Shown piece by piece: positions 1-64,000 of a stretch of DNA of 64,000 nucleotides (the first letter of the stretch is position 1; every line of letters begins with the position of its first letter). The notes under the pieces are model-generated. The model saw nothing but the letters and a program-made list of their open reading frames with translations. It was not told the DNA's origin and made no database searches. This stretch comes from Echinarachnius parma (Eukaryota; Echinodermata; Echinoidea; Clypeasteroida; Echinarachniidae), in assembly GCA_037951105.1 (NCBI GenBank), contig JBAMJV010009099.1, positions 1-64,000 on the forward strand. The letters run 5' to 3'. The translations under genes were made by a program, and so were the position numbers.

Positions 1-1400
1 CAAATCTTCTTTTACATAAGGTTTACTTTTGCTTCTTTGCTGACATGTGCTTCTTTCTTCCATATTAAGCATCCATCTTTTTTAACCTTCAAGCTTCTTC
101 ATACATTGATCCTCTTCAGACAACATCTTCTTAAAACATATCTTCTTGAACATCTAATCTTCTTTTTACGAAAAGCTTCAATATGCTTCTTTCTTCAATA
201 TTCATACATCAATCTTCTAAGACCTTCAAGCTTCTTCATACATTGAACTTCTTCGGACAACATCTTCTTGAACATCAAGTCATCAAATCTTCTTTTTACA
301 AAGAGCTTTAACTTGCTTCTTTCCTGATACATGCTTCTATCTTCGATATTCATACATCAATCTTCTTAGACCTTCAAGCTTCTTCATACATTGGACTTCT
401 TTGGACAACATCTTCTTAAAACATATCTTCTTGAACATCAAGTCATCAAATCTTCTTTTTACGAAAAGCTTCAATATGCTTCTTTCTTCAATATTCATAC
501 ATCAATCTTCTAAGACCTTCAAGCTTCTTCATACATTGAACTTCTTCGGACAACATCTTCTTGAACATCAAGTCATCAAATCTTCTTTTTACAAAGAGCT
601 TTAACTTGCTTCTTTCCTGATACATGCTTCTATCTTCGATATTCATACATCAATCTTCTTAGACCTTCAAGCTTCACATACATTGGACTTCTTCGGACAA
701 CATCTTCTTAAAACCTCCTTGAACATCGAAGTGATCAAATCTTCTTTTTACAAAGAGCTTTATTTCGCTTCTTTCTTCTATATTCAGACATCAATCTTCT
801 TTGACCTCCAAGCTCCTTCATCCATCAATTTTCTTCGGTCAACATCTTCCTTAATTCAAACAGATCTTCTTTCCCCGTCAATCTTGCTAAACATCATATC
901 TTCTTACAGAGCTTTATTTTGCTTCTTTCCAGATAGGTGCTTCTTTCTTCGATATTCAGACAGTGATCTTCGAAGATAGAACTTCAAGCTTCTTCATACA
1001 TTGGTCTTCTTCGGACAACATCTTCTTAAAACATATCTTCTTGAACATCAAGTGATCAAATCTTCTTTTTACAAAGAGCTTTATTTCACTTCTTTCTTTC
1101 ACTTTGAGCTTCTTCATCCATCAATCTTCTTTGGATAACATCTTCTTTAATTCAATCATATCTTCTTTTCCAGTCAAACTTGTTAAACATCAAATCTTCT
1201 TATACAGAGAACATTCTTATGAATCTTTCCTGATATGTGCTTCTTCTAAGATAGAACTTCAAGCTTCTTCATCATATTGATCTTCTTGGGACAACATCTT
1301 CTTTAATTTGAACAGATCTTCAATCTTTTTAGACATCCAATCTTCTTATACAGAGAACTTTCTCTTGCTTCTTTCCTGATATGAGCTTCTGTCTTCTTTC
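1..1400. repeat. CTTCTT-rich satellite, ~145-bp monomer
   Basis: The phrase CTTCAAGCTTCTTCATACAT recurs at about 88, 229, 377 and 521, then in weaker forms near 669 and 987, giving a unit of about 141-148 bp. The 229 and 521 units match each other better than their neighbours, so the local organisation is a dimer of about 292 bp. Copies decay to the right. The array is cut by the window edge. Open frames across it are repeat translations, not genes. Confidence 0.85.
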
Positions 1401-1441
1401 TTCTTTATACCTCTGTCCTTTTGCATTTGTCTCGACATCCA

Positions 1442-1704
1442 CATTACGTTTCACTAAGTTAGCCGTGATCTCCACCACGGTGGAAATCAACTCAACCATT
1501 TAAATAGCTTTCGTCAACATTCCATGCCCTGTTAACTGCCCCCCCGAGACCTAGTGGTATTATAGAGATAATCTCCTCCGGTTACACGCAGTAAACCGAT
1601 AAGAACGGTGTAAACGGTGATAAAATTCTACTAGAGGCACGAATCTCTCAACCTCTCCTCAGGCCTGAGAAGCGGTTATTTTCTAACTTGGGTGAAACGT
1701 AATG
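1442..1704. mobile_element. MITE with CATTACGTTTCAC termini
   Basis: The left end CATTACGTTTCACTAAGTTA is mirrored at the right end by CTAACTTGGGTGAAACGTAA, giving near-perfect terminal inverted repeats on a 263-bp non-coding unit. No second copy was seen in the window. Confidence 0.6.
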
Positions 1705-2004
1705 AAAATCTTCAAATCAAGACTTTTTCCTTTTGAAAACAAAATCCAGTATCAAGGAGTTTTCTTCAATCTCATTAATCATCTTCTCTTCAAGCTAAAA
1801 TGTTGAAGGCAAAGAAAAACAAAATATAAGAAAATATGAGTTCGGCATCTAAATTATTAATTGTATATTATTGTTTATTGGCAAGTACATTTTGGGATTG
1901 CCAGAAAGTATGGGCAAACATTACTAAATCTGAAACAAAACTTTATTGTTCGTTATCAGTTTTTTTTTAGAAAGCAAACAGAAAAGAAGCAATATACAGA
2001 CATA

Positions 2005-2173
2005 CAGTCAAATGTATCATATTGGTCACCTATCTACATGTATAGCAGCCATCCTTTCTACAGTGGACACCACAAGTGATCCCCTGCAGAGAAATACAAT
2101 GTTATAGAACCTGTCTATAGAGGTCACCTGTCTACAGTGGCCACTTTTCTTGGTCACTATACACGTTTGACTG
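2005..2173. mobile_element. pogo/Tigger-like MITE, copy 1
   Basis: A diverged member of a family whose intact members start CAGTCAAACCTGTC, end in the reverse complement and sit between TA dinucleotides. The body carries the family phrases GTGGCCACT and CTGTCTATAGAGGTCACCTG. TIR type and TA target suggest the Tc1/mariner-pogo superfamily. Confidence 0.75.
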
Positions 2174-2226
2174 TTTAGACCGAGAAGATTTTGGTATGAC
2201 ACATATTCTCTTTTCACACAAGTCTA

Positions 2227-2438
2227 AAGCCCGGCGCAGACAGAGCCGACTCGACCCGATCCGACTGGTTTCAATCAGGCTAGAGTTGGGCCCGGTCGGT
2301 CGGAGCAGATTATCGTGTTGAATCGGCCCCAACTGGCATCCGACTGTCTCTCGACTGGCAAAATGTGTGCCACGAGGCACTGAAAACTGAGCCGATCGGA
2401 ATGACAACCAGTAGAGTCGGCTCTGTCTGCGCCGGGCA
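2227..2438. mobile_element. MITE with AAGCCCGGCGCAGACAGAGC termini
   Basis: The termini are inverted repeats of about 25 bp: AGCCCGGCGCAGACAGAGCC on the left, mirrored as GGCTCTGTCTGCGCCGGGC on the right. The interior is rich in CGACT and AATCGGCC. A diverged sibling with a clear TA duplication lies at 24964-25188. Confidence 0.8.
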
Positions 2439-3454
2439 TAAGATACACCGGGTACCACAATCAATGGATTAAAGAGAGTGTGTCGTCAAATCAGGAGGGC
2501 GCTTTTACAAAACTCACTTGCAACACCATGTATTCATAAATATGCTGGTACATGCAGTCCCAACTTAATTTGATACAATTTGTATTTTAATTCTTTTAGA
2601 AATTTGTTTTCCTCACAATTTTGATGCAAATGTAAACGTGTATCTTTTGATGTTTTTATTCTGATTGTAAATAAATGAAATGAAAAACAACAAAAATTTA
2701 TGAGCAAATTGAGCATGCGAAAGCTACAACATGCACATCAACATGGCAGCTCCCAATGAGCTCTTTGAATAGCGCCCCCAGACACGACGCCACCCCCACT
2801 TTAAAGTGAAATTTTACTGGTCATACAAAAGTTAATACAATTTGTGAGGATAACTGCCTACACCTGCGATTTGTATCGTTGGTGAGTTGTTCATGGGTCT
2901 TCAGTAGCGGCCTATAGATAAATGATAAAGAAATGAAAAGGGTAATATGATAAAAAACAGCTTCATAAAAAAGAAGTTATAGAAAAAGAAAATCAAACAA
3001 AATGTTATCAGTAGATTTTTTTTTTAACAGGAAAGAAGTTAAAAAATCCTTATCAAAGTCAATTTCAACAATATAAAACATAGCAAGAGTGGCCAATACA
3101 AATGTGTTTTCAGTCCACTTTTAGACAAGTTTACAGCTATGATTATTTTTTTTTCAGGAACAAATTCCCAGGCTTAAACTGTTTTTTTGGTGGCTGTTTA
3201 AAAAATCAAAACCAATCTTGCATATATATACATACAGAGGTTAACCAATTTTGCCTTTTTGTTTAGTGACCCAATGCTAGAAATGAACTGTTTGCCTTAT
3301 GACACAGTCGGCCAAGTAAAAACAAACTGTTTCTAGATTTTTGCTGAACTTGGGCCACGTTACCACTGCCAATGATTTTAATAGTAAAAAGATGTGTTCT
3401 TGACCTGACAGATGGAAGGGAGGGGGGGGGGGGGGGGGGGTTAGTAGAGATGCT
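2439..3454 (-). other. Probable TRA2 3' UTR and flank
   Basis: No coding pattern is visible. On the minus strand an AATAAA hexamer lies at 2655-2660, about 800 bp past the TRA2 stop, and would be a reasonable polyadenylation signal. A run of about 20 G lies at 3422-3441. The assignment as UTR is inference from position. Confidence 0.35.
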
Positions 3455-6400
3455 CTACTTACTTGGCGAGAAGGCATAGCGGTGTCGTCTGTGATGTTGC
3501 CTGTAGTAGGGGGACGGGGAGCGACGGTGATAGTACATGGGCGAGGGACTGCGCCGGTAGTAGTGAGGGGAGGGCGTGCGCCTGTAATAGGGGGAAGGGG
3601 ATCGGTAGTACGGGCCCCCTCCACCTCCCCTCTCTTTGAACGACTCTCGCTTTGGCCTGGAAAGATTATAAAAACAACAACATAAAATGCATTATAATTT
3701 TATGTGAGCATTGGTAGTAAGGTGGGTGGAGTGATAGCAATACAGGGTAGAGGGACTGCTCCTGTAATAAACAGGGGATGTGCATCTTTAATAATCTTTT
3801 GGCCTGCAAAGTTTGACAAAAAAGGAAACACAATACATTAGAATAAGAAGTAAGCGCTGGTAGTAAGGGGAAAGGAGTGATTGCAATAGTGGGGGATGGC
3901 GTGCGCCTGTAATAGGGGGAAAGAGATCAGAAATAAGCGCTCCCTTCACCTTCCCTTGAACGACTCTTGTTTGGCCTGCTAAGGTTTTTAAAACATACAT
4001 AATACACAATACATTATAATTCAAAATGAAAGTATTAAAGATAGTGTCCGTCTTTTGCATGTGTCTTCAAATTTTAGTCAAACATTACATAAACAACAAG
4101 GATACTGCTGTATGTACATCAAGTTGGTTACAATTAAAAGTTCACAGTGATAACAAATTCAAATGATGCAAGAAGAAACTAATCGCTTTGTAGGAGGGGT
4201 GGGTAGTTATTTATCATAATTATTGGTCTTCTCGGTCGGTCTCTTATACAGAGAGCAATTATTTTTTAAATGTTTCTTTCCCTTATAACCTCATCAAGAC
4301 TATTTGATTTTGCTATAAAATGTATTCTCCATAGATCCTAACCCAAGTATTTTCAAGACCAGTCCTAGGCCCAATATCATAAAAATTCATAATTAATCAT
4401 ACAAATAATCAGTTGATCTTCACGTTATGCATTCCTGAACGGGTTAACTTAAATCATTTACTACAGAATCCTGTTGTGCCATGTTTTTAACTCTGTGAGA
4501 AATGCAATATATCGTAGGCAAAGGGTTAACCCGTTGCTTATGGGAACTGGATGGGCTATGTACAAAGTCTATGGGGATTTAAAACTCCGAAGTGAACGGG
4601 TTAAGTGCAGCCATCGTTGCTCACCGAGTGGGTTTGCCCATGTAGACACCGGGGGTGGGCGTGTGAGCCCTCTCCGTAATGGAATAGTCCACTCTGATTC
4701 GCCGTCCATCCACTTCCGTGCCATTGGTACTCGTACGTGCCTAGCAAAGAAGGTGGAAAACAGGTCATATCCCAAATGGTTCTATGATATGTGAAAATGT
4801 CTGTGATAAGTTTGAGTGTTCAATTTTTCTACCAATACAAACATTACCCAAGCTTCCACTCTACACTAGCATACGATTACCGTACATAGCACCCTATCAT
4901 GATTAAATAATCACAATATATGCCCTATCCGACTATACATCTTATTTAGGGTGGACACGGAGTGTTTATTTGGCATCTACTTCAATATAATACTAATAAT
5001 TCGAACATATGTATAGCGCAGCTACTATATATATAAACTCTACTGCGCTTATAAAAAGCTCCTTTTAAGTGAACAAAAACAAACTAAACCAGACCGTATA
5101 AACAAACAGTCTTTTGTAAAGGCCTGCAAAAACAAATGAGTTTGTATCATCTTAAATGTATCTACAGATTCAATTTTTATAAAATAAAATGGTAAGCTGT
5201 TCCAGCAGTTTTGGGGCGACACAAACAAATGCACGATCTCCCAAAGTTGACATACCTCCATAGCATCGTCAACATTGCAGAAAAGGACAAAGGCAAATCC
5301 CCTGGAGCGTCCAGTCTAATAAAAGAGAAGAGGGATACACAAATCACACAACATGGTCTTGAACTACTAATTGATAATTAAGCTATTCATTGAACTACTA
5401 TATAATAATAGTTATTTATTGATCTACTAAATATTAAAAGTTACACATGTACATCTGTTAAACTAGTATTAATGGTTATTTGTTTAACCAGTTCACTTTG
5501 AGATACTGAAATCCCCATAGACTTTGTACATAGCCCACCCGGTTCCCATAAGCAACGGGTTAACTACTTTAAAAATACTGGTTATTTGAAACAGGGCTAT
5601 TCATGTAAGTATTATAGCGCTTTACATATATATACTCGAGTCAATGAATACAACATGCAATATTTCCTACACACAAAGTGCAATTTTCCCACTCTGCATG
5701 GGAGCATTCCAGCTAGCTGCCTGTAAGGTACATAAATGCTGTGACATTGATCATGCACATCTGATTGCGCCACAACATCTCCACTAGTGGTCATTGTAAA
5801 AAAAAAAAATATGCATATTATTCAGGGTCATAGCTATGAGGGACTATGAGGACTATGAGGGCTAGGGGGCACCCCCCCCCCCCCCCACCACACACATAAT
5901 ATTTGCACCCTCCTCCCCCACCAAGAAAAACTTCTTATTGCTTCAAAATCATAAAAATTTTAGGAGAAACCCATCTCCTTTAGCAGTGACTCAGTCTTGG
6001 TCACAAAAATGCTAGGCACCCTGGTACTGGTGCCAACCCACTGGGAAATTTCCAGCTATGCCAAGTGATTATTCTGATTTTGATTGCAGATCTATAATAG
6101 ACCACATGAGGCTTGAAGTGTTCAATCAGATTCTTCAGATCATGTTTATTCATAAATAGGCCGAGCCAGTGAGCCTGAAAACATCCAAACTAGTGAGGTA
6201 GATGCTTTTATGTTACTTTGAAGAAATATTACAACCTCGAATTGGTTACATGGTGATAATTTTATGTTAATTTGACGAAATACTACAACGTCAAATAGAC
6301 TACCTAGTGATCCTAGACCACGTTCACACACACCAACGGACCATAGAGTTCAAACACTCCATTCAGATCACGTTTTGTTGGGTAGAGGTTGGGTCTTTGG

Positions 6401-9400
6401 GTCAAATTTGAAAAACCATGCTTTTTGTTAAATTAAAGAAATACTGCAACATCAAATAGATTACTTGGTGATCGTAGACCACGTTCACACACCCCTTTAG
6501 ATCACGTTCTATTGTGTAGAGACTGGGAGTCCGTGCACGTACCAAATTTGTAACACCATACTTTGTTATATTCAAGAAAATGTAAAAGTCTTGAAGAATT
6601 ACGGTACCTGATGATCATAGACCACGTTCGCAGACTCCAATGGGCCATAGTGTTCAAACACATCCCTCAAGTCACGTTCTGTCGTGTAGAGGCTGAGTCC
6701 AAACACACCCAAACTTTTGTTCTCTTCTGGATTCTCCTGTATGAGCGAGACAAGAAGAGATTGATTCATTTAAAGTTAGTTGCAGTTTATTATCATTTCA
6801 CATGAAATTGTTATTGCATTACATTGCAAAGAAATTTGACTGGTCAGAGGAAGACAAAAAAACAGTAAAAAATTAAATTCTAACCAGGAGGAGATTGTTC
6901 CTAGACTATAATAGTTGGAGGTGCTATAGACCCTTTTAGTATACGGTTGCAATTACTGAAGTATAACCGGTTTATCACAAGAAAGCTGAGATTTAAGACA
7001 TACCCAAATCAGAAAATTGAAATATCGCAACTTCCAGAGCTACCAACATTAAAATTCAACAATCAGGAAGATTTAGGGGAATTTCATCAGAAATCAGGGA
7101 GATATCTATCAAATGCATACAACCTAATGACAATAATCTTTCAATAATCGGGGAAAATCGGCTGATGGGATGAAAATTTCATGAAATCCAATTCAGTCAT
7201 TTTGGTATTATCAGGGAGACTAGGCAGCATTGAACTTCATTAATCGGGATTTGCGGGGACAGCCGACAAGGAACACATAATTCTAAGGCTGAATTCAAAT
7301 GTTATGAACGTTACCCTGTTGCCTTGGTGACGCCTCCTGCCTGACATGGGCGAACGACTGTGACTTCGACCTTCACGATATCGCCTGCAGGAGGGAAGAG
7401 AAATAGCAGTAATATACCGTATTTGCTGGTGTATTTAAATAACCGCAGGTTTTTACATACAGAAGAACTTGCAAAAAGGGGGAGCGGTTAATACACAGAG
7501 ATAGAGAAAAATATTTCATTAAAATACCAAATATATATATATATGTCTATAATATCAGTTCATGTGTCCAAAGTAAAAAGATGATCTAGGCTTTCCTGTT
7601 ATTAATTATGCTCAAATCAGAAGCAAGTATGTGACTTGTGCTGTTTTATGTACAAAAATCTAACATATATGTTTAAAGGAGAAAGCATGGGATGTGTGAA
7701 TAGTTTGATTATGTTGCAAAGATTCCCATTTCCCATTCCCATTTTTCCCCTCGAAAGACAACCCCAAGTTGGGGATGCGGTCAATACACAGGTGTGGTTT
7801 ATACACCGGCAAATACGGTAGAATGGCCGAGTCATTACGGTTATTTTATAATATATGTGTGGTTAATACACAAATATAAAGGTTACGGTTATTTTATAAA
7901 CTGGGCCCCGAATGATTTGCACTGGTTGGGCACTGAAGGAAAAAAAGGACAGATTTTTTGTTTTCATCCTGTAGTGTTGACGGTCATAATACGACACTGG
8001 GCAAGGCTCCAAAAGGAACTTACTGCTTGGAGGAGCATTTATTAACAATTTCTCATATTAAAAAAAAGTAAAACCCTCGTAACGAAGTGCAACCCATTAA
8101 CCAATCTTCATAATCAGCTACCAAATTAAAGAGAATAACTTGTATTAAAACACAAATAACATAAAAAGTGCCTAAAACTTATTATAACTAACATAATTAG
8201 CACAAGCTATTCATGAGCTGTTAGGCATATTGCTATGATGGTTTTATAGATGGATTATGCTAATATTATTGGTTGTTAACTTTTAATGTTATTCATGATT
8301 TATTTTTCAAAGCTTAATTTAGAGTTTAGATGAGGACTACAGCATAATACACGCAAACCTGTTTCAGTGGCCACCTGTTTATAGCAGCCATCCTGTCCAT
8401 AGTGGCCAACTAATGAGTAATGTATTCCCATGCAGAGGAAAACAATGCTATATAGCTAAACCTGTCTATAGAGTACCGAAGTAGTGACGTCACATGCTTT
8501 TGTTATGGCATAGTAATGGTTCTAAACAACTTTTCTTTTCATACTGGCCTGTGGCAGTGGGTTGGAGCTGGACAAATGCCTTCTTAGCAACTGCTAGATC
8601 ACCAATTCATTGCTTGCCTGACATTGTTTAGAACCATCACCCATGGCAATGAATAGCTCTGACGTCACACTTCGGTACTCTATAGAGGTTACCTGTTAAC
8701 AGTGGCCACTGTTCTTGTTTCCCTTGGGTGGTCACTATACACAGGTTGGACACAAATACTTACGAGTGCCTGTGTGAGCCGTGTCGCCTCTCATAGCTGC
8801 GCGAATGGCTGTGGTGTCGCCGTCTGTGTCGACGTGACCGGGATCTAGACCGTGACCGGGAACTACTGTAGTGGTGCCGAGAGTGCTTGTGTCGGCATCG
8901 TGACCTCGAACATGACCTCGATCTGGAACGGCCAATCGCTTTGTCTACCTTCTTTGTTTTCTTTGCATCTTCTTTCTCGTCTTCTTCATCCAGAGTTGCA
9001 TTAGTAACTTTGGGCTCCTAAAAAAATAGGGTATGTGTTATTAACATTTTTATGACTCATTTTCAGCGCCAATAGCCCAATGGCAATGGAAAGGAAACCA
9101 TAGACCATAATGACTTTTTAAATTAAATGTACTATTTTGAGATCGTTTTTGGAAATAATCATCAGTGCAGTGCAGTGCAGACTGCAGTGCATGAGTGACC
9201 ATTCATGACTAAAAATGGTCAATACTCTGTCTCGAGTCAAGTCTTACAATTACAAAAATTATGAACGTTTGTCTTAAGACATAAAATGGACGGAATTACC
9301 CAAATGATGTTTGGGTTTTGTGCACTCTCTCTTTCTAATTCTATACTTTCCCTCTCTTTTAAAATCTTTCTTAATCTGATTTCTTCATCTAAATCTAATT

Positions 9401-9838
9401 TAGTTTGCCTTTGCTTTCTGAAAATGCACGCAAACCAAATAATATACTATTTTTAATTTTAGATGCATAATCATGGTATTCTGTAGCCTCTCTAATTAGT
9501 AATTACATAACTCGGTGATACACACACACAAAAAGTTTGCAAAAATCTTCAAGTTTGAAGGAGGCAGACTATACAAGAAGAAGAAGAAGAAGAAATCTTG
9601 ATATTTGAATTGTAATGTTATTGTTCTTTTTACATCTCTTGAATCTTGTGTGTGCAACGTGTGTGACTTGTCTTGTGTTGTGAAGACAGAAGAGTGAGGT
9701 TACAAATTGTTATTTTCCACAACTCAGCTCAGCCAGGCGCACGCTCAAGTCACAATTGAGAAACAGCGTCTTGATTAGACTGATAAAAAATGTAATTAAA
9801 CTTACGAAGATTTCGTCTTGTGTCCCGTTTTCACTCAT
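3455..9838 (-). CDS. TRA2: Transformer-2 splicing regulator (TRA2)
   Basis: SR-like nuclear RNA-binding protein that activates exon inclusion through GAA-rich enhancers. Seven coding exons join in phase: 9806-9838, 8764-9017, 7315-7384, 6608-6736, 5256-5315, 4625-4740, 3455-3656. The product is 287 aa; human TRA2B is 288. Residues 12-119 form the first RS domain, ending in [17 protein letters not shown], close to vertebrate TRA2. Residues about 125-205 are the RRM, with RNP2 LGVFGL (about 128-133) and RNP1 GRSRGFAFV (about 164-172). The TRA2 linker [13 protein letters not shown] follows. The second RS domain (about 222-287) repeats YYRRSPSP-type units and ends in SPSK. The start gives [11 protein letters not shown] directly before a GTAAG donor. 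The 60-nt exon carrying RNP1 is very short. The stop codon overlaps a good donor (see findings). Two exons have decayed neighbouring copies. Confidence 0.95.
3700..3815 (-). pseudogene. Decayed copy of TRA2 terminal RS exon (copy 1)
   Basis: Resembles the coding exon 3455-3656 and its acceptor side: the plus-strand words GGTAGTAAGG, TGATAGCAATACA, GGGACTGC and CTTTTGGCCTGCAAAG parallel the true exon. The reading frame is not maintained. It lies just upstream, in TRA2 sense, of the functional exon. Confidence 0.65.
3845..3995 (-). pseudogene. Decayed copy of TRA2 terminal RS exon (copy 2)
   Basis: A better-preserved copy. On the minus strand it reads [15 protein letters not shown] and then meets TGA, with CCTATTACAGGCGCACGCC nearly identical to the real exon. 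An acceptor-like GCTAAG precedes it. The in-frame stop makes it unlikely to encode a full RS tail. Confidence 0.7.
4526..4604. mobile_element. ~80-bp TTAA-bounded mini-repeat, copy 1
   Basis: A unit that starts TTAACCCGTTGCTTATGGGA and ends GTGAACGGGTTAA, with short inverted ends (CCCGTT/AACGGG) between TTAA sites. The core GGGCTATGTACAAAGTCTAT recurs at 5484-5563, 16905-16987 and 49637-49692. TTAA targeting hints at a piggyBac-related origin. Confidence 0.55.
5484..5563. mobile_element. ~80-bp TTAA-bounded mini-repeat, copy 2 (inverted)
   Basis: Same family in the opposite orientation: starts TTAACCAGTTCACTTTGAGA, contains ATAGACTTTGTACATAGCCC and ends AAGCAACGGGTTAA. It lies in the TRA2 intron upstream, in gene sense, of the RNP1 exon. 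Confidence 0.6.
6075..6190 (-). pseudogene. Decayed copy of TRA2 RRM exon (most diverged)
   Basis: Plus-strand words AATAGACCACATGAGGCTTG and GAAGTGTTCAATCAG...CTTCAGATCATG align loosely with the real RRM exon at 6608-6736. It carries no usable frame. Confidence 0.45.
6290..6412 (-). pseudogene. Decayed copy of TRA2 RRM exon (second)
   Basis: The minus-strand translation retains [19 protein letters not shown] next to the real [19 protein letters not shown], then hits TAG where the true exon reads VVYDHQ. The 5' splice region also degenerates. It is about 320 bp downstream, in TRA2 sense, of the functional exon. Confidence 0.75.
6462..6552 (-). pseudogene. Decayed copy of TRA2 RRM exon (nearest)
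   Basis: Matches the functional exon through GATCGTAGACCACGTTCACA and AGATCACGTTCTATTGTGTA, but the middle of the exon is deleted. With the two other copies it forms a ladder with spacing of roughly 150-220 bp. Confidence 0.65.
7415..7820. mobile_element. TA-flanked MITE with CCGTATTTGC termini, copy 1
   Basis: The left end TACCGTATTTGCTGGTGTAT is mirrored at the right by ATACACCGGCAAATACGGTA. The element is 406 bp including the TA sites and contains the phrase GCGGTTAATACACA. A shorter sibling is at 52142-52305. Confidence 0.8.
8350..8751. mobile_element. pogo/Tigger-like MITE, copy 2, interrupted
   Basis: Two halves of the CAGTCAAACC family (8350-8471 and 8680-8751) are split by another MITE. 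The right edge comes within 15 bp of the TRA2 exon 2 donor at 8763. Confidence 0.75.
8472..8679. mobile_element. 208-bp MITE nested in a pogo-like MITE
   Basis: The element begins AGTACCGAAG and ends CTTCGGTACT. It is bounded on both sides by CTATAG, a 6-bp target duplication of the host phrase CTGTCTATAGAGG. The interior holds GTGACGTCAC near each end. A diverged inverted relative lies at about 25310-25485. Confidence 0.85.
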
Positions 9839-10200
9839 TTTGGTAGCCAAAAATTAGACACTGCACAGCAAAGTTGGAGATAAACAATCCAGCTGCAACT
9901 CAGTCAAGATGCACATGCAGTCACTGGGCGCGCGCGTACGCCGAGAGCAAAATATCGCGGTGCTAACCATGCATACGAGGCGCGCGCAGGCGCTTACGCT
10001 TTCAATCTTGTGCATGCAAATCATTAAGGTCAACATTGGCTGAAAAGACTGCACGTGTGTTGAGGATCGTGGGAATGGAGCTAGCCGCTGCGATTCACAA
10101 GAGTACGGAACCTGTGGTAACGAACGGGCTGCGCCCCGCCGAAGTGATCGTACCGTCCCGTTGCTAGCGATTATTGCTGACAGGTAGCTGTAGATCGAAA
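9839..10200. promoter_or_regulatory. CpG-rich divergent promoter region of TRA2 and ICE2
   Basis: This stretch is far richer in CG dinucleotides than its surroundings (GGCGCGCGCGTACGCC, GAGGCGCGCGCAGGCG, GGGCTGCGCCCCGCCG). It starts at the TRA2 initiation codon and points toward ICE2, whose ATG is 1.66 kb away. No TATA box is obvious. A GCTGACAG|GTAGCTG donor-like site near 10180 could end a non-coding ICE2 first exon; this is inference. Confidence 0.5.
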
Positions 10201-10619
10201 AATCTATATGTTTTCATGCCTGGCCTCTTTTATATTTAATTACAGTCTGTTAATGTTGGCCATTATTTAGAATGGCGCTACTGTAGTACTGTAGCGCCCC
10301 TAATATGTTTTACAGGCAAAATGTAGAGCGAGGTATTTAATGACAATTTATTATGCAGGATCAGGACCATTTGAGTTTTGACATATTTGTAAATTTTATT
10401 TTTAGATTTTAGATAACAATTTCTATAAACATTCAAAAACGTCATTATGCATGATCATGCTACGTACAGACTTAAACACAACAGCAAATAATTTGGTTGG
10501 TAGAATATTATGAATAATCATCTATTAGGGTCACGATACGTCATTTCAGACTTTTGTGAAAACTCTGCATGATACATTTACTAAATGAACCGCTACTCAC
10601 CATGTTTTATCACAAGAGT

Positions 10620-10690
10620 CACAAGAGAGGATTTGAACCCTTGACCCAAGTGTTGATGTCCACAGCATGACCACTAGGCCACGTCAACGG
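10620..10690 (-). repeat. tRNA-derived SINE head
   Basis: The minus strand reads as a tRNA-like promoter: an A-box-like GTGGCCTAGTGGTCATGC and a B-box GGGTTCAAATCC. The acceptor arms do not pair, so it is SINE-like, not a tRNA gene. Confidence 0.6.
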
Positions 10691-10946
10691 CTGATGATCG
10701 GTGTTGGTTTCATTGTAACTATAAGCCCTTAAACTCACCCGAACCCTAATCCTACAATGTATAGTAAATGAATATTCATGATATCCCACATCGCGCGCCA
10801 GAGTGCAGATGACGTACCCTGACGTCATGACCTTATATTTATTCATGAACACCCAGCCTAGCACCATAATATATAACCTATTTGGTTGCATCTGGTCACT
10901 GGGCTAATGAACTTTATACAATACTTGAATGAAATTGAATTCTGTA

Positions 10947-11229
10947 CTGTACCATCATTTGCAAAAGTTTAAGACCACCTGGGAATTTGTGGGTATTTCA
11001 ATAATTTGGAATGCATTCTTTAGTCTCATTGAATGATTACATAACATGTTTACTACAGTGGTCATGGAAACAATGTCAAAGAGCAGTTCAAGTGTGATAC
11101 AAAGGTTAAATGCGTTGAAAATAAAAGTATGTCTGAAAAATAAATACATATATATGTTTAACTTTGTTTTTTCTTTGAGTTATTGCATTTTGGAAGGGTG
11201 GTCTTAAACTTTTGCAAATGATGGTACTG
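10947..11229. mobile_element. TA-flanked Tc1-like MITE
   Basis: Termini of about 32 bp are inverted: ACCATCATTTGCAAAAGTTT followed by AAGACCACC on the left, and its mirror GGTGGTCTTAAACTTTTGCA at the right. TA is present at both edges (10945-10946, 11230-11231). Length 283 bp, no coding capacity. Confidence 0.9.
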
Positions 11230-11499
11230 TAAATATAGAAAAAGTGTAGACTCTAGCTGCGGACTGCAAAGTTGCAGTTGACTTCATTTGAATTTTGACA
11301 ATGATAAATTTCAGCTTTGTAGATATTGAAATAAATCTTAGTTATGATCTTAGACTTAGTATATTCTAGAGGAATACATGATTTTCTACATTGTCTGTTT
11401 TATCTATTTCTAAATTTTGCTCAGGCGAATCCACCACATAAGGCACCAGTCACAGAAACCCTGATGGTGAGCATCAAATAATCTCTGGCCAAGTTATCA

Positions 11500-14400
11500 A
11501 TGGCGACCTCAACGGTGGAAGTGGAAAGACTTCACCAAGGTAAAGGAGGGAATCTGTCGACGTCGACGAAAATAGAGCAGGGTGAGGAGATGGAAGATGA
11601 CGATATATTCTTCACGGAGGAAGCGTTTGAGATGTACTCCCTGAGCAGACTCCACGAGAACATCAGATCGCGTCAGCGAGATGGGAGCAGAACTGTGACG
11701 AGGCCTCGGAGAGGGAGGTACATCTATGATGATGATGATGATGATGAAAACAGTGGTGTTGGTGATGGTGGTGGTGGTGGTGATGGTGATGGTGATGGTG
11801 AAGGTGATGGTGATGGTGATGATGATGGTGATGGTGATGGTGGGGATGGTGATGATGATGATGGTGATGATGATGGTGGGGATGGTGATGGTGATGGTGA
11901 TGGTGATGATGCTGATGGTGATGATGGTGATGATGATGATGGTGATGGCGATGATGATGATGGTGATGATTATGTTGATGATGCGTGCATGTGATGGTGG
12001 TGATGGTGATGGTAATGGTGATCATGGTGATGTTGATGGTGCATGTGGTGGTGATGGTGATCATGGTGATAGTGATGATGATGATGATGATGGTAATGGT
12101 GGTGGTGGTGATGGTGATGGTCATGGTGATGTTGATGTTAATAATAGTGCCATGGTGATGGTGATGATGCATGCTGATGACAAAGTTGATGATGATGATG
12201 ATGACACTAATCATACTAAAACTGTTATTTGTGAAGTTCTACTACTATTGGCAAGTAACTTTTAATTGTAGTAAAATTGATGATGACGATGATGATGATG
12301 ATGATGATGTCGGCAATGGTTTATCAGGTTATGAAAACAGGTGAGAAGTTGAAATGAGCATTTAATAAATCCAAAACTCAAAGGTGTACAAAAATAATTA
12401 TAAGGGAATAATTCGCAAAGAAAGTTAATTCCTTCTCTTTTGTCATTCTCTTAACTTCTTTATTTCCCTTTTACTTTATATATATTTGTCAAATTGCTTC
12501 TAAATATGTGTAGACGAGGCACATAAAACTATGGGTAAATTTTTATTATGTTTGATACCTGTATATTTGGACTTTTGCTTCATTTTATTGTTCGCTGAAT
12601 GAAAATAGTTACATCGAATTGACCTATTGATTTTAATACAGAAACCCCTCTGAGAAAGCAAAGGAGAAGCAGCTAGCTAAGAAACAGACCCTGAAGGCAG
12701 ACCAGGCCACCCCAAAAGTTACTAAGCAACAACAAGCTGTTGCTAAGCAACAGCAGCCCAAGCCAAAGAAAGTTACTCCGCTGTACAGTCTGGCCTCACC
12801 TTACCCGAACCTCAACTATCCAACATTCTCCCGACTTACCATTGGCCAGCACAAGAAGTTCATTGAACTCCAGGCTAAATACGGGTCAAAGGGCACCAGG
12901 GTGACGACCTCGCGGGAGTCGGCGGAGCTTCAGCACTGGAGAGTGAGGATATTTTTTGGTTTGATTTGCTTTTCACATATATTACTGGAGTAGAAATGAT
13001 TTCTGCCCAATACTTTCCAAGCTTGTTCTAGCAAATTAGTACTTCTCAATGCCCATGAGACGCCCCAGGGAGTGGAGATGGTGCACACAATGTGTGCTGG
13101 TTTGCTTTGTATCCTATGATCGGGGTAATAATATCATTGTAAAGATGATTATCAATCATATTAGGCGCTATATAAATTGACTATATTATTATATTATTAC
13201 TCATTTCTAATAGATCCTGAATGGACTTACGGAATTAAAGGTTGAAAAGTTAATAGAACAGGCAAATTATTTGGTATCTAGGCTAATTACTAAGTCTAAT
13301 GATTTATAAACCATTTGATGAATATGACACCATAGGTATGGTAAAAATGTGTATTTACTAGGGCTCTTCAAATTTGTTTGAAGTACTTATTTATAATCAT
13401 CTGAAAGGACTTACATAAATGCTTTGTAGTTTGAATTTTCTCAGAACAAACAAAGTACAAACAAGTTTTCTTAGAGGCAAATTATCAAGCCTGTATTTGT
13501 TTGTTTTGCTCTAGGATAGAAGATAAAAGCAAGTAATTATTCAAAACATTGACTTATTCTTTCGTTACCGTAGCAACTTGGTGCCATGATCTACCAAGAC
13601 CAGCAGGACTTCAACGGGTTTGCCGAGTTTGCTGCCAAGCAACATTCAGAGGTCTACATGAGCATGTCCCCTGCTGCTGTGAAATATGTCAATGTAAGTT
13701 ATTAAAAAATTCATCTTGGGGGGGGGGGGGGGGGAGGCCGGGGAGCAGTCACATTTGTTATTTTGTTGTTGACTGGAGGCACATTTATAATTCTTACTTT
13801 GACAGTTATTATGAGCTCACTAAATCATGCTGAGACTGATGTATAAGAAACTTAAATGGAAGTAAGACTGATTTGGAATCAAAAGGCGTGAATGACACTT
13901 TGTTCAAATAACTACATTATGTGAGGACAGCTGTCCTTTCATGGTCAATTGATTTTGTTTTGAGCAATGTCTGATGTTATTTAGTATACATTAAATCTTT
14001 TCACATGTTTTCGCATGTGCTGTTCCATCAAAATTAAATCATAAACTTTGCCCAATGTTTGTTTTGTCCTCCTTAGGATGCTCTAAAGACTAATGTTGAA
14101 AGAGTGTTATCACTTCCTCAGCACTACGCAGTTCTGCAGACATTTACTCTCAACCCAGGCGTTCCACTGCCATCAGACCCCTCGCTACAGAGAATAGGGG
14201 CACCAGTCTTTCTGGTAAGTTGTACTGTAGTGAAAATGTTTGTTTGGGGCTCTGACGATGCTCTAAAGGCTAACATTAATTGACAGAGTGTTATCACTTC
14301 CTCAGCACTATGCTGTTCTGCAGACATTCACTCTCAACCCAGGCGTTCCACTGCCGTCAGACCCCTCGCTACAGAGAATAGGGGCACCAGTCTTTCTGGT

Positions 14401-17400
14401 AGGTACATGTAGTACTTTAGTGAAAATGAAGTGTTTGTTTGGGCTCTTAGGATGCTCTGAAGACTAATGTTAAAATAGTGTTGTCACTTCCTCAGCACTA
14501 TGCTGTACTGCAGACATTTACTCTCAACCCAGGCGTTCCACTGCCATTAGATCCTACTCTGCAGCGATTATGGGCTCTAGTCTTCGTGGTAAGTAGTACT
14601 GTAGTGAAAATGTTTGTTTGGGGCTCTGAGGTTGCTCTGAAGGCTAACATTAATTGAGAGAGTGTTATCACTTCCTCAGCACTATGCTGTACTGCAGACA
14701 TTTACTCTCAACCCAGGCGTTCCACTGCCATCAGACCCCTCGCTACAGAGAATAGGGGCACCAGTCTTCCTGGTAGGTAGTACTGTAGTGAAAATGAAAT
14801 GTTTGTTGGGGCTCTGAGGATGCTCTAAAGGCTAACATTAATTGAGAGAGTGTTATCACTTCCTCAGCACTATGCTGTACTGCAGACATTTACTCTCAAC
14901 CCAGGCATTCCACTGCCATTAGATCCTACTCTGCAGCGATTATGGGCTCTAGTCTTCGTGGTAAGTAGTACTGTAGTGAAAATGTTTGTTTTGGCCTCTT
15001 AAAATCGTGCTTAGAAGGCTAATGTTGAAAGAGTGTTATCACTTCCTCAGCACTATGCTGTTCTGCAGACATTCACTCTCAACCCAGGCGTTCCACTGCC
15101 TTCAGATCTTTCTCTGCAGCGAATAGGGGCACCAGTCTTCCTGGTAAGTTGTACTGTAGAGAAAATGTTTGTTTTGGCCTCTTATGATGCTCTGAAGGCT
15201 AACATTGAGAGAGTGTTATCACTTCCTTAGCACTACGCTGTTCTGCAGACATTTACTCTCAACCCGACTTGGCAGAATTTTAATTTTAACTTGCCTACGG
15301 CAATAGGGCAAGAGCTAGTGTGGAGCCATGCGTCTAGGGGCACTAGTCTTCCTGGGCGAAATTTTTGCTAAAGCAGACTGTTTTTTTTTTACAGAGTTTG
15401 ATGCTAATATGTTGACCTGATAGTTAATTAATATCAAAATTCATTTAATGATTGGTCGTATTTAAAATTAGTTATTTGTTAATTTTTATTTTGTTTCCAT
15501 TAGGGCAAAGTTCCAGAGCTATCTGTACCTGGTTTGGATGATAAAAAGGTGACACTGAACAGGAATCCAGTCGAAGGAGAACCGGTACCAACAAAAAATT
15601 ATAACGTAAGTGTATTTCTCCATTCCAGGGGGAAAATAACCCTTTTTCCCCCCTGGAGGCTACTTTGATCTGCTAATTTGTCTGCATGAAAAAAAGCACT
15701 CAAAAATTTGTTTTGCATTGAACTCTTACCAGGGCTCTTTTATAATTTTCAGGGGATCTTTTGGGGCATTTTCGGGGACTTAATTGCCCTGTGCCCTGAG
15801 CAATGTCGCACAGAATGTCTACATTTTCATTTCATATTTGCAATGACTGTATAACCTCACTATAGAGTGGACCTTGCGACCTTGGGACCATGCAAATTAA
15901 ATGCATAATCATAATAAATCTTGTTATATCAGGGTGGAAAAATAAAAGAATCTAAAGAGATTGGACCAGCGAAGTTACTTTGTTATGTAGAGAGGGTATT
16001 GTTAAATCAGAGCTCATTATAATGTGGTTCCGCTGTATAAATAAAACAAGCTTCCACAATATTTTTTTTTGTTTTACTGGCCCGTTCGGGCAAGTCAAAT
16101 GATAAATCTTAAAATTGTACCTGCCCAATCAGAAAAATCACTTGCCCACATACCTCTACATCGGGCAATCAAACAAGACCATTTATGAATTTGACTTGCC
16201 TGATATTAATTTTGTCTTGCCCTGGGCAATAGGGCAAGTGTTAAGTGTCGAGCCCTGATTAAAACCTTTTCTCTTTTTCTTTTTTCAGATATCAGATGAG
16301 AGTAACATACAGAAGCTTGCCCAGATGCACAAGGCAGACATAGTCCTGTCCAGTAGCAGCCTCCTTACCTTGGTGAACAACCATGCACCCCTCTATGACC
16401 AGCAGTGGGAGATCCCAGTTGAGGTCAAAGGTCAGATATCCTGTATCCTGCTCAGATACTTAGTTTTGTTTCACAGATGAGCAAGATCTGTACACATGTT
16501 TCATTTGTGAACTAGATGCTTCTTGTAGACCTTGTTTTTGTCAAATATTGTTGCTGTGCATTTGGTATACATTATATCATGTTATGGATACAAACACTGA
16601 AAACTTACTATTTTTGTAATGCAACGTTTCGCCGGTAGACTACCGGCTTCTTCTGGCTACTAGTAAGTTTCCATTTAAAAAATTCATAACATGATATATT
16701 AACTTCGACTGGATGAATGATAATCTACATCAACTTTAATATTTGGTATACCTTAGTTGCTGATGCTGTGGACAAGCAGTTAAGTTTGTAGTTTCACAAG
16801 GCAGACAAAGTCATTTCAATGAGCAGCTCACTCATACTAGTGTACAACTGTGCTCCTCTCTATTTTGGTATAACTCACATTCATAACCTATCATTTTAAG
16901 TTGTCCCTTTACTTACCAGAACCCGATGGGCTATATACAGAGTAAATGGGGATTTCAAAATCTCAAAAAGAATTGGTCAATGCAGAACAATATTCCAGCC
17001 GTTAATTCAGACTCGTCTTCACACGAGGTTGTCTGTGTCCAAAAACCCCTGATGAAGCATATATGCTGTGCCAAGCTCACATTATTGCAAGTTACAATAC
17101 ACGCAAATGCGATATAGCATTAAAATCCCTGGCACTTTAAGAGTTAAGGGAAACTTTACCTTTTCATATTATGTTAGGATCCTTTCTTGCTGTTCTTAAT
17201 TTTCCAGCAGTTAATTCAGACTCGTCGCCACACAAGGTTGTCTGTCTCCAAAAACCGCTGATGAAGCACGTCTATCATCCCCACGAGGCGAGCGCCCTCT
17301 ATCACAAGTTCCTGCTCAAGCGGTTGCTGACGGTTGACTCCAGAGACCGCTATTGCCAGGTATTAAAAAAAGAAAATGTACCATAATGATCATTTCTGAT

Positions 17401-20400
17401 TCATTGAAATACTGCCTAATACTAGCTTAGTTCTTTGCTAAGTGCATTTCAAACGATACAGTTTATTGGGCAACAAAAACATTTTATAATCCCCACCTCG
17501 GTCACTTCAGTCACATCCCGTCATCAACTTCGCACACATCGTCTTTCTTACCATCAACCGAAGTGTTGAGTTGACTGTTACCTGTACAGTTTCTACCCAA
17601 GATCCATTCGACTTTGGAACATGCTCCCCTTACCTATAGTTATGTTACCAAACGCCCAGAGTTTCAGGGATGCAGCCATGCCCAACATCTTACAGATGGC
17701 GGCGCATCCCACTCTGCGGACATTTTAAACACAACCAACAGAAAATGCACCTGCACAGTAGCACCAAGCACCTGTAAATAGAACATCACATCCACGCACT
17801 TCACTGGCACTGCACTGCACTGCCTCTCCAGGACAGCACCGAATGGCGCTTTTAAGGAGATATTTTCTTCAAGTATCAAGTATCGGGTTAAATGGGTATG
17901 CCTTCGGTACATACTAAGTTAACCCTAGTTAGCTACTAAAAGATCTTGTGTTTAATTCTGAGCCACGTCCTCCAAAATAGACTTAGCAAGGAACTAAGCT
18001 AGCCCCTAGAAGCTAGAGTATACCTTAAAAATGCTTTTAAGAAACCCTGTAATATCTCATGTTCTAATTTTGTTTGATGATCATTTTTAGAGTCTTTGGA
18101 ATGACCAGGCATAGTGGTACCTGATTTTGTTGTTGTTGTTGTTGTTATTGCTGTAATTATAAACCCCATATTTACATAATTTCAGTGCCATTGTGTGTTT
18201 TCTTTTTATTTGTTATGCTAGACATTATTAATGAACTGTAGGTACATATTTTCATGTTTTTTTGCAAATAATATATGATATCAGCTCAATCCAATTCATC
18301 TCAGTTCAATTCAATTAAATTAAATTCAAATCAATTAAAGTGGAAAGTGACTAATTTAAGTTATTCCCCCTCCCCCCCCCATCACCCTCCCTCCATTAAT
18401 TCCAGGTTTTGGAAAGGAATGAAGACGAGGAAGCTGATCAAAATGTCATCCCAGACATCACGGAGGAGTGCCACTTGGAACAGGAGGAGCGCAGAGGCCA
18501 TCTGTTCCCAGAAGAAGACTTTGGGGATTTCGGCGCAGCGTCCATCTTGGATCTGGAGACGTTTGGCAGCTTGCCGCCTGTGGTGAAACACATCGAAGAG
18601 AAAAGTCCCCCTAAACAGGATAACCCAAGTTCTGAAGTTCTGGAGGGAGATCTGGGTACTAAAACAAAGGGAGAGTCAAGTCTATCTGTAGATGAAGAAT
18701 CGATTTCTGCAGATCAAGGACAAAGTTTGAGCAATAGCAACAACATCGCAAATGAAGAACAACAACCAATGGATATTAGCGCTGTCGGACAGACAACTCC
18801 TGGAATAAAGAGAGAGGACGACCATGGTTTGATAGACAATAACAGTCAAGTGGGAGAACTACCCATGGAAGTTGGTACAGGAGGAAAACATGAAGGTGAC
18901 CAACCAATGGATGTTGCCTCGGAGAAAGAAATGGAACCAGAGGTACCTCCAGATGTGAGGGATTCTTCTGACTTGGAGGGGAAAGGGAACAGTGACGAAC
19001 AGGTGAAGGATAATAAGGGGAATGTCTTGGGGTCAGACATGGCAAGCGATAGCAACATAATCATTCAGGAAGGTGCTGCCGAGGGTGAGGATGTCCAAAA
19101 GATGGACCATGCCAGTAATTCTTCAAATGCGGAAGAAAGTGCAATCACTTCTGGAAATTCTAAAGAAAAGTTGATCATCTCTGGAGGCGAGAAGTCAGCA
19201 GAAGTTCCAGAGAAGAGGGTCAGCAGAGTGGTCAGGATGAACGTCAGGAGCAACTCCAAGAGTTTGAGCGATGAGGGTCAAGCTTCTGACTTTGACGACT
19301 CTTTGGAAGTCATCGGACAAGCCAGCAAATCTCGGGGGACATTTGTGCTGAAAAACCTGAGTGTGGACTTGGGGTCCACACGGATGCGATTCTCCAGTGA
19401 AAGCAGTAGCGATGATGAAGTGAAGCTGACAATCGTGACTGATTCTGACTTCCAGAGTGGCGCTGAAAAAGAGGTATCGAGGACATCTAGAAAGAAACAC
19501 AAGATTGAAAAAGACAGTACTTGCTTTGATACCACTGAGGACAAAACTCTTGAAGAAACCAAAGCTGTAAAAATGGTTGTCTGTGAGACTACAACCCGGG
19601 AAAGCAAACTCGAGGAACCAATGGATGCTGAAAGCAAGGATAATGAATCTGAAGTACCAAGTGATGTTGGAACCAAGGAAAAGATTCCAGACGAACCAAG
19701 CATTGAAGTGCATTCGCAAGATGGAGTGGTAATTAAGAGAGACAATGCAGATGAGGAGCTAGCAAAAAGAACAAACGCGAGTCCGATCAAAAAAGTAAAA
19801 GAAGTTCCTGTTGTGAGAATGATGACCAGGAGGAGTACCCGCATCCGACAACAAAGCTCTAGCGAAGAGATGACGACCGATAACCAAGTTGAAGAAGTTC
19901 CCGCCAAGAGACAAAGGGGAAGAAAGAAATCACAAAAACAAACTGATCAGCAGGCGCAAAAAGAACAAGAAAAGGATGAAGAACAAGGGAAAGGTATGAA
20001 GCTTTCTAAGGACAGCGAAGAAGCAAAACAAGATGGGAAAGGAATAGAACCTAGTGATGAAAATGTTGCAGCAACTGTACTGATTGATGATTCTGAGAAA
20101 CGTGTGGGAAGAAGGACAAGAGGCAGCAAGAAAGAACCTGCTGTTGATAAATCTCAGTTAAACATTTTGATGCGTTCCACAAGGAGCACGGTGAGCGAAA
20201 TCTCTAGTGACATGAAAACCGTCCCTGGTGAGCAAATTATAGACAGAAAAGGCAAGCATTCAACCAAACAAAATGTGACTGAAGAGCCGAAAGTAGACCT
20301 GACAGGTGGACAAAATGACAAATCAAGCTCACCAAAAGAACAATCGATTCCAACTGAAGAAAACAACACAAGACAACCATTACAGGGACAATCCAGGAAA

Positions 20401-23400
20401 AAGACTTCACCGGGTAAAGCTAAGACATCTGCTGCGCAAGGAAATCTTGTAAAGATGTCTGCCGGTCAAAGTAAAACTGCAAAAGTACCATCGGCAGGTG
20501 CCAGTGGGAAAAAGAGCCAGGCAGAGTCAACAATTGATGAGATCATGAGGCTCCAAGAGAAGATGCTGACAAGGCAGAAGTCTGGTAACGGCATCCCAGC
20601 AGCTGCCTCGACACCACAGTCCCAGAAGACATCACCCGGTCACAGAACCGCTTCAGGGATGCAAAACCAACAGCAACAAACAGCTGAAGGGCTTCCAACG
20701 AATGCAGCAGGACTCGGAAATGAGGGTATGGATCTTGAGGACCTCTCCGAGGGCAACTATGCCTACAGCCTCTGGAAGTTTGGACGGTTACGGCTCTTAG
20801 TCCGGAGCAAATCTCACGGGATGCTGTCCCCAGAGGGACATCAGCAACAGGAGGGACAGAGTGCTACGGTTGCAAGTGTTGTGACAAAGATGGAGTCTCA
20901 GTCAGAGCTCGGGCTCGGAACGCAAACCCTTGGCGACTTCACGAGAGTGTGGCTCAACATGTACCTGAGACCTGGTTCGAAGGTCATGAGAGGTTAGTAG
21001 AGTAGTAGGGTTAAGTAATGCTCACTCTTTCAATAAGAGGTTGCAAATTAGTTTTCCATGTATTTTTTTCAGATTTTTTTCTTCTGAATAGCAGAATTGT
21101 TAGGTTTAGGATTAGAGGTTGTGGTCAATTTTGGGCTTCCAATTTTGTTTTGTTTCAACAATAGATCCCTAAGCTTTCTCACCGATATGGTATTGATAGA
21201 ACATGGATGATTTATTCACAATCTCTCACTTATTATTATGCAGTGTAAAAATGTGGCGAGATTTGATTAATCTATCTCGTCTTGATTAGTTTGTTTTCTG
21301 AGCAATGTTAAGAAAATGTTTGAGAACTCCCGAGAAATTAAGCTTACAAATGTTCTGTTTAGTTTAATAGTCATCGAAACAGAAGCTCTATTTGATAAAC
21401 TTAATTGTTATTAACTAAACAGTATATTGACACTTGCGACACAAAGATGCATTCAAGGTTATTTGATAGCTAATCTTTGTCCTTTTTCCTCTCATGCAAT
21501 CAGGAAGGATTGACTCAAGAACTTCAGAGATTCTGAGCTGGGAGTGTTTGGATAGCTCATGGATTGTTCAGTCACAGCAGTTATTCAAGTAAGTGAATGT
21601 TACAAAGTTCAATTAATCCTTTCCATACTTAAAATTGCAAAGCGGGTAGAAATGATGAAAGTTTCCCTCTTTTCAATTTTCAAAATACTCCAATCCTGTA
21701 CGAATTTTGATGAAAAACTGATTTTTGCTTTGAATTGTTCTCCTTTTCAGTGAGATAGCAGTGGATCAACAAGCCTTCCCATTAAAAAAAAATATGCATG
21801 ACTTTTAGCTCTATGAATAAGTAATGGGTAGGAACAACAATATTTAAAATTGCATAAACTAAGAGAAATAAAGTGTTTCATGAAAAGAAAGGCGTTGGCG
21901 TTCGTACAACGTCTTAAATTCCAAAGTTTATGTTATTATTTGTTTCGTTTCAATCTGACGTAGATAAAACCGTAAAATTAAAAAAAGTTACTAGATCCTT
22001 TTAATGATAGTTTCAGTGATCATCTTTGTGTTTTTTTGGTGTGTTCAGTCCTGCCATGTGTTTGAAGATGCTCTATCACATACTGGTGAAGCTGGCCGGT
22101 CTGTCTGAAGGGAGATACCTGTTACGACACAGGCCGGGTGACGCCCATGTCTGCATCTACCAGTGCATGGAGCAAGCTGCCAAAAATGTCCGGTAAGAAT
22201 GCATTTCATATCTCATTATTGGCATGAAGCGAGAACCCAAATAGATTTGTTCAATGAAATTAGTCACGTACTGGTGAAGCTGGCTGGTCTGTCTGAAGGG
22301 AGATACCTGTTACGACACAGGCCGGGTGACGCACATGTCTGCATCTACCAGTGCATGGAGCAAGCTGCCAAAAATGTCAGGTAGATTCTTTTAGAAATAT
22401 ATTTTTATTATGCCTCCGCCACCGCCAACGAAGTGGACGGAGGCATTATGTTTTCGGGTTGTCCGTCCGTCCGTCCGTCCGTACGTCCGTCCGTCCGTCC
22501 GTCCGTCCGTCCGTCCGTCCGTCCGTCCGTCCGTCCGTACGTCCCGTTTTCGTTCTCGCGATATCTCAAGAACCGGTTGACGGATCAATTTCAAACTTGG
22601 TATGAGTGTACATATTGGGGTGACAATGATCTGATTAGATTTTGGGGTTCACTAGGTTAAAGGTCAAGGTCACAGGACTCAATATATGTTAAAAAATGCC
22701 TTGTTCTCGCGATATCTCTAGGTTGACAGATCAAATTCAAACTTGGTATGAGTGTATATATTGGGGAGACAATGATCTGATTAGATTTTGGGGTTCATGA
22801 GGTCAAAGGTCAAGGTCACAGGACTCAATATATGTGCAAAAATGCCTTGTTCTCGCGATATCTCTAGAACCGGATGATGGATCAATTTCAAACTTGGTAA
22901 GAGTGTACATATTGGGGAGACAATGATCTGATTAGATTTTGGGGTTCACTAGGTTAAAGGTCAAGGACAATATATGCCAAAAAAAGCATCCTTCTCACAA
23001 TATCTCAAGAACCGTTTGACGGATCAATTTCAAACTTGGAATGAGTTACATACACATCAGGGTGGCAATGATTGGATTAGATTTGGGGGGTCATGAGGTC
23101 AAAGGTCAAGGTCACATGACTCGATATGTATGCAAAAATTGCTTGTAATGGCAAAATCTCAAGAACTGAATGTCAGATTTCAATCTAACTTGGTACCTGA
23201 ATTTTTCTTGGGAGCCAATGTAACCATCAAAGTTTGGGGTCTATGGTCAAGGTCACAGAACTCAAAATATATATGAAAAAAGAAAAAAAAATTCAGTGCA
23301 CGTTATTTTGGGCTTGATATTAAACATCGCGTCATAGCGGAGGCATAATTTTCGACTGCGCGCAGTCGAAGATCCATCTAGTTTCCATGAATCCAGCTAT

Positions 23401-24676
23401 CAAATATCTTTTAATAAAAGGAAAAGGTTAGGTTCTTCCAAAATGTGCATGTCTGTACGGTTGCATCTAAAATCTTGTGATATAATGAAACAGAAAAGTG
23501 ATGTTATCCGTCGGAAGTAAGCTGCAAAAATGTAAGGTACAGGGTGGGTCAACCAAAATGCAACCCACAAACCCTCCATAGATGAAAGGACCTAGTTGCC
23601 CAAAACATGGTAAAGCTAGCTAATCTGTCCAGAGGAAGATACCTTTTACATCACAGGCCAGGTGATGCACATGTATGCATGTACCAATGAATGAAGCAAG
23701 CTGCCAAACATGTCGGGTATGAGAAGATTTCATAATTTGTTATTGTTATGAACCAAGAACCCAGGCAGCTTTCTCCAAGGAAATGAATCACATACTAGTG
23801 ATATGCTCTTCTTTGCTAATTACTTTTCAATGTTTAATGCAAAAATGTATTAAAAATATGGCAACAATATGACTTAAACCTAACAATGCTCTCTCTATCA
23901 GGGCATCATATGACCTGCACGCAGCCCACCAGGCTGCCAAGCTGATGACATCACTTCCTCCCACAATGCCTTGGGTGCCCCTGGACCCCAACGCTCCGTA
24001 CGCCAGCAAGAAATGGCAGGGCCGCTCCCCTCTGACGTTCCCCCCATGCCCTCCTAACTTCAAGCATCGTAAGCACATAATAATAATGAGGATGGTGGTG
24101 ATTATTTTTATAATGTTTAATTTGTACTTATGTGGGGTAATGGTTGTAGTGTTGGTGGTAATAATGATGATGCATATGATTTTGATGATGTTGCTAATGG
24201 TAGTGCTGACGATCATGATGGTAGTAATAATGGTGATTTAGATGATACAGGCAATAATGATGACAATGATAATGACAAGATAATGAGTTTAGTAGTTATT
24301 TGATTCTATTTTGTTTACATTGTAGGTTGAGAATGATAGTGGTAGCGGTGGTGGTGGTGATTGTAGTGATGATTGTAGTAGTGGTGGTGATGATCATGTT
24401 GATGGTGAAGATTGAGTTGATAATCCAGATGTCTATGATGGATATGATTATGATGATGATGCTGTTGATGGTTATTGTGGTTACAGTCATGATAACAATT
24501 ATTTTTGTTCAAATTAAATTAGATTTATATATGAGTATTGTTTTCAAAACTCTTCACATCTAACCCCTACTATTACTTTTTCTATTTCTTCTCCAGCTTC
24601 TACATTCCATGAGCAGCATGAACAACGTGGAAGAAGCAACAAAAAGAAGAAGAGAAACAAGAGATTTGGACCATAA
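11500..24676 (+). CDS. ICE2: Little elongation complex subunit 2 (ICE2/NARG2)
   Basis: ICE2 works with ICE1 and ELL in the little elongation complex, which supports RNA polymerase II (and III) transcription of small nuclear RNA genes. Twelve coding exons join in phase: 11500-11717, 12642-12942, 13574-13693, 14077-14214, 15504-15605, 16289-16430, 17208-17359, 18406-20992, 21504-21588, 22049-22192, 23902-24068, 24597-24676. The product is about 1411 aa. Recognisable family segments are SLLTLVNNHAPLYDQQWEIP (about residues 322-337; human SLFTLLNNHGPTYKEQWEIP) and the C-terminal NARG2 domain (about 1170-1385) with YSLWKFGRLRLLVRS, LYHILVKLAGLSEGRYLL and MPWVPLDP. The tail ends in a basic KKKKRNKR. 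Human ICE2 is 982 aa; the excess is mainly one 2587-nt acidic, Ser/Lys-rich exon 8. The ATG at 11500 aligns with the human N-terminus; an upstream TTTGCTCAG acceptor at 11425 suggests a 5' UTR exon boundary. Exons 4, 7, 10 and 12 have tandem copies. Confidence 0.93.
11727..12215 (+). repeat. GATGGT/GATGAT minisatellite in ICE2 intron 1
   Basis: Nearly uninterrupted GAT and GGT triplets begin about 9 bp past the exon 1 donor (11718). Frames here translate as poly-DG, poly-MV and poly-H and are artefacts. A second short GATGAT run is at 12279-12310. Confidence 0.95.
13042..13200. repeat. Interspersed repeat shared with 47068-47232
   Basis: The phrases CTCAATGCCCATGAG, GGGAGTGGAGATGGTGCACA, CTGGTTTGC and GATTATCAATCATATTAGGC occur in the same order and spacing at 47068-47232. 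Both end in TATATTATTAT, a SINE-like tail. Confidence 0.75.
14260..15262 (+). repeat. Tandem array of extra ICE2 exon-4 copies (copies 2-7)
   Basis: After the standard exon 4, six further units follow with a period of 180-190 bp; the anchor CAACCC falls at 14151, 14335, 14525, 14709, 14897, 15080 and 15260. Copies 2-6 keep a GTAAGT or GTAGGT donor. Copies 3 and 6 keep a TTAG acceptor and an open frame. Copies 2, 4 and 5 have TGA near the original start but keep an internal TTCCTCAG acceptor in the same phase. Copy 7 breaks off without a donor. Confidence 0.9.
16571..16740. mobile_element. Small element flanked by 11-bp direct repeats
   Basis: ATTTGGTATAC stands at both 16560-16570 and 16741-16751, a clean 11-bp target duplication. 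Inside, ATTATATCATGTTATG is mirrored by CATAACATGATATATT. On the minus strand the centre reads CAGAAGAAG, then a hairpin GCCGGTAG/CTACCGGC, then GAAAC, which resembles a hammerhead core. A Penelope-like retroelement remnant is one possibility. Confidence 0.55.
16905..16987 (+). repeat. ~80-bp mini-repeat, copy 3 (diverged)
   Basis: Carries GATGGGCTATATACAGAGTA and ATGGGGATTTCAAAATCTCA, matching the cores at 4526-4604 and 5484-5563. TTAA ends are not preserved. Confidence 0.5.
16999..17075 (+). pseudogene. Truncated copy of ICE2 exon 7
   Basis: Preceded by an acceptor TATTCCAG, it reads VNSDSSSHEVVCVQKPLMKH against the real VNSDSSPHKVVCLQKPLMKH. It then diverges and has no recognisable donor. 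It lies about 210 bp upstream of the functional exon. Confidence 0.8.
17410..18010. repeat. Diverged MITE material in ICE2 intron 7
   Basis: The ends resemble the 53186-53417 family: CTAGCTTAGTTCTTTGCTAA at left and TAGACTTAGCAAGGAACTAA at right. The middle shows nothing recognisable. Confidence 0.4.
22264..22380 (+). pseudogene. Phase-compatible copy of ICE2 exon 10
   Basis: This 117-nt segment repeats most of exon 10 (VLVKLAGLSEGRYLLRHRPG) almost exactly, behind an AAATTAG acceptor and before a GTAGAT donor. Its entry and exit phases equal those of exon 10, so it could replace exon 10 or be added to it without a frameshift. It lacks the first nine codons of the exon. It may be a real alternative exon, despite the feature type used here. 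Confidence 0.7.
22407..23381 (+). mobile_element. Dispersed GCCTCCGCC/CCGT element, copy A1
   Basis: One of three copies in the window (also 29049-30185 and 58090-59035). Order: a hairpin-forming ATGCCTCCGCC...GGCGGAGGCAT-type head, a (CCGT)n tract (22459-22548), about six diverged internal units of roughly 120-150 bp, then GCGGAGGCATAA, a perfect palindrome TCGACTGCGCGCAGTCGA and the terminus GATCCATCTAG. It separates two exon-10 copies. No transposase is encoded, so it is non-autonomous. A terminal hairpin followed by CTAG and T is Helitron-like, but copy A3 does not keep CTAG. Confidence 0.85.
23605..23722 (+). pseudogene. Degenerate third copy of ICE2 exon 10
   Basis: Contains AAGATACCTTTTACATCACA, GGCCAGGTGATGCACATGTA and AAGCTGCCAAACATGTCGGG, paralleling exon 10, but with stops and substitutions. 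GTATGAG follows at the donor position. Confidence 0.7.
24080..24490 (+). repeat. GAT/GGT-rich tract in ICE2 intron 11
   Basis: Irregular ATGATGGTGGTGAT sequence begins about 11 bp after the exon 11 donor at 24069 and continues to about 24490. No gene-like frame. Confidence 0.8.
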
Positions 24677-25300
24677 ACTACCAAAAGCGTTCAAGTCCTT
24701 CACTTGCCTTGAAAACTGTCTGATGGCACCAACTGATTTTGAAGTGTGAGGCCACACAACTACTGTCGTAGAAGAGTCCTCGACTTGTTGCTCTATAAAT
24801 GTAAGCTTTATCAGTATGGTGGGAGATATAACAAGAGGATAAAGGGGAACAAGAGATTAGGACCATAAACTGTCAAAAGGGTTGAAGTCCTTCACTTGCC
24901 TTGAAAACTGTCGGGGGCACCATCTGATTTTGAATTCTGAGGACACACAACTACTGTTGAATAAAGCCCTCCGCACACAGAGCCGACTCGACCTGCTCCG
25001 ACTGATTCTCAGTCAGTCTAGAATCGGTTTCGCAATGTTGTAGCCGATTCAACATGTTGAATCGGCCTCGAATGATCTCAGACTGGCTCTCGACCGGCAA
25101 AACAGGAGTCCCGAGGCAACGTATACTGAGCTGAATCAACTGAAAAACAGTCGGATTGGGTCGAATCGGCTCTGTGTGCGGAGGGCTTTAGAGTCCTCGT
25201 CTTGTTGCTCTATAAATGTAAGCTTTATCGGCATGGTGGGAGATACAACTAGACAATGAAGGGGAAAAGGAGATGAGGACCATGACCGCCAAAAAAAGTT
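24677..25300 (+). repeat. Tandem repeats of the ICE2 last exon and 3' UTR
   Basis: A unit of about 185-190 bp containing AAGTCCTTCACTTGCCTTGA and CTCTATAAATGTAAGCTTTA starts in the last coding exon (from about 24650), repeats at about 24840, and continues after 25190. The MITE at 24964-25188 interrupts the second unit. The phrase GAGATTTGGACCATAAACT includes the real stop codon; its copy ATTAGGACCATAAACTG is about 190 bp downstream. Confidence 0.8.
24964..25188. mobile_element. TA-flanked MITE, AAGCCCTCCGCACACAGAGC termini
   Basis: Termini of about 27 bp are near-perfect inverted repeats, with TA on both sides (24962-24963 and 25189-25190). The interior resembles the element at 2227-2438. 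Its insertion creates an AATAAA at the left junction. Confidence 0.9.
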
Positions 25301-25309
25301 CTTTTATGC

Positions 25310-25485
25310 ACCTCTAGAAGAACTAGAGAGTACCAGGATGTTGCATCACAGCTATTCATTGCCATGGGTAATGGCATTACGCAATGTCAGGCAAGCCAGA
25401 TATCTCTGACCCAGTAGTTGCTCAAAATGCCATCAATTGTTCAGCTCTGACCGACTACCATTAGTTTGAATCAAAGAACAAGTTA
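25310..25485. mobile_element. Diverged relative of the 8472-8679 MITE
   Basis: Read in the opposite orientation it shares GCTATTCATTGCCATGGGT, CAATGTCAGGCAAGC and AGTAGTTGCT with that element. Termini are worn. Confidence 0.55.
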
Positions 25486-25520
25486 ATAGTAAATATATTA
25501 CTCATTGCGGATATAGTATC

Positions 25521-25806
25521 GGAAATAATATCGCTAGTGATATTCGTTTGTCTCGCAATGTATGATTGGTTGAGTACCCGTGTGCACCGGCCAATCGACG
25601 TTGTCCGTTATTGACCAATTAGGAACGTACTCGCTCATGCGAGATTGTGCGTTTGGAGCCAAAGAAGAGTATAAAACACGATTGCTTACATTAGATTATA
25701 ACACTTGACAAAGTGTTGCAGCGGCACACGAAACGTCGTGATCTTTTAGATTCCTAGTTGACCATACATTGCGAGACAAACGAATATCACTAGCGATATT
25801 ATTTCC
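25521..25806. mobile_element. MITE with 44-bp GGAAATAATATCGCTAGTG termini
   Basis: Left and right 44-bp ends are inverted copies (GGAAATAATATCGCTAGTGA / TCACTAGCGATATTATTTCC). The interior contains CTTGACAAAG, a hairpin and CGAAACG near 25706-25740, which resembles a hammerhead-type core. Confidence 0.85.
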
Positions 25807-25891
25807 AATAAAGAACAAGTTGTTCAGCATCATGACTATGTCATAACAAAAGAATGCGACTTAATCTGTAAGAGGACACTAGATGTAAATT

Positions 25892-26417
25892 AATGTGACC
25901 GGCTACAGCGAAACCCACCACTTGTTGGCAAAAATCATATTTGAGATTTATATATCATTTGAAAGGGCTATTCATCAGCTTTAAAGGGACTTAGTAACAT
26001 TGTCCAAATCCTCAAAATAAAATTGTAATTCTAGCGGTTCCTTTATACCTTGTTGTATTCGTATTAACAATAAAATCATGGGACAGCTTTCGGTTTTTCA
26101 AATTTCCCTTTCATTACAAAGATATGTATGATTGAAGTATTTAGATAAGAAAATCTCCGGGCGAGATTTTCATCCCTGTACAAAGTGAATGCAGTGAGTT
26201 GGTGAATATCACCCAATATCACTTTGCATTTTCGCTCATTACTTGGCCATACATTGTCCATTTGACCTGAAATTTTCACACAATACCCTGAGGACATATG
26301 AGATAACAACAGTATACATTGCATCAACCATTCATCAGTTTTTGCACATCTCAACAAAGTTACTAGATCCCTTTAATATGATACTTATTTGGGGGTTTTG
26401 CTATAGCTGGTCACGTA
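25892..26417. mobile_element. MITE with TGTGACCGGCTA termini, copy 1
   Basis: TGTGACCGGCTACAGCGAAA at left is matched at right by GGGTTTTGCTATAGCTGGTC in inverted form. A shorter sibling is at 48230-48480. Confidence 0.7.
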
Positions 26418-27017
26418 TATATGCCAAGTACTTTGTCATTGCAAACATTTGCCTTTCTTATGAGCCTGTCTTTATTTGTTCAAGACCCCTAGGGGTCTTA
26501 GCATGAGATACAAGATGATTTAGGTACTTGTCAAATTACTTTGGCAAACTATGCAAAGTTCTTATTTCAAAATTTATCAAAAGAGAAGAGATTGCTGGAG
26601 ATAATAGTGAAGCTTTGATAAGTTGTTGAATTAGAATTATATTTCAGCAAATTTAGCCAACACTTGATTTGTTAAGAGACATTAAGAAATGCACCACAAA
26701 ACAAAAATTGTTAAATCAAATAATCTCCACATACAATATAGTGATTAAGACCGGTTCTGACTAGATTGGACTGGTTTGAGCTAGTTTGTACTTGCCTCTA
26801 CAAGCTCCAATCCATTTAGGATTAGGGGTTGATGCCCTTTGTTTAGTTAATATGATTGGCTAATTTGATTTTTTTAATTTTAAATTTTTAAAGCAGAATG
26901 TGAATTGTTAATACTGGAGTAACTCCATTTCTCTACACCATGTTGTATAATTTTGTATGTATGTCAAAGTTGTGATATTGTGTTGGTATCTTATATATTT
27001 TATACAAGTTGATATGA

Positions 27018-27062
27018 AATAAAAATCATGTTCACAACAGAGAATTGTTTTGTCAATTTATT
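27018..27062. promoter_or_regulatory. Opposed polyadenylation signals of ICE2 and GPR155
   Basis: AATAAA on the plus strand (27018-27023) follows a T-rich stretch and would end ICE2 after a 3' UTR of about 2.3 kb. AATAAA on the minus strand (27057-27062) would end GPR155 after a 3' UTR of about 5.1 kb. Placement is inferred from hexamers alone. Confidence 0.35.
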
Positions 27063-28045
27063 GCGCATGCTTCTAAATACATGTCCTTTGTCGTTCTTGA
27101 AAGAAAATATATATATTTTTAACATCTGAACATTTTATCATTTACAGCACTTTCAAGGATTAGATAGACAATATCCATTGGGTTGTATGCATAAAAGTAA
27201 GGAATTGCGTTTGCACCGTTGTCTGTTTAGAACCATTACTGCTTGTACTTCAGGACCCTGTTTCGTGAAGCTTTTCCATTTGTTGTATTAAAATGTCCAA
27301 TATTATTGCTAATACTGTGAAAACGGCTAAAATGCAACGGGGGCCCAGAAGTCAATCCCTACATAAATGTAGTGACCATTATAAGCTGATCCCCAAGCAA
27401 AACCTTGCAAGAGCAATTTCTGATTTTAACGTATACAACCCAATGAACCCATTGTAATTTTCATAAACTGAACGCAGTACAAGTGGTAATGTTTGCAGAT
27501 TTTATGCACCTTTCATAAAGCAAGAATATTTTACAGGTATGCACGATTTTATGTAGATTTTGAATGGGTTGAAAACAGAGTATATACTACAATTATACAA
27601 CACTGCAAGTTTACACTCGGTAGGCATACAGTAGCAGTAATATTTTCTGAGTGTTGAGTGCTTATTATATAAAGCGTGCAAATTTGTTTTTGTATCTATA
27701 GCTCGGCGCAAAATTTTAATTGCACAAAAAACAATTTTACAGTAAATATCACATCACTTTCCCCATAGCCAATGGGGTGAAATCTATTCATACAACACAT
27801 AGTATTGTAGATTCTTTGGTTATGTGTTTATCATTACTATACAGATTGTAGAACAATGTGCACCAAACCTTGGTACAAATATGTTTTACCGTAAATCAAT
27901 ATGAATTAATAAAAACAGTAAATGAATATTAAGTTTTACATTAATACAAAGTAAGAGCATAACTTGTATTAGTTATTGAGCTGTCAAAGATATTTGAAAC
28001 ATACTGTTACGTCACATTCGAAGAATGACTCAATGCGTATTTACA
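27063..28045 (-). other. Non-coding spacer, possible GPR155 3' UTR
   Basis: No gene, structured repeat or TIR was recognised in this stretch. It looks single-copy within the window. Confidence 0.3.
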
Positions 28046-28365
28046 CAGGGCTCCACACACTTGCCTTTTTTGTCAGTGGCCCGGTCGGACCAGTGAAATA
28101 ATGTCTTCCCCCTTTGTGGTGGCCCGAAAGAAAAATTTACTGGCCCCAAAATGTTAGTTCATGAGTAAACTTTTTACTATTCAAAATTTGTGTACTTTTT
28201 CTTGATCAAACCTATGATTATAGAAAAAGCATAACATGGAAGAAAACAAGATTTTTCTCATTTTGTGATTGTCGGGTTGAAAATCTGCTTGCCCGATCGG
28301 GCCACCAAAATATGTCTTTTATACATTTTTCACTGGCCCCGGGCCAGGGCGAGTGTCAAGCCCTG
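28046..28365. mobile_element. hAT-like MITE, CAGGGCTC termini
   Basis: Starts CAGGGCTCCACACACTTGCC and ends GGCGAGTGTCAAGCCCTG. The flanks TATTTACA and ATTTTACA agree at six of eight positions, as expected for a worn 8-bp hAT duplication. Fragments of a related sequence lie at about 16040-16260 and 31330-31540. Confidence 0.6.
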
Positions 28366-28427
28366 ATTTTACAGATAGACGACGACGATGATGAGCACAA
28401 TCTTGTGATGGTTTCAACATGTGACCA

Positions 28428-28603
28428 GGGCCCTGTTGCAGAAAGAGTTGCAATCGATTGTAAAGTTGCAATGAATTGCAAGTCAGAAACTATTCACATC
28501 TTAACAAATCAGATTTGCGCATTTAGTGACATGATCTGACTTGGGATTAATTGCAACTTTACAATCTTTACAATCGCTTGCAAATCTTTCGGCAATGGGG
28601 CCT
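28428..28603. mobile_element. MITE with GGGCCCTGTTGCAGAAAG termini
   Basis: Left GGGCCCTGTTGCAGAAAGAG is mirrored by CTTTCGGCAATGGGGCC. Inner arms also pair (TTGTAAAGTTGCA / TGCAACTTTACAA). Confidence 0.7.
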
Positions 28604-29048
28604 AGCTCTGGCAAAATAATGCTCTTGTCAGGAAAAATCAATATCAAGATTTCTATAGTAATGTTACAAATTCATAAAAGAAATTAACATATTTGGCATC
28701 ACTACATGTATGTTAAATTCAAATTTCACTGAAAAAGACCCTCATGTTGCCAGAGCTGATCTTATAAAGCACACATAAACAGTCAAGTAAGCTCCAAAAT
28801 GGCAACAAAATTACTCCCCTCACAAAAGAAATGTATAAATAAATGAATAAGTAAGCACACATGGTCATAAGTTTACAAAGGTACCATACATTTTCTGAAA
28901 AAAAAAAAAAAAAAAAATTTCTGTAGAAGGGTGACATTTCATGCACACCCATAAACATTCACGTATAAAGGTCCAGAATGTAAACAAATTTATCGACCCC
29001 AACAAAAATAACAAAAATAAAAAAAAAAAAAAAAATAATAATAATAAC

Positions 29049-30185
29049 TAGATGGATCTTCGACTGCGCGCAGTCGAAAATGATGCCTCCGCCATTACGC
29101 AATTTATTTATGTCAAGCCCAAATCAACATGTACACAGAATTAATTCTGTCAACTCAATTTTGATGGTACTCTGTCTTTTAGATCTTGACGTATCACAAT
29201 TATGAGCTATAAGTGACCTTGACCTTTGCCCTCATGACCCCAAAATCTAATGACTACAATTGTTCCCTATTATACATTCAGGTATCAAGTTGGATTGAAA
29301 TCTGATATTCAGTTCTTGAGATTTCCAATCTCAAGCTACTTTTACATATAATGAGCCCTGTGACCTTTGACCTCATGACCCCCAAAATCTAATCAGTTCA
29401 TTGGCTCTCCAAGGAACATACATGTACCAAGTTTGGACAGAATCTGTCAATCCCTTCTTCAGATAACGCGATCACGAGATATTTTTGCATATATAATGAG
29501 CTCTGTGACCTTTGACCTTTGACCTCATGACCCCAACATCTAATCAGATCATTGGCCCCCCAAGATACATACATGTACCAAGTTTGGTCAGAATCAGTCA
29601 ATCCGTTCTTGAGATAACGCGATCACGAGCTATTTTTGCATATATAATGAGTTCTGTGACCTTTGACCTTTGACCTCATGACCCCAAAATCTAATCAGAT
29701 CATTGGCCCCCCAAGATACATACATGTACCAAGTTTGGTCAGAATCTGTCAATCCGTTCTTGAGAAAATGCGATCACGAGCTATTTTTGCATATATAATG
29801 AGCTCTGTGACCTTTGACCTTTGACCTCATGACCCCAAAATCTAATCAGATCATTGGCCCCCCAAGATACATACATGACCCAAGTTTGGTGAAAATCTGT
29901 TAATCGGTTCTTGAGATAACGCGATCACGAGCTATTTTTGCATATATAATGAGCTCTGTGACCTTTGACCTTTGACCTCATGAACCCAAAATCTAATCAG
30001 ATCATTGGCCCCCCAAGATACATACATGACCCAAGTTTGGTGAAAATCCGTTAATCGGTTCTTGAGATAACGCGATCACGAGAACGGGACGTACGTACGT
30101 ACGGACGTACGGACGGACGTACGTACGGACGGACGGACAACCCGAAAACATAATGCCTCCGGCTACTTCGTTGCGGAGGCATAAT
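29049..30185 (-). mobile_element. Dispersed GCCTCCGCC/CCGT element, copy A2
   Basis: Inverted copy of the A1 family: plus-strand TAGATGGATC, then the TCGACTGCGCGCAGTCGA palindrome, about six internal units at about 150-bp spacing, a GGAC/GTAC tract (30092-30138) and the GGAGGCATAAT head. Each well-kept unit holds TGACCTTTGACCTTTGACCT. Confidence 0.9.
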
Positions 30186-30326
30186 AAAACAAATGTTATG
30201 AAATTAATAAGCACACATACGGTTTTTAAATATAACCTGTATTTTCTGAAAATTAATATTTCCCTACAAGGGAGACATCATGCAAAATAATAGCTGCCTA
30301 TAGTCCAATACTAATAATAAATATTT

Positions 30327-30714
30327 TAAAGGGGACCACCAGGCAAAGAACAACACATAATTATATGTTTTGGTATCGTTGTGTGATATCAAATAGATGC
30401 CCAACATTTTGCAAAGAGTTGTGTAATTCATAAACGATGCAATTAATTACCGCCACTTATGGAACCATAATTATTGAATGGTTCCGTACGCGCCAATTCT
30501 ATTCAAGCGTACGTTTGGAGACAATAGAATCATGGACAAAAGGTAGTCTTTGTATGCTGACCCCTGAACACATGTTGTAGTATGGTGATGCTTTTATCCA
30601 ATTATATATTTTTTCTGAAAACCTATTCTTCTGAACTTTTTGGTGGAATGGACTTCTCAAAATGTTACCTTTTTAAAAATAAAAATATTATTTTTGGGTG
30701 GTGGTGCCCTTTAA
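30327..30714. mobile_element. MITE with TTAAAGGGGACCACCA termini, copy 1
   Basis: TTAAAGGGGACCACC at left, GTGGTGGTGCCCTTTAA at right. The interior contains GGTATCGTTGTGTGATATCA and is shared, in the opposite orientation, with 32881-33313. Confidence 0.75.
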
Positions 30715-30959
30715 CTTATCTTTGGTTTAGACCATAGAGTTATATACTAAAGTATATAACTCAATGGTTTAGACAGACAGACAGAGAGAGAGAGAGCAGT
30801 GAGATAGGAAGGGATGGTTGAATAGGAAAAGTGCACAAAAAAGAAGAAATGTTCTCTTTTGTATAATTCACAATTGTCAATACACTTCTTTGTGCAACAC
30901 GATTGTCAGAAACTATCTTCAGCAAATTTATGAAATGCCACTTTAAACGAAGCATTCTA

Positions 30960-31106
30960 CAGTCAAACCTGTCTATAGTGACCATCTAAGGGAAACAGGA
31001 AAAGTGGCCACTGTAGGCAGGTGATAGACACTAGTTAGTATCATTGTTAGCATCATAGGCAAGGTTGGCTGCTTTAGACAGGTGGCCGCAAAGACAGGTT
31101 TGACTG
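30960..31106. mobile_element. pogo/Tigger-like MITE, copy 3
   Basis: CAGTCAAACCTGTCTATAGT at left and GACAGGTTTGACTG at right, with TA on both sides. Slightly shorter than the 178-bp copies. Confidence 0.85.
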
Positions 31107-31554
31107 TATATAATGTTATACTACCAAGTTCAGTAACATTACATGGGCTTGATAATACTTGATTAATAGATCAAAAGGGAGAATACACATACATTTGAAC
31201 ATATTTTTAGATCATTATTATTGGGATATGCTCAATCAAGGAATTGAAAATAATAGTAAAAATACCTCTCTCAGTACAAATTAGTACAATTATCATTATG
31301 ATCTGGTGACCATTAGTCTTTTTATACTCCAAGCCTCCACACTAACTTTTTCTTTTACAACTTGCCCATTTAGGCAAATAAAATCATAAATGTGAACAAA
31401 ATACATGTGCTAGGAAGCTCAATCTGCTTGGCAAATATCTCTCTTGTCTGAAGATGAGATTTATATGTAAAGAATACAATTTTTATCTCGTAGTTTTAAC
31501 AAAAAGCTAGTTGCCCATTTGGGCAACCAAAAAAAAAAACATTAATGTATTTTC

Positions 31555-32060
31555 ACTTGTGAATTGCGCAATCTGTGGCTTTGCTCTGCCTCTTGTAAAA
31601 CGTTGCACTCCTCATCTTCTACATTCTTATCATCTCATCTTGCTTCTCCTCTTTCTCCTCCCATCATCTTCCGAGATGAATCTATAAAAGAGGTTCTTGT
31701 CATGGAAGTGATGCTCTTGATGACTGTGTTCTAGGATGCAACCAACCAGAATGCGTGCTGCATAATGGCTTTGCTCCACCTCTCATAAGACTTTTTAAAG
31801 CTTATCATCTCTCTTCTTCTCCTTCTCCTCTTTCTCCTCCCATCATCTTCCGAGATGAATCTATAAAAGAGGTTCTTGTCATGGAAGTGGTGCTCTTGAT
31901 GACTGTTCTATGATGCAACCAACCAGAAGGCTTGTTGCATAATCAGTGGCTTCGCTCCACCCCTATATAAGACTTTACACTCCTCCTCATCCTTTATCTT
32001 GACCTCCTCCTACTCCATTGTTCTCCGAGATGAATCTATAAAAAGATTTTGTTGTCATGG
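31555..32060 (-). pseudogene. Three decayed copies of the GPR155 terminal DEP exon
   Basis: Copies near 31560-31735, 31740-31925 and 31930-32090 each repeat the order GGCTTTGCTC...CTCTTGTAA, CTTCTCCTCTTTCTCC, CATCTTCCGAGATGAATCTA and TTCTTGTCATGGAAGTG. They match the coding exon at 32187-32427, with indels that break the frame. Spacing is about 180 bp. Confidence 0.8.
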
Positions 32061-32186
32061 AAATGATGTTCTTGATGACTAGAATACTAGAATACTACCA
32101 AGGAGAAGGCGCATTGCGTAATCAGTTGCTTCACTCTGCCTCTCGTAAGAGTTTTTACTTCTCATCTCCCCCAGTCTTATCATCTA

Positions 32187-35100
32187 TTATCTCTCTTCTT
32201 CTTCTCCTTCTCCTCGTTCTCCCCCATCATCTTCCGAGACGAATCTATAGAAGAGGTTGTTGTCATGGAAGTGATGTTCTTGGTGACTGTGTTCTAGGAC
32301 GCGACCCAGTAGGAGCCGTGTGGCGTAATCGGTGGCCTCGCTTCGCCCCTCCGCCATTCCTACTTCTAAGAGCCAGTCCACCAGGTCAGATCCCCGGAAG
32401 ACTTTTTTGTACGTGCGTAGGTGATATCTGTGAGGACAAGATGAAATTTTAGTTATTTCAAATTTTCCCTTAAAGTGATCCCTTAACTTTGTCAGATTTT
32501 TCGAAAAAGTGATATTTGAGACTTCAGTAATATACCAATATCATTGCATAATTCTTCTGAATGATGAATGATGTTTTGTAGAAAAAGAACAATGTTTACC
32601 TAGTGAAAAAAGTTATTTTAGGTGATGTAGTATTGAATCCCAAATGTATCAAAGTATCAACATTATTCCTCCGTAAAACATTAAAAATGAAGTGTTATTT
32701 TATATATTTTATATAAAGGATTCTCTTAAGATCTTGAATTTCAAGCACATACATGTATTAAGACATGCTATACCAAACTCAAATTGTCCAGTGACTCCAC
32801 TTAATTTAAGTCTGCCACTATGGCATCTTGGCACCTGGGTGTATGCGGAACTGTTCACACGTGTGCAAAACCTCAGGACTTAAAGGGTACCACCACCCAA
32901 AAATAATATTCTTATTAAAGAAAGGTAACATCTTTAGTATTCCATTCCATCAACAAGTTCACAAAAATATGTTTCCAGAAAAAAAACATATAATTGGAAA
33001 CGCATCACCATTCTAAAGCATGCGTTCATGCGGTCTGAATTACGCAGACTGCTATGTGTGCGGTGAATTGCAATGTGTGCAGAGTGAACGAATCGCCCGG
33101 GAATCTATTGTTTACATAGTGCGCGTGAATAGCATTGGCGCACTCGCAAATGGTTGGCCCGTATGGAACCAGGAGATAGCAGTGGTTCCGTAAGTGGTGG
33201 AAATTAGTTGCTTTGTTTATGAATTACACAACCCTATGTAAAATGTTGGGTATCTATTTGATATCACAAAACGGTACCAAAACATATAATAATGTGTTGT
33301 TCTTTCCCTTTAATTAATCTGGACAATCACTACAGACAGATAACTGTTATGGTTGTTCTCTGTTTAACACCATTACAAGGACGTTTACAGACAAACTTCA
33401 CCAAAGTCATATTGTTGAGTTTAATTCACTTACTTTAAGTCTGCCACTATGGCATCTTTGCACCTGGATAAGTGGTGAATGCGAAACTGTTCACACGTGT
33501 GCAGAACCTGCGGGCTAAGTTCATCAGGGCGGGGCAGTCGTACCTTCTCAGTCCCGTAGATGCACCTTCTCAGCCTAAAAATATCAATTTGTCACAATAT
33601 TAGTGAATAATGTTGAATAATCATCATAAAATAATATGCTAATTATAAGTTAATATGTAAATGAGAGTAATACCTACAGTACAAATGTAGGTCTTAAAAG
33701 TTGGTAAATGCAGTCTATATACCCCATGCCAAATGAAAAAAGTTATTTCACGGAAACAAATTGTGGAGCAAAATACTTTCACAGCTTTTGAGCAAGTTAA
33801 ATACAACTTGGTATACATGTTGACTTGAGGTGCAGATGTGCAAGACATTTTTTGTGCATTAAACAAGGCATCACCATGGTTACCAAAACTTTCAAAATAA
33901 TATGCCATTTATTGAAAACCTTGAGGAAAACAAATTTTTAACAGTAGATTCTAATGAATCTTGACATGCAATTCGGTAGTGCAGGGGTTTTATTTACAAA
34001 TATCTCTAGTAATGCAATTAAAGTAATACCTTCAAAAGGAAATAAATCTCCATGCAGAAAAAAAGCATAATAAGCTATATTGTAATTGATAATTGTAACA
34101 TCCCAAAAAATAATGCATCTTTTTGAACTTGAAACTACATTTAATTATTTTCCCATAGATTTTCTTAACATGCACCGAACAGTTGAATTTCTAATTCAAT
34201 AATTTTATAAGGAATTTGAGCAGTTTAAGATTCAAATTGTGATCTCAGAACTCAATTCTTTATTCACTAACAATGCAAAATAGGTTAAAAAGCCACAATG
34301 TTCATATCATTTGGAAAAATAGTAGTAATAATAATTATAACAAAATATGAACATTTCTTAAGCATGGCAAATTATGAATAACACATGTTGTATACTCTAG
34401 TGCGCTTGTAAAGAGCTCATATTAATGAACAAAAAAAAAGGAACTAATATGTTATGTTTGACAAACAAAATTAATAAAAGGCCTGTAAAAACAAATAGGT
34501 TTTTAACATAGCCTTAAATGTAATAACTAATTCAACCTTCCTCAAATACAGTGGTAAGCACACACAATGCTTACGCAATAAACAACACAAAAACAAGCAC
34601 TCGTACCAATCCCAAACATACTTTTTATTTCAGGAGGGCTATTTTTTAAATTTAGAAAGAGAAATTGCCCCCGTTGGACACAGTTCATTTTTTTTGGCCC
34701 CCGTGTTTTGGCTCACAGGAGCGATTTCAAAGGTTACAGGGGCAAATCGCCCTTTGCCCCCAGGTATTTTTTAAGGTGATACATACTCAAAACTCACTAC
34801 ATCATAACATAGAAACATGCCCACAGATGTGTAACATTAAAATAAGCAACATATTTTTGTAGTGGATATTTTTGCAGTGCATATTCAGTTTTACATATAA
34901 CGTTAAAAGCTCTAACATAAATGTAAGCAATAAACGTTCAGAGCATTTTTCACATCAAGCAGCAAGCGTTACATTATTTAATTCACTGAATTCAACAAAT
35001 AAATAAAGTGCAAATTAAACACTCAAATAAACAAAAAAACCTGCTTATAAATTCTACATACATTTTCAACAGAAATACTCTATAAAGCAAAACAAGATCA

Positions 35101-36991
35101 AATCCTTAAATCTAAATGATTTAGAATTCCTAACTTGAAGCCAAATAACAGTATTGGGAAAGTTACATCTATGATATCGGTCAAACTAATTGGTCAATAT
35201 TGTTGAATTAGTATAAAAAAAAGGGCTTGCGTGGTAAAATCCGAACCTTAGTATCATTAAATGCAGAAATATTGGCGGAAATTCAATTCACATTGTCAGC
35301 ACGCCAGTGAGATTTGGCCCATTTGCGCGGCTCCGCTGGGCTGGAGATCGGGTTGACAAGTTGAATATGCCTTGCATAGCCCGCTCGAATAGCTGTTCAC
35401 AGATCGCTATATGTTGAACCTTTTTATGCTCAAAAATCAATTTCAAAGCATTTTTTTCCTCCAAATCTTTACATAAACAGGTAAGTTATCATATATTCGT
35501 TCACATGGTAGGTGATTCAAGCATATTTTTAATTTGTTTGTGTGTGGGGCGTTTCCTAATACTGTCATTTGGCTTTAAATGATGCTCAAATAATAACAAT
35601 GTAAAGTTCTGCCAATAACATAGACAGCAAATTATGATCTTTGACAGGAAAATAAAAACAAATTTTAAAAGTATTAATAATTAATCATGCTTAAATTGTT
35701 TTGCCTTGCAAATAAGATTTCGAATTTGCATGAACATGTAACTTTGTATGAAAGTACAAGCCTGTTTTAATATTTGTACATGTATTTGGTTAGGGCTTTT
35801 AAAGTGATCCATTAACTTTGCCGAAATTCAACCCAATTCACTTGGAGCTTCCACACATATCTTGTACCTTGTTATTTGGCTTATGGTAACAGAAGAATGA
35901 AACGAGTTCTGATTTTTCAAATGTCTCCCTAACTATGGAGATATTTAAGATTGAATTTGAAAGCATCAGTAGACGCTTTCGACCATAGTCAAGAGTATCC
36001 GAATTTGGATACTAAGTTCTCCATAGTATTCAAATTCGGATACTTCAAGCGAACGATCGGAGATAAAAATCAGTCACGGATTTACTTTTTTTTCACTAGG
36101 TACACATTATTCTTTTTCTAGGAAAATCTCACATATCATTCTCCAATATCTTACAATGATATTTGTATATGATTGAAGTCTCAAATATTACTTTTGGGGA
36201 AAAGTATAACGTTAATGGATCACTTTAACTTCCATAATAACTGCAACTTGTAATAAAAGAGCACTTTCTCAATTGCATGTATGTGTTACTCCTTTTCTCT
36301 ACTTTTCCTTTTCAAAGCTTGCATATTTCACGAAAAAGCGATATTGAAAATGAATTGAAAAAAGAAATATGAGCGTTGCCCATGTGATTATGATGCCATA
36401 TAACTGGAGTTTGTGAAGCTTGCATGTAATTTTGTTTTCCTTTTATTTTTCAACTGTACAGTCATAACAGTGCAAATATAAATCAAATAATAATACTAAT
36501 AATACATGTACAGTAACTTGCATTTATATAGCGCTTAATACAGGGTTTCTAAGTGTGAACATGTATGTGATATGTTTGCAAAATAATTGATGAATATATC
36601 GTGTGTAAATATCAATTGGCTTTACATATTGGCACAAGTTTGAGAAAAAGTGGGGCGCTAAGCAACTTTTTGTACTTTTTGTAGTTTGAAAGCTATGTAA
36701 AACCCAACGTAGCTCTCTTGTTATTGTGATGAATGATGAATATTACTATAATTAGACATACAATGTAGTATTATATGAAATTTTAGATCACAAAGAGGCT
36801 CCGACGAGTCCGACCAACAAGTTGGTCTTCATAACTCAATTTAGCTAAAATCGACTTAACACCCTTTTAACTCTCACATATTTTTTTCCATTTAATGGTA
36901 ATCATAACTGGAATAAATAACAATAATATCAGTTTATTGCTTAAATTTTCAATCATAATACAAACACACACAAACATGCACGTACACATCA

Positions 36992-37034
<43 letters not shown>

Positions 37035-40000
37035 ACACACACACACAAACATACCAACAAACAATCAAACAAAAATATAGCAATATATTATGTGGGCAAT
37101 TCCACCATAACGGAATTACATTCAGAGACGTTTTTTGCTCATTATTTCATTCCCTACGCAATATTCTCATGACTTAAGTAAATGTTGATACTTATATAAG
37201 TTGCACGGGTAACCAGGCTACAACATGATAGGGAAATGGTTTTATATCTTCCATGTGTTGTTGCACACTAGACCAATATGTGTGACCGTAACGGAATTAC
37301 CGGAGAATGGAGTTTTTTTTTTGCTACAAGTTTGCGTTGAGTTTCTCTGAAATATAAGACACTTTGAAACTGATTTTATGTATTTTTTCTATCTTGATAA
37401 TGTCAACTTCATTTTGGAACAAGTACGTGCATAAACAACACAATGATAAGTTCACAAATTCACTTTTTTGAAAAAAGACCACTGTAACGGAATTACACAA
37501 ATTTGTAACGGAATTACATCTCTGAAAGTTACAAGGAAAACTCAATTATTTTGCACTCAACTTTTCTTACATGCTAATGCAAACATCAAGGCTATCTAGC
37601 ACTTGAATATAAACCATAATTTGACATATCTGTAAAGCAATTTTTGAACTTGTTATGTGTAAAACAAATGAAAATATGGCCAAAATACAAATAAGAGTGA
37701 AATTTGAAAAAAATATTGCTAAACTCCAGCTTTATTTCGGTTTATTTTCAGCTTCATATTAGTAGGCAAGAAATTAAAAAGGATTGCATCAATTAAATGA
37801 AAGAAAAATCCTAGAAACTATGTCCACTAAAGTGTGTAACGGAATTACACAACTTGAGCAGTGGGATCAACTTTTCCACAAATCGGTACATGAACAACAA
37901 CAAATTCACATTTTAGCTTCAATACTTTTCAAAAATCAATAATTTGACAATAATAACCATATTTGAAGTAAAAAATAGCAACATTTTTTAATTTTTCCTT
38001 TACTTCAAGAAAAATGGTTAAATTGTGAAAAAACCCAAAGTAAAAAAAAAAAAAAAGTACCTACATTATGTGACATGCTAAAGAACTGCACATCATCAAT
38101 ATCAAGAAACATTTAAACAATTTAAAATCACAAACAGGTCAAATAATTCAACTTTCAATGCTATAAAGCCTCGTAAACTTCCTGAATATTGGAAATCTGT
38201 GTGAATGGAAATGCATTGTGAATGGGCAATTCCACTGTTACAGAATGACATATAAGTGATTTTTAGCTCTGTTTTCTTAATCATATTTAAAATTCCTTTC
38301 ACTTCCACAGTTTTTACAACTTTAATAACTGGCAGGGGTACTAGAGGTACAAATCTATAACACTGTAGCGTCAGGAGACCAAAATACAATCATAACGGAA
38401 AGGGGTCTTTTATTCAACACTAACTTTGTAATGATTTTCTGCAAAAGCTACCACAAAAAATTCTTCATTGGTAATAAAAAACTTATCATTTAAGTTACAA
38501 ACTTGAATTTGGTACATCTTTTTTCCAGAAATGATCTATTTTAACCTCTGAAATTACCTTAAGACAAACGAATGTCACTGTAACGGAATTACGCCTGTGA
38601 AATCCACCCATGAATCCACCCATGAAAATGCAATTTCTATTTTCTTGGTTACATTTTTCTGCGTACAGTCTATAGTAAAGAATTTGTATGCATTGTTAAT
38701 TTGTATGCATTGTTAAACAATGTATGCATTGTTAAACTCTTACATAAGGACCAGAACAAGTCCTGAATTTATGTGTGTGCGAAACAGAATTACAAACAAA
38801 TCGAGATTTGTTATATAAACTCTTGTTATATTCTAAAATTATTCTTTTAAGAATTCATCCTAAAGTGATCTTAATTTACTCTCAAATCAATTTAGAATGC
38901 GTTTTCATTCATTTCATGAAATACACATGTACGGATATAAACATGTATGATCCAAATACAAAAAGTTGGCATATAAAATATAAAAATCGAATTGCAAAAA
39001 ATGAAAGACACCTTTAGGAATTCCCATTTGAAAATGCAAATACTTTGTACATCTTCTTTGATCTGCATACAGAAGCACACTGAACACTCAATGAATTCTG
39101 ACTTTATGATAATGAATAAAACATATCTTAGCCTGTATTATGTATAGTTTTGAATATCTTGAAGCCTATTCTGTATTTATGTTTGATTTTATATGCTTCA
39201 GTTTAATACAAATTTACATAATTAATGGTGAGTTATGAGCCCTTAACTGATCAATGATATTCAAATCTACATACAAAATTATTAATATTAAATCTCCTTG
39301 AAAGTTGAAGGTATGATTTATATCTTAAAATACATCAATGTAAATTAATGTGAGAAAATAAATGTAGAACCAGTGTCATACTAATTACTGGATATTTTTA
39401 AATTTTTGTTATTGTTTTCGTTTTTCCCTTTCTAAAGTACAAACATGAATCTGCTGCATCTTCATAATTTCAGTCAAGTGGGTCTTGCTGGAAACTAATT
39501 TAATGATAGAACATTATCATCTCTATTATGTTCATGGATAAATTAGAGAAATTATCTATCATGTATCAATTTAGTTAAATCACCATTGATGCAATATGAA
39601 GCATGCGAGGTAATGAGTCAGATAAAGTAACATTGTACAGTACATGTACTGTATGTATAATGACTTATTGTCTACATGGCTACAGTTCATGCTATTTAAA
39701 GGGTATTTCTACATTCAGAACAAGAAAAAATGTTATTTTCAGCAATATCATTCAATACCTTACAAACCATGTGCATGTAATTCCGTTACGTAACGGAATT
39801 ACTAATACTGTTACGCCATTTTTGGAAAAAGTAGTGACATTATTTCAGAAAATTATGTTGGAAGTTCTTAGGACTATGGTGAAGGAAGAGAATTCACAAT
39901 GACATGACTAAAGAACAAGTAATAAGATATTGAGAAAAACTTAAATCGTTTTATCGTAACGGAATTACGATCAAATGTGCATAGATTAAAACAATTTCTC

Positions 40001-43000
40001 AAAAAAATATGCAATGAAGTTACTGCCCATGCTTTACAATTTGTGTTTGTTACAACATCGTATGGAAAATATGAGAAAATGAGCAGAAACAGTCATTGAA
40101 TTAAAAGATTCACTTTATTTTCACAAAATGAAGCTGATTTATGAATAAAAGGTCATAAATTTCTGTTCAATTCAAGCAGAAATATTTGAAAAACCAATCG
40201 AGCTATACACAAACGGTTTTCAGTTTCCTAAAATTCAAGTTTTCCTCTATTGATAACAGTTTGATTTAGGGAAGATTGCTCAACTTTGAGATGTGGTGTT
40301 TTTGCCTTCTCTCATACGGAATTGCCCATATGTGTAAAAAGCAAAAGAAATCAAGGAAAAAGGTGTAAGCAGTGCACAGTTATTATTTTGGTGATATAGA
40401 ACTGAAAAAAACAACAACATTTGAACATAATAAAAGAAAGCTTGAACAAAAATGGGCAGCATATATACATGTATGTACAACATATCTATTGCACTTCAAA
40501 CAATTCTTTGCAGACGCATTGTACCTTCTCTGTAACGGTTTTTGAAACCGTTGAATTCTGGATACATGTTGTCATTCATTCAATCAGTGAAAAACCAATG
40601 CAATTGAAGGAGAGAAAGAAGTTGATGAAGAGAAAATAATCAAGAATAATAAGATGAAGAATATGATAAAGAAGTCGGAGGACAAGAAAAGGGATGAGGA
40701 TGAGGAAGAGAATGAGGAGAGGGGAATAAGGATGAAAAAAGAAAAGAAAAAGAACAAAAAGAAGAACAAATAGAAAAAAGATGACAAGAAAGGAACGAAG
40801 AGTAGTGAGACAAAGAATATGATTTTAAAAATTTGGACAAGAAAAAGAATGAGGATGAGAGGGAGGACGAGGAAGAAGAGATGGGAACAAGTAAGAAAAG
40901 AAGAGAAACAAAAGAAAAAAAGATGATGACGAGAAAAGAACGAAGAATAGTAAGATGAAGAATATGATAAAGAAGTAGGACAAAAAGAAGAATGATGAGG
41001 AAGAAGAGATGGGAACAATTAAAAAAAGAAGAACAAAAACAAGATGATGACGAGAAAGAAATGAAGAATAGTCAATTTAAAGAAGAATATGATAAAGTAG
41101 GACCAAAAAAAAGAATAAGGATGAGGATGAGAAAGAGAACGAGAATAGGGAACAATGATGAAAAGAAGAAAAAGTGTAGGAGGAATAGGAGGAAGAGAAA
41201 AAGAAGGGGAAGGGAGAAAAAAAGGGGGAAGAATGAGAAGGAAGAAAAGATAAGAAATATGAAGATAATGAAGAGAAAGTTAATAAAAAATGAGAAAGAA
41301 GACAAAGATATAAAAGAAGATAAAGAGAAAATAAATGTAGATAATAGATAGAGTAGCCATAGTAGTGGTAGAAGAAAAAGTAGCAGTAGAAGTGGAAAGA
41401 ATTACAAAAGGAAATGTTAGAAATAGTATTTATACATTCACAAGCTAGAAACAACAATTCTAATTTCTTAAGTCTGAAGTCCACACATCGTCCATCAAAA
41501 GGTTGGTCTGCGTCAGTGTGGTGAATACTTAGACAAAAATTTAAAGAAAACACCGTAAGAAAGCATAGGTTCCGAATTTTCGCCCATAGGGCTTCGTCAG
41601 GGTTTATATATATATACATGTAAAATTGTCAACCCTAAAGCCACACAGATTTCACAAATTGAAGCAAATTTGTTATTTTTATATAGTAAAGTTAACTTGG
41701 TAAAATTAGATTTAAAAGTAAAATATTTATGTTAATGCAGGTTAATGCTTGGCATAACTTCATGTGAGATCACGTCACATCTCACTGCAGATATTAAAAC
41801 AAAGCAAACATTTACCCCCAACAATAATTTTCCAAGAAAATTAATACCAAACCATTATATTGCGAACATAGGTGCATTGTTCATGGCAACCCGAGAGCTT
41901 ACCTATGGCTTGCCCAATATAGCAACAACTCATGTATGCAAAGTGAATTCCATGTAACGAATCGTATTTAATAGGAGCATATTAATTCAATAACTTGTAA
42001 CCAGGTTACAGTATATGCTGGGGCTGGAATTCACAAAGGAGGTTTGTGTAAACCATGGTTTAAAACTATGGAGCCCTATAATTTTATGGAGAAAGAATTT
42101 ACGCTTTTTAAATGTTAGTAAGTGTTGTAGCTACACATTTACTAAAGACAACAAATCTATGTTCTAGATGGTGAATTTGCATTAGGTGTCACTGTTTAGC
42201 ACGCACTAACGGCCGTATAATAAAAAAAATGAGCAAATGTGATTTCCTCTTTTTATTTGTCTACAAGCAGCACTTCAGAGCTGCCAAGTTCCATTTGACC
42301 TTTTCAGTATTCTCACACCCAAAAATCAGTATTTTGCTGAGTAAATCAGTATTTTTCCGCGCGGCAAATATATGTTAAGAAACTTTATCATTTCTTTTGT
42401 TTTTATTAGTGCGAAACATACATAATGAATGAGCATGCCATTAAATATGCATTGGTGCAGAGCTGCCAACCTCTAGTCTAGAGAAAAAAAAATCATACTG
42501 GCTAAGTGGCTATCCTAAAAATTAATATTTTTGGGGGACCCAAATTGCGCAGCAAAAATATCCTTTACAAGCGTGTTAACTTAAAATGTTATGAGTTTGT
42601 TTTATTTATTTGTGTATTTTAAATATGTATCATGTATCTTTAGAAATAGTTTATCAGGGTTGAACGTAAATTTTTTTGCCATTTTTGGACCGTTACTATT
42701 ATTGGAAAAAACAAAAACAAATCGTACTTCCGTATTTACATCACAATATCGTACTAAATACGGAAAATCCGTACTACTTGGCAGCTCTGGCACTTCATAG
42801 TTTCAAGCCATGGTATAGTGAAAATAAACCTCTGATGTGAATTCCATCCTATAAGTGCATAAATTAAAATATGTCAGTTGGGCATGACAATAAAGGGATG
42901 AAATAATTTAATCACAAAACTAATTAATGTACTCACAGTCTGACAACAGGCATGATGACGTTCTCCGTATCGAACCCGAAGATGGCCAGCGAGATAAACC

Positions 43001-46000
43001 CCTGACCGTAGTTGAGGATGGTGTCCAGAAACGCCAGTTCTAGGAAAATTCCAGATTGACTTGTGCCCAACAGCTGCCACAAGGTTAGAGATACACCCTA
43101 TGAGTAAAGAAACAAACTCAAAGGTTTAATTGTTTTACTTGTTGTAACAAATTTGAGGGATTGAAAAAGAAGCAACAAAAATAGTTTTTTTTTCCGGGAT
43201 TCGAACCAGAGACCTCCGGATTGCTAGACCAGTGCTCTACCAGCTGAGCTATAGACAACCATTACGCTGTGTTCGTCCCCAGAAACCCCTTAGTATTCAA
43301 TTTTAGGGATTGTCAGACTTGCAAAGAAATGCAACAAAATCTTTGATCATACATGTAGTTGAGTATTTGGTCCGAAAATGCAGAGTACTAGGAAGATTCC
43401 TGATTGACCATAGTTGAGAATGGCGTCCAAAAATGCAAGTTCTAGAAGGATTTTGATTGACTTGTGCTAAGAAGGCTGCCACAAGCTTAGCGACACACCC
43501 TGTGAGTAAAGAAACAAACAAAAAGCTTAAATTTTGAAATGCCGGACTGAGGCCGGCTCCATCTCAGTCCACCTCTGGATGTGGTTCGAAGCCGGCCTCA
43601 GTCCCGCAATCGGTATGTGTAACAGGGGTAAGTGGACTCGGGCCGGCGTATAAGCGGAAGTGACGTATGCGGCCCGATCAACATTGCGTCATCGGTCGTC
43701 AAACTTTGCAAACTTCTTTATCTCCAGCCAGCAGCGCAGCCAGTACCGGCATTTGCAATAACAATACGGTACGTATAGTTACACGACATATTCCGAACTG
43801 GTGGGCGACAATTCATATTATTACCGTGTACAAAGCATCATCATTTCTTGTATTTATTTGTATTTTCTGGAACTACGAGCAAAAATATTTAACTTTATTT
43901 TCCGACGGTACCGACTACTGGTGAATTACATAGCGATGTCGATACCAAGGAGATTCAAAATGAGTGCGATCGCGCGAAAATATCTAGCGTATGTTTCAGT
44001 GCGACCCAAAGTCAGGTGACTCGGGTCGCGTGAATCATGTGAATAGGCGACATGAAGCCAGCCTAGGTGTATGTGTAACAGGGGTCCAGACCATGTGTAA
44101 CAGGGGTTTAATGATTGCAGGCATGAGGCAGGCCCCGGGGCCGGCTTTAAAAGCCGACGCATGTGTAACAGGGGCAATAGACAGCCATAGACATGTTTGA
44201 CTGCTCATATAGAAAGAACCATTTTGCCTTCCCGGCTGATGCCAACAAGCACTGAATTAACCAATGCCATAATAAAGTCTCTACATAACCGAGCATGGTG
44301 GCTTAGCGGTTAGTGTCCGCCTCATGCACAGGAGGCCCCAGGTTCGAACCCTAACCAGGTCATACAAAAGACTATAAAACTATATACCTTCTACCATTTA
44401 GTCAGGCGATCAGCATTTGTAGAATGGATAAGGGAAAGTTCAACACACAGAGTTACCAGAGGACTAGCCCCCTTCTGTAGCTTTCGCTACGTTTAGTAGA
44501 CGCACGGCCTAGGGCTAATGAATTGGAGATTGGCACCACCTTATGTGCCAAATTGGCACAGGAAGGACTTTAATTTTTTTAATAATACAGTCTACTTACC
44601 ACAACCATGGATAGCACCAGGGTGTATAACAGAATCAGATGTCTGCCGAGCTGATGCCTCTGCGATTCATCCAGCACGATCCTATCCTCCTCCTCCCGCG
44701 ACTCAAGATCGCGAAGGTTGCGCTTAAGGAGCATCCGGCGACAACGATGCACCTGGCTCCGCGAGCATCCGAATTGGGAGCTGCACATCTGCTGCTGAAT
44801 GGAGGCGTTAAGCGCCGGGAAGTCCTCGATGTCGGGGACGATGGGACGGACCACGGTGCTCAGGGAAGACGATGCAGATGATGGTGTAGATGATGATGCA
44901 CTGACGCCAGATTCAGAGTGGCTCCTGGCAGCGCTTCCATCTGTGAAATCGTGATGGAAATAAGAAGTCATGTTGTTATATTCTAGATTATGGTGATGCT
45001 CAAAGGTAGGTCATAACATTCATATTTTTACCCATAAACCATATATTCTTCATAAATTCATGCTGAATGGAGGCGTTAAGCGCCGGGAGGTCCTCGATGT
45101 CGGGGATGATAGGACGGACCACGGTGCTCAGGGAAGACGATGCAGATGATGGTGAAGACGATGACGCGCTAACGCCAGAATCAGAGTGGCTTCTTGCAGC
45201 ACTTCCATCTGTGAAATAGTGATGGAAATAACAAGTCATGTTGTTATATTCTAGATTATGGTGATGCTCAAAGGTAGGATGGTTATCAGAGAGGATGATG
45301 ATGGCAATGACGATGTACATGCACCAAGGCAGGAAGCTTTGTATTTGCAATAATCATGATGATGCTAATGCACAATTACCCGAACTGAAATGGTTTCTCA
45401 ATGCATTTTCATATACCAGTGATGATAAGAGAACATGGATCATCATGATCATCATCATCATCAACATCAACATCATTATAATCACCCCCATCCATCCATC
45501 CATCATCATCATTGTCATTGCCATCATCATCACCACCATCATGAACATCATCATCATCATCATCATTGTCATCCTCGTTGTCATTGCCATCATCATGAAC
45601 ATCATGAACATCATCAATCATCATCATCACCATCACCATCACCATCATCATCATCATCATCATCATCATCACCATCATCATCATCACCATCATCATCATC
45701 ACCACCATCACCATCACCATCACCATCACCATCACCATCACCATCACCATCACCATCACCATCACCATCATCATCATCACCATCACCATCACCACCATCA
45801 CCACCATCACCATCACCATCACCATCACCATCACCATCACCATCACCATCACCAATCACCATCACCATCACCATCATCATCATCATCATCATCATCATCA
45901 CCATCATCTCTTTCTACTTCATACCTGGCACACCATTTGTCTTCTTCAAGTCGACAGCTGTTCTTTGGTCATCTTCATTGTCTGAAGAGTCTACACCGAC

Positions 46001-49000
46001 AAGTTGTTGGTAGCCCGGTCGGTGGAATCGGTCTAGCTGGTGTTGAGCCAACAGAGCCCCAATCGTGATGATCAGGTTGAGGAACAAGATAATGGTACTG
46101 GCCACACACTGAACAAGAACAAAATATGATCAAACATTTAAAAGATATATTAATGGCCTTAACCCTAAAACGGCCGGGCTATTTGAGGTCTTCCTAAGGC
46201 CGGGGGGGGCCATTATGGCCACCCCTTAAGATCTTGGCCGCGAAGCAAAGCGGCCGATCGCTGCGAAAATGTGCACGCATGTCAAGTGAAGTGTATATAA
46301 TACTATGGTAATTTCAATTTTACTATGGTAATTTCAATTTTTTGAAAAATTCATTCATTTGCAAATTTATGGAAATTTATGCAAAGGACATTCATATTTT
46401 TACCCATAAATCATATATTCTTTATAATTAAACATTGATTTTCACTACATATATTATTTAGACCAATTTGAATAATAATACAACCAAAAAATTTCGAAGA
46501 GCCCGGTTATTCCTTATGTTTTCTATTGTTTTGATAATTTCTTTTCTGTATTTCTTTGTTTTTTTAACTTAGTATTTGATTGTTTTTGTAACGAAAGGTC
46601 CGATTTTCTAAAAATTGGTTTAAAAGATGCGCAAGACTCGAAAGAAAAAAATCACTAAGCGGCGGGGCGTCATCCTTACGCGTTTCTGAGCAATCAGAAA
46701 AATCATTATCCATAGGCATCATGGCAATAAGAACCACAGTTACAACAAATATTTCAAATTATAATTCAATTGCATCAATTTCATCATTTAAATTTACCAA
46801 ACAAAATGACTGGCATTAGTTGTGTCTCATCTAATTTAACATCTTTTAAATCTGTTCCCTAACAGATTTTGCAATCTCTATCTATAGAATTCATTTAGAG
46901 CCTATCAGGTTCCCATAGGTAATGGCTTCATAAAACCTTTTTTTTCTCCTTTTTTAAAACTTGCACATTCTATTTTTGCATTTTTATTGTACATAAATGC
47001 AAAATGAAAATTGTATTATAAACAATTATGGCACCTCCTGACGACACACCAGTATATTTTCTCAATGCCCATGAGCCGCTTAGAAGGAATGCTCCCCAGG
47101 GAGTGGAGATGGTGCACACAATGTGAGCTGGTTTGCATTGTATCCTATGACCGGGGGTAATAATATCATTGTGAAGCGCTTAGAGATGATTATCAATCAT
47201 ATTAGGCGCTATATAATTTGGGTATATTATTATTATCCCAGTATAGCTTTGCAGCAGCTGCTTCAAGGGGTTAACCTCATCAATTATCAGTGAAACTTAC
47301 TTGCTGCTTCTCGATGTAAAAGAGATAATCAACTTCACTATCAAGTGGCATCACAGCGATCAGGATTCCAGCTACAAAGACAGGCACACTGGATGGGAGA
47401 TAGTGATTACATAATAATAATAATAATAGACAAGCATTTATATTGCGCCATCAAGACATTCTATTCCGAGGCGCATCATACTGTACAGTATATTATTACC
47501 CTGGCTGTAGCCGAGCTGCCTGCAAGCGTGGCAAGCAAGAGCATCAAGCATTTCAAGGAATAAATTCCTGCCAGGTACCCATTTACTACACCTGGGTTGA
47601 GAGCAGCAATTGTGGATAAAATATCTTGCTGAAGGACACACGTGCCGCGGTTGGGAATTGAACCCACGACCCTCGTATTGAAAGACGAAGGCCCGAACCA
47701 ATATACCACGACACTCACATAATTGAATTTCAACTATCAGCAAATTTCATTGATTGTATAAATCTTCCTTCAAATCTTTCAACTACAGTAAACAAAATCT
47801 GTGTACAGTGACTATCTGAGGGTAACAACTGTAAACAAGTGACCTCTATAGACAGGTTCCATGACATATTTTTTTTCTTCTCTGCAGGGATCACTCTTGG
47901 TGGCCACTATAGGCAGGTTGGCTGCTATAGATAGGTGGCCCCTAATAAAGGTTTGACTGTACGAGTGAAAAGGGGCACTGTTAAATGATGTGCTGGACTG
48001 AATAGTAGAGCATCTATTTATAACTACAGTCAAACCTGTCTATAGTGGCCACCCAAGGGAGACAAGAAATGTGGCCACTGTAGACAGGTGACCTCTATAG
48101 ACAGGTTCAATTACACTGTTTTTCTCTGCAAGGGATCACTTTGAGTGGCCACTATAAGCAGGTTGGCTGCTATAGACAGGTGGCCGCTAAGACAGGTTTG
48201 ACTGTAGTTTAAAAACAAGAGGAACTAATATATGTGACCGGCTATAGCAAAACCCTGCACCCTGTCGGTAATTCTTGTTTTGAAGAAAGTGGCATTTTAA
48301 TGTGTGTAAAAGACTTATGATTGTAAAATTTAAACAATAATATCTTCGCCAATTATTGACCAATTTGTTAGAACAAAGCATCAAATAAAAGCTTGTGATG
48401 AAGCCTTTCTAATGGTATGAAAATCTACATTTGGATTTTTTACTGACAAGTGCAGGGTTTTGATAAAGCCGGTCACATATGATATTAGGCACTACATGGC
48501 TTAAAAGGAAAAAATAGTTAGATTCATGAAAGAATAACGACAGCCATAACTTTACAAGAACTACAAAAATCAGATAATTAAATCTCGTCAATGCATTATT
48601 TTTGGATTTAAGATATCAAATGAAAAAATAAGATTTTCTAAAAAGAGAAAAATGAGCACTGCGCTTGAAACTCACCCCCATCCGTACAAATAAAACCATC
48701 CACGATTCCTAACCACAAAGCATGTGCTGCGATAGCGCAGAATGAACAGGCCTAGTGCCAACATAGCCGTCCAGCAACGAGCGCCGAACACGCCAACAAG
48801 GAGGAATAGAAAGTGGAAGAGTCTTGGCCAATATGATGAGAATTCAATGGAGTGGCACAGGATCACGCTCAATGCCCCAATCGCCTGCAAAAACAAAAAC
48901 AAAGGGAACAAAAGTTGCTTATACTTCAGGGGGTGTTTCACAAAGATCCTAAGTTGAACTTAACTCTAAGTTGGGACTTAAAAAGTATGGACAGCCGTTA

Positions 49001-52000
49001 GTTTCATTGAATTTTTGTGTAAAAGTCCTTAAAAAAGGCATCAAATGTTGTTTCAAATCATGAATATTTGTATACTATCAAGGAGATTTCATGTTCTTCA
49101 TGTAAAATTTATGAAAAGTCTAAAATACTTGCATGTTTGCTTATGAATATATTTTATTCCAAGGCTACAAATGGCTTTCCATACTTTTTAAGTCAAACTT
49201 AGAGTTAAGTTCAACTTAGGATCTTTGTGAAACACCCCCCAGTTCAGTTTATTATATGACCAGAATTTGAAGGAGTGGCATAGGATCATGCTCAATACGC
49301 CAAGTGCCTGCACAAAAAAAAAATGTACCAAAGAGGGGAAACAATTAAGTTGTTTATACTTCAGTTCGGTTCAAGTGCATAAAACAACACTAAGATAAAG
49401 AAAACAAAATGTTTTATATTTCATGGAAATTATGGTTTAGATTAAAGTAATATTTGTTGGTTTCTGCGTTTGAGTGCCAAACACGCCAACAAGGTGAAAG
49501 AGGGAGTAGAAGAGCCTTAGCCATAATTGAACAAAATTCCCAGGAACATAATATGCTGTACCACCATAAAAACAAATGCAGAACTACTGACATTCACATG
49601 TCAAATTCAGGGAGATTTCAAACAACATTAATCAAGATTCTGAAATCCCCATAGACTTTGTACATAGCCCACTTCCCGTAAGCAAGGGCTAAGGGAGATC
49701 AATGATACTCGTTCTTCATCCATTCGAAGTAAGTTTAAGTTTTCTCAATTTTAATATTGATAAACTTTGATATCAATCAGGGACATAGTTATGAAATACA
49801 TGCATCAGAATGAGAAATAATCTTCCCTAATAATCAGAGAGATTTTCAAATTTGCCTGTCAGGATGTGGTGGAAAGATCTGTACATTTTCAGGGAGCCTC
49901 CTGCGAGATCAGGGAGGCTCTGCAAATGGTTTTAATCATTTTCATTTCATTCATTCATTCATTCATTCATTCATTCATTTTATTTTATTTTGTCCAACAA
50001 AAAGGGGAAAATCAATTTGGCAAGTTGCTCAATACATTCTGGTTAAAAAAACATTTAGGATAAAAACATCTAAATTGACAAAACAATAAATATGAATATA
50101 TAAATCTACAAATAAATATGAATATATAAATCTACAAATAAATACAATGCATATATACCTACACATATGTCATAACAATAATAATAGATGTGAACAATAT
50201 GTAACTAGCACATAAGGAAAATCTAAAAGAAGACGAAAAGGGAAGAAAACTACTAACAGTCAACTCCGAAACACAATTTAATTTGATAAAGATTACAATT
50301 ATTCGAAAAAATAATAGTAATGCTCACCTGTGCTACAATAAGATTTGCTGTGAACTGGTGAGGGAGGTGGGAGATCTTCTTACGCAGAGCAAAGATGATG
50401 AAAACCCAGATCTGTAAGGGGTGGAAAATTGGGGAAAATAAAAGACTTCAAAAATATTCAAGTAGATTTTAAAATTATGTAATAATAAAACTAATATTCT
50501 TTTTTTTTATTGAGGAAACAAAATTGATTGCCCTAAAAAATGAATTTCGTGGAGGTTATTAAGAAACATGATTTTGTTAAGACCCCTTGCAGAAATTAAT
50601 ACAGACAATGCGCATACATAAACAAAAGCATCCATACAAGTATAATCAATGCCATCAACAAAATTAATTTAGACTTACCGCTGACGCTAAACCAACACAG
50701 CTGACATCAAATGCTCCACTGGACAGAGCGTTGTGGTACTGGCCTTCCGTCGCCATGGGAATCATCAACATCGTCGCGGTGATGAACATGAAGGGACCAG
50801 ATATGAACGTACAGTACACCATGGAAGGAGCAATCTAAGAAAAGAAAGCAAAATATAAACATTTATTTTTTTAATGAAACAAAATAAAACTTCAAAAATT
50901 GTCAAAAGATATTTTATTCTAAAGCAGAAAATAACATGAATATTAAATTATGATATTAAAGTTTAGTATAAAATATTTTGATGTATTCGGGCTTGAGAAA
51001 CATTGTATGTACATGTAGGAGTATTCTTAGTAGCACACCCCGTGGGTCTTTCCATATCAACGGATTGCTGGTAATAGCTGGCCTAAAGGAAGACTTTAAG
51101 TGCAAAAAGAAAACCAAATAAATTGTATGCATCTCTGATTGTCATATCAACTCCCTACGGAGCATTCCAATTAGTACACCCCTTGGGTCATACCATATCA
51201 ACTGATTGCTGGTAGTAACTTGCATATAGGAAGACAGTAGGTGCATTGGGGATGTTTCGATACAAGAAACCAAATCAATTATACTTATCTCTGAGTGTCA
51301 TATTGACTCCCTAGGGAGCATTCTAACTAATCCTTTATTAAGGTCTTACCATATCAACTGACTGTTGGTAGTAGGTGGCATACAGGAAGACGGTAGGTGC
51401 AGTGGGGATGGACCCATACAGGAAACCAAATCAGGCATACGCATCTCTGAGTGTCATATTGACTCCCTAGGGAGCATTCTAACTAATCCTTTATTAAGGT
51501 CTTACCATATCAACTGACTGTTGGTAGAAGGTGGCATACAGGAAGACGGTAGGCGCAGTGGGGATGGATCCATACAGAAAACCAAATCAGTTAGGTATAC
51601 GTATCTCTGAGTGTCTTATTAACTCCCTAGGGAGCATTATAACTAACACACCCTTTGGATCTTAGACTTACCATATCAACTGACTGCTGGTAGTAGGTGG
51701 CATACAGGAAGACGGTAGGTGCAGTGGGGATGGACCCATAGAGGAAACCAAATGAGGCGTACGTGTCTGTGAGTGTCGAATTGCTTCCACCCGGGTTGAA
51801 AGCATAGATGATCTGGTTTGTGACCAGTGGCAAGACCAATCTGTGAGTGTGATTTAAAGGAGACATTTTTATCAATTTGATTTCTTTTTCTCACTATCAT
51901 TGATGTCTTCTTCTACGTATTACATGTAACTCCACAATTATAGAAATTTATTCTATTTATCCATCTTATCATAAATCCACCTACCCATCCATCAATGTAT

Positions 52001-55000
52001 CTATGAATCTATCCATATTCCTGACACATTCATCATATTCATCAAATATCAATCATTCTAAAATGTCTTAACCCATTCTTTCATCTGCCATCCAATCTAT
52101 CCATCCATCTATTCATTCATGTATCCAACCGTCGATCAATCTACCGTATTTGCTGGTGTATTAACCGCACCTTTTTTCAAAAAAAAAGAAAAAAAAGGGG
52201 GTGCGGTTAATACACAACCGTATTAACCGCACTTTTTTTTTTTTTTTTTTTTTTTAGGGGTGCGGTTAATACACCGGAGCGGTTAATACACCGACAAATA
52301 CGGTATCTATTCATTCATGTATTTAACCATCCAACAATCCATCTATCCACTCATCCCATCAACCCATTCATCTATTTACACACATATCTTCCATCCATTA
52401 ATTAATCCATCCATTCATCAATGAATCCATCCATCTATCACTCTATCCATTCATCACATCTTTCTATTCACCTTTTCACCCATACATATCTATTCATCCA
52501 TTCATCGATCAACCAACCAATCTCTACTCACAGTTTGAAACCAATCAGCAACGACGGAGCAAGCAACGCCATCCCTCTCTGTTGCTTGACTTTCCCGACC
52601 ATGCTCATGCCCAGCACAAACAGAGCCGTCGCCCCGAACGAATCGGCGAGCGTGGTGAAGATGTCATCGATCACGGCAGGCATCGTCTGGGAGAGGGCGA
52701 AGTTGAGGACGACCCCGATTACGACGGACGTGAAGACCGGGTTGGTGATGAGCCCCTTTATGACCATCCTGTAGAGTACGGAGAAAGACAAATTTTCCCA
52801 GTGAAAACAAATTAAAGATGTTGGAATATATATGCACACTAGTGGCCAAGCGCGACGCCGTGCATGCACGCATAGGATCCTGTATACAGTAATCGCTTGC
52901 GCTCTGAGTCTTTTGGATATGTTTGATTGACTCATCAACAGTTTTCCCCTGATCGGGATTTAGAGCGCATCGCCACAGACATTGGAATATATATGGAAAA
53001 CTGGCTAAATTAACTAATAAATGCAAAAACAGAGACTTTGGTTGTGGCGGGACTTGAACCTGAGACCTCAGTCTTACTAAACCTATGCTCTAACCAACTG
53101 AGCTTCGAGTTCATGAGGTCCTGGTTAATGGTTCATTCCAGTGATCCCTTTAATGCCAAGTGCTAGTCAGAAGCTATGAAAACCTGGGCCCATATTCATG
53201 AAATCCCGCTAGCTTAGTTCCTTGCTAAGTCTTATTTGGATGATGTGGCTAAGAATTATACACAAGATTGTTTAGTTGCGAACTAAGGTTAACTTAAAGG
53301 GTACCTATGGCTTACCCAGTTGACCCTTGTGGGGACTAGGAAAACTGTTTGCTGCTCAATAAACTGCACATCTAAAATAGACTTAGCAAGCTAGCAGGGT
53401 TTCATGAATATGGGGCCTGACATATAAACTTTAAAGAGAAACCTACTTAGGAGGATGCGCCAGGGATCACACAAAGGGATTTTGTATAATCAAATATAGA
53501 CACTTTATATGAAAAATTATAAAAAACAAAAATCTCACCAAGCAACTGCCGTCTTGCCCCTTCTTGTCTCCGAGTTAGAATTCTTTTGGACCTCGAGCGA
53601 TAGAAAGGACCATGGGTTGAGGAATAGCAGGTTGATCGGTGCGAAGAGATAGATGTACTGGATCAGCTCGGGGTTGTTGACCGAGTACATGGCTTTCACT
53701 GTGAAATAAAAACAAAATAAAAAAGTGTTTGTCATTTAATTAATAACAAATAATGGTACTAGTTAACTAGAACACATGAACCTGTGTTGTTCTTTGTGTG
53801 GTGGTCCCCTTTAATGGACAAAATAAAGAATCTAACTTATTGGACCTAGAGCGAAGTTGTTGCTATGTGTTGCAAATACGCTGTACATCCCAGCCTCTAA
53901 AGGGAGTAACTTTCGTAACTCTAGTAACTTTGTTGACATGTGCACAGGGCTCCAACATAGTCTAATGCTCATGCAGGCCAGAAGAGCCTGACACAATTTT
54001 TGTCTTCAATGTTTAAATCATTTAGTTAATGTACACCTTTAAGAATCTTACCTATTGGATAGCCTAGGGCAAAGTCGTTGCTCTGTGTTGCAAATACGCT
54101 GTACATCCCGGCCTTCCCTAGCTTCTCAGATCGACACAGGATGAGGGCTCCTATATAGACTACTATGTACACTATTGTCTTGGCTAGTAGAACACTGACC
54201 AAAAATAGCCAATTAACCTGCAAAGAAAGACAAATTACAAATATAATGTCAAAATACACCTTGGCGTAAAATTAAAAGGTCAACCTACTCATTGCAGACA
54301 ATGTTTGCCAATTGCTGCTGACAGATTTAAATTTCTTTATAAGCAGTAAAGCATCACTCATTACACAACATGTACAAACATGTAACTATTTTTTGTCATA
54401 GTCAGGGTCTAAAATAGTTGGCCACTGGTCCAGGGCCATTAGAACTTTTACTGGCCAAAACTGGCAGCCATGGAAAACAGAATTTGTATTTTGTAATGTT
54501 ATCTTTTTAGCTTGGGGTTTCAGGCCAAGATACCTTGATTTTACATGCCATACTGGGCCACCAGGTAACATTGTTAGTTTCTAGTATTGTCATAGCTTTA
54601 CAAAACTGTTTTTCTTTCTTCAATTTTATATGCATCATTTAACATATATATACACAAATTTATGGGTATACAGTCAAACCTGTCTTAGCGGCCACCTGTC
54701 TATAGCAGCCAACCTGCCTATAATGACCACTCAAAGTGATCCCTTGCAGAGAAAAACAGTGTAATTGAACCTGTCTATAGAGGTCACCTGTCTACAGTGG
54801 CCACATTTCTTGTCTCCCTTGGGTGGCCACTATAGACAGGTTTGACTGTATGTTCAGCATTTAGCCATTCTGTTACAATGATGTTTATTTTTCAATTATT
54901 TATTGTGAGTATATTTGCACATGGCAGCCAACTGTATCAGATGTATCAGATTTCTACTGCAGAGGATACAAAAGAGAGCAGTCATGTGGAAAAATCAATC

Positions 55001-57682
55001 AGGCTGATTGTATCAATTTACCAATTATTAACATTTTATTAACAACTTCTTATTTGTGATATAAATTTATGTCTTAAATGAACCAGAACCACCAAACAGT
55101 GTAAAAATTAACTAGATTAACTGTTAGGTACAATTTAGCTATGAATTGAAACAGCTTCTCATATCGAATTACGTCACAAACGATAATTTCTATTGAGCAG
55201 TGTGAAAATCAATTTTGAAGAAAAGAAGGCCAAAAACAGCTGCATCTGTCAGCAACACCAACACTATCCATCGAAAATTCAGGTGTGAAAACTGAAGTAC
55301 TTGAAACTTGAAGGCAATATTTATCAGTAGAAATAATACTCTTGACAGCTGTAAATATGATAATTATGTGAATTATGAAATAATAGCGATTTGTCCATAT
55401 TATGTTGTATACAGTACAATGCAGGAATTAATCTTTTTATTTTAGAGGGCTACTTTTTCAATCTGATGGATATCAAAAACTATTTAACCCAATACCCTAC
55501 GGTAATTTTAGGGGCTACCTACTGAATTTAGGGGGCTATTTTGAAAATAAAGGGCCAAAATCGCCCTCAGCCCCCGTATACTTCCTACTGTACCTTGATT
55601 TAACTTAAAATACTGTACACAGGGCTATTAACCCTATCTGTGTCATATAGCACTGTTGCCAATGTCAGGCATATTTATGGTAAATTACAGTGTCTAGTTG
55701 ATTGATGATTTTTTAACACTTCCTTCAAAGCTTTCGCAACACGTCATATATCATTTTGAAGCTTACGGTAAACTCTCGCGTTTTCTATCTTTTTTTGATA
55801 AATAGCGCCCTCATTGTTGAGTAGGGCGCCCTCTCTAAGCCATGCAATACAAATTTCAAAATCAAATCTGCACCTGACCACAGCATTTTATCATATAATG
55901 AGTAACAAAACATAATACATTTTTACATACACATTGTAGCATATACATTTATCTTTCTGGGAAAAAAAAGTTTGTCTTCATATGATGTTTGATGGCGTTT
56001 TTATCACCAAAATTCTGCGTCGATGTCACATACGAAATAATGCAAAAGTATGATTATGCAGCATATTTATTCTGCCTTGGACTGTCTATAATTAGGTTTG
56101 ATACAATTTTCTGTAAGATATGTCATGTATTGGTTATATAATTTTGAACGTATATTATATTCGTGCATTTTCAAATCAGTTTTATGTAGAGCGCCCTCAT
56201 TGTAATAATTTTTAGGGATAAAAGGTACAATTTTCTGGTGTACGCAAAGGCACAACACCAACAAAATCTTCCACGACCACGACTTCGACTTCGATTAATT
56301 CGAGTGGGAATAAAAAATTAATTGTGAATGATCTGTAGTCTGCAGATAGAAAATAATTATCAATAATCACACTCCCAGTCAATTATTTGGTTTTGTTTAG
56401 AAAACTAGTGATATAATGGGGAAGTTACTGAGCAAAACACAAAATGATAACAATAATGTTGGCGAAACTTCCAGCTTCGATCAACACTCAACGGGAATCC
56501 CCGACATCGAGCGCCTGGCCGGTCGGCCTGGCGTCAACTTAGCTTACTGCCTAGCGCCCTAGCGGCCTAGCTAGATGTACGAGAATCCCACGAAAATATT
56601 GTATTATTCTTACAATCTTATTTCTGTGTCCGTGTCTGTTTGGTGTTGACGTTTGATATCAATGTAGTAATCATCAGTTACCAAAAATATCTTGATAAAT
56701 GCCGATTTTAGGTTGATAAATGGCTCCTCGTCCTCCGTTGAAACACTCATTCTTGGTTCCGAGAACTTCCAAAGTTAGCTCAAAATCACTGTAAATCATG
56801 TACTGAAAATACCGCATGATAATAGCGACCACTGTGACACATGCGAGTAGCGCATCGCACGTAGCGCAAATGTTACTTATATACACGTACTCATCACTCA
56901 TACACACACGTATCGATACAACCACTTCCGGGCCGATTCACGTAACTAAAAACAGATAAAAAACAAAACCAAACAAGGGTAAAAAGAAACAATCATTGTG
57001 ATTGGACAAATAAAATAGAGACTTTATCTTTTACTTCATCCATTGCCATACTTCTCGACCAATCAGTTGAGCTTACAGCTCATGACCTGACTCAGTAAGC
57101 ATGCAGGAGCCTGTCAAAGTCCGGGCCGATTATATCGGCCCAAACGTTTTGGTGGCGGAACCTGGGCCGATTAAATCGGCCCGTGACACTGGGAGGGTTA
57201 AAGGTATTATGGGTTTATACAAAATGTTGTAGTTGATATGTTTCATTTTCTACATTGAGTAACAATCCTCTCAGGGTCTCTCCCACCTAATGGTCAAACC
57301 TACAAGAAACATGTAGAGCAATAACTTAAGGCAAACAAAACATTTCAAAACAAAGCATGCACTTGCCACAAATGCTTCCACTCACCTCACTAAAGTCGAG
57401 CTCCACCAGAGACTTGACAATCATTGCGGGAAGTGCGAAGTAGGTGACATAGACCCCCAGCCCTTTAGCCTGGGAGGGGCACACGAGGCGGCTACGCCCC
57501 GCCACGTACCCGCACAGGATGATTGCGAAGCACTGCACTATGGCCGGTACCAGATTCGAGAACGCGACCACGGTGGCGTTGGGGCTCGGTGCCGGCGTGC
57601 TGGCGTTTGGCAGCATCATGGACGTCATGTCCGCACCGGCAGTCCTGATTAAGTCTATCGGTAGGTCTGTAACGGCAGCCAT
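32187..57682 (-). CDS. GPR155: GPR155/LYCHOS lysosomal cholesterol-sensing protein
   Basis: LYCHOS sits in the lysosomal membrane and, in mammals, couples cholesterol to mTORC1 through GATOR1. Fourteen coding exons join in phase: 57386-57682, 54052-54217, 53539-53698, 52532-52768, 51672-51840, 50679-50834, 50328-50411, 48676-48884, 47301-47388, 45925-46108, 44600-44940, 42937-43097, 33434-33574, 32187-32427. The product is 877 aa; human is 870. Residues about 41-400 form the PIN-like transporter half, with CGYVAGR, FATQSNDFALGYPI (about 141-154) and LQYIYL-like IQYIYLFAPINLL. A GPCR-like half follows (NLIVAQ, WFYLYGW, LNYGQGFISLAIFGFDTENV). The C-terminal DEP domain (about 780-862) contains GSDLVDWLLEVGMAEGRSEA and NNLFYRF, then an acidic EEEER tail. 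The ATG at 57682 is the first good start; the open frame runs slightly further upstream. Intron 13 (33575-42936) is 9.4 kb. Seven exons have tandem copies. Confidence 0.95.
32468..32640. repeat. Partial copy of the 35808-36237 MITE
   Basis: Shares TTAAAGTGATCCCTTAACTT, the AAAAGTGATATTTGAGACTT phrase and ATGTTTGTAGAAAAAGAAC-like sequence with the larger element, but only one terminus is kept. Confidence 0.5.
32804..32882 (-). pseudogene. Copy of GPR155 exon 13
   Basis: TTAAGTCTGCCACTATGGCA and GAACTGTTCACACGTGTGCA repeat the 3' part of the functional exon at 33434-33574. The middle carries a deletion and the rest is lost. It lies about 550 bp downstream in gene sense. Confidence 0.8.
32881..33313. 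mobile_element. MITE with TAAAGGGTACCACCACC termini, copy 2
   Basis: Second member of the 30327-30714 family in the opposite orientation, with ATTTGATATCACAAAACGGT and TGTTGTTCTTTCCCTTTAA. An end fragment also lies at about 53778-53818. Confidence 0.75.
33600..35800 (-). other. GPR155 intron 13, left part
   Basis: AT-rich intron sequence without gene-like frames. A worn repeat with GAGGGCTATTTTT and CGCCCTTTGCCCCCAGGTAT lies at about 34630-34775 and recurs at about 55430-55595. Confidence 0.5.
35808..36237. mobile_element. MITE with TTAAAGTGATCCATTAAC termini
   Basis: Left TTAAAGTGATCCATTAACTT is mirrored by ACGTTAATGGATCACTTTAA at the right. Non-coding, 430 bp. Confidence 0.8.
36960..37050. 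repeat. (AC)n microsatellite
   Basis: Alternating AC with a few interruptions, just left of the 3.2-kb transposon. Confidence 0.9.
37089..40331. mobile_element. Transposon B1 with dispersed GTAACGGAATTAC motifs
   Basis: Ends GTGGGCAATTCC...GGAATTGCCCATAT are inverted and match the termini of 59189-61822. About nine copies of GTAACGGAATTAC or close variants are scattered inside, crowded toward both ends (about 37108-37840 and 39780-39965), including a back-to-back pair GTTACGTAACGGAATTAC near 39784. An internal GGGCAATTCCACTGTTACAG occurs at 38224. No transposase frame was found. It sits within GPR155 intron 13. Confidence 0.75.
40580..41360 (+). repeat. Purine-rich GAA/GGA low-complexity tract
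   Basis: Nearly all A and G on the plus strand for about 780 bp (AGAAGAAGAGGATGA-type). Frames give poly-K/E/R or poly-S/F and are artefacts. On the GPR155 sense strand it is pyrimidine-rich. Confidence 0.9.
41560..41615 (-). other. Hammerhead-like core sequence
   Basis: The minus strand reads CCCTGACGAAGCCCTATGGGCGAAAA: CTGACGA, a stem GCCC/GGGC, then GAAA. This follows the conserved hammerhead order, but stems I and III could not be paired with confidence. Confidence 0.3.
42005..42838. mobile_element. MITE with GGAATTCACAAAGGAGGTTT termini, interrupted
   Basis: Left GGAATTCACAAAGGAGGTTT is mirrored by AAACCTCTGATGTGAATTCC. A second inverted-repeat unit, 42278-42790, starts AGAGCTGCCAAG and ends CTTGGCAGCTCT and appears nested inside it. 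Confidence 0.55.
43190..43262 (-). repeat. tRNA-derived SINE head
   Basis: Minus strand has TATAGCTCAGCTGGTAGAGC (A box and D arm) and TGGTTCGAATCCCG (B box), followed by an A-rich run. The anticodon position reads AGC (Ala-like), but the acceptor stem does not pair. Confidence 0.65.
43380..43505 (-). pseudogene. Degenerate copy of GPR155 exon 12
   Basis: Read on the minus strand, GTGTGTCGCTAAGCTTGTGG, AGCACAAGTCAATC and ATGGACCC-like words follow exon 42937-43097 in order, and a TAG acceptor-like end is kept. Frameshifts and loss of the 3' half abolish coding. Confidence 0.75.
43550..44180. mobile_element. Element with GGCCGG-rich ends and GTGTAACAGGGG motif
   Basis: GTGTAACAGGGG occurs at about 43618, 44073, 44096 and 44162. 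The left end holds GAGGCCGGCTCC and the right end GGGGCCGGCTTTAAAAGCCG. The boundaries are uncertain; no coding frame. Confidence 0.4.
44291..44362 (+). repeat. tRNA-derived SINE head
   Basis: GGTGGCTTAGCGGTTAGTGT resembles an A box and D arm, and AGGTTCGAACCC is a B box 30 nt later. Acceptor arms do not pair, so this is not called as a tRNA. Confidence 0.6.
45060..45220 (-). pseudogene. 5' part copy of GPR155 exon 11
   Basis: Behind a TTTCACAG acceptor it encodes DGSAARSHSDSGVSASSSSP and continues to PALNASIQ, nearly identical to exon 44600-44940, then breaks into unrelated sequence with no donor. The frame is open throughout the shared part. Confidence 0.85.
45440..45905 (-). repeat. CAT/CAC minisatellite in GPR155 intron 10
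   Basis: On the gene's sense strand it is GATGGT/GATGAT starting about 20 bp after the exon 10 donor (45924). Long poly-H and poly-SP frames on either strand are artefacts. Confidence 0.95.
46159..47274. mobile_element. Possible piggyBac-like remnant
   Basis: TTAACCCTAAAACGGCCGGG at left and CAAGGGGTTAA at right give TTAA sites with CCC/GGG ends. It contains the repeat at 47068-47232. Weak evidence only. Confidence 0.35.
47068..47232. repeat. Interspersed repeat shared with 13042-13200
   Basis: Same word order as the 13-kb copy, with an extra CGCTTAGAAGGAATG; ends in TATATTATTATTAT. Confidence 0.75.
47643..47715 (-). repeat. tRNA-derived SINE head
   Basis: Minus strand shows GTGGTATATTGGTTCGGGCC and GTGGGTTCAATTCCC, spaced like A and B boxes. 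Confidence 0.6.
47786..47959. mobile_element. pogo/Tigger-like MITE, copy 4
   Basis: Worn termini CAGTAAACAAAATCTGTGTA and AAAGGTTTGACTG between TA sites; the body has the family phrase GACCTCTATAGACAGGTTC. Confidence 0.75.
48027..48204. mobile_element. pogo/Tigger-like MITE, copy 5
   Basis: Intact 178-bp member: CAGTCAAACCTGTCTATAGT ... GACAGGTTTGACTG, TA on both sides. Confidence 0.9.
48230..48480. mobile_element. MITE with ATATGTGACCGGCTA termini, copy 2
   Basis: ATATGTGACCGGCTATAGCA at left is mirrored by AAAGCCGGTCACATAT. The arms extend to AAAACCCTGCAC / GTGCAGGGTTTT. Confidence 0.9.
48929..49240. mobile_element. MITE with GGGGGTGTTTCACAAAG termini
   Basis: Termini of about 40 bp: GGTGTTTCACAAAGATCCTA at left and its mirror TAGGATCTTTGTGAAACACC at right. 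It lies between GPR155 exon 8 and that exon's partial copy. Confidence 0.9.
49250..49535 (-). pseudogene. Split partial copy of GPR155 exon 8
   Basis: GGAGTGGCATAGGATCATGC, CCTGCACAAAA and downstream intron words (TTGTTTATACTTCAG) copy the acceptor side of exon 48676-48884. A second piece at about 49460-49530 (GCCAAACACGCCAACAAGG) copies its middle. Coding continuity is lost. Confidence 0.75.
49637..49692 (-). repeat. ~80-bp mini-repeat, copy 4 (diverged)
   Basis: GAAATCCCCATAGACTTTGT and ACATAGCCCAC match the family core; the right end is degraded. Confidence 0.55.
51040..51600 (-). pseudogene. Ladder of four copies of GPR155 exon 5
   Basis: Copies near 51505-51600, 51345-51450, 51190-51290 and 51045-51100 repeat CCATATCAACTGACTG...GTGGCATACAGGAAGACGGT at about 150-bp steps downstream, in gene sense, of the real exon 51672-51840. 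Most keep the donor GATATG|GTAAG. The best copies contain TGA or insertions in the frame YASFGF, so they are probably not coding. Confidence 0.85.
51950..52525 (+). repeat. Degenerate ATCC/ATCT-rich tract
   Basis: Loose repetition of CATCCATCTATCCATTCATC over about 570 bp, interrupted by the MITE at 52142-52305. Confidence 0.8.
52142..52305. mobile_element. TA-flanked MITE with CCGTATTTGC termini, copy 2
   Basis: TACCGTATTTGCTGGTGTAT at left, ACACCGACAAATACGGTA at right. The interior has GTGCGGTTAATACAC repeats and a long T run. Confidence 0.85.
53048..53112 (-). repeat. tRNA-derived SINE head
   Basis: Minus strand AGCTCAGTTGGTTAGAGCAT (A box and D arm) and TCAGGTTCAAGTCCC (B box). Arms do not form a complete acceptor stem. 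Confidence 0.6.
53186..53417. mobile_element. MITE with GGGCCCATATTCATGAAA termini
   Basis: GGGCCCATATTCATGAAATC is mirrored by GGTTTCATGAATATGGGGCC, and inner CTAGCTTAG / CTAGCA arms also pair. Confidence 0.85.
53835..53905 (-). pseudogene. Partial copy of GPR155 exon 2
   Basis: CTTATTGGACCTAGAGCGAA and TTGCAAATACGCTGTACATC copy the donor side of exon 54052-54217. The donor GT is lost (CCAATAAGTT). Confidence 0.8.
54671..54848. mobile_element. pogo/Tigger-like MITE, copy 6 (intact)
   Basis: The best-preserved member: perfect CAGTCAAACCTGTC / GACAGGTTTGACTG ends between TA dinucleotides, 178 bp. Confidence 0.92.
55632..57197. mobile_element. piggyBac-like non-autonomous element
   Basis: TTAA at 55628-55631 followed by CCCTATCTGTGTC, and GACACTGGGAGGG followed by TTAA at 57198-57201. 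TTAA targets with CCCT...AGGG ends are the piggyBac signature. The right part carries GGCCGATTAAATCGGCCC palindromes. No transposase frame remains. It fills most of the right half of GPR155 intron 1. Confidence 0.6.
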
Positions 57683-57964
57683 TGTCAATTTAATGTCTTT
57701 CAAATTTGAGAACTAATCTTGCTTTCAAATAAAGGTTGATTCTTAACCCCTTGGTTGATCTGGTGGAATTTTAGAATCTTGAAGGGAATGGGTTTTACCA
57801 ATGCCCTGCTGGGTCTCCAGTCCACTAGGGTTGTAGTACTTGCTAGCATGTGTACCATCGGGGTCCGGTCACAGTGGCCATTGGTAATAATCTGTTCTTT
57901 CTTGTCTTTCTGGTCGTTCTAACTTGTCGTTGGTGTGATGTTCACTGGAAATTCTGGAATATCT
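57683..57964 (-). other. Probable GPR155 5' UTR exon part
   Basis: On the minus strand a TTGATGTTCAG acceptor-like site at about 57965 precedes this segment, which runs to the ATG at 57682 with in-frame stops upstream. The promoter would lie further right; none was identified. Confidence 0.4.
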
Positions 57965-58089
57965 GAACATCAAAAGAAAAATAAGGGGAAATCATAAACA
58001 ATCATAATATGTGTATACACTATTAATTCCAATAATTGTTGAGGTATTGGGTTTGAAATATCAATTTGGGTTAATGCTGTTAGGTTACA

Positions 58090-59035
58090 TAGATGGATCT
58101 TCGACTGCGCGCAGTCGAAAATTATGCCTCCGCTATCACGCGATTTTAATATCCTGAATTATTTTTTTTTCTCATATATTTCAAGTTCTGTGACCTTGAC
58201 CATATGACCCCAAACTTTGATGGCTACATTGGCTCCCTAAGAAACATTCAGGTACCAAGTTTGATTGAAATCTGATATTCAGTTCTTGAAATTTTGTCAT
58301 TACAAGCCATTTTTGCATATATATTGTGTCCTGTGAACTTGACCTTTGACCTCATGACCCCTAAGTCAAATCCGATTATTGCCACCCAGATGTGTACACT
58401 CATACCAAGTTAGAAATTGATCCGTCAACCGGTTCTTGAGATATCGCGAGAAAGAGGCATTTTTTCACATATATCGAGTCCTGTGACCTTGACCTTTGAC
58501 CCCATGAACCCTAAAATGTATTCAAATCATAACCACCCCAATATGTACACTCATACCACGTTTGAAATTGATCATTCAACCGGTTCTTAAGATATCACAA
58601 GAACAAAGCAGTTTTGCACATATATTGAGTCCTTTGACCTTGACCTTTGACCTCATGAACCCCAAAATCTAATCAGATCATTGCCACCCTAATATGTACA
58701 CTCATACTAAGTTTGAAATTGATCCGTCTACCGGTTCTTGAGATATCGCGATAACGAGGCATTTTTGCATATACTGTATATTGAGTCCTGTGACCTTGAC
58801 CTTTGACCTCATGACCACTAAAATCTAATCAGATCATTGTCACCCCAATATGTACACTCATACCAAGTTTGAAATTGATACGTCAACCGGTTCTTGAGTT
58901 ATCGCGAGAACGAAAACGGGACGTACGTACGGACGGACGGACGGACGGACGGACGTACGTACGGACGTACGTACGGACGGACGGACAACCCGAAAACATA
59001 ATGCCTCCGGCCACTTCGTTGGCGGAGGCATAAAA
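58090..59035 (-). mobile_element. Dispersed GCCTCCGCC/CCGT element, copy A3
   Basis: Third family member, same orientation as A2: palindrome TCGACTGCGCGCAGTCGA at 58100, five or six internal units with GTGACCTTGACCTTTGACCT, a GGAC/GTAC tract at about 58920-58985 and the GCGGAGGCAT head. The terminus reads CATCTATG instead of CATCTAGT. Confidence 0.9.
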
Positions 59036-59188
59036 AATATCCCGTCTTGGATCCTGGCTCCTGGCTCGTAGAAATAAAAAATGATTAACGGGTCCCGGTT
59101 CGTCCGGTTCCCTTGTGAATGAGCAAAAACACTGTCTGTACCCATGCACACACAGTTGCTATTTTGGGGAGTTATGAGGAGACATACC

Positions 59189-61822
59189 ATATGGGCAATT
59201 CCACGGTTAGTAACGTTACATTTAGAGCATATTTTCATAACATATTCTACTATAACACCACCATCTATTCATTTCAAGTCACAATCATGTTACAACATGT
59301 TCACCCACCCTAGGTCTATAATACAAAAAAAAAATGAACACAATTGAAATAATATTCGCGTCGCCATGGCAACTTTTATTGTCGGTTAGTAACGTTACAA
59401 AAAAAGGACATGGGAAAAAAATCAATGTTTTCAAATGAGAAGTCTTCTAAAACCTTAGATAATTCCAACAAAGTGCCATATTAATTTTACTTCTAGTTAG
59501 TTGGCACATGTTTCAGCCAATAATTAAAGCATCTTGACTCATATTTTTTTCATTAGGCTCCAAAATCATGGTTAGTAACGTTACGGTTAGTAACGTTACA
59601 CTTTGTCCGTGCAAAGGTAAAAGTTACCAAACATAATTTGTTTACCCTCCCTTTGCCTCAAAATCACAAGTAATACTTAGGAATTACAAGTAAATCAACA
59701 TAACTATCCATATTACTCTTAACTTTTAAATTCTTTAACTAGAAACTCTTAACTCACAACTTGAAACATGAAAACTGTTTGAAAACATATCTTATCCGAT
59801 ACATTCCATAGTTCACCAAAGTTCATCAAGAGGTAGGTTAATAATGCATAATTTGTAATACCAGTTAACTGTTTATTTGCAAGCATTTAGATTCAATATT
59901 TGTAGTATTTTAGCAGGCAAATATTGAGTAGAGATCTATCAATCCAAATGGTCATTTGTTGACTTGTTCAATAATCCAATTAATGTTACATTCGGATTCT
60001 TACAAAAACTTTAAATAGTACTTTGTTCATACTCATAGTATCAAATTCAAATACATGTAGCTTTGTGTAAATAAAATAATTATGTATGTTTTAATACAAA
60101 ACTCATTGGAGAGATAGAATTCTAAAAAGAGATGTTTGTTTGTAGCTAGTTTCTTCTTGATTTGGAGCTGTTTTTGCACACATTTTGGTAGGGAATGTTC
60201 TTGCATCTTTTTCTCCTCCCAGCTCCTCTTCATGGTAACTGCTTTCTTATCTTTGTACTCCTCATACTTGCCAGTCCTCTTCAAGTTCACTATTGATTTT
60301 GCTTCATGACCTACAGATAGAAAAATAAATAAAAACAAAATATAATGTATTCGAATGAACTAAAAAGATAGGCAAGTAGTAATTAATTAAGATGAACATT
60401 TTCTGCATCATATTGCAGAGTAGAATACTTGAATGAGTGTTGGAAAGTTCCCACATGACACAAACAAATGAGATAAAACAATTGTTACAAATATAGTATA
60501 CCTGTAAAAATATTTCAGTCACAAAATTGGTTTTAAGATTCTTGTTGTATCCCTTAGAAGTTTTCACTAAATTAAAATACTACTTTTTGCAAGTGCTTCA
60601 TCACTAAAGATGTTTTTTTTACATACAAGTTTCTATGGCAACCGACATGGCTAATCATAATGCACCCCTAAAAACACACAAACAAACATCTCTGGACAGT
60701 GTAATTACATTAAATATACACTTGTAAGTTTATGTAATCCATTACAATATATTTGTTTTATATTAATATATTAGTTTTCACTGTAAATACAATATATATC
60801 ATTATCATTAATCAGTGTAAACTGTACACAGTGTATTCAGTACAACGAAATACCTTGATATAGGGTATAAATGATAATTAAGATTATAATTACTACAATA
60901 ATTCAACTTACCAAAGACAGGTCGCTGCTCGTCAAAGTAGAGTCAACTATATTTTCCAATGACTACTTTCCAGGAGAAAGATTTATGAGGAGTTTACACT
61001 AAAATACTGCTCGCGCTGAACATCAGATACTGCACATGTTCTTGTATAGAGCATAGATATGAGATGCTGCACACATGGGATGCTGCACACGGTTGAATAA
61101 CTCACATTACTTTAAAAAAATTGATCATCCATTGTTCTAAAGTGGCCTCTTTTGTCTTACTTTACATATCCTTTCACTCACTTTTGATTAGGGCCAGCTT
61201 ATAAGTGTCTCTTTCACTGTTGTTATGGTTAGTAACGTTACACTCTGTATCATAGACTGGTTAGTAACGTTACATGGTTAGTAACGTTACAGATTTTGAC
61301 TGCTTATAATTAATACATCATATAATATTTGTAAAATTTGTTCCTTAATTTTGATAGAGCATTGCCTGGAAGAGAAAAATTTGAAGTAGGAATATTATAA
61401 GGCATTGCATTCTCTCTATAGAAAAATAAATCCATGTTTTGGTTAGTAACGTTACATGGCATACCAATGGTTTTTAATTTCACTCACTGTTGGCATAAGC
61501 AACTCAGATTCTTAATTTTGCATGATAAATCTATTAGAGCATTGTACTCACTAAATAAATATGATAAGTTTGTAAGGTCTTGTGTATTTTCATGCTCATA
61601 ATGGCTTAATCAACTTTTTCTTAACTTACATTAGAAATAACACAGGAAAATATAACCAATATAAATTCGCTATTTTAACCCACTTTTACCACAGTCAAAG
61701 CAAAATAAATAACCTTTCCAGTAATTTTGATGTGTCTTTAATCATATACAACCAAAAAATGTAAGAAAAAGACACTTTGAAATTTTGGGGTCATGTCCAC
61801 CTAATCATGGAATTGCCCATAT
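59189..61822. mobile_element. Transposon B2 with dispersed GTTAGTAACGTTAC motifs
   Basis: Ends ATATGGGCAATTCC and GGAATTGCCCATAT are exact 14-bp inverted repeats, shared with 37089-40331. GGTTAGTAACGTTAC occurs about eight times, only near the left end (59205-59600) and right end (61230-61455). The interior contains a coding-like segment at about 60117-60310. Confidence 0.8.
60117..60310 (-). CDS. Coding-like segment inside transposon B2
   Basis: Minus-strand open segment of about 64 residues, charged and lysine-rich (starts HEAKSIVNLKRTGKYEEYKD), directly behind a TTTCTATCTGTAG acceptor-like site. Composition differs sharply from the AT-rich surroundings. It may be an exon remnant of an element-encoded protein. 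I do not recognise the family and no donor or neighbouring exon was found. Confidence 0.35.
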
Positions 61823-63628
61823 ACATATTAGCCAAGGTTCAGTGGGCATGCATATCATACCAAACTCACAACCACATGTGAACTCAGGGCCTGTGTAAGA
61901 TCATGTTTGGGCGAATTTTTTATGACTACAAGAAACACAATGTTTAAAAAGTTTATCCAAAAAAAATGGGTGGCAGCATTGTGGTAATTTATTTTGGGGG
62001 GTGTGCCAGTGTTTGGGGCAGAGTTATGTGGGTTTTTTTTTTAATAGTTATGTTCAATAAAGCATACACATGAAAAGCCAGTTCAGGTGGGGGCATTCTC
62101 CTTAAACCCTTTGTATAGCTCTGCACAAATTCAGGTAATTGACTTCAAGGCTCAACCTGTTTAAACATTGTGACCTTCTCTGCTCCTGGTCCTAGCCACA
62201 AGTCATCTGTCATACCTACTGCAAATTACTTCAGTGATCCCATTTTTTCCTTATATGTACCGTATACAAATTTGTTTATATTATTACTGGAAAAAATGGG
62301 TTGCCAAAACGAGAATTATAGAAAAAAAGGGCCATTTCTCAGACGCTAATTTTCCGGTTGAAGGCCATGACCGCAGGGAATTCCCTTCTTCCCCCCCCCC
62401 CCTCCCCCCCCCCCCCCCCCCCCCCGATTGGATTGGATAACAGTACTAATTTGGGTCTAAATTTCTTTTTAACAAATCAGTAATAAAATAAATGGTTGAA
62501 TTAATAACTAAAGGTGTTTTTTGGGGGGAGGCTGATTTGATATACATTGTATTTATTTATGATATTATTGAAAAAGTGTAAAACCTTCCATTTCCAAATC
62601 AATCTATTAGTGTAAGTATGTTGAACAGAGAGTTACTAGCTTTATAAAACTGCAGGTACCAGTTTTTGCTTACTAATCACAGTAATGTTCAGTTTGTACC
62701 AGCTACTGGTATTTAGCGAAGTGTTCATCCATAGATCCATCCAGGACTGGTCCTGAAAATATTAGGTCTTTGGTCTATTGCAGAAACTAAAATGGTCAAT
62801 TAGTAATCAAAATCCATGGATACAAATCAGGCAAGATTAATCCAAGGCTCTATACAAAGTTTTGTAAATCAAGCACTCATTTTAAAATCATTGATTGAAT
62901 TAATAGCGGCAAACCACATAAATCATAAATCCACACCCACAATTGGGCTAACGCTTGAAAGAAAAAAAAGAAAAAATCATGTTTAAAAATTCAAACAAGC
63001 CCAAACTCCAAAGGCTTGAACAAAGTTACATACTCAAGTTGCAAATCTATGATTATACTGGACATATAGCTATCCAATAGTTTTTTTTACATGATGAACA
63101 ACACACAATCTGTACAGAAAAGAAATTAATCAAAAACTTACAATTGAGATCAAAACAAAAATCATGTGTAAAAAGTAAAACGAGTCCAAATGCTTCATCT
63201 GGCCCTGAACAGAACCTACACAGTGATCGATCAGTACCGTAAATCTCTGTCTATACTATACCGACGCACTTGTTTTCCGCCAGACTAATAATTGCAAAGT
63301 GGGGGTGCATCTTATTGACAGAAAATGTTGAGTACTACTCAAAATGCAATTATAGTCTACTGGTACATGTATCCTTTCAACAGGAACAATGGATTGTTAG
63401 TGCTCACTGGGGCAGAACACCCATTATGTAATAGGATGACGCTCACATGCCCTGGCACACTCATGGGTGTCCACTTACGCATGGTGTTACATGTTGACTA
63501 TTACATCACTGTTATATCTAATCTACCCATGTGATCACTGTGCAAATTTACAATGACAGGGCCACCAGATTCTTTCAGTAAATATCTAAAGATGCAAACT
63601 TATAGAGTGGTGAAGTGCGATGTCATAA
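61823..63628. other. Non-coding flank
   Basis: No gene found. A poly-C run (about 62390-62425) and scattered AT-rich sequence only. Confidence 0.5.
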
Positions 63629-63993
63629 ATGATGTCATAAACATTTTTTTTAGAATTTTCAAATTTGGACTTCATTTTCAGAAAGAGCATAACAAATAAT
63701 GTCCAAATACCGAAAATCAAAGGAATAGGTTACGTATTGGCCGAGATATGCCCATCTGAATGATTTTTTGGTCAATGGGCAATCAGTGTTATAGTGCACT
63801 GGTTCCTAAATTTAGGAACCAGTGCATTATAACACTGATTGCCCATTGAAGTAAAACTCATTCGGATGGGCATATCTCAGCTAATACGTAACCTATTCCT
63901 TTGATTTTCGGTATTTGGACATTATTTGTTATGCTCTATCTGAAAATGAAGTCCAAATTTGAAAATTCTAAAAAAGTGTTTTTATGACATCAT
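63629..63993. mobile_element. 365-bp near-perfect palindrome (foldback element)
   Basis: The centre is GGTTCCTAAATTTAGGAACC at 63801-63820. Arms of about 182 bp on each side pair with few mismatches, out to ATGATGTCAT / ATGACATCAT. Symmetric about 63810/63811. No loop, no coding frame. Confidence 0.92.
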
Positions 63994-64000
63994 GGCTTCT

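Follow-up and report, generated by a model that had tools for sequence, protein, structure and literature searches.

Partial local copies beside exons of three neighbouring genes, probably mirage-type tandem duplications

Direct local copies lie beside 14 of the 33 exons that we placed in the window, by which we mean the whole 64,000-nucleotide stretch analysed (contig C9083, positions 1-64000, GC content 37.6%) of a 1.2-Gb assembly in 14790 contigs. Coding and noncoding DNA alike contain stretches of about 90-500 bp that have been duplicated locally and in direct orientation, and we consider the copies to be mirage-type tandem duplications, a reading to which we give a probability of roughly 0.78. 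Mirages are tandem repeats spanning exon boundaries that have been described in a few amphioxus genes (PMC3087553).

Exon copies in the window

Three genes lie in the window, TRA2 and GPR155/LYCHOS on the minus strand and ICE2 on the plus strand; from reading frames and splice sites we assigned 7 exons to TRA2, 12 to ICE2 and 14 to GPR155/LYCHOS (exactly where the first exon of ICE2 ends is uncertain). This placement arrived at the same total as the original prediction, which had been made from the same DNA. TRA2 was identified by the Pfam domain RRM_1, ICE2 by NARG2_C at 30.5 bits, slightly below the Pfam cut-off of 30.8, and GPR155/LYCHOS by the Pfam domains Mem_trans and DEP together with solved-structure matches to LYCHOS chains. 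Below, exons are numbered after the letters T, I and G for the three genes.

Copies were identified by a sensitive local self-comparison of the window, counting direct near copies at 48 bits or more; with a reversed target, values of at least 48 bits arose solely in the satellite at 1-1413 or in a low-complexity stretch near 24.1 kb. All 13 exons for which copies had been predicted (T4 and T7; I4, I7, I10 and I12; G2, G5, G8, G11, G12, G13 and G14) have them at this threshold, and the fourteenth, I6, is marginal at 48.3 bits (Table 1). A possible weak copy of G9 (26.8 bits) was left out of the count.

Table 1. Exons of the window and the copies beside them.
Feature	Positions	Strand	Evidence
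TRA2 last (RS) exon T7	3455..3656	-	frame and splice acceptor
Partial T7 copies, acceptor side, three-unit array with the exon	3731..4021	-	self-comparison; pairs 3561-3699/3887-4021 (77%), 3651-3769/3798-3914 (72%), 3527-3589/3731-3793 (71%, 36.8 bits)
TRA2 RRM exon T4	6608..6736	-	Pfam RRM_1
Two decayed partial T4 copies, donor side	6202..6580	-	self-comparison
ICE2 exon I4, 138 nt	14077..14214	+	frame/splice map
Six more I4 copies, last partial, unit about 184 bp	14215..15265	+	self-comparison, start anchors
Marginal copy of ICE2 exon I6 (exon 16289-16430)	16790..16863	+	48.3 bits, 72%
Acceptor-edge copy of ICE2 exon I7 (exon at 17208-17359)	16989..17059	+	90%
ICE2 exon I10	22049..22192	+	frame/splice map
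Young I10 copy, also in C8082	22264..22383	+	97%
Old I10 copy with downstream intron, also in C8082	23608..23801	+	76%
Copies of I12, the last exon of ICE2 (24597-24749), interrupted by element 24962-25192	24819..25294	+	
Copies of G14, the last (DEP) exon of GPR155 (32187-32427), in units of about 175-190 bp	31563..32180	-	
Donor-edge copy of G13 (33434-33574), separated from it by a 430-bp element	32761..32880	-	
Copies of G12 (42937-43097) acceptor edge; inner copy 42.5 bits	43355..43533	-	
GPR155 exon G11	44600..44940	-	frame/splice map, self-comparison
50-bp filler between two G11 copies, absent from C8082	45011..45060	.	
Partial G11 copy: acceptor and 5' exon part, no donor; absent from C8082	45061..45278	-	
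GPR155 exon G8	48676..48884	-	frame/splice map
G8 copies, 311-bp palindromic element (48929-49239) between exon and copies	49254..49539	-	
Four decaying copies of G5 3' part and donor (exon 51672-51840), unit about 156 bp	51018..51664	-	
Copy of G2 (54052-54217) donor edge	53811..53896	-	

Exactly one exon edge, together with flanking noncoding DNA, is covered by 12 of the 14 clusters, and in two of these, I12 and G14, the edge is the stop codon of the last exon. The I4 cluster spans the whole exon with both its edges, and the I6 cluster covers no edge. Copies lie on the acceptor side of T7, I7, G8, G11 and G12, and on the donor or stop side of T4, I10, I12, G2, G5, G13 and G14. The edge-coverage table, in which the first-neighbour pair rows for G5, G14 and I4 realigned to themselves and carry no meaning, thus bears out two features of the original prediction, namely that copies occur on both sides of exons and that they take in flanking intron and a splice site. 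The graded decay and the one to six extra copies per exon that it described were also found, with pair identities of 66-97% and seven start anchors in all for I4, and its spacing of about 150-500 bp compares with nearest-copy offsets of 141-628 bp, measured as they stand. None of the 57 inverted or distant non-satellite pairs in the window touches an exon by 20 bp or more, in a count that omits pairs lying wholly within the four satellite stretches, and introner or transposon copies were rejected as a source on this ground and from the whole-genome searches described below.

Most copies are relics, since 24 of 30, read in the frame of the exon, are interrupted within the alignment by a stop or by an indel that breaks the frame. 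Pooled over exon-versus-copy comparisons, pN is 0.099 and pS 0.305 (0.117 and 0.339 without I4), and the noncoding parts of the window pairs are about equal in similarity to the exon parts in the edge-coverage table. As a side observation, no copy accompanies any of the nine window exons up to 120 bp long and 12 of the 16 of 129-209 bp have one, which is partly a detection effect; kinase matches (described below) up to 294 bp long also have copies.

Comparison with a second contig

A second contig, C8082, carries the region and is colinear with the window at four places. We take it to be the other haplotype, with a segmental duplicate as an alternative; substitution divergence between the two, gaps set aside, is about 5% in the one stretch compared. 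The comparison covers four of the 14 clusters (G11, I4, I10 and G5). At G11 there are two copies in the window and one in C8082, whose sequence runs uninterrupted through the site and is 98.2% similar to the exon-side copy and 94.5% to the relic; of the 14 sites that distinguish the two G11 copies, C8082 matches the exon-side copy at 11 and the relic at the other 3. The filler between the copies is also missing from C8082, and over 40 bp it shows 95% similarity to 46388-46427, a site some 1.3 kb distant. I4 has seven unit anchors in the window versus three in C8082. Both contigs carry the I10 copies and also the G5 array, the latter with 86% similarity, and the distances between the I10 copies suggest that an element of about 1 kb between two of them lies solely in the window's contig. 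Whole-genome searches, in which the best candidates were scored and very common words skipped, listed solely the window and C8082 for the I4 and G5 arrays, and the window, C8082 and their own third copies for I10. At the kinase loci, near-identical contig pairs share copies, and one such pair (L040/L041) seems to differ in unit number.

Because the presence of the G11 copy and the unit number of I4 differ between the contigs, we regard the copies as real and still changing. An assembly artefact might be suspected in an assembly of 14790 contigs with near-identical contigs side by side, but the copies vary in age and separate contigs carry the same ones, and we find this explanation scarcely credible. 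The idea that selection maintains the copies as alternative (mutually exclusive) exons or as splicing decoys draws on the I4 copies, which are nearly intact in frame, and on a pN/pS below 0.5. It is nevertheless very improbable in view of the preponderance of broken copies, the single cluster among 14 that spans a whole exon, and the differences between contigs at I4 (7 versus 3 units) and G11 (present versus absent).

Exons compared with random segments

For an independent sample we used protein-kinase exons, chosen by open-frame size from a family search and blind to copies, with exon edges set by the edges of the domain match rather than by mapped splice sites. The first set comprised 29 loci with an open frame of up to 150 aa, of which 27 were fetched; it omits C4441 and C12035, presumed from match coordinates alone to be near-copies of C3786 and C8997. 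Copies were found at 15 of the 27 loci, or at 12 of 21 once near-identical loci were merged. The second set took loci with an open frame of 151-260 aa and a match no longer than 340 bp; 11 of the 12 were fetched and then merged to 8. It omits C6502 as a presumed near-copy of C5638, and gave copies at 3 of 7 independent loci, with L056, chosen with its copy already known, excluded here and from the combined count. C12035 itself shows a repeated match in the family-search table.

Combined, 15 of 28 kinase exons have copies, as against 54 of 311 random tiled control segments (Fisher test, 4.5e-5), and the proportion for kinase and window exons together is 29 of 61 (2.2e-6 against the same control). 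Other controls gave 10 of 75 (a smaller first control), 19 of 90 (noncoding segments of the window, satellites included) and 20 of 72 (segments from the ends of the kinase loci, a sample that includes parts of exon arrays). Counted by nucleotides, a copy at 80% identity or more was found for 15.9% of the window exons, 15.1% of the kinase exons and 6.5% of the control, and a copy at any identity for 19.0%, 22.3% and 10.3%, respectively. GC content was dismissed as a driver (0.357 versus 0.364, p 0.49). A check of exon against intron density, which had been proposed along with the original prediction, gave an excess of about threefold at exons; the equal density in introns that would have spoken against an exon bias was not found.

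Noncoding DNA is affected as well. Elsewhere in the genome we found 56 local tandem clusters in 200 kb (twenty 10-kb stretches), 41 of them without a dispersed match in the sequence compared; the duplication process is general, and an exon-only effect is therefore rejected. A local process that keeps producing short tandem duplications, as had been proposed, is upheld by these data, as contigs differ and all sampled kinds of sequence are affected. The suspected exon bias survives in part: the excess was replicated on kinase exons, but the process is not exon-specific and the excess is partly passive. Among the twenty stretches, the one with most clusters (L024, C80:100001-110000) has nine in 10 kb, and also holds an SH3 exon and a weak tyrosine-recombinase-like frame.

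Origin of the copies

Under the mirage reading, a first copy would arise by break repair or by replication with template switching. Switching is suggested by the resemblance of the 50-bp filler at G11 to sequence 1.3 kb away, this one filler being the basis for the step. A unit crossing one exon edge leaves an intact exon and an adjoining partial exon with some intron, and the extra copy mostly loses its reading frame. Arrays would afterwards change length by unequal exchange, while purifying selection would keep one copy of the exon and remove duplications by which whole exons are added or splice sites brought too close. Part of the threefold excess at exons is passive, the pinned copy keeping pairs recognisable, and part probably reflects a truly higher rate.

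Some observations argue against simple decay. The pooled pN/pS of about 0.33-0.35 is below the value of about 0.5 expected for copies dead from birth, and some copies may therefore have stayed under constraint for a time or undergone conversion by the exon. Simple decay also predicts a clearer difference in similarity between exon and noncoding parts than the pairs show, and the lack of any offset below 140 bp among 29 exon offsets is not predicted by a simple model without selection on splicing.

Is the exon excess passive or targeted?

Raw counts overstate the link to exons because noncoding pairs fade from detection before one-edge pairs do: in a simulation of detection at k=0.25 (60 trials each), noncoding pairs were seen in 15% and one-edge pairs in 68%, and integration of the simulation table gives a detection ratio of about 1.5. 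Exon pairs also diverge more slowly, since one exon copy is held by selection, and exon parts are more similar than noncoding parts in 16 of the 25 best pairs having both (best pair per exon). The excess might thus be purely passive, with uniform duplication and exon pairs that stay visible for longer, one copy being pinned by selection and its neighbourhood shielded from deletion; deletion of noncoding DNA could add to this bias. By argument, the passive effect lengthens the visibility of a pair at most twofold. A rate model that includes detection, loss and selection, with loss rates assumed, yields exon/noncoding ratios of only 0.89-1.14 against 3.4 observed (0.74-0.94 with units below 140 bp barred at exons), and the excess persists after age matching. 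We view a wholly passive origin as possible but less likely than not.

The other possibility is that exon edges are true hotspots, where duplication is initiated. The divergence of about 5% between alleles could leave exons as islands in which homologous pairing works, or meiotic breaks near exons could be repaired by end joining that copies one side. After masking of coding sequence and removal of satellites, exons are still touched by 7 of the 9 clusters counted in the window, with a p of 0.010 when all exons are shifted jointly, 0.019 when clusters are placed independently and 0.0012 when one unit length alone is placed; the list used drops satellite pairs, the low-complexity stretch 24083-24515 and the 45016/46388 filler. 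Matching by age class gave an exon rate ratio of 4.5-5.6 on 54 exons, and a hand estimate, setting an exon identity of 86.5% against a control of 73%, gave an age-matched excess of about 3.4-fold. At passive factors of 1.2, 1.5 and 2, the probability of 29/61 is 2e-6, 1e-4 and 0.007, and that of the kinases alone is 0.013 at a factor of 2. The exclusion of GC content as a driver also favours hotspots, as does a human precedent, side-by-side duplications by meiotic break repair with hotspots over-represented near exons, as reported in the available part of PMC7615360.

On the other side, the window alone has P values of 0.003, 0.02 and 0.13 at the same three factors and is not unusual at the last; the excess by nucleotides, about 2-2.4-fold (15-16% versus 6.5% at the higher identity), is near the passive bound of two; age matching presumes neutral decay; and noncoding DNA also duplicates. 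A true exon excess of perhaps two- to threefold is likely though not secured, and targeting of exons by duplication is likely though short of proof. The fuller proposition, that in a highly heterozygous species exon edges are genuine hotspots, with exons acting as homology islands or break sites and about half of them bearing segregating or fixed edge copies, is more doubtful, and hotspots at exon edges as such we likewise hold to be rather unlikely. Should the hotspot reading be true, intron sliding and exon gain would have a constant source of spare splice sites.

Relation to known systems

The phenomenon itself is not new, as the mirages of amphioxus already represent it; new are the frequency at exons, the noncoding control and the haplotype comparison. 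In the available part of the amphioxus paper (PMC3087553), mirages are minisatellites with a tandem unit across either exon edge that includes intron and part of the exon, likewise in the window, and splice signals are retained in some copies of both. Mirage haplotypes with 6 versus 3 units compare with the 7 versus 3 units of I4 in the window and the presumed haplotype C8082. The units of BflGb6 measure 150-160 bp with 81-100% identity, and window offsets are mostly 140-220 bp; set against the published unit range of 10-160 bp, offsets of 141-628 bp are globin-like or larger. Apart from these somewhat larger offsets, the features compared agree with those of mirages, which are further characterised by undisturbed normal splicing and by somatic instability. 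Many copies in the window differ from mirages in being single, old and broken. The same source suggested that mirages might be general, called their mechanism unclear and reported them for few genes, whereas the present comparison covers 61 exons and 311 controls. A genome-wide mirage rate was not found in the literature searched, and the mirages of a few amphioxus genes are here turned into a rate, with about half of the sampled exons in one genome having a local copy.

Exon-like sequence beside exons is also known from tandem exon duplication, for which the available part of PMC9013439 gives the share of exonic nucleotides with a homolog at 80% identity or more as about 2% in human, 0.08% in fly and 0.06% in worm. 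The corresponding 15-16% found here within 800 bp was obtained by a different method, and the copies are partial and mostly broken; as for complete-exon copies with both splice sites and an open frame, 1 of 14 clusters is whole-exon and 24 of 30 copies are broken. Intron sliding and gain by tandem duplication, as presented in the part of PMC2891723 available, involve, as here, a duplicate of exonic sequence that carries splice sites and adjoins an exon; the copies in the window would be raw material for new introns. The human duplications of PMC7615360, in the portion cited above, are likewise local and direct, with template switching; such a mechanism may apply to the window. Models in which introns are gained or slide, or exons are duplicated, require intermediates such as these copies, and as the copies appear to segregate, the question whether they originate at exons can be put to the test in a population. 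They are also a practical trap for gene annotation.

Spacing and interrupting elements

Offsets in exon clusters, compiled by hand like those of noncoding clusters, lie at 140-220 bp in 22 of 29 cases (median 193), compared with 17 of 51 in noncoding clusters, and offsets below 140 bp number 0 of 29 versus 15 of 51. We infer a filter against splice sites placed too near the exon. The offset at G8 would drop to 112 bp with its inserted element removed. Units of nucleosome or Okazaki size, which the exon offsets at 140-220 bp bring to mind, are only a lead.

Breakpoints at transposon ends were considered and rejected. Copies are separated by elements at G8, at G13, at I12 and probably at G12, but in the near-identical pair L039/L055 about 300 bp are inserted between otherwise shared copies, with offsets of 174 and 485, which argues that elements interrupt duplications rather than cause them. 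Non-tandem copying was likewise dropped as an explanation for distant copies, as insertions account for several of the gaps.

Several repeats lie near the exon copies. The element that splits the I12 copies is 70% like 2225-2443, and the copy pieces on its two sides share an overlap of about 9 bp, a possible target-site duplication. A 65-bp repeat (15266-15330 and 16193-16257, 79%) replaces part of the last I4 copy, and a dispersed repeat of about 75 bp at 44506-44585, in the intron beside G11, has at least 39 matches elsewhere in the genome at 86-94%. Arrays of one family of about 150 bp, with the core GACCTTTGACC, occur at 22550-23281, 29155-30083 and 58161-58914, beside GGAC/GTCC repeats; the 19-base core has 6830+6476 exact matches in the genome versus 0 in a reversed control, and judging from the distance between I10 copies, the array at 22.4-23.3 kb seems to be absent from C8082. 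Towards the ends of the window, 63629-63993 is a palindrome of about 366 bp (92.9%), and 1-1413 is an array with a 147/293-bp higher-order unit, about 79% identical at a 283-bp offset.
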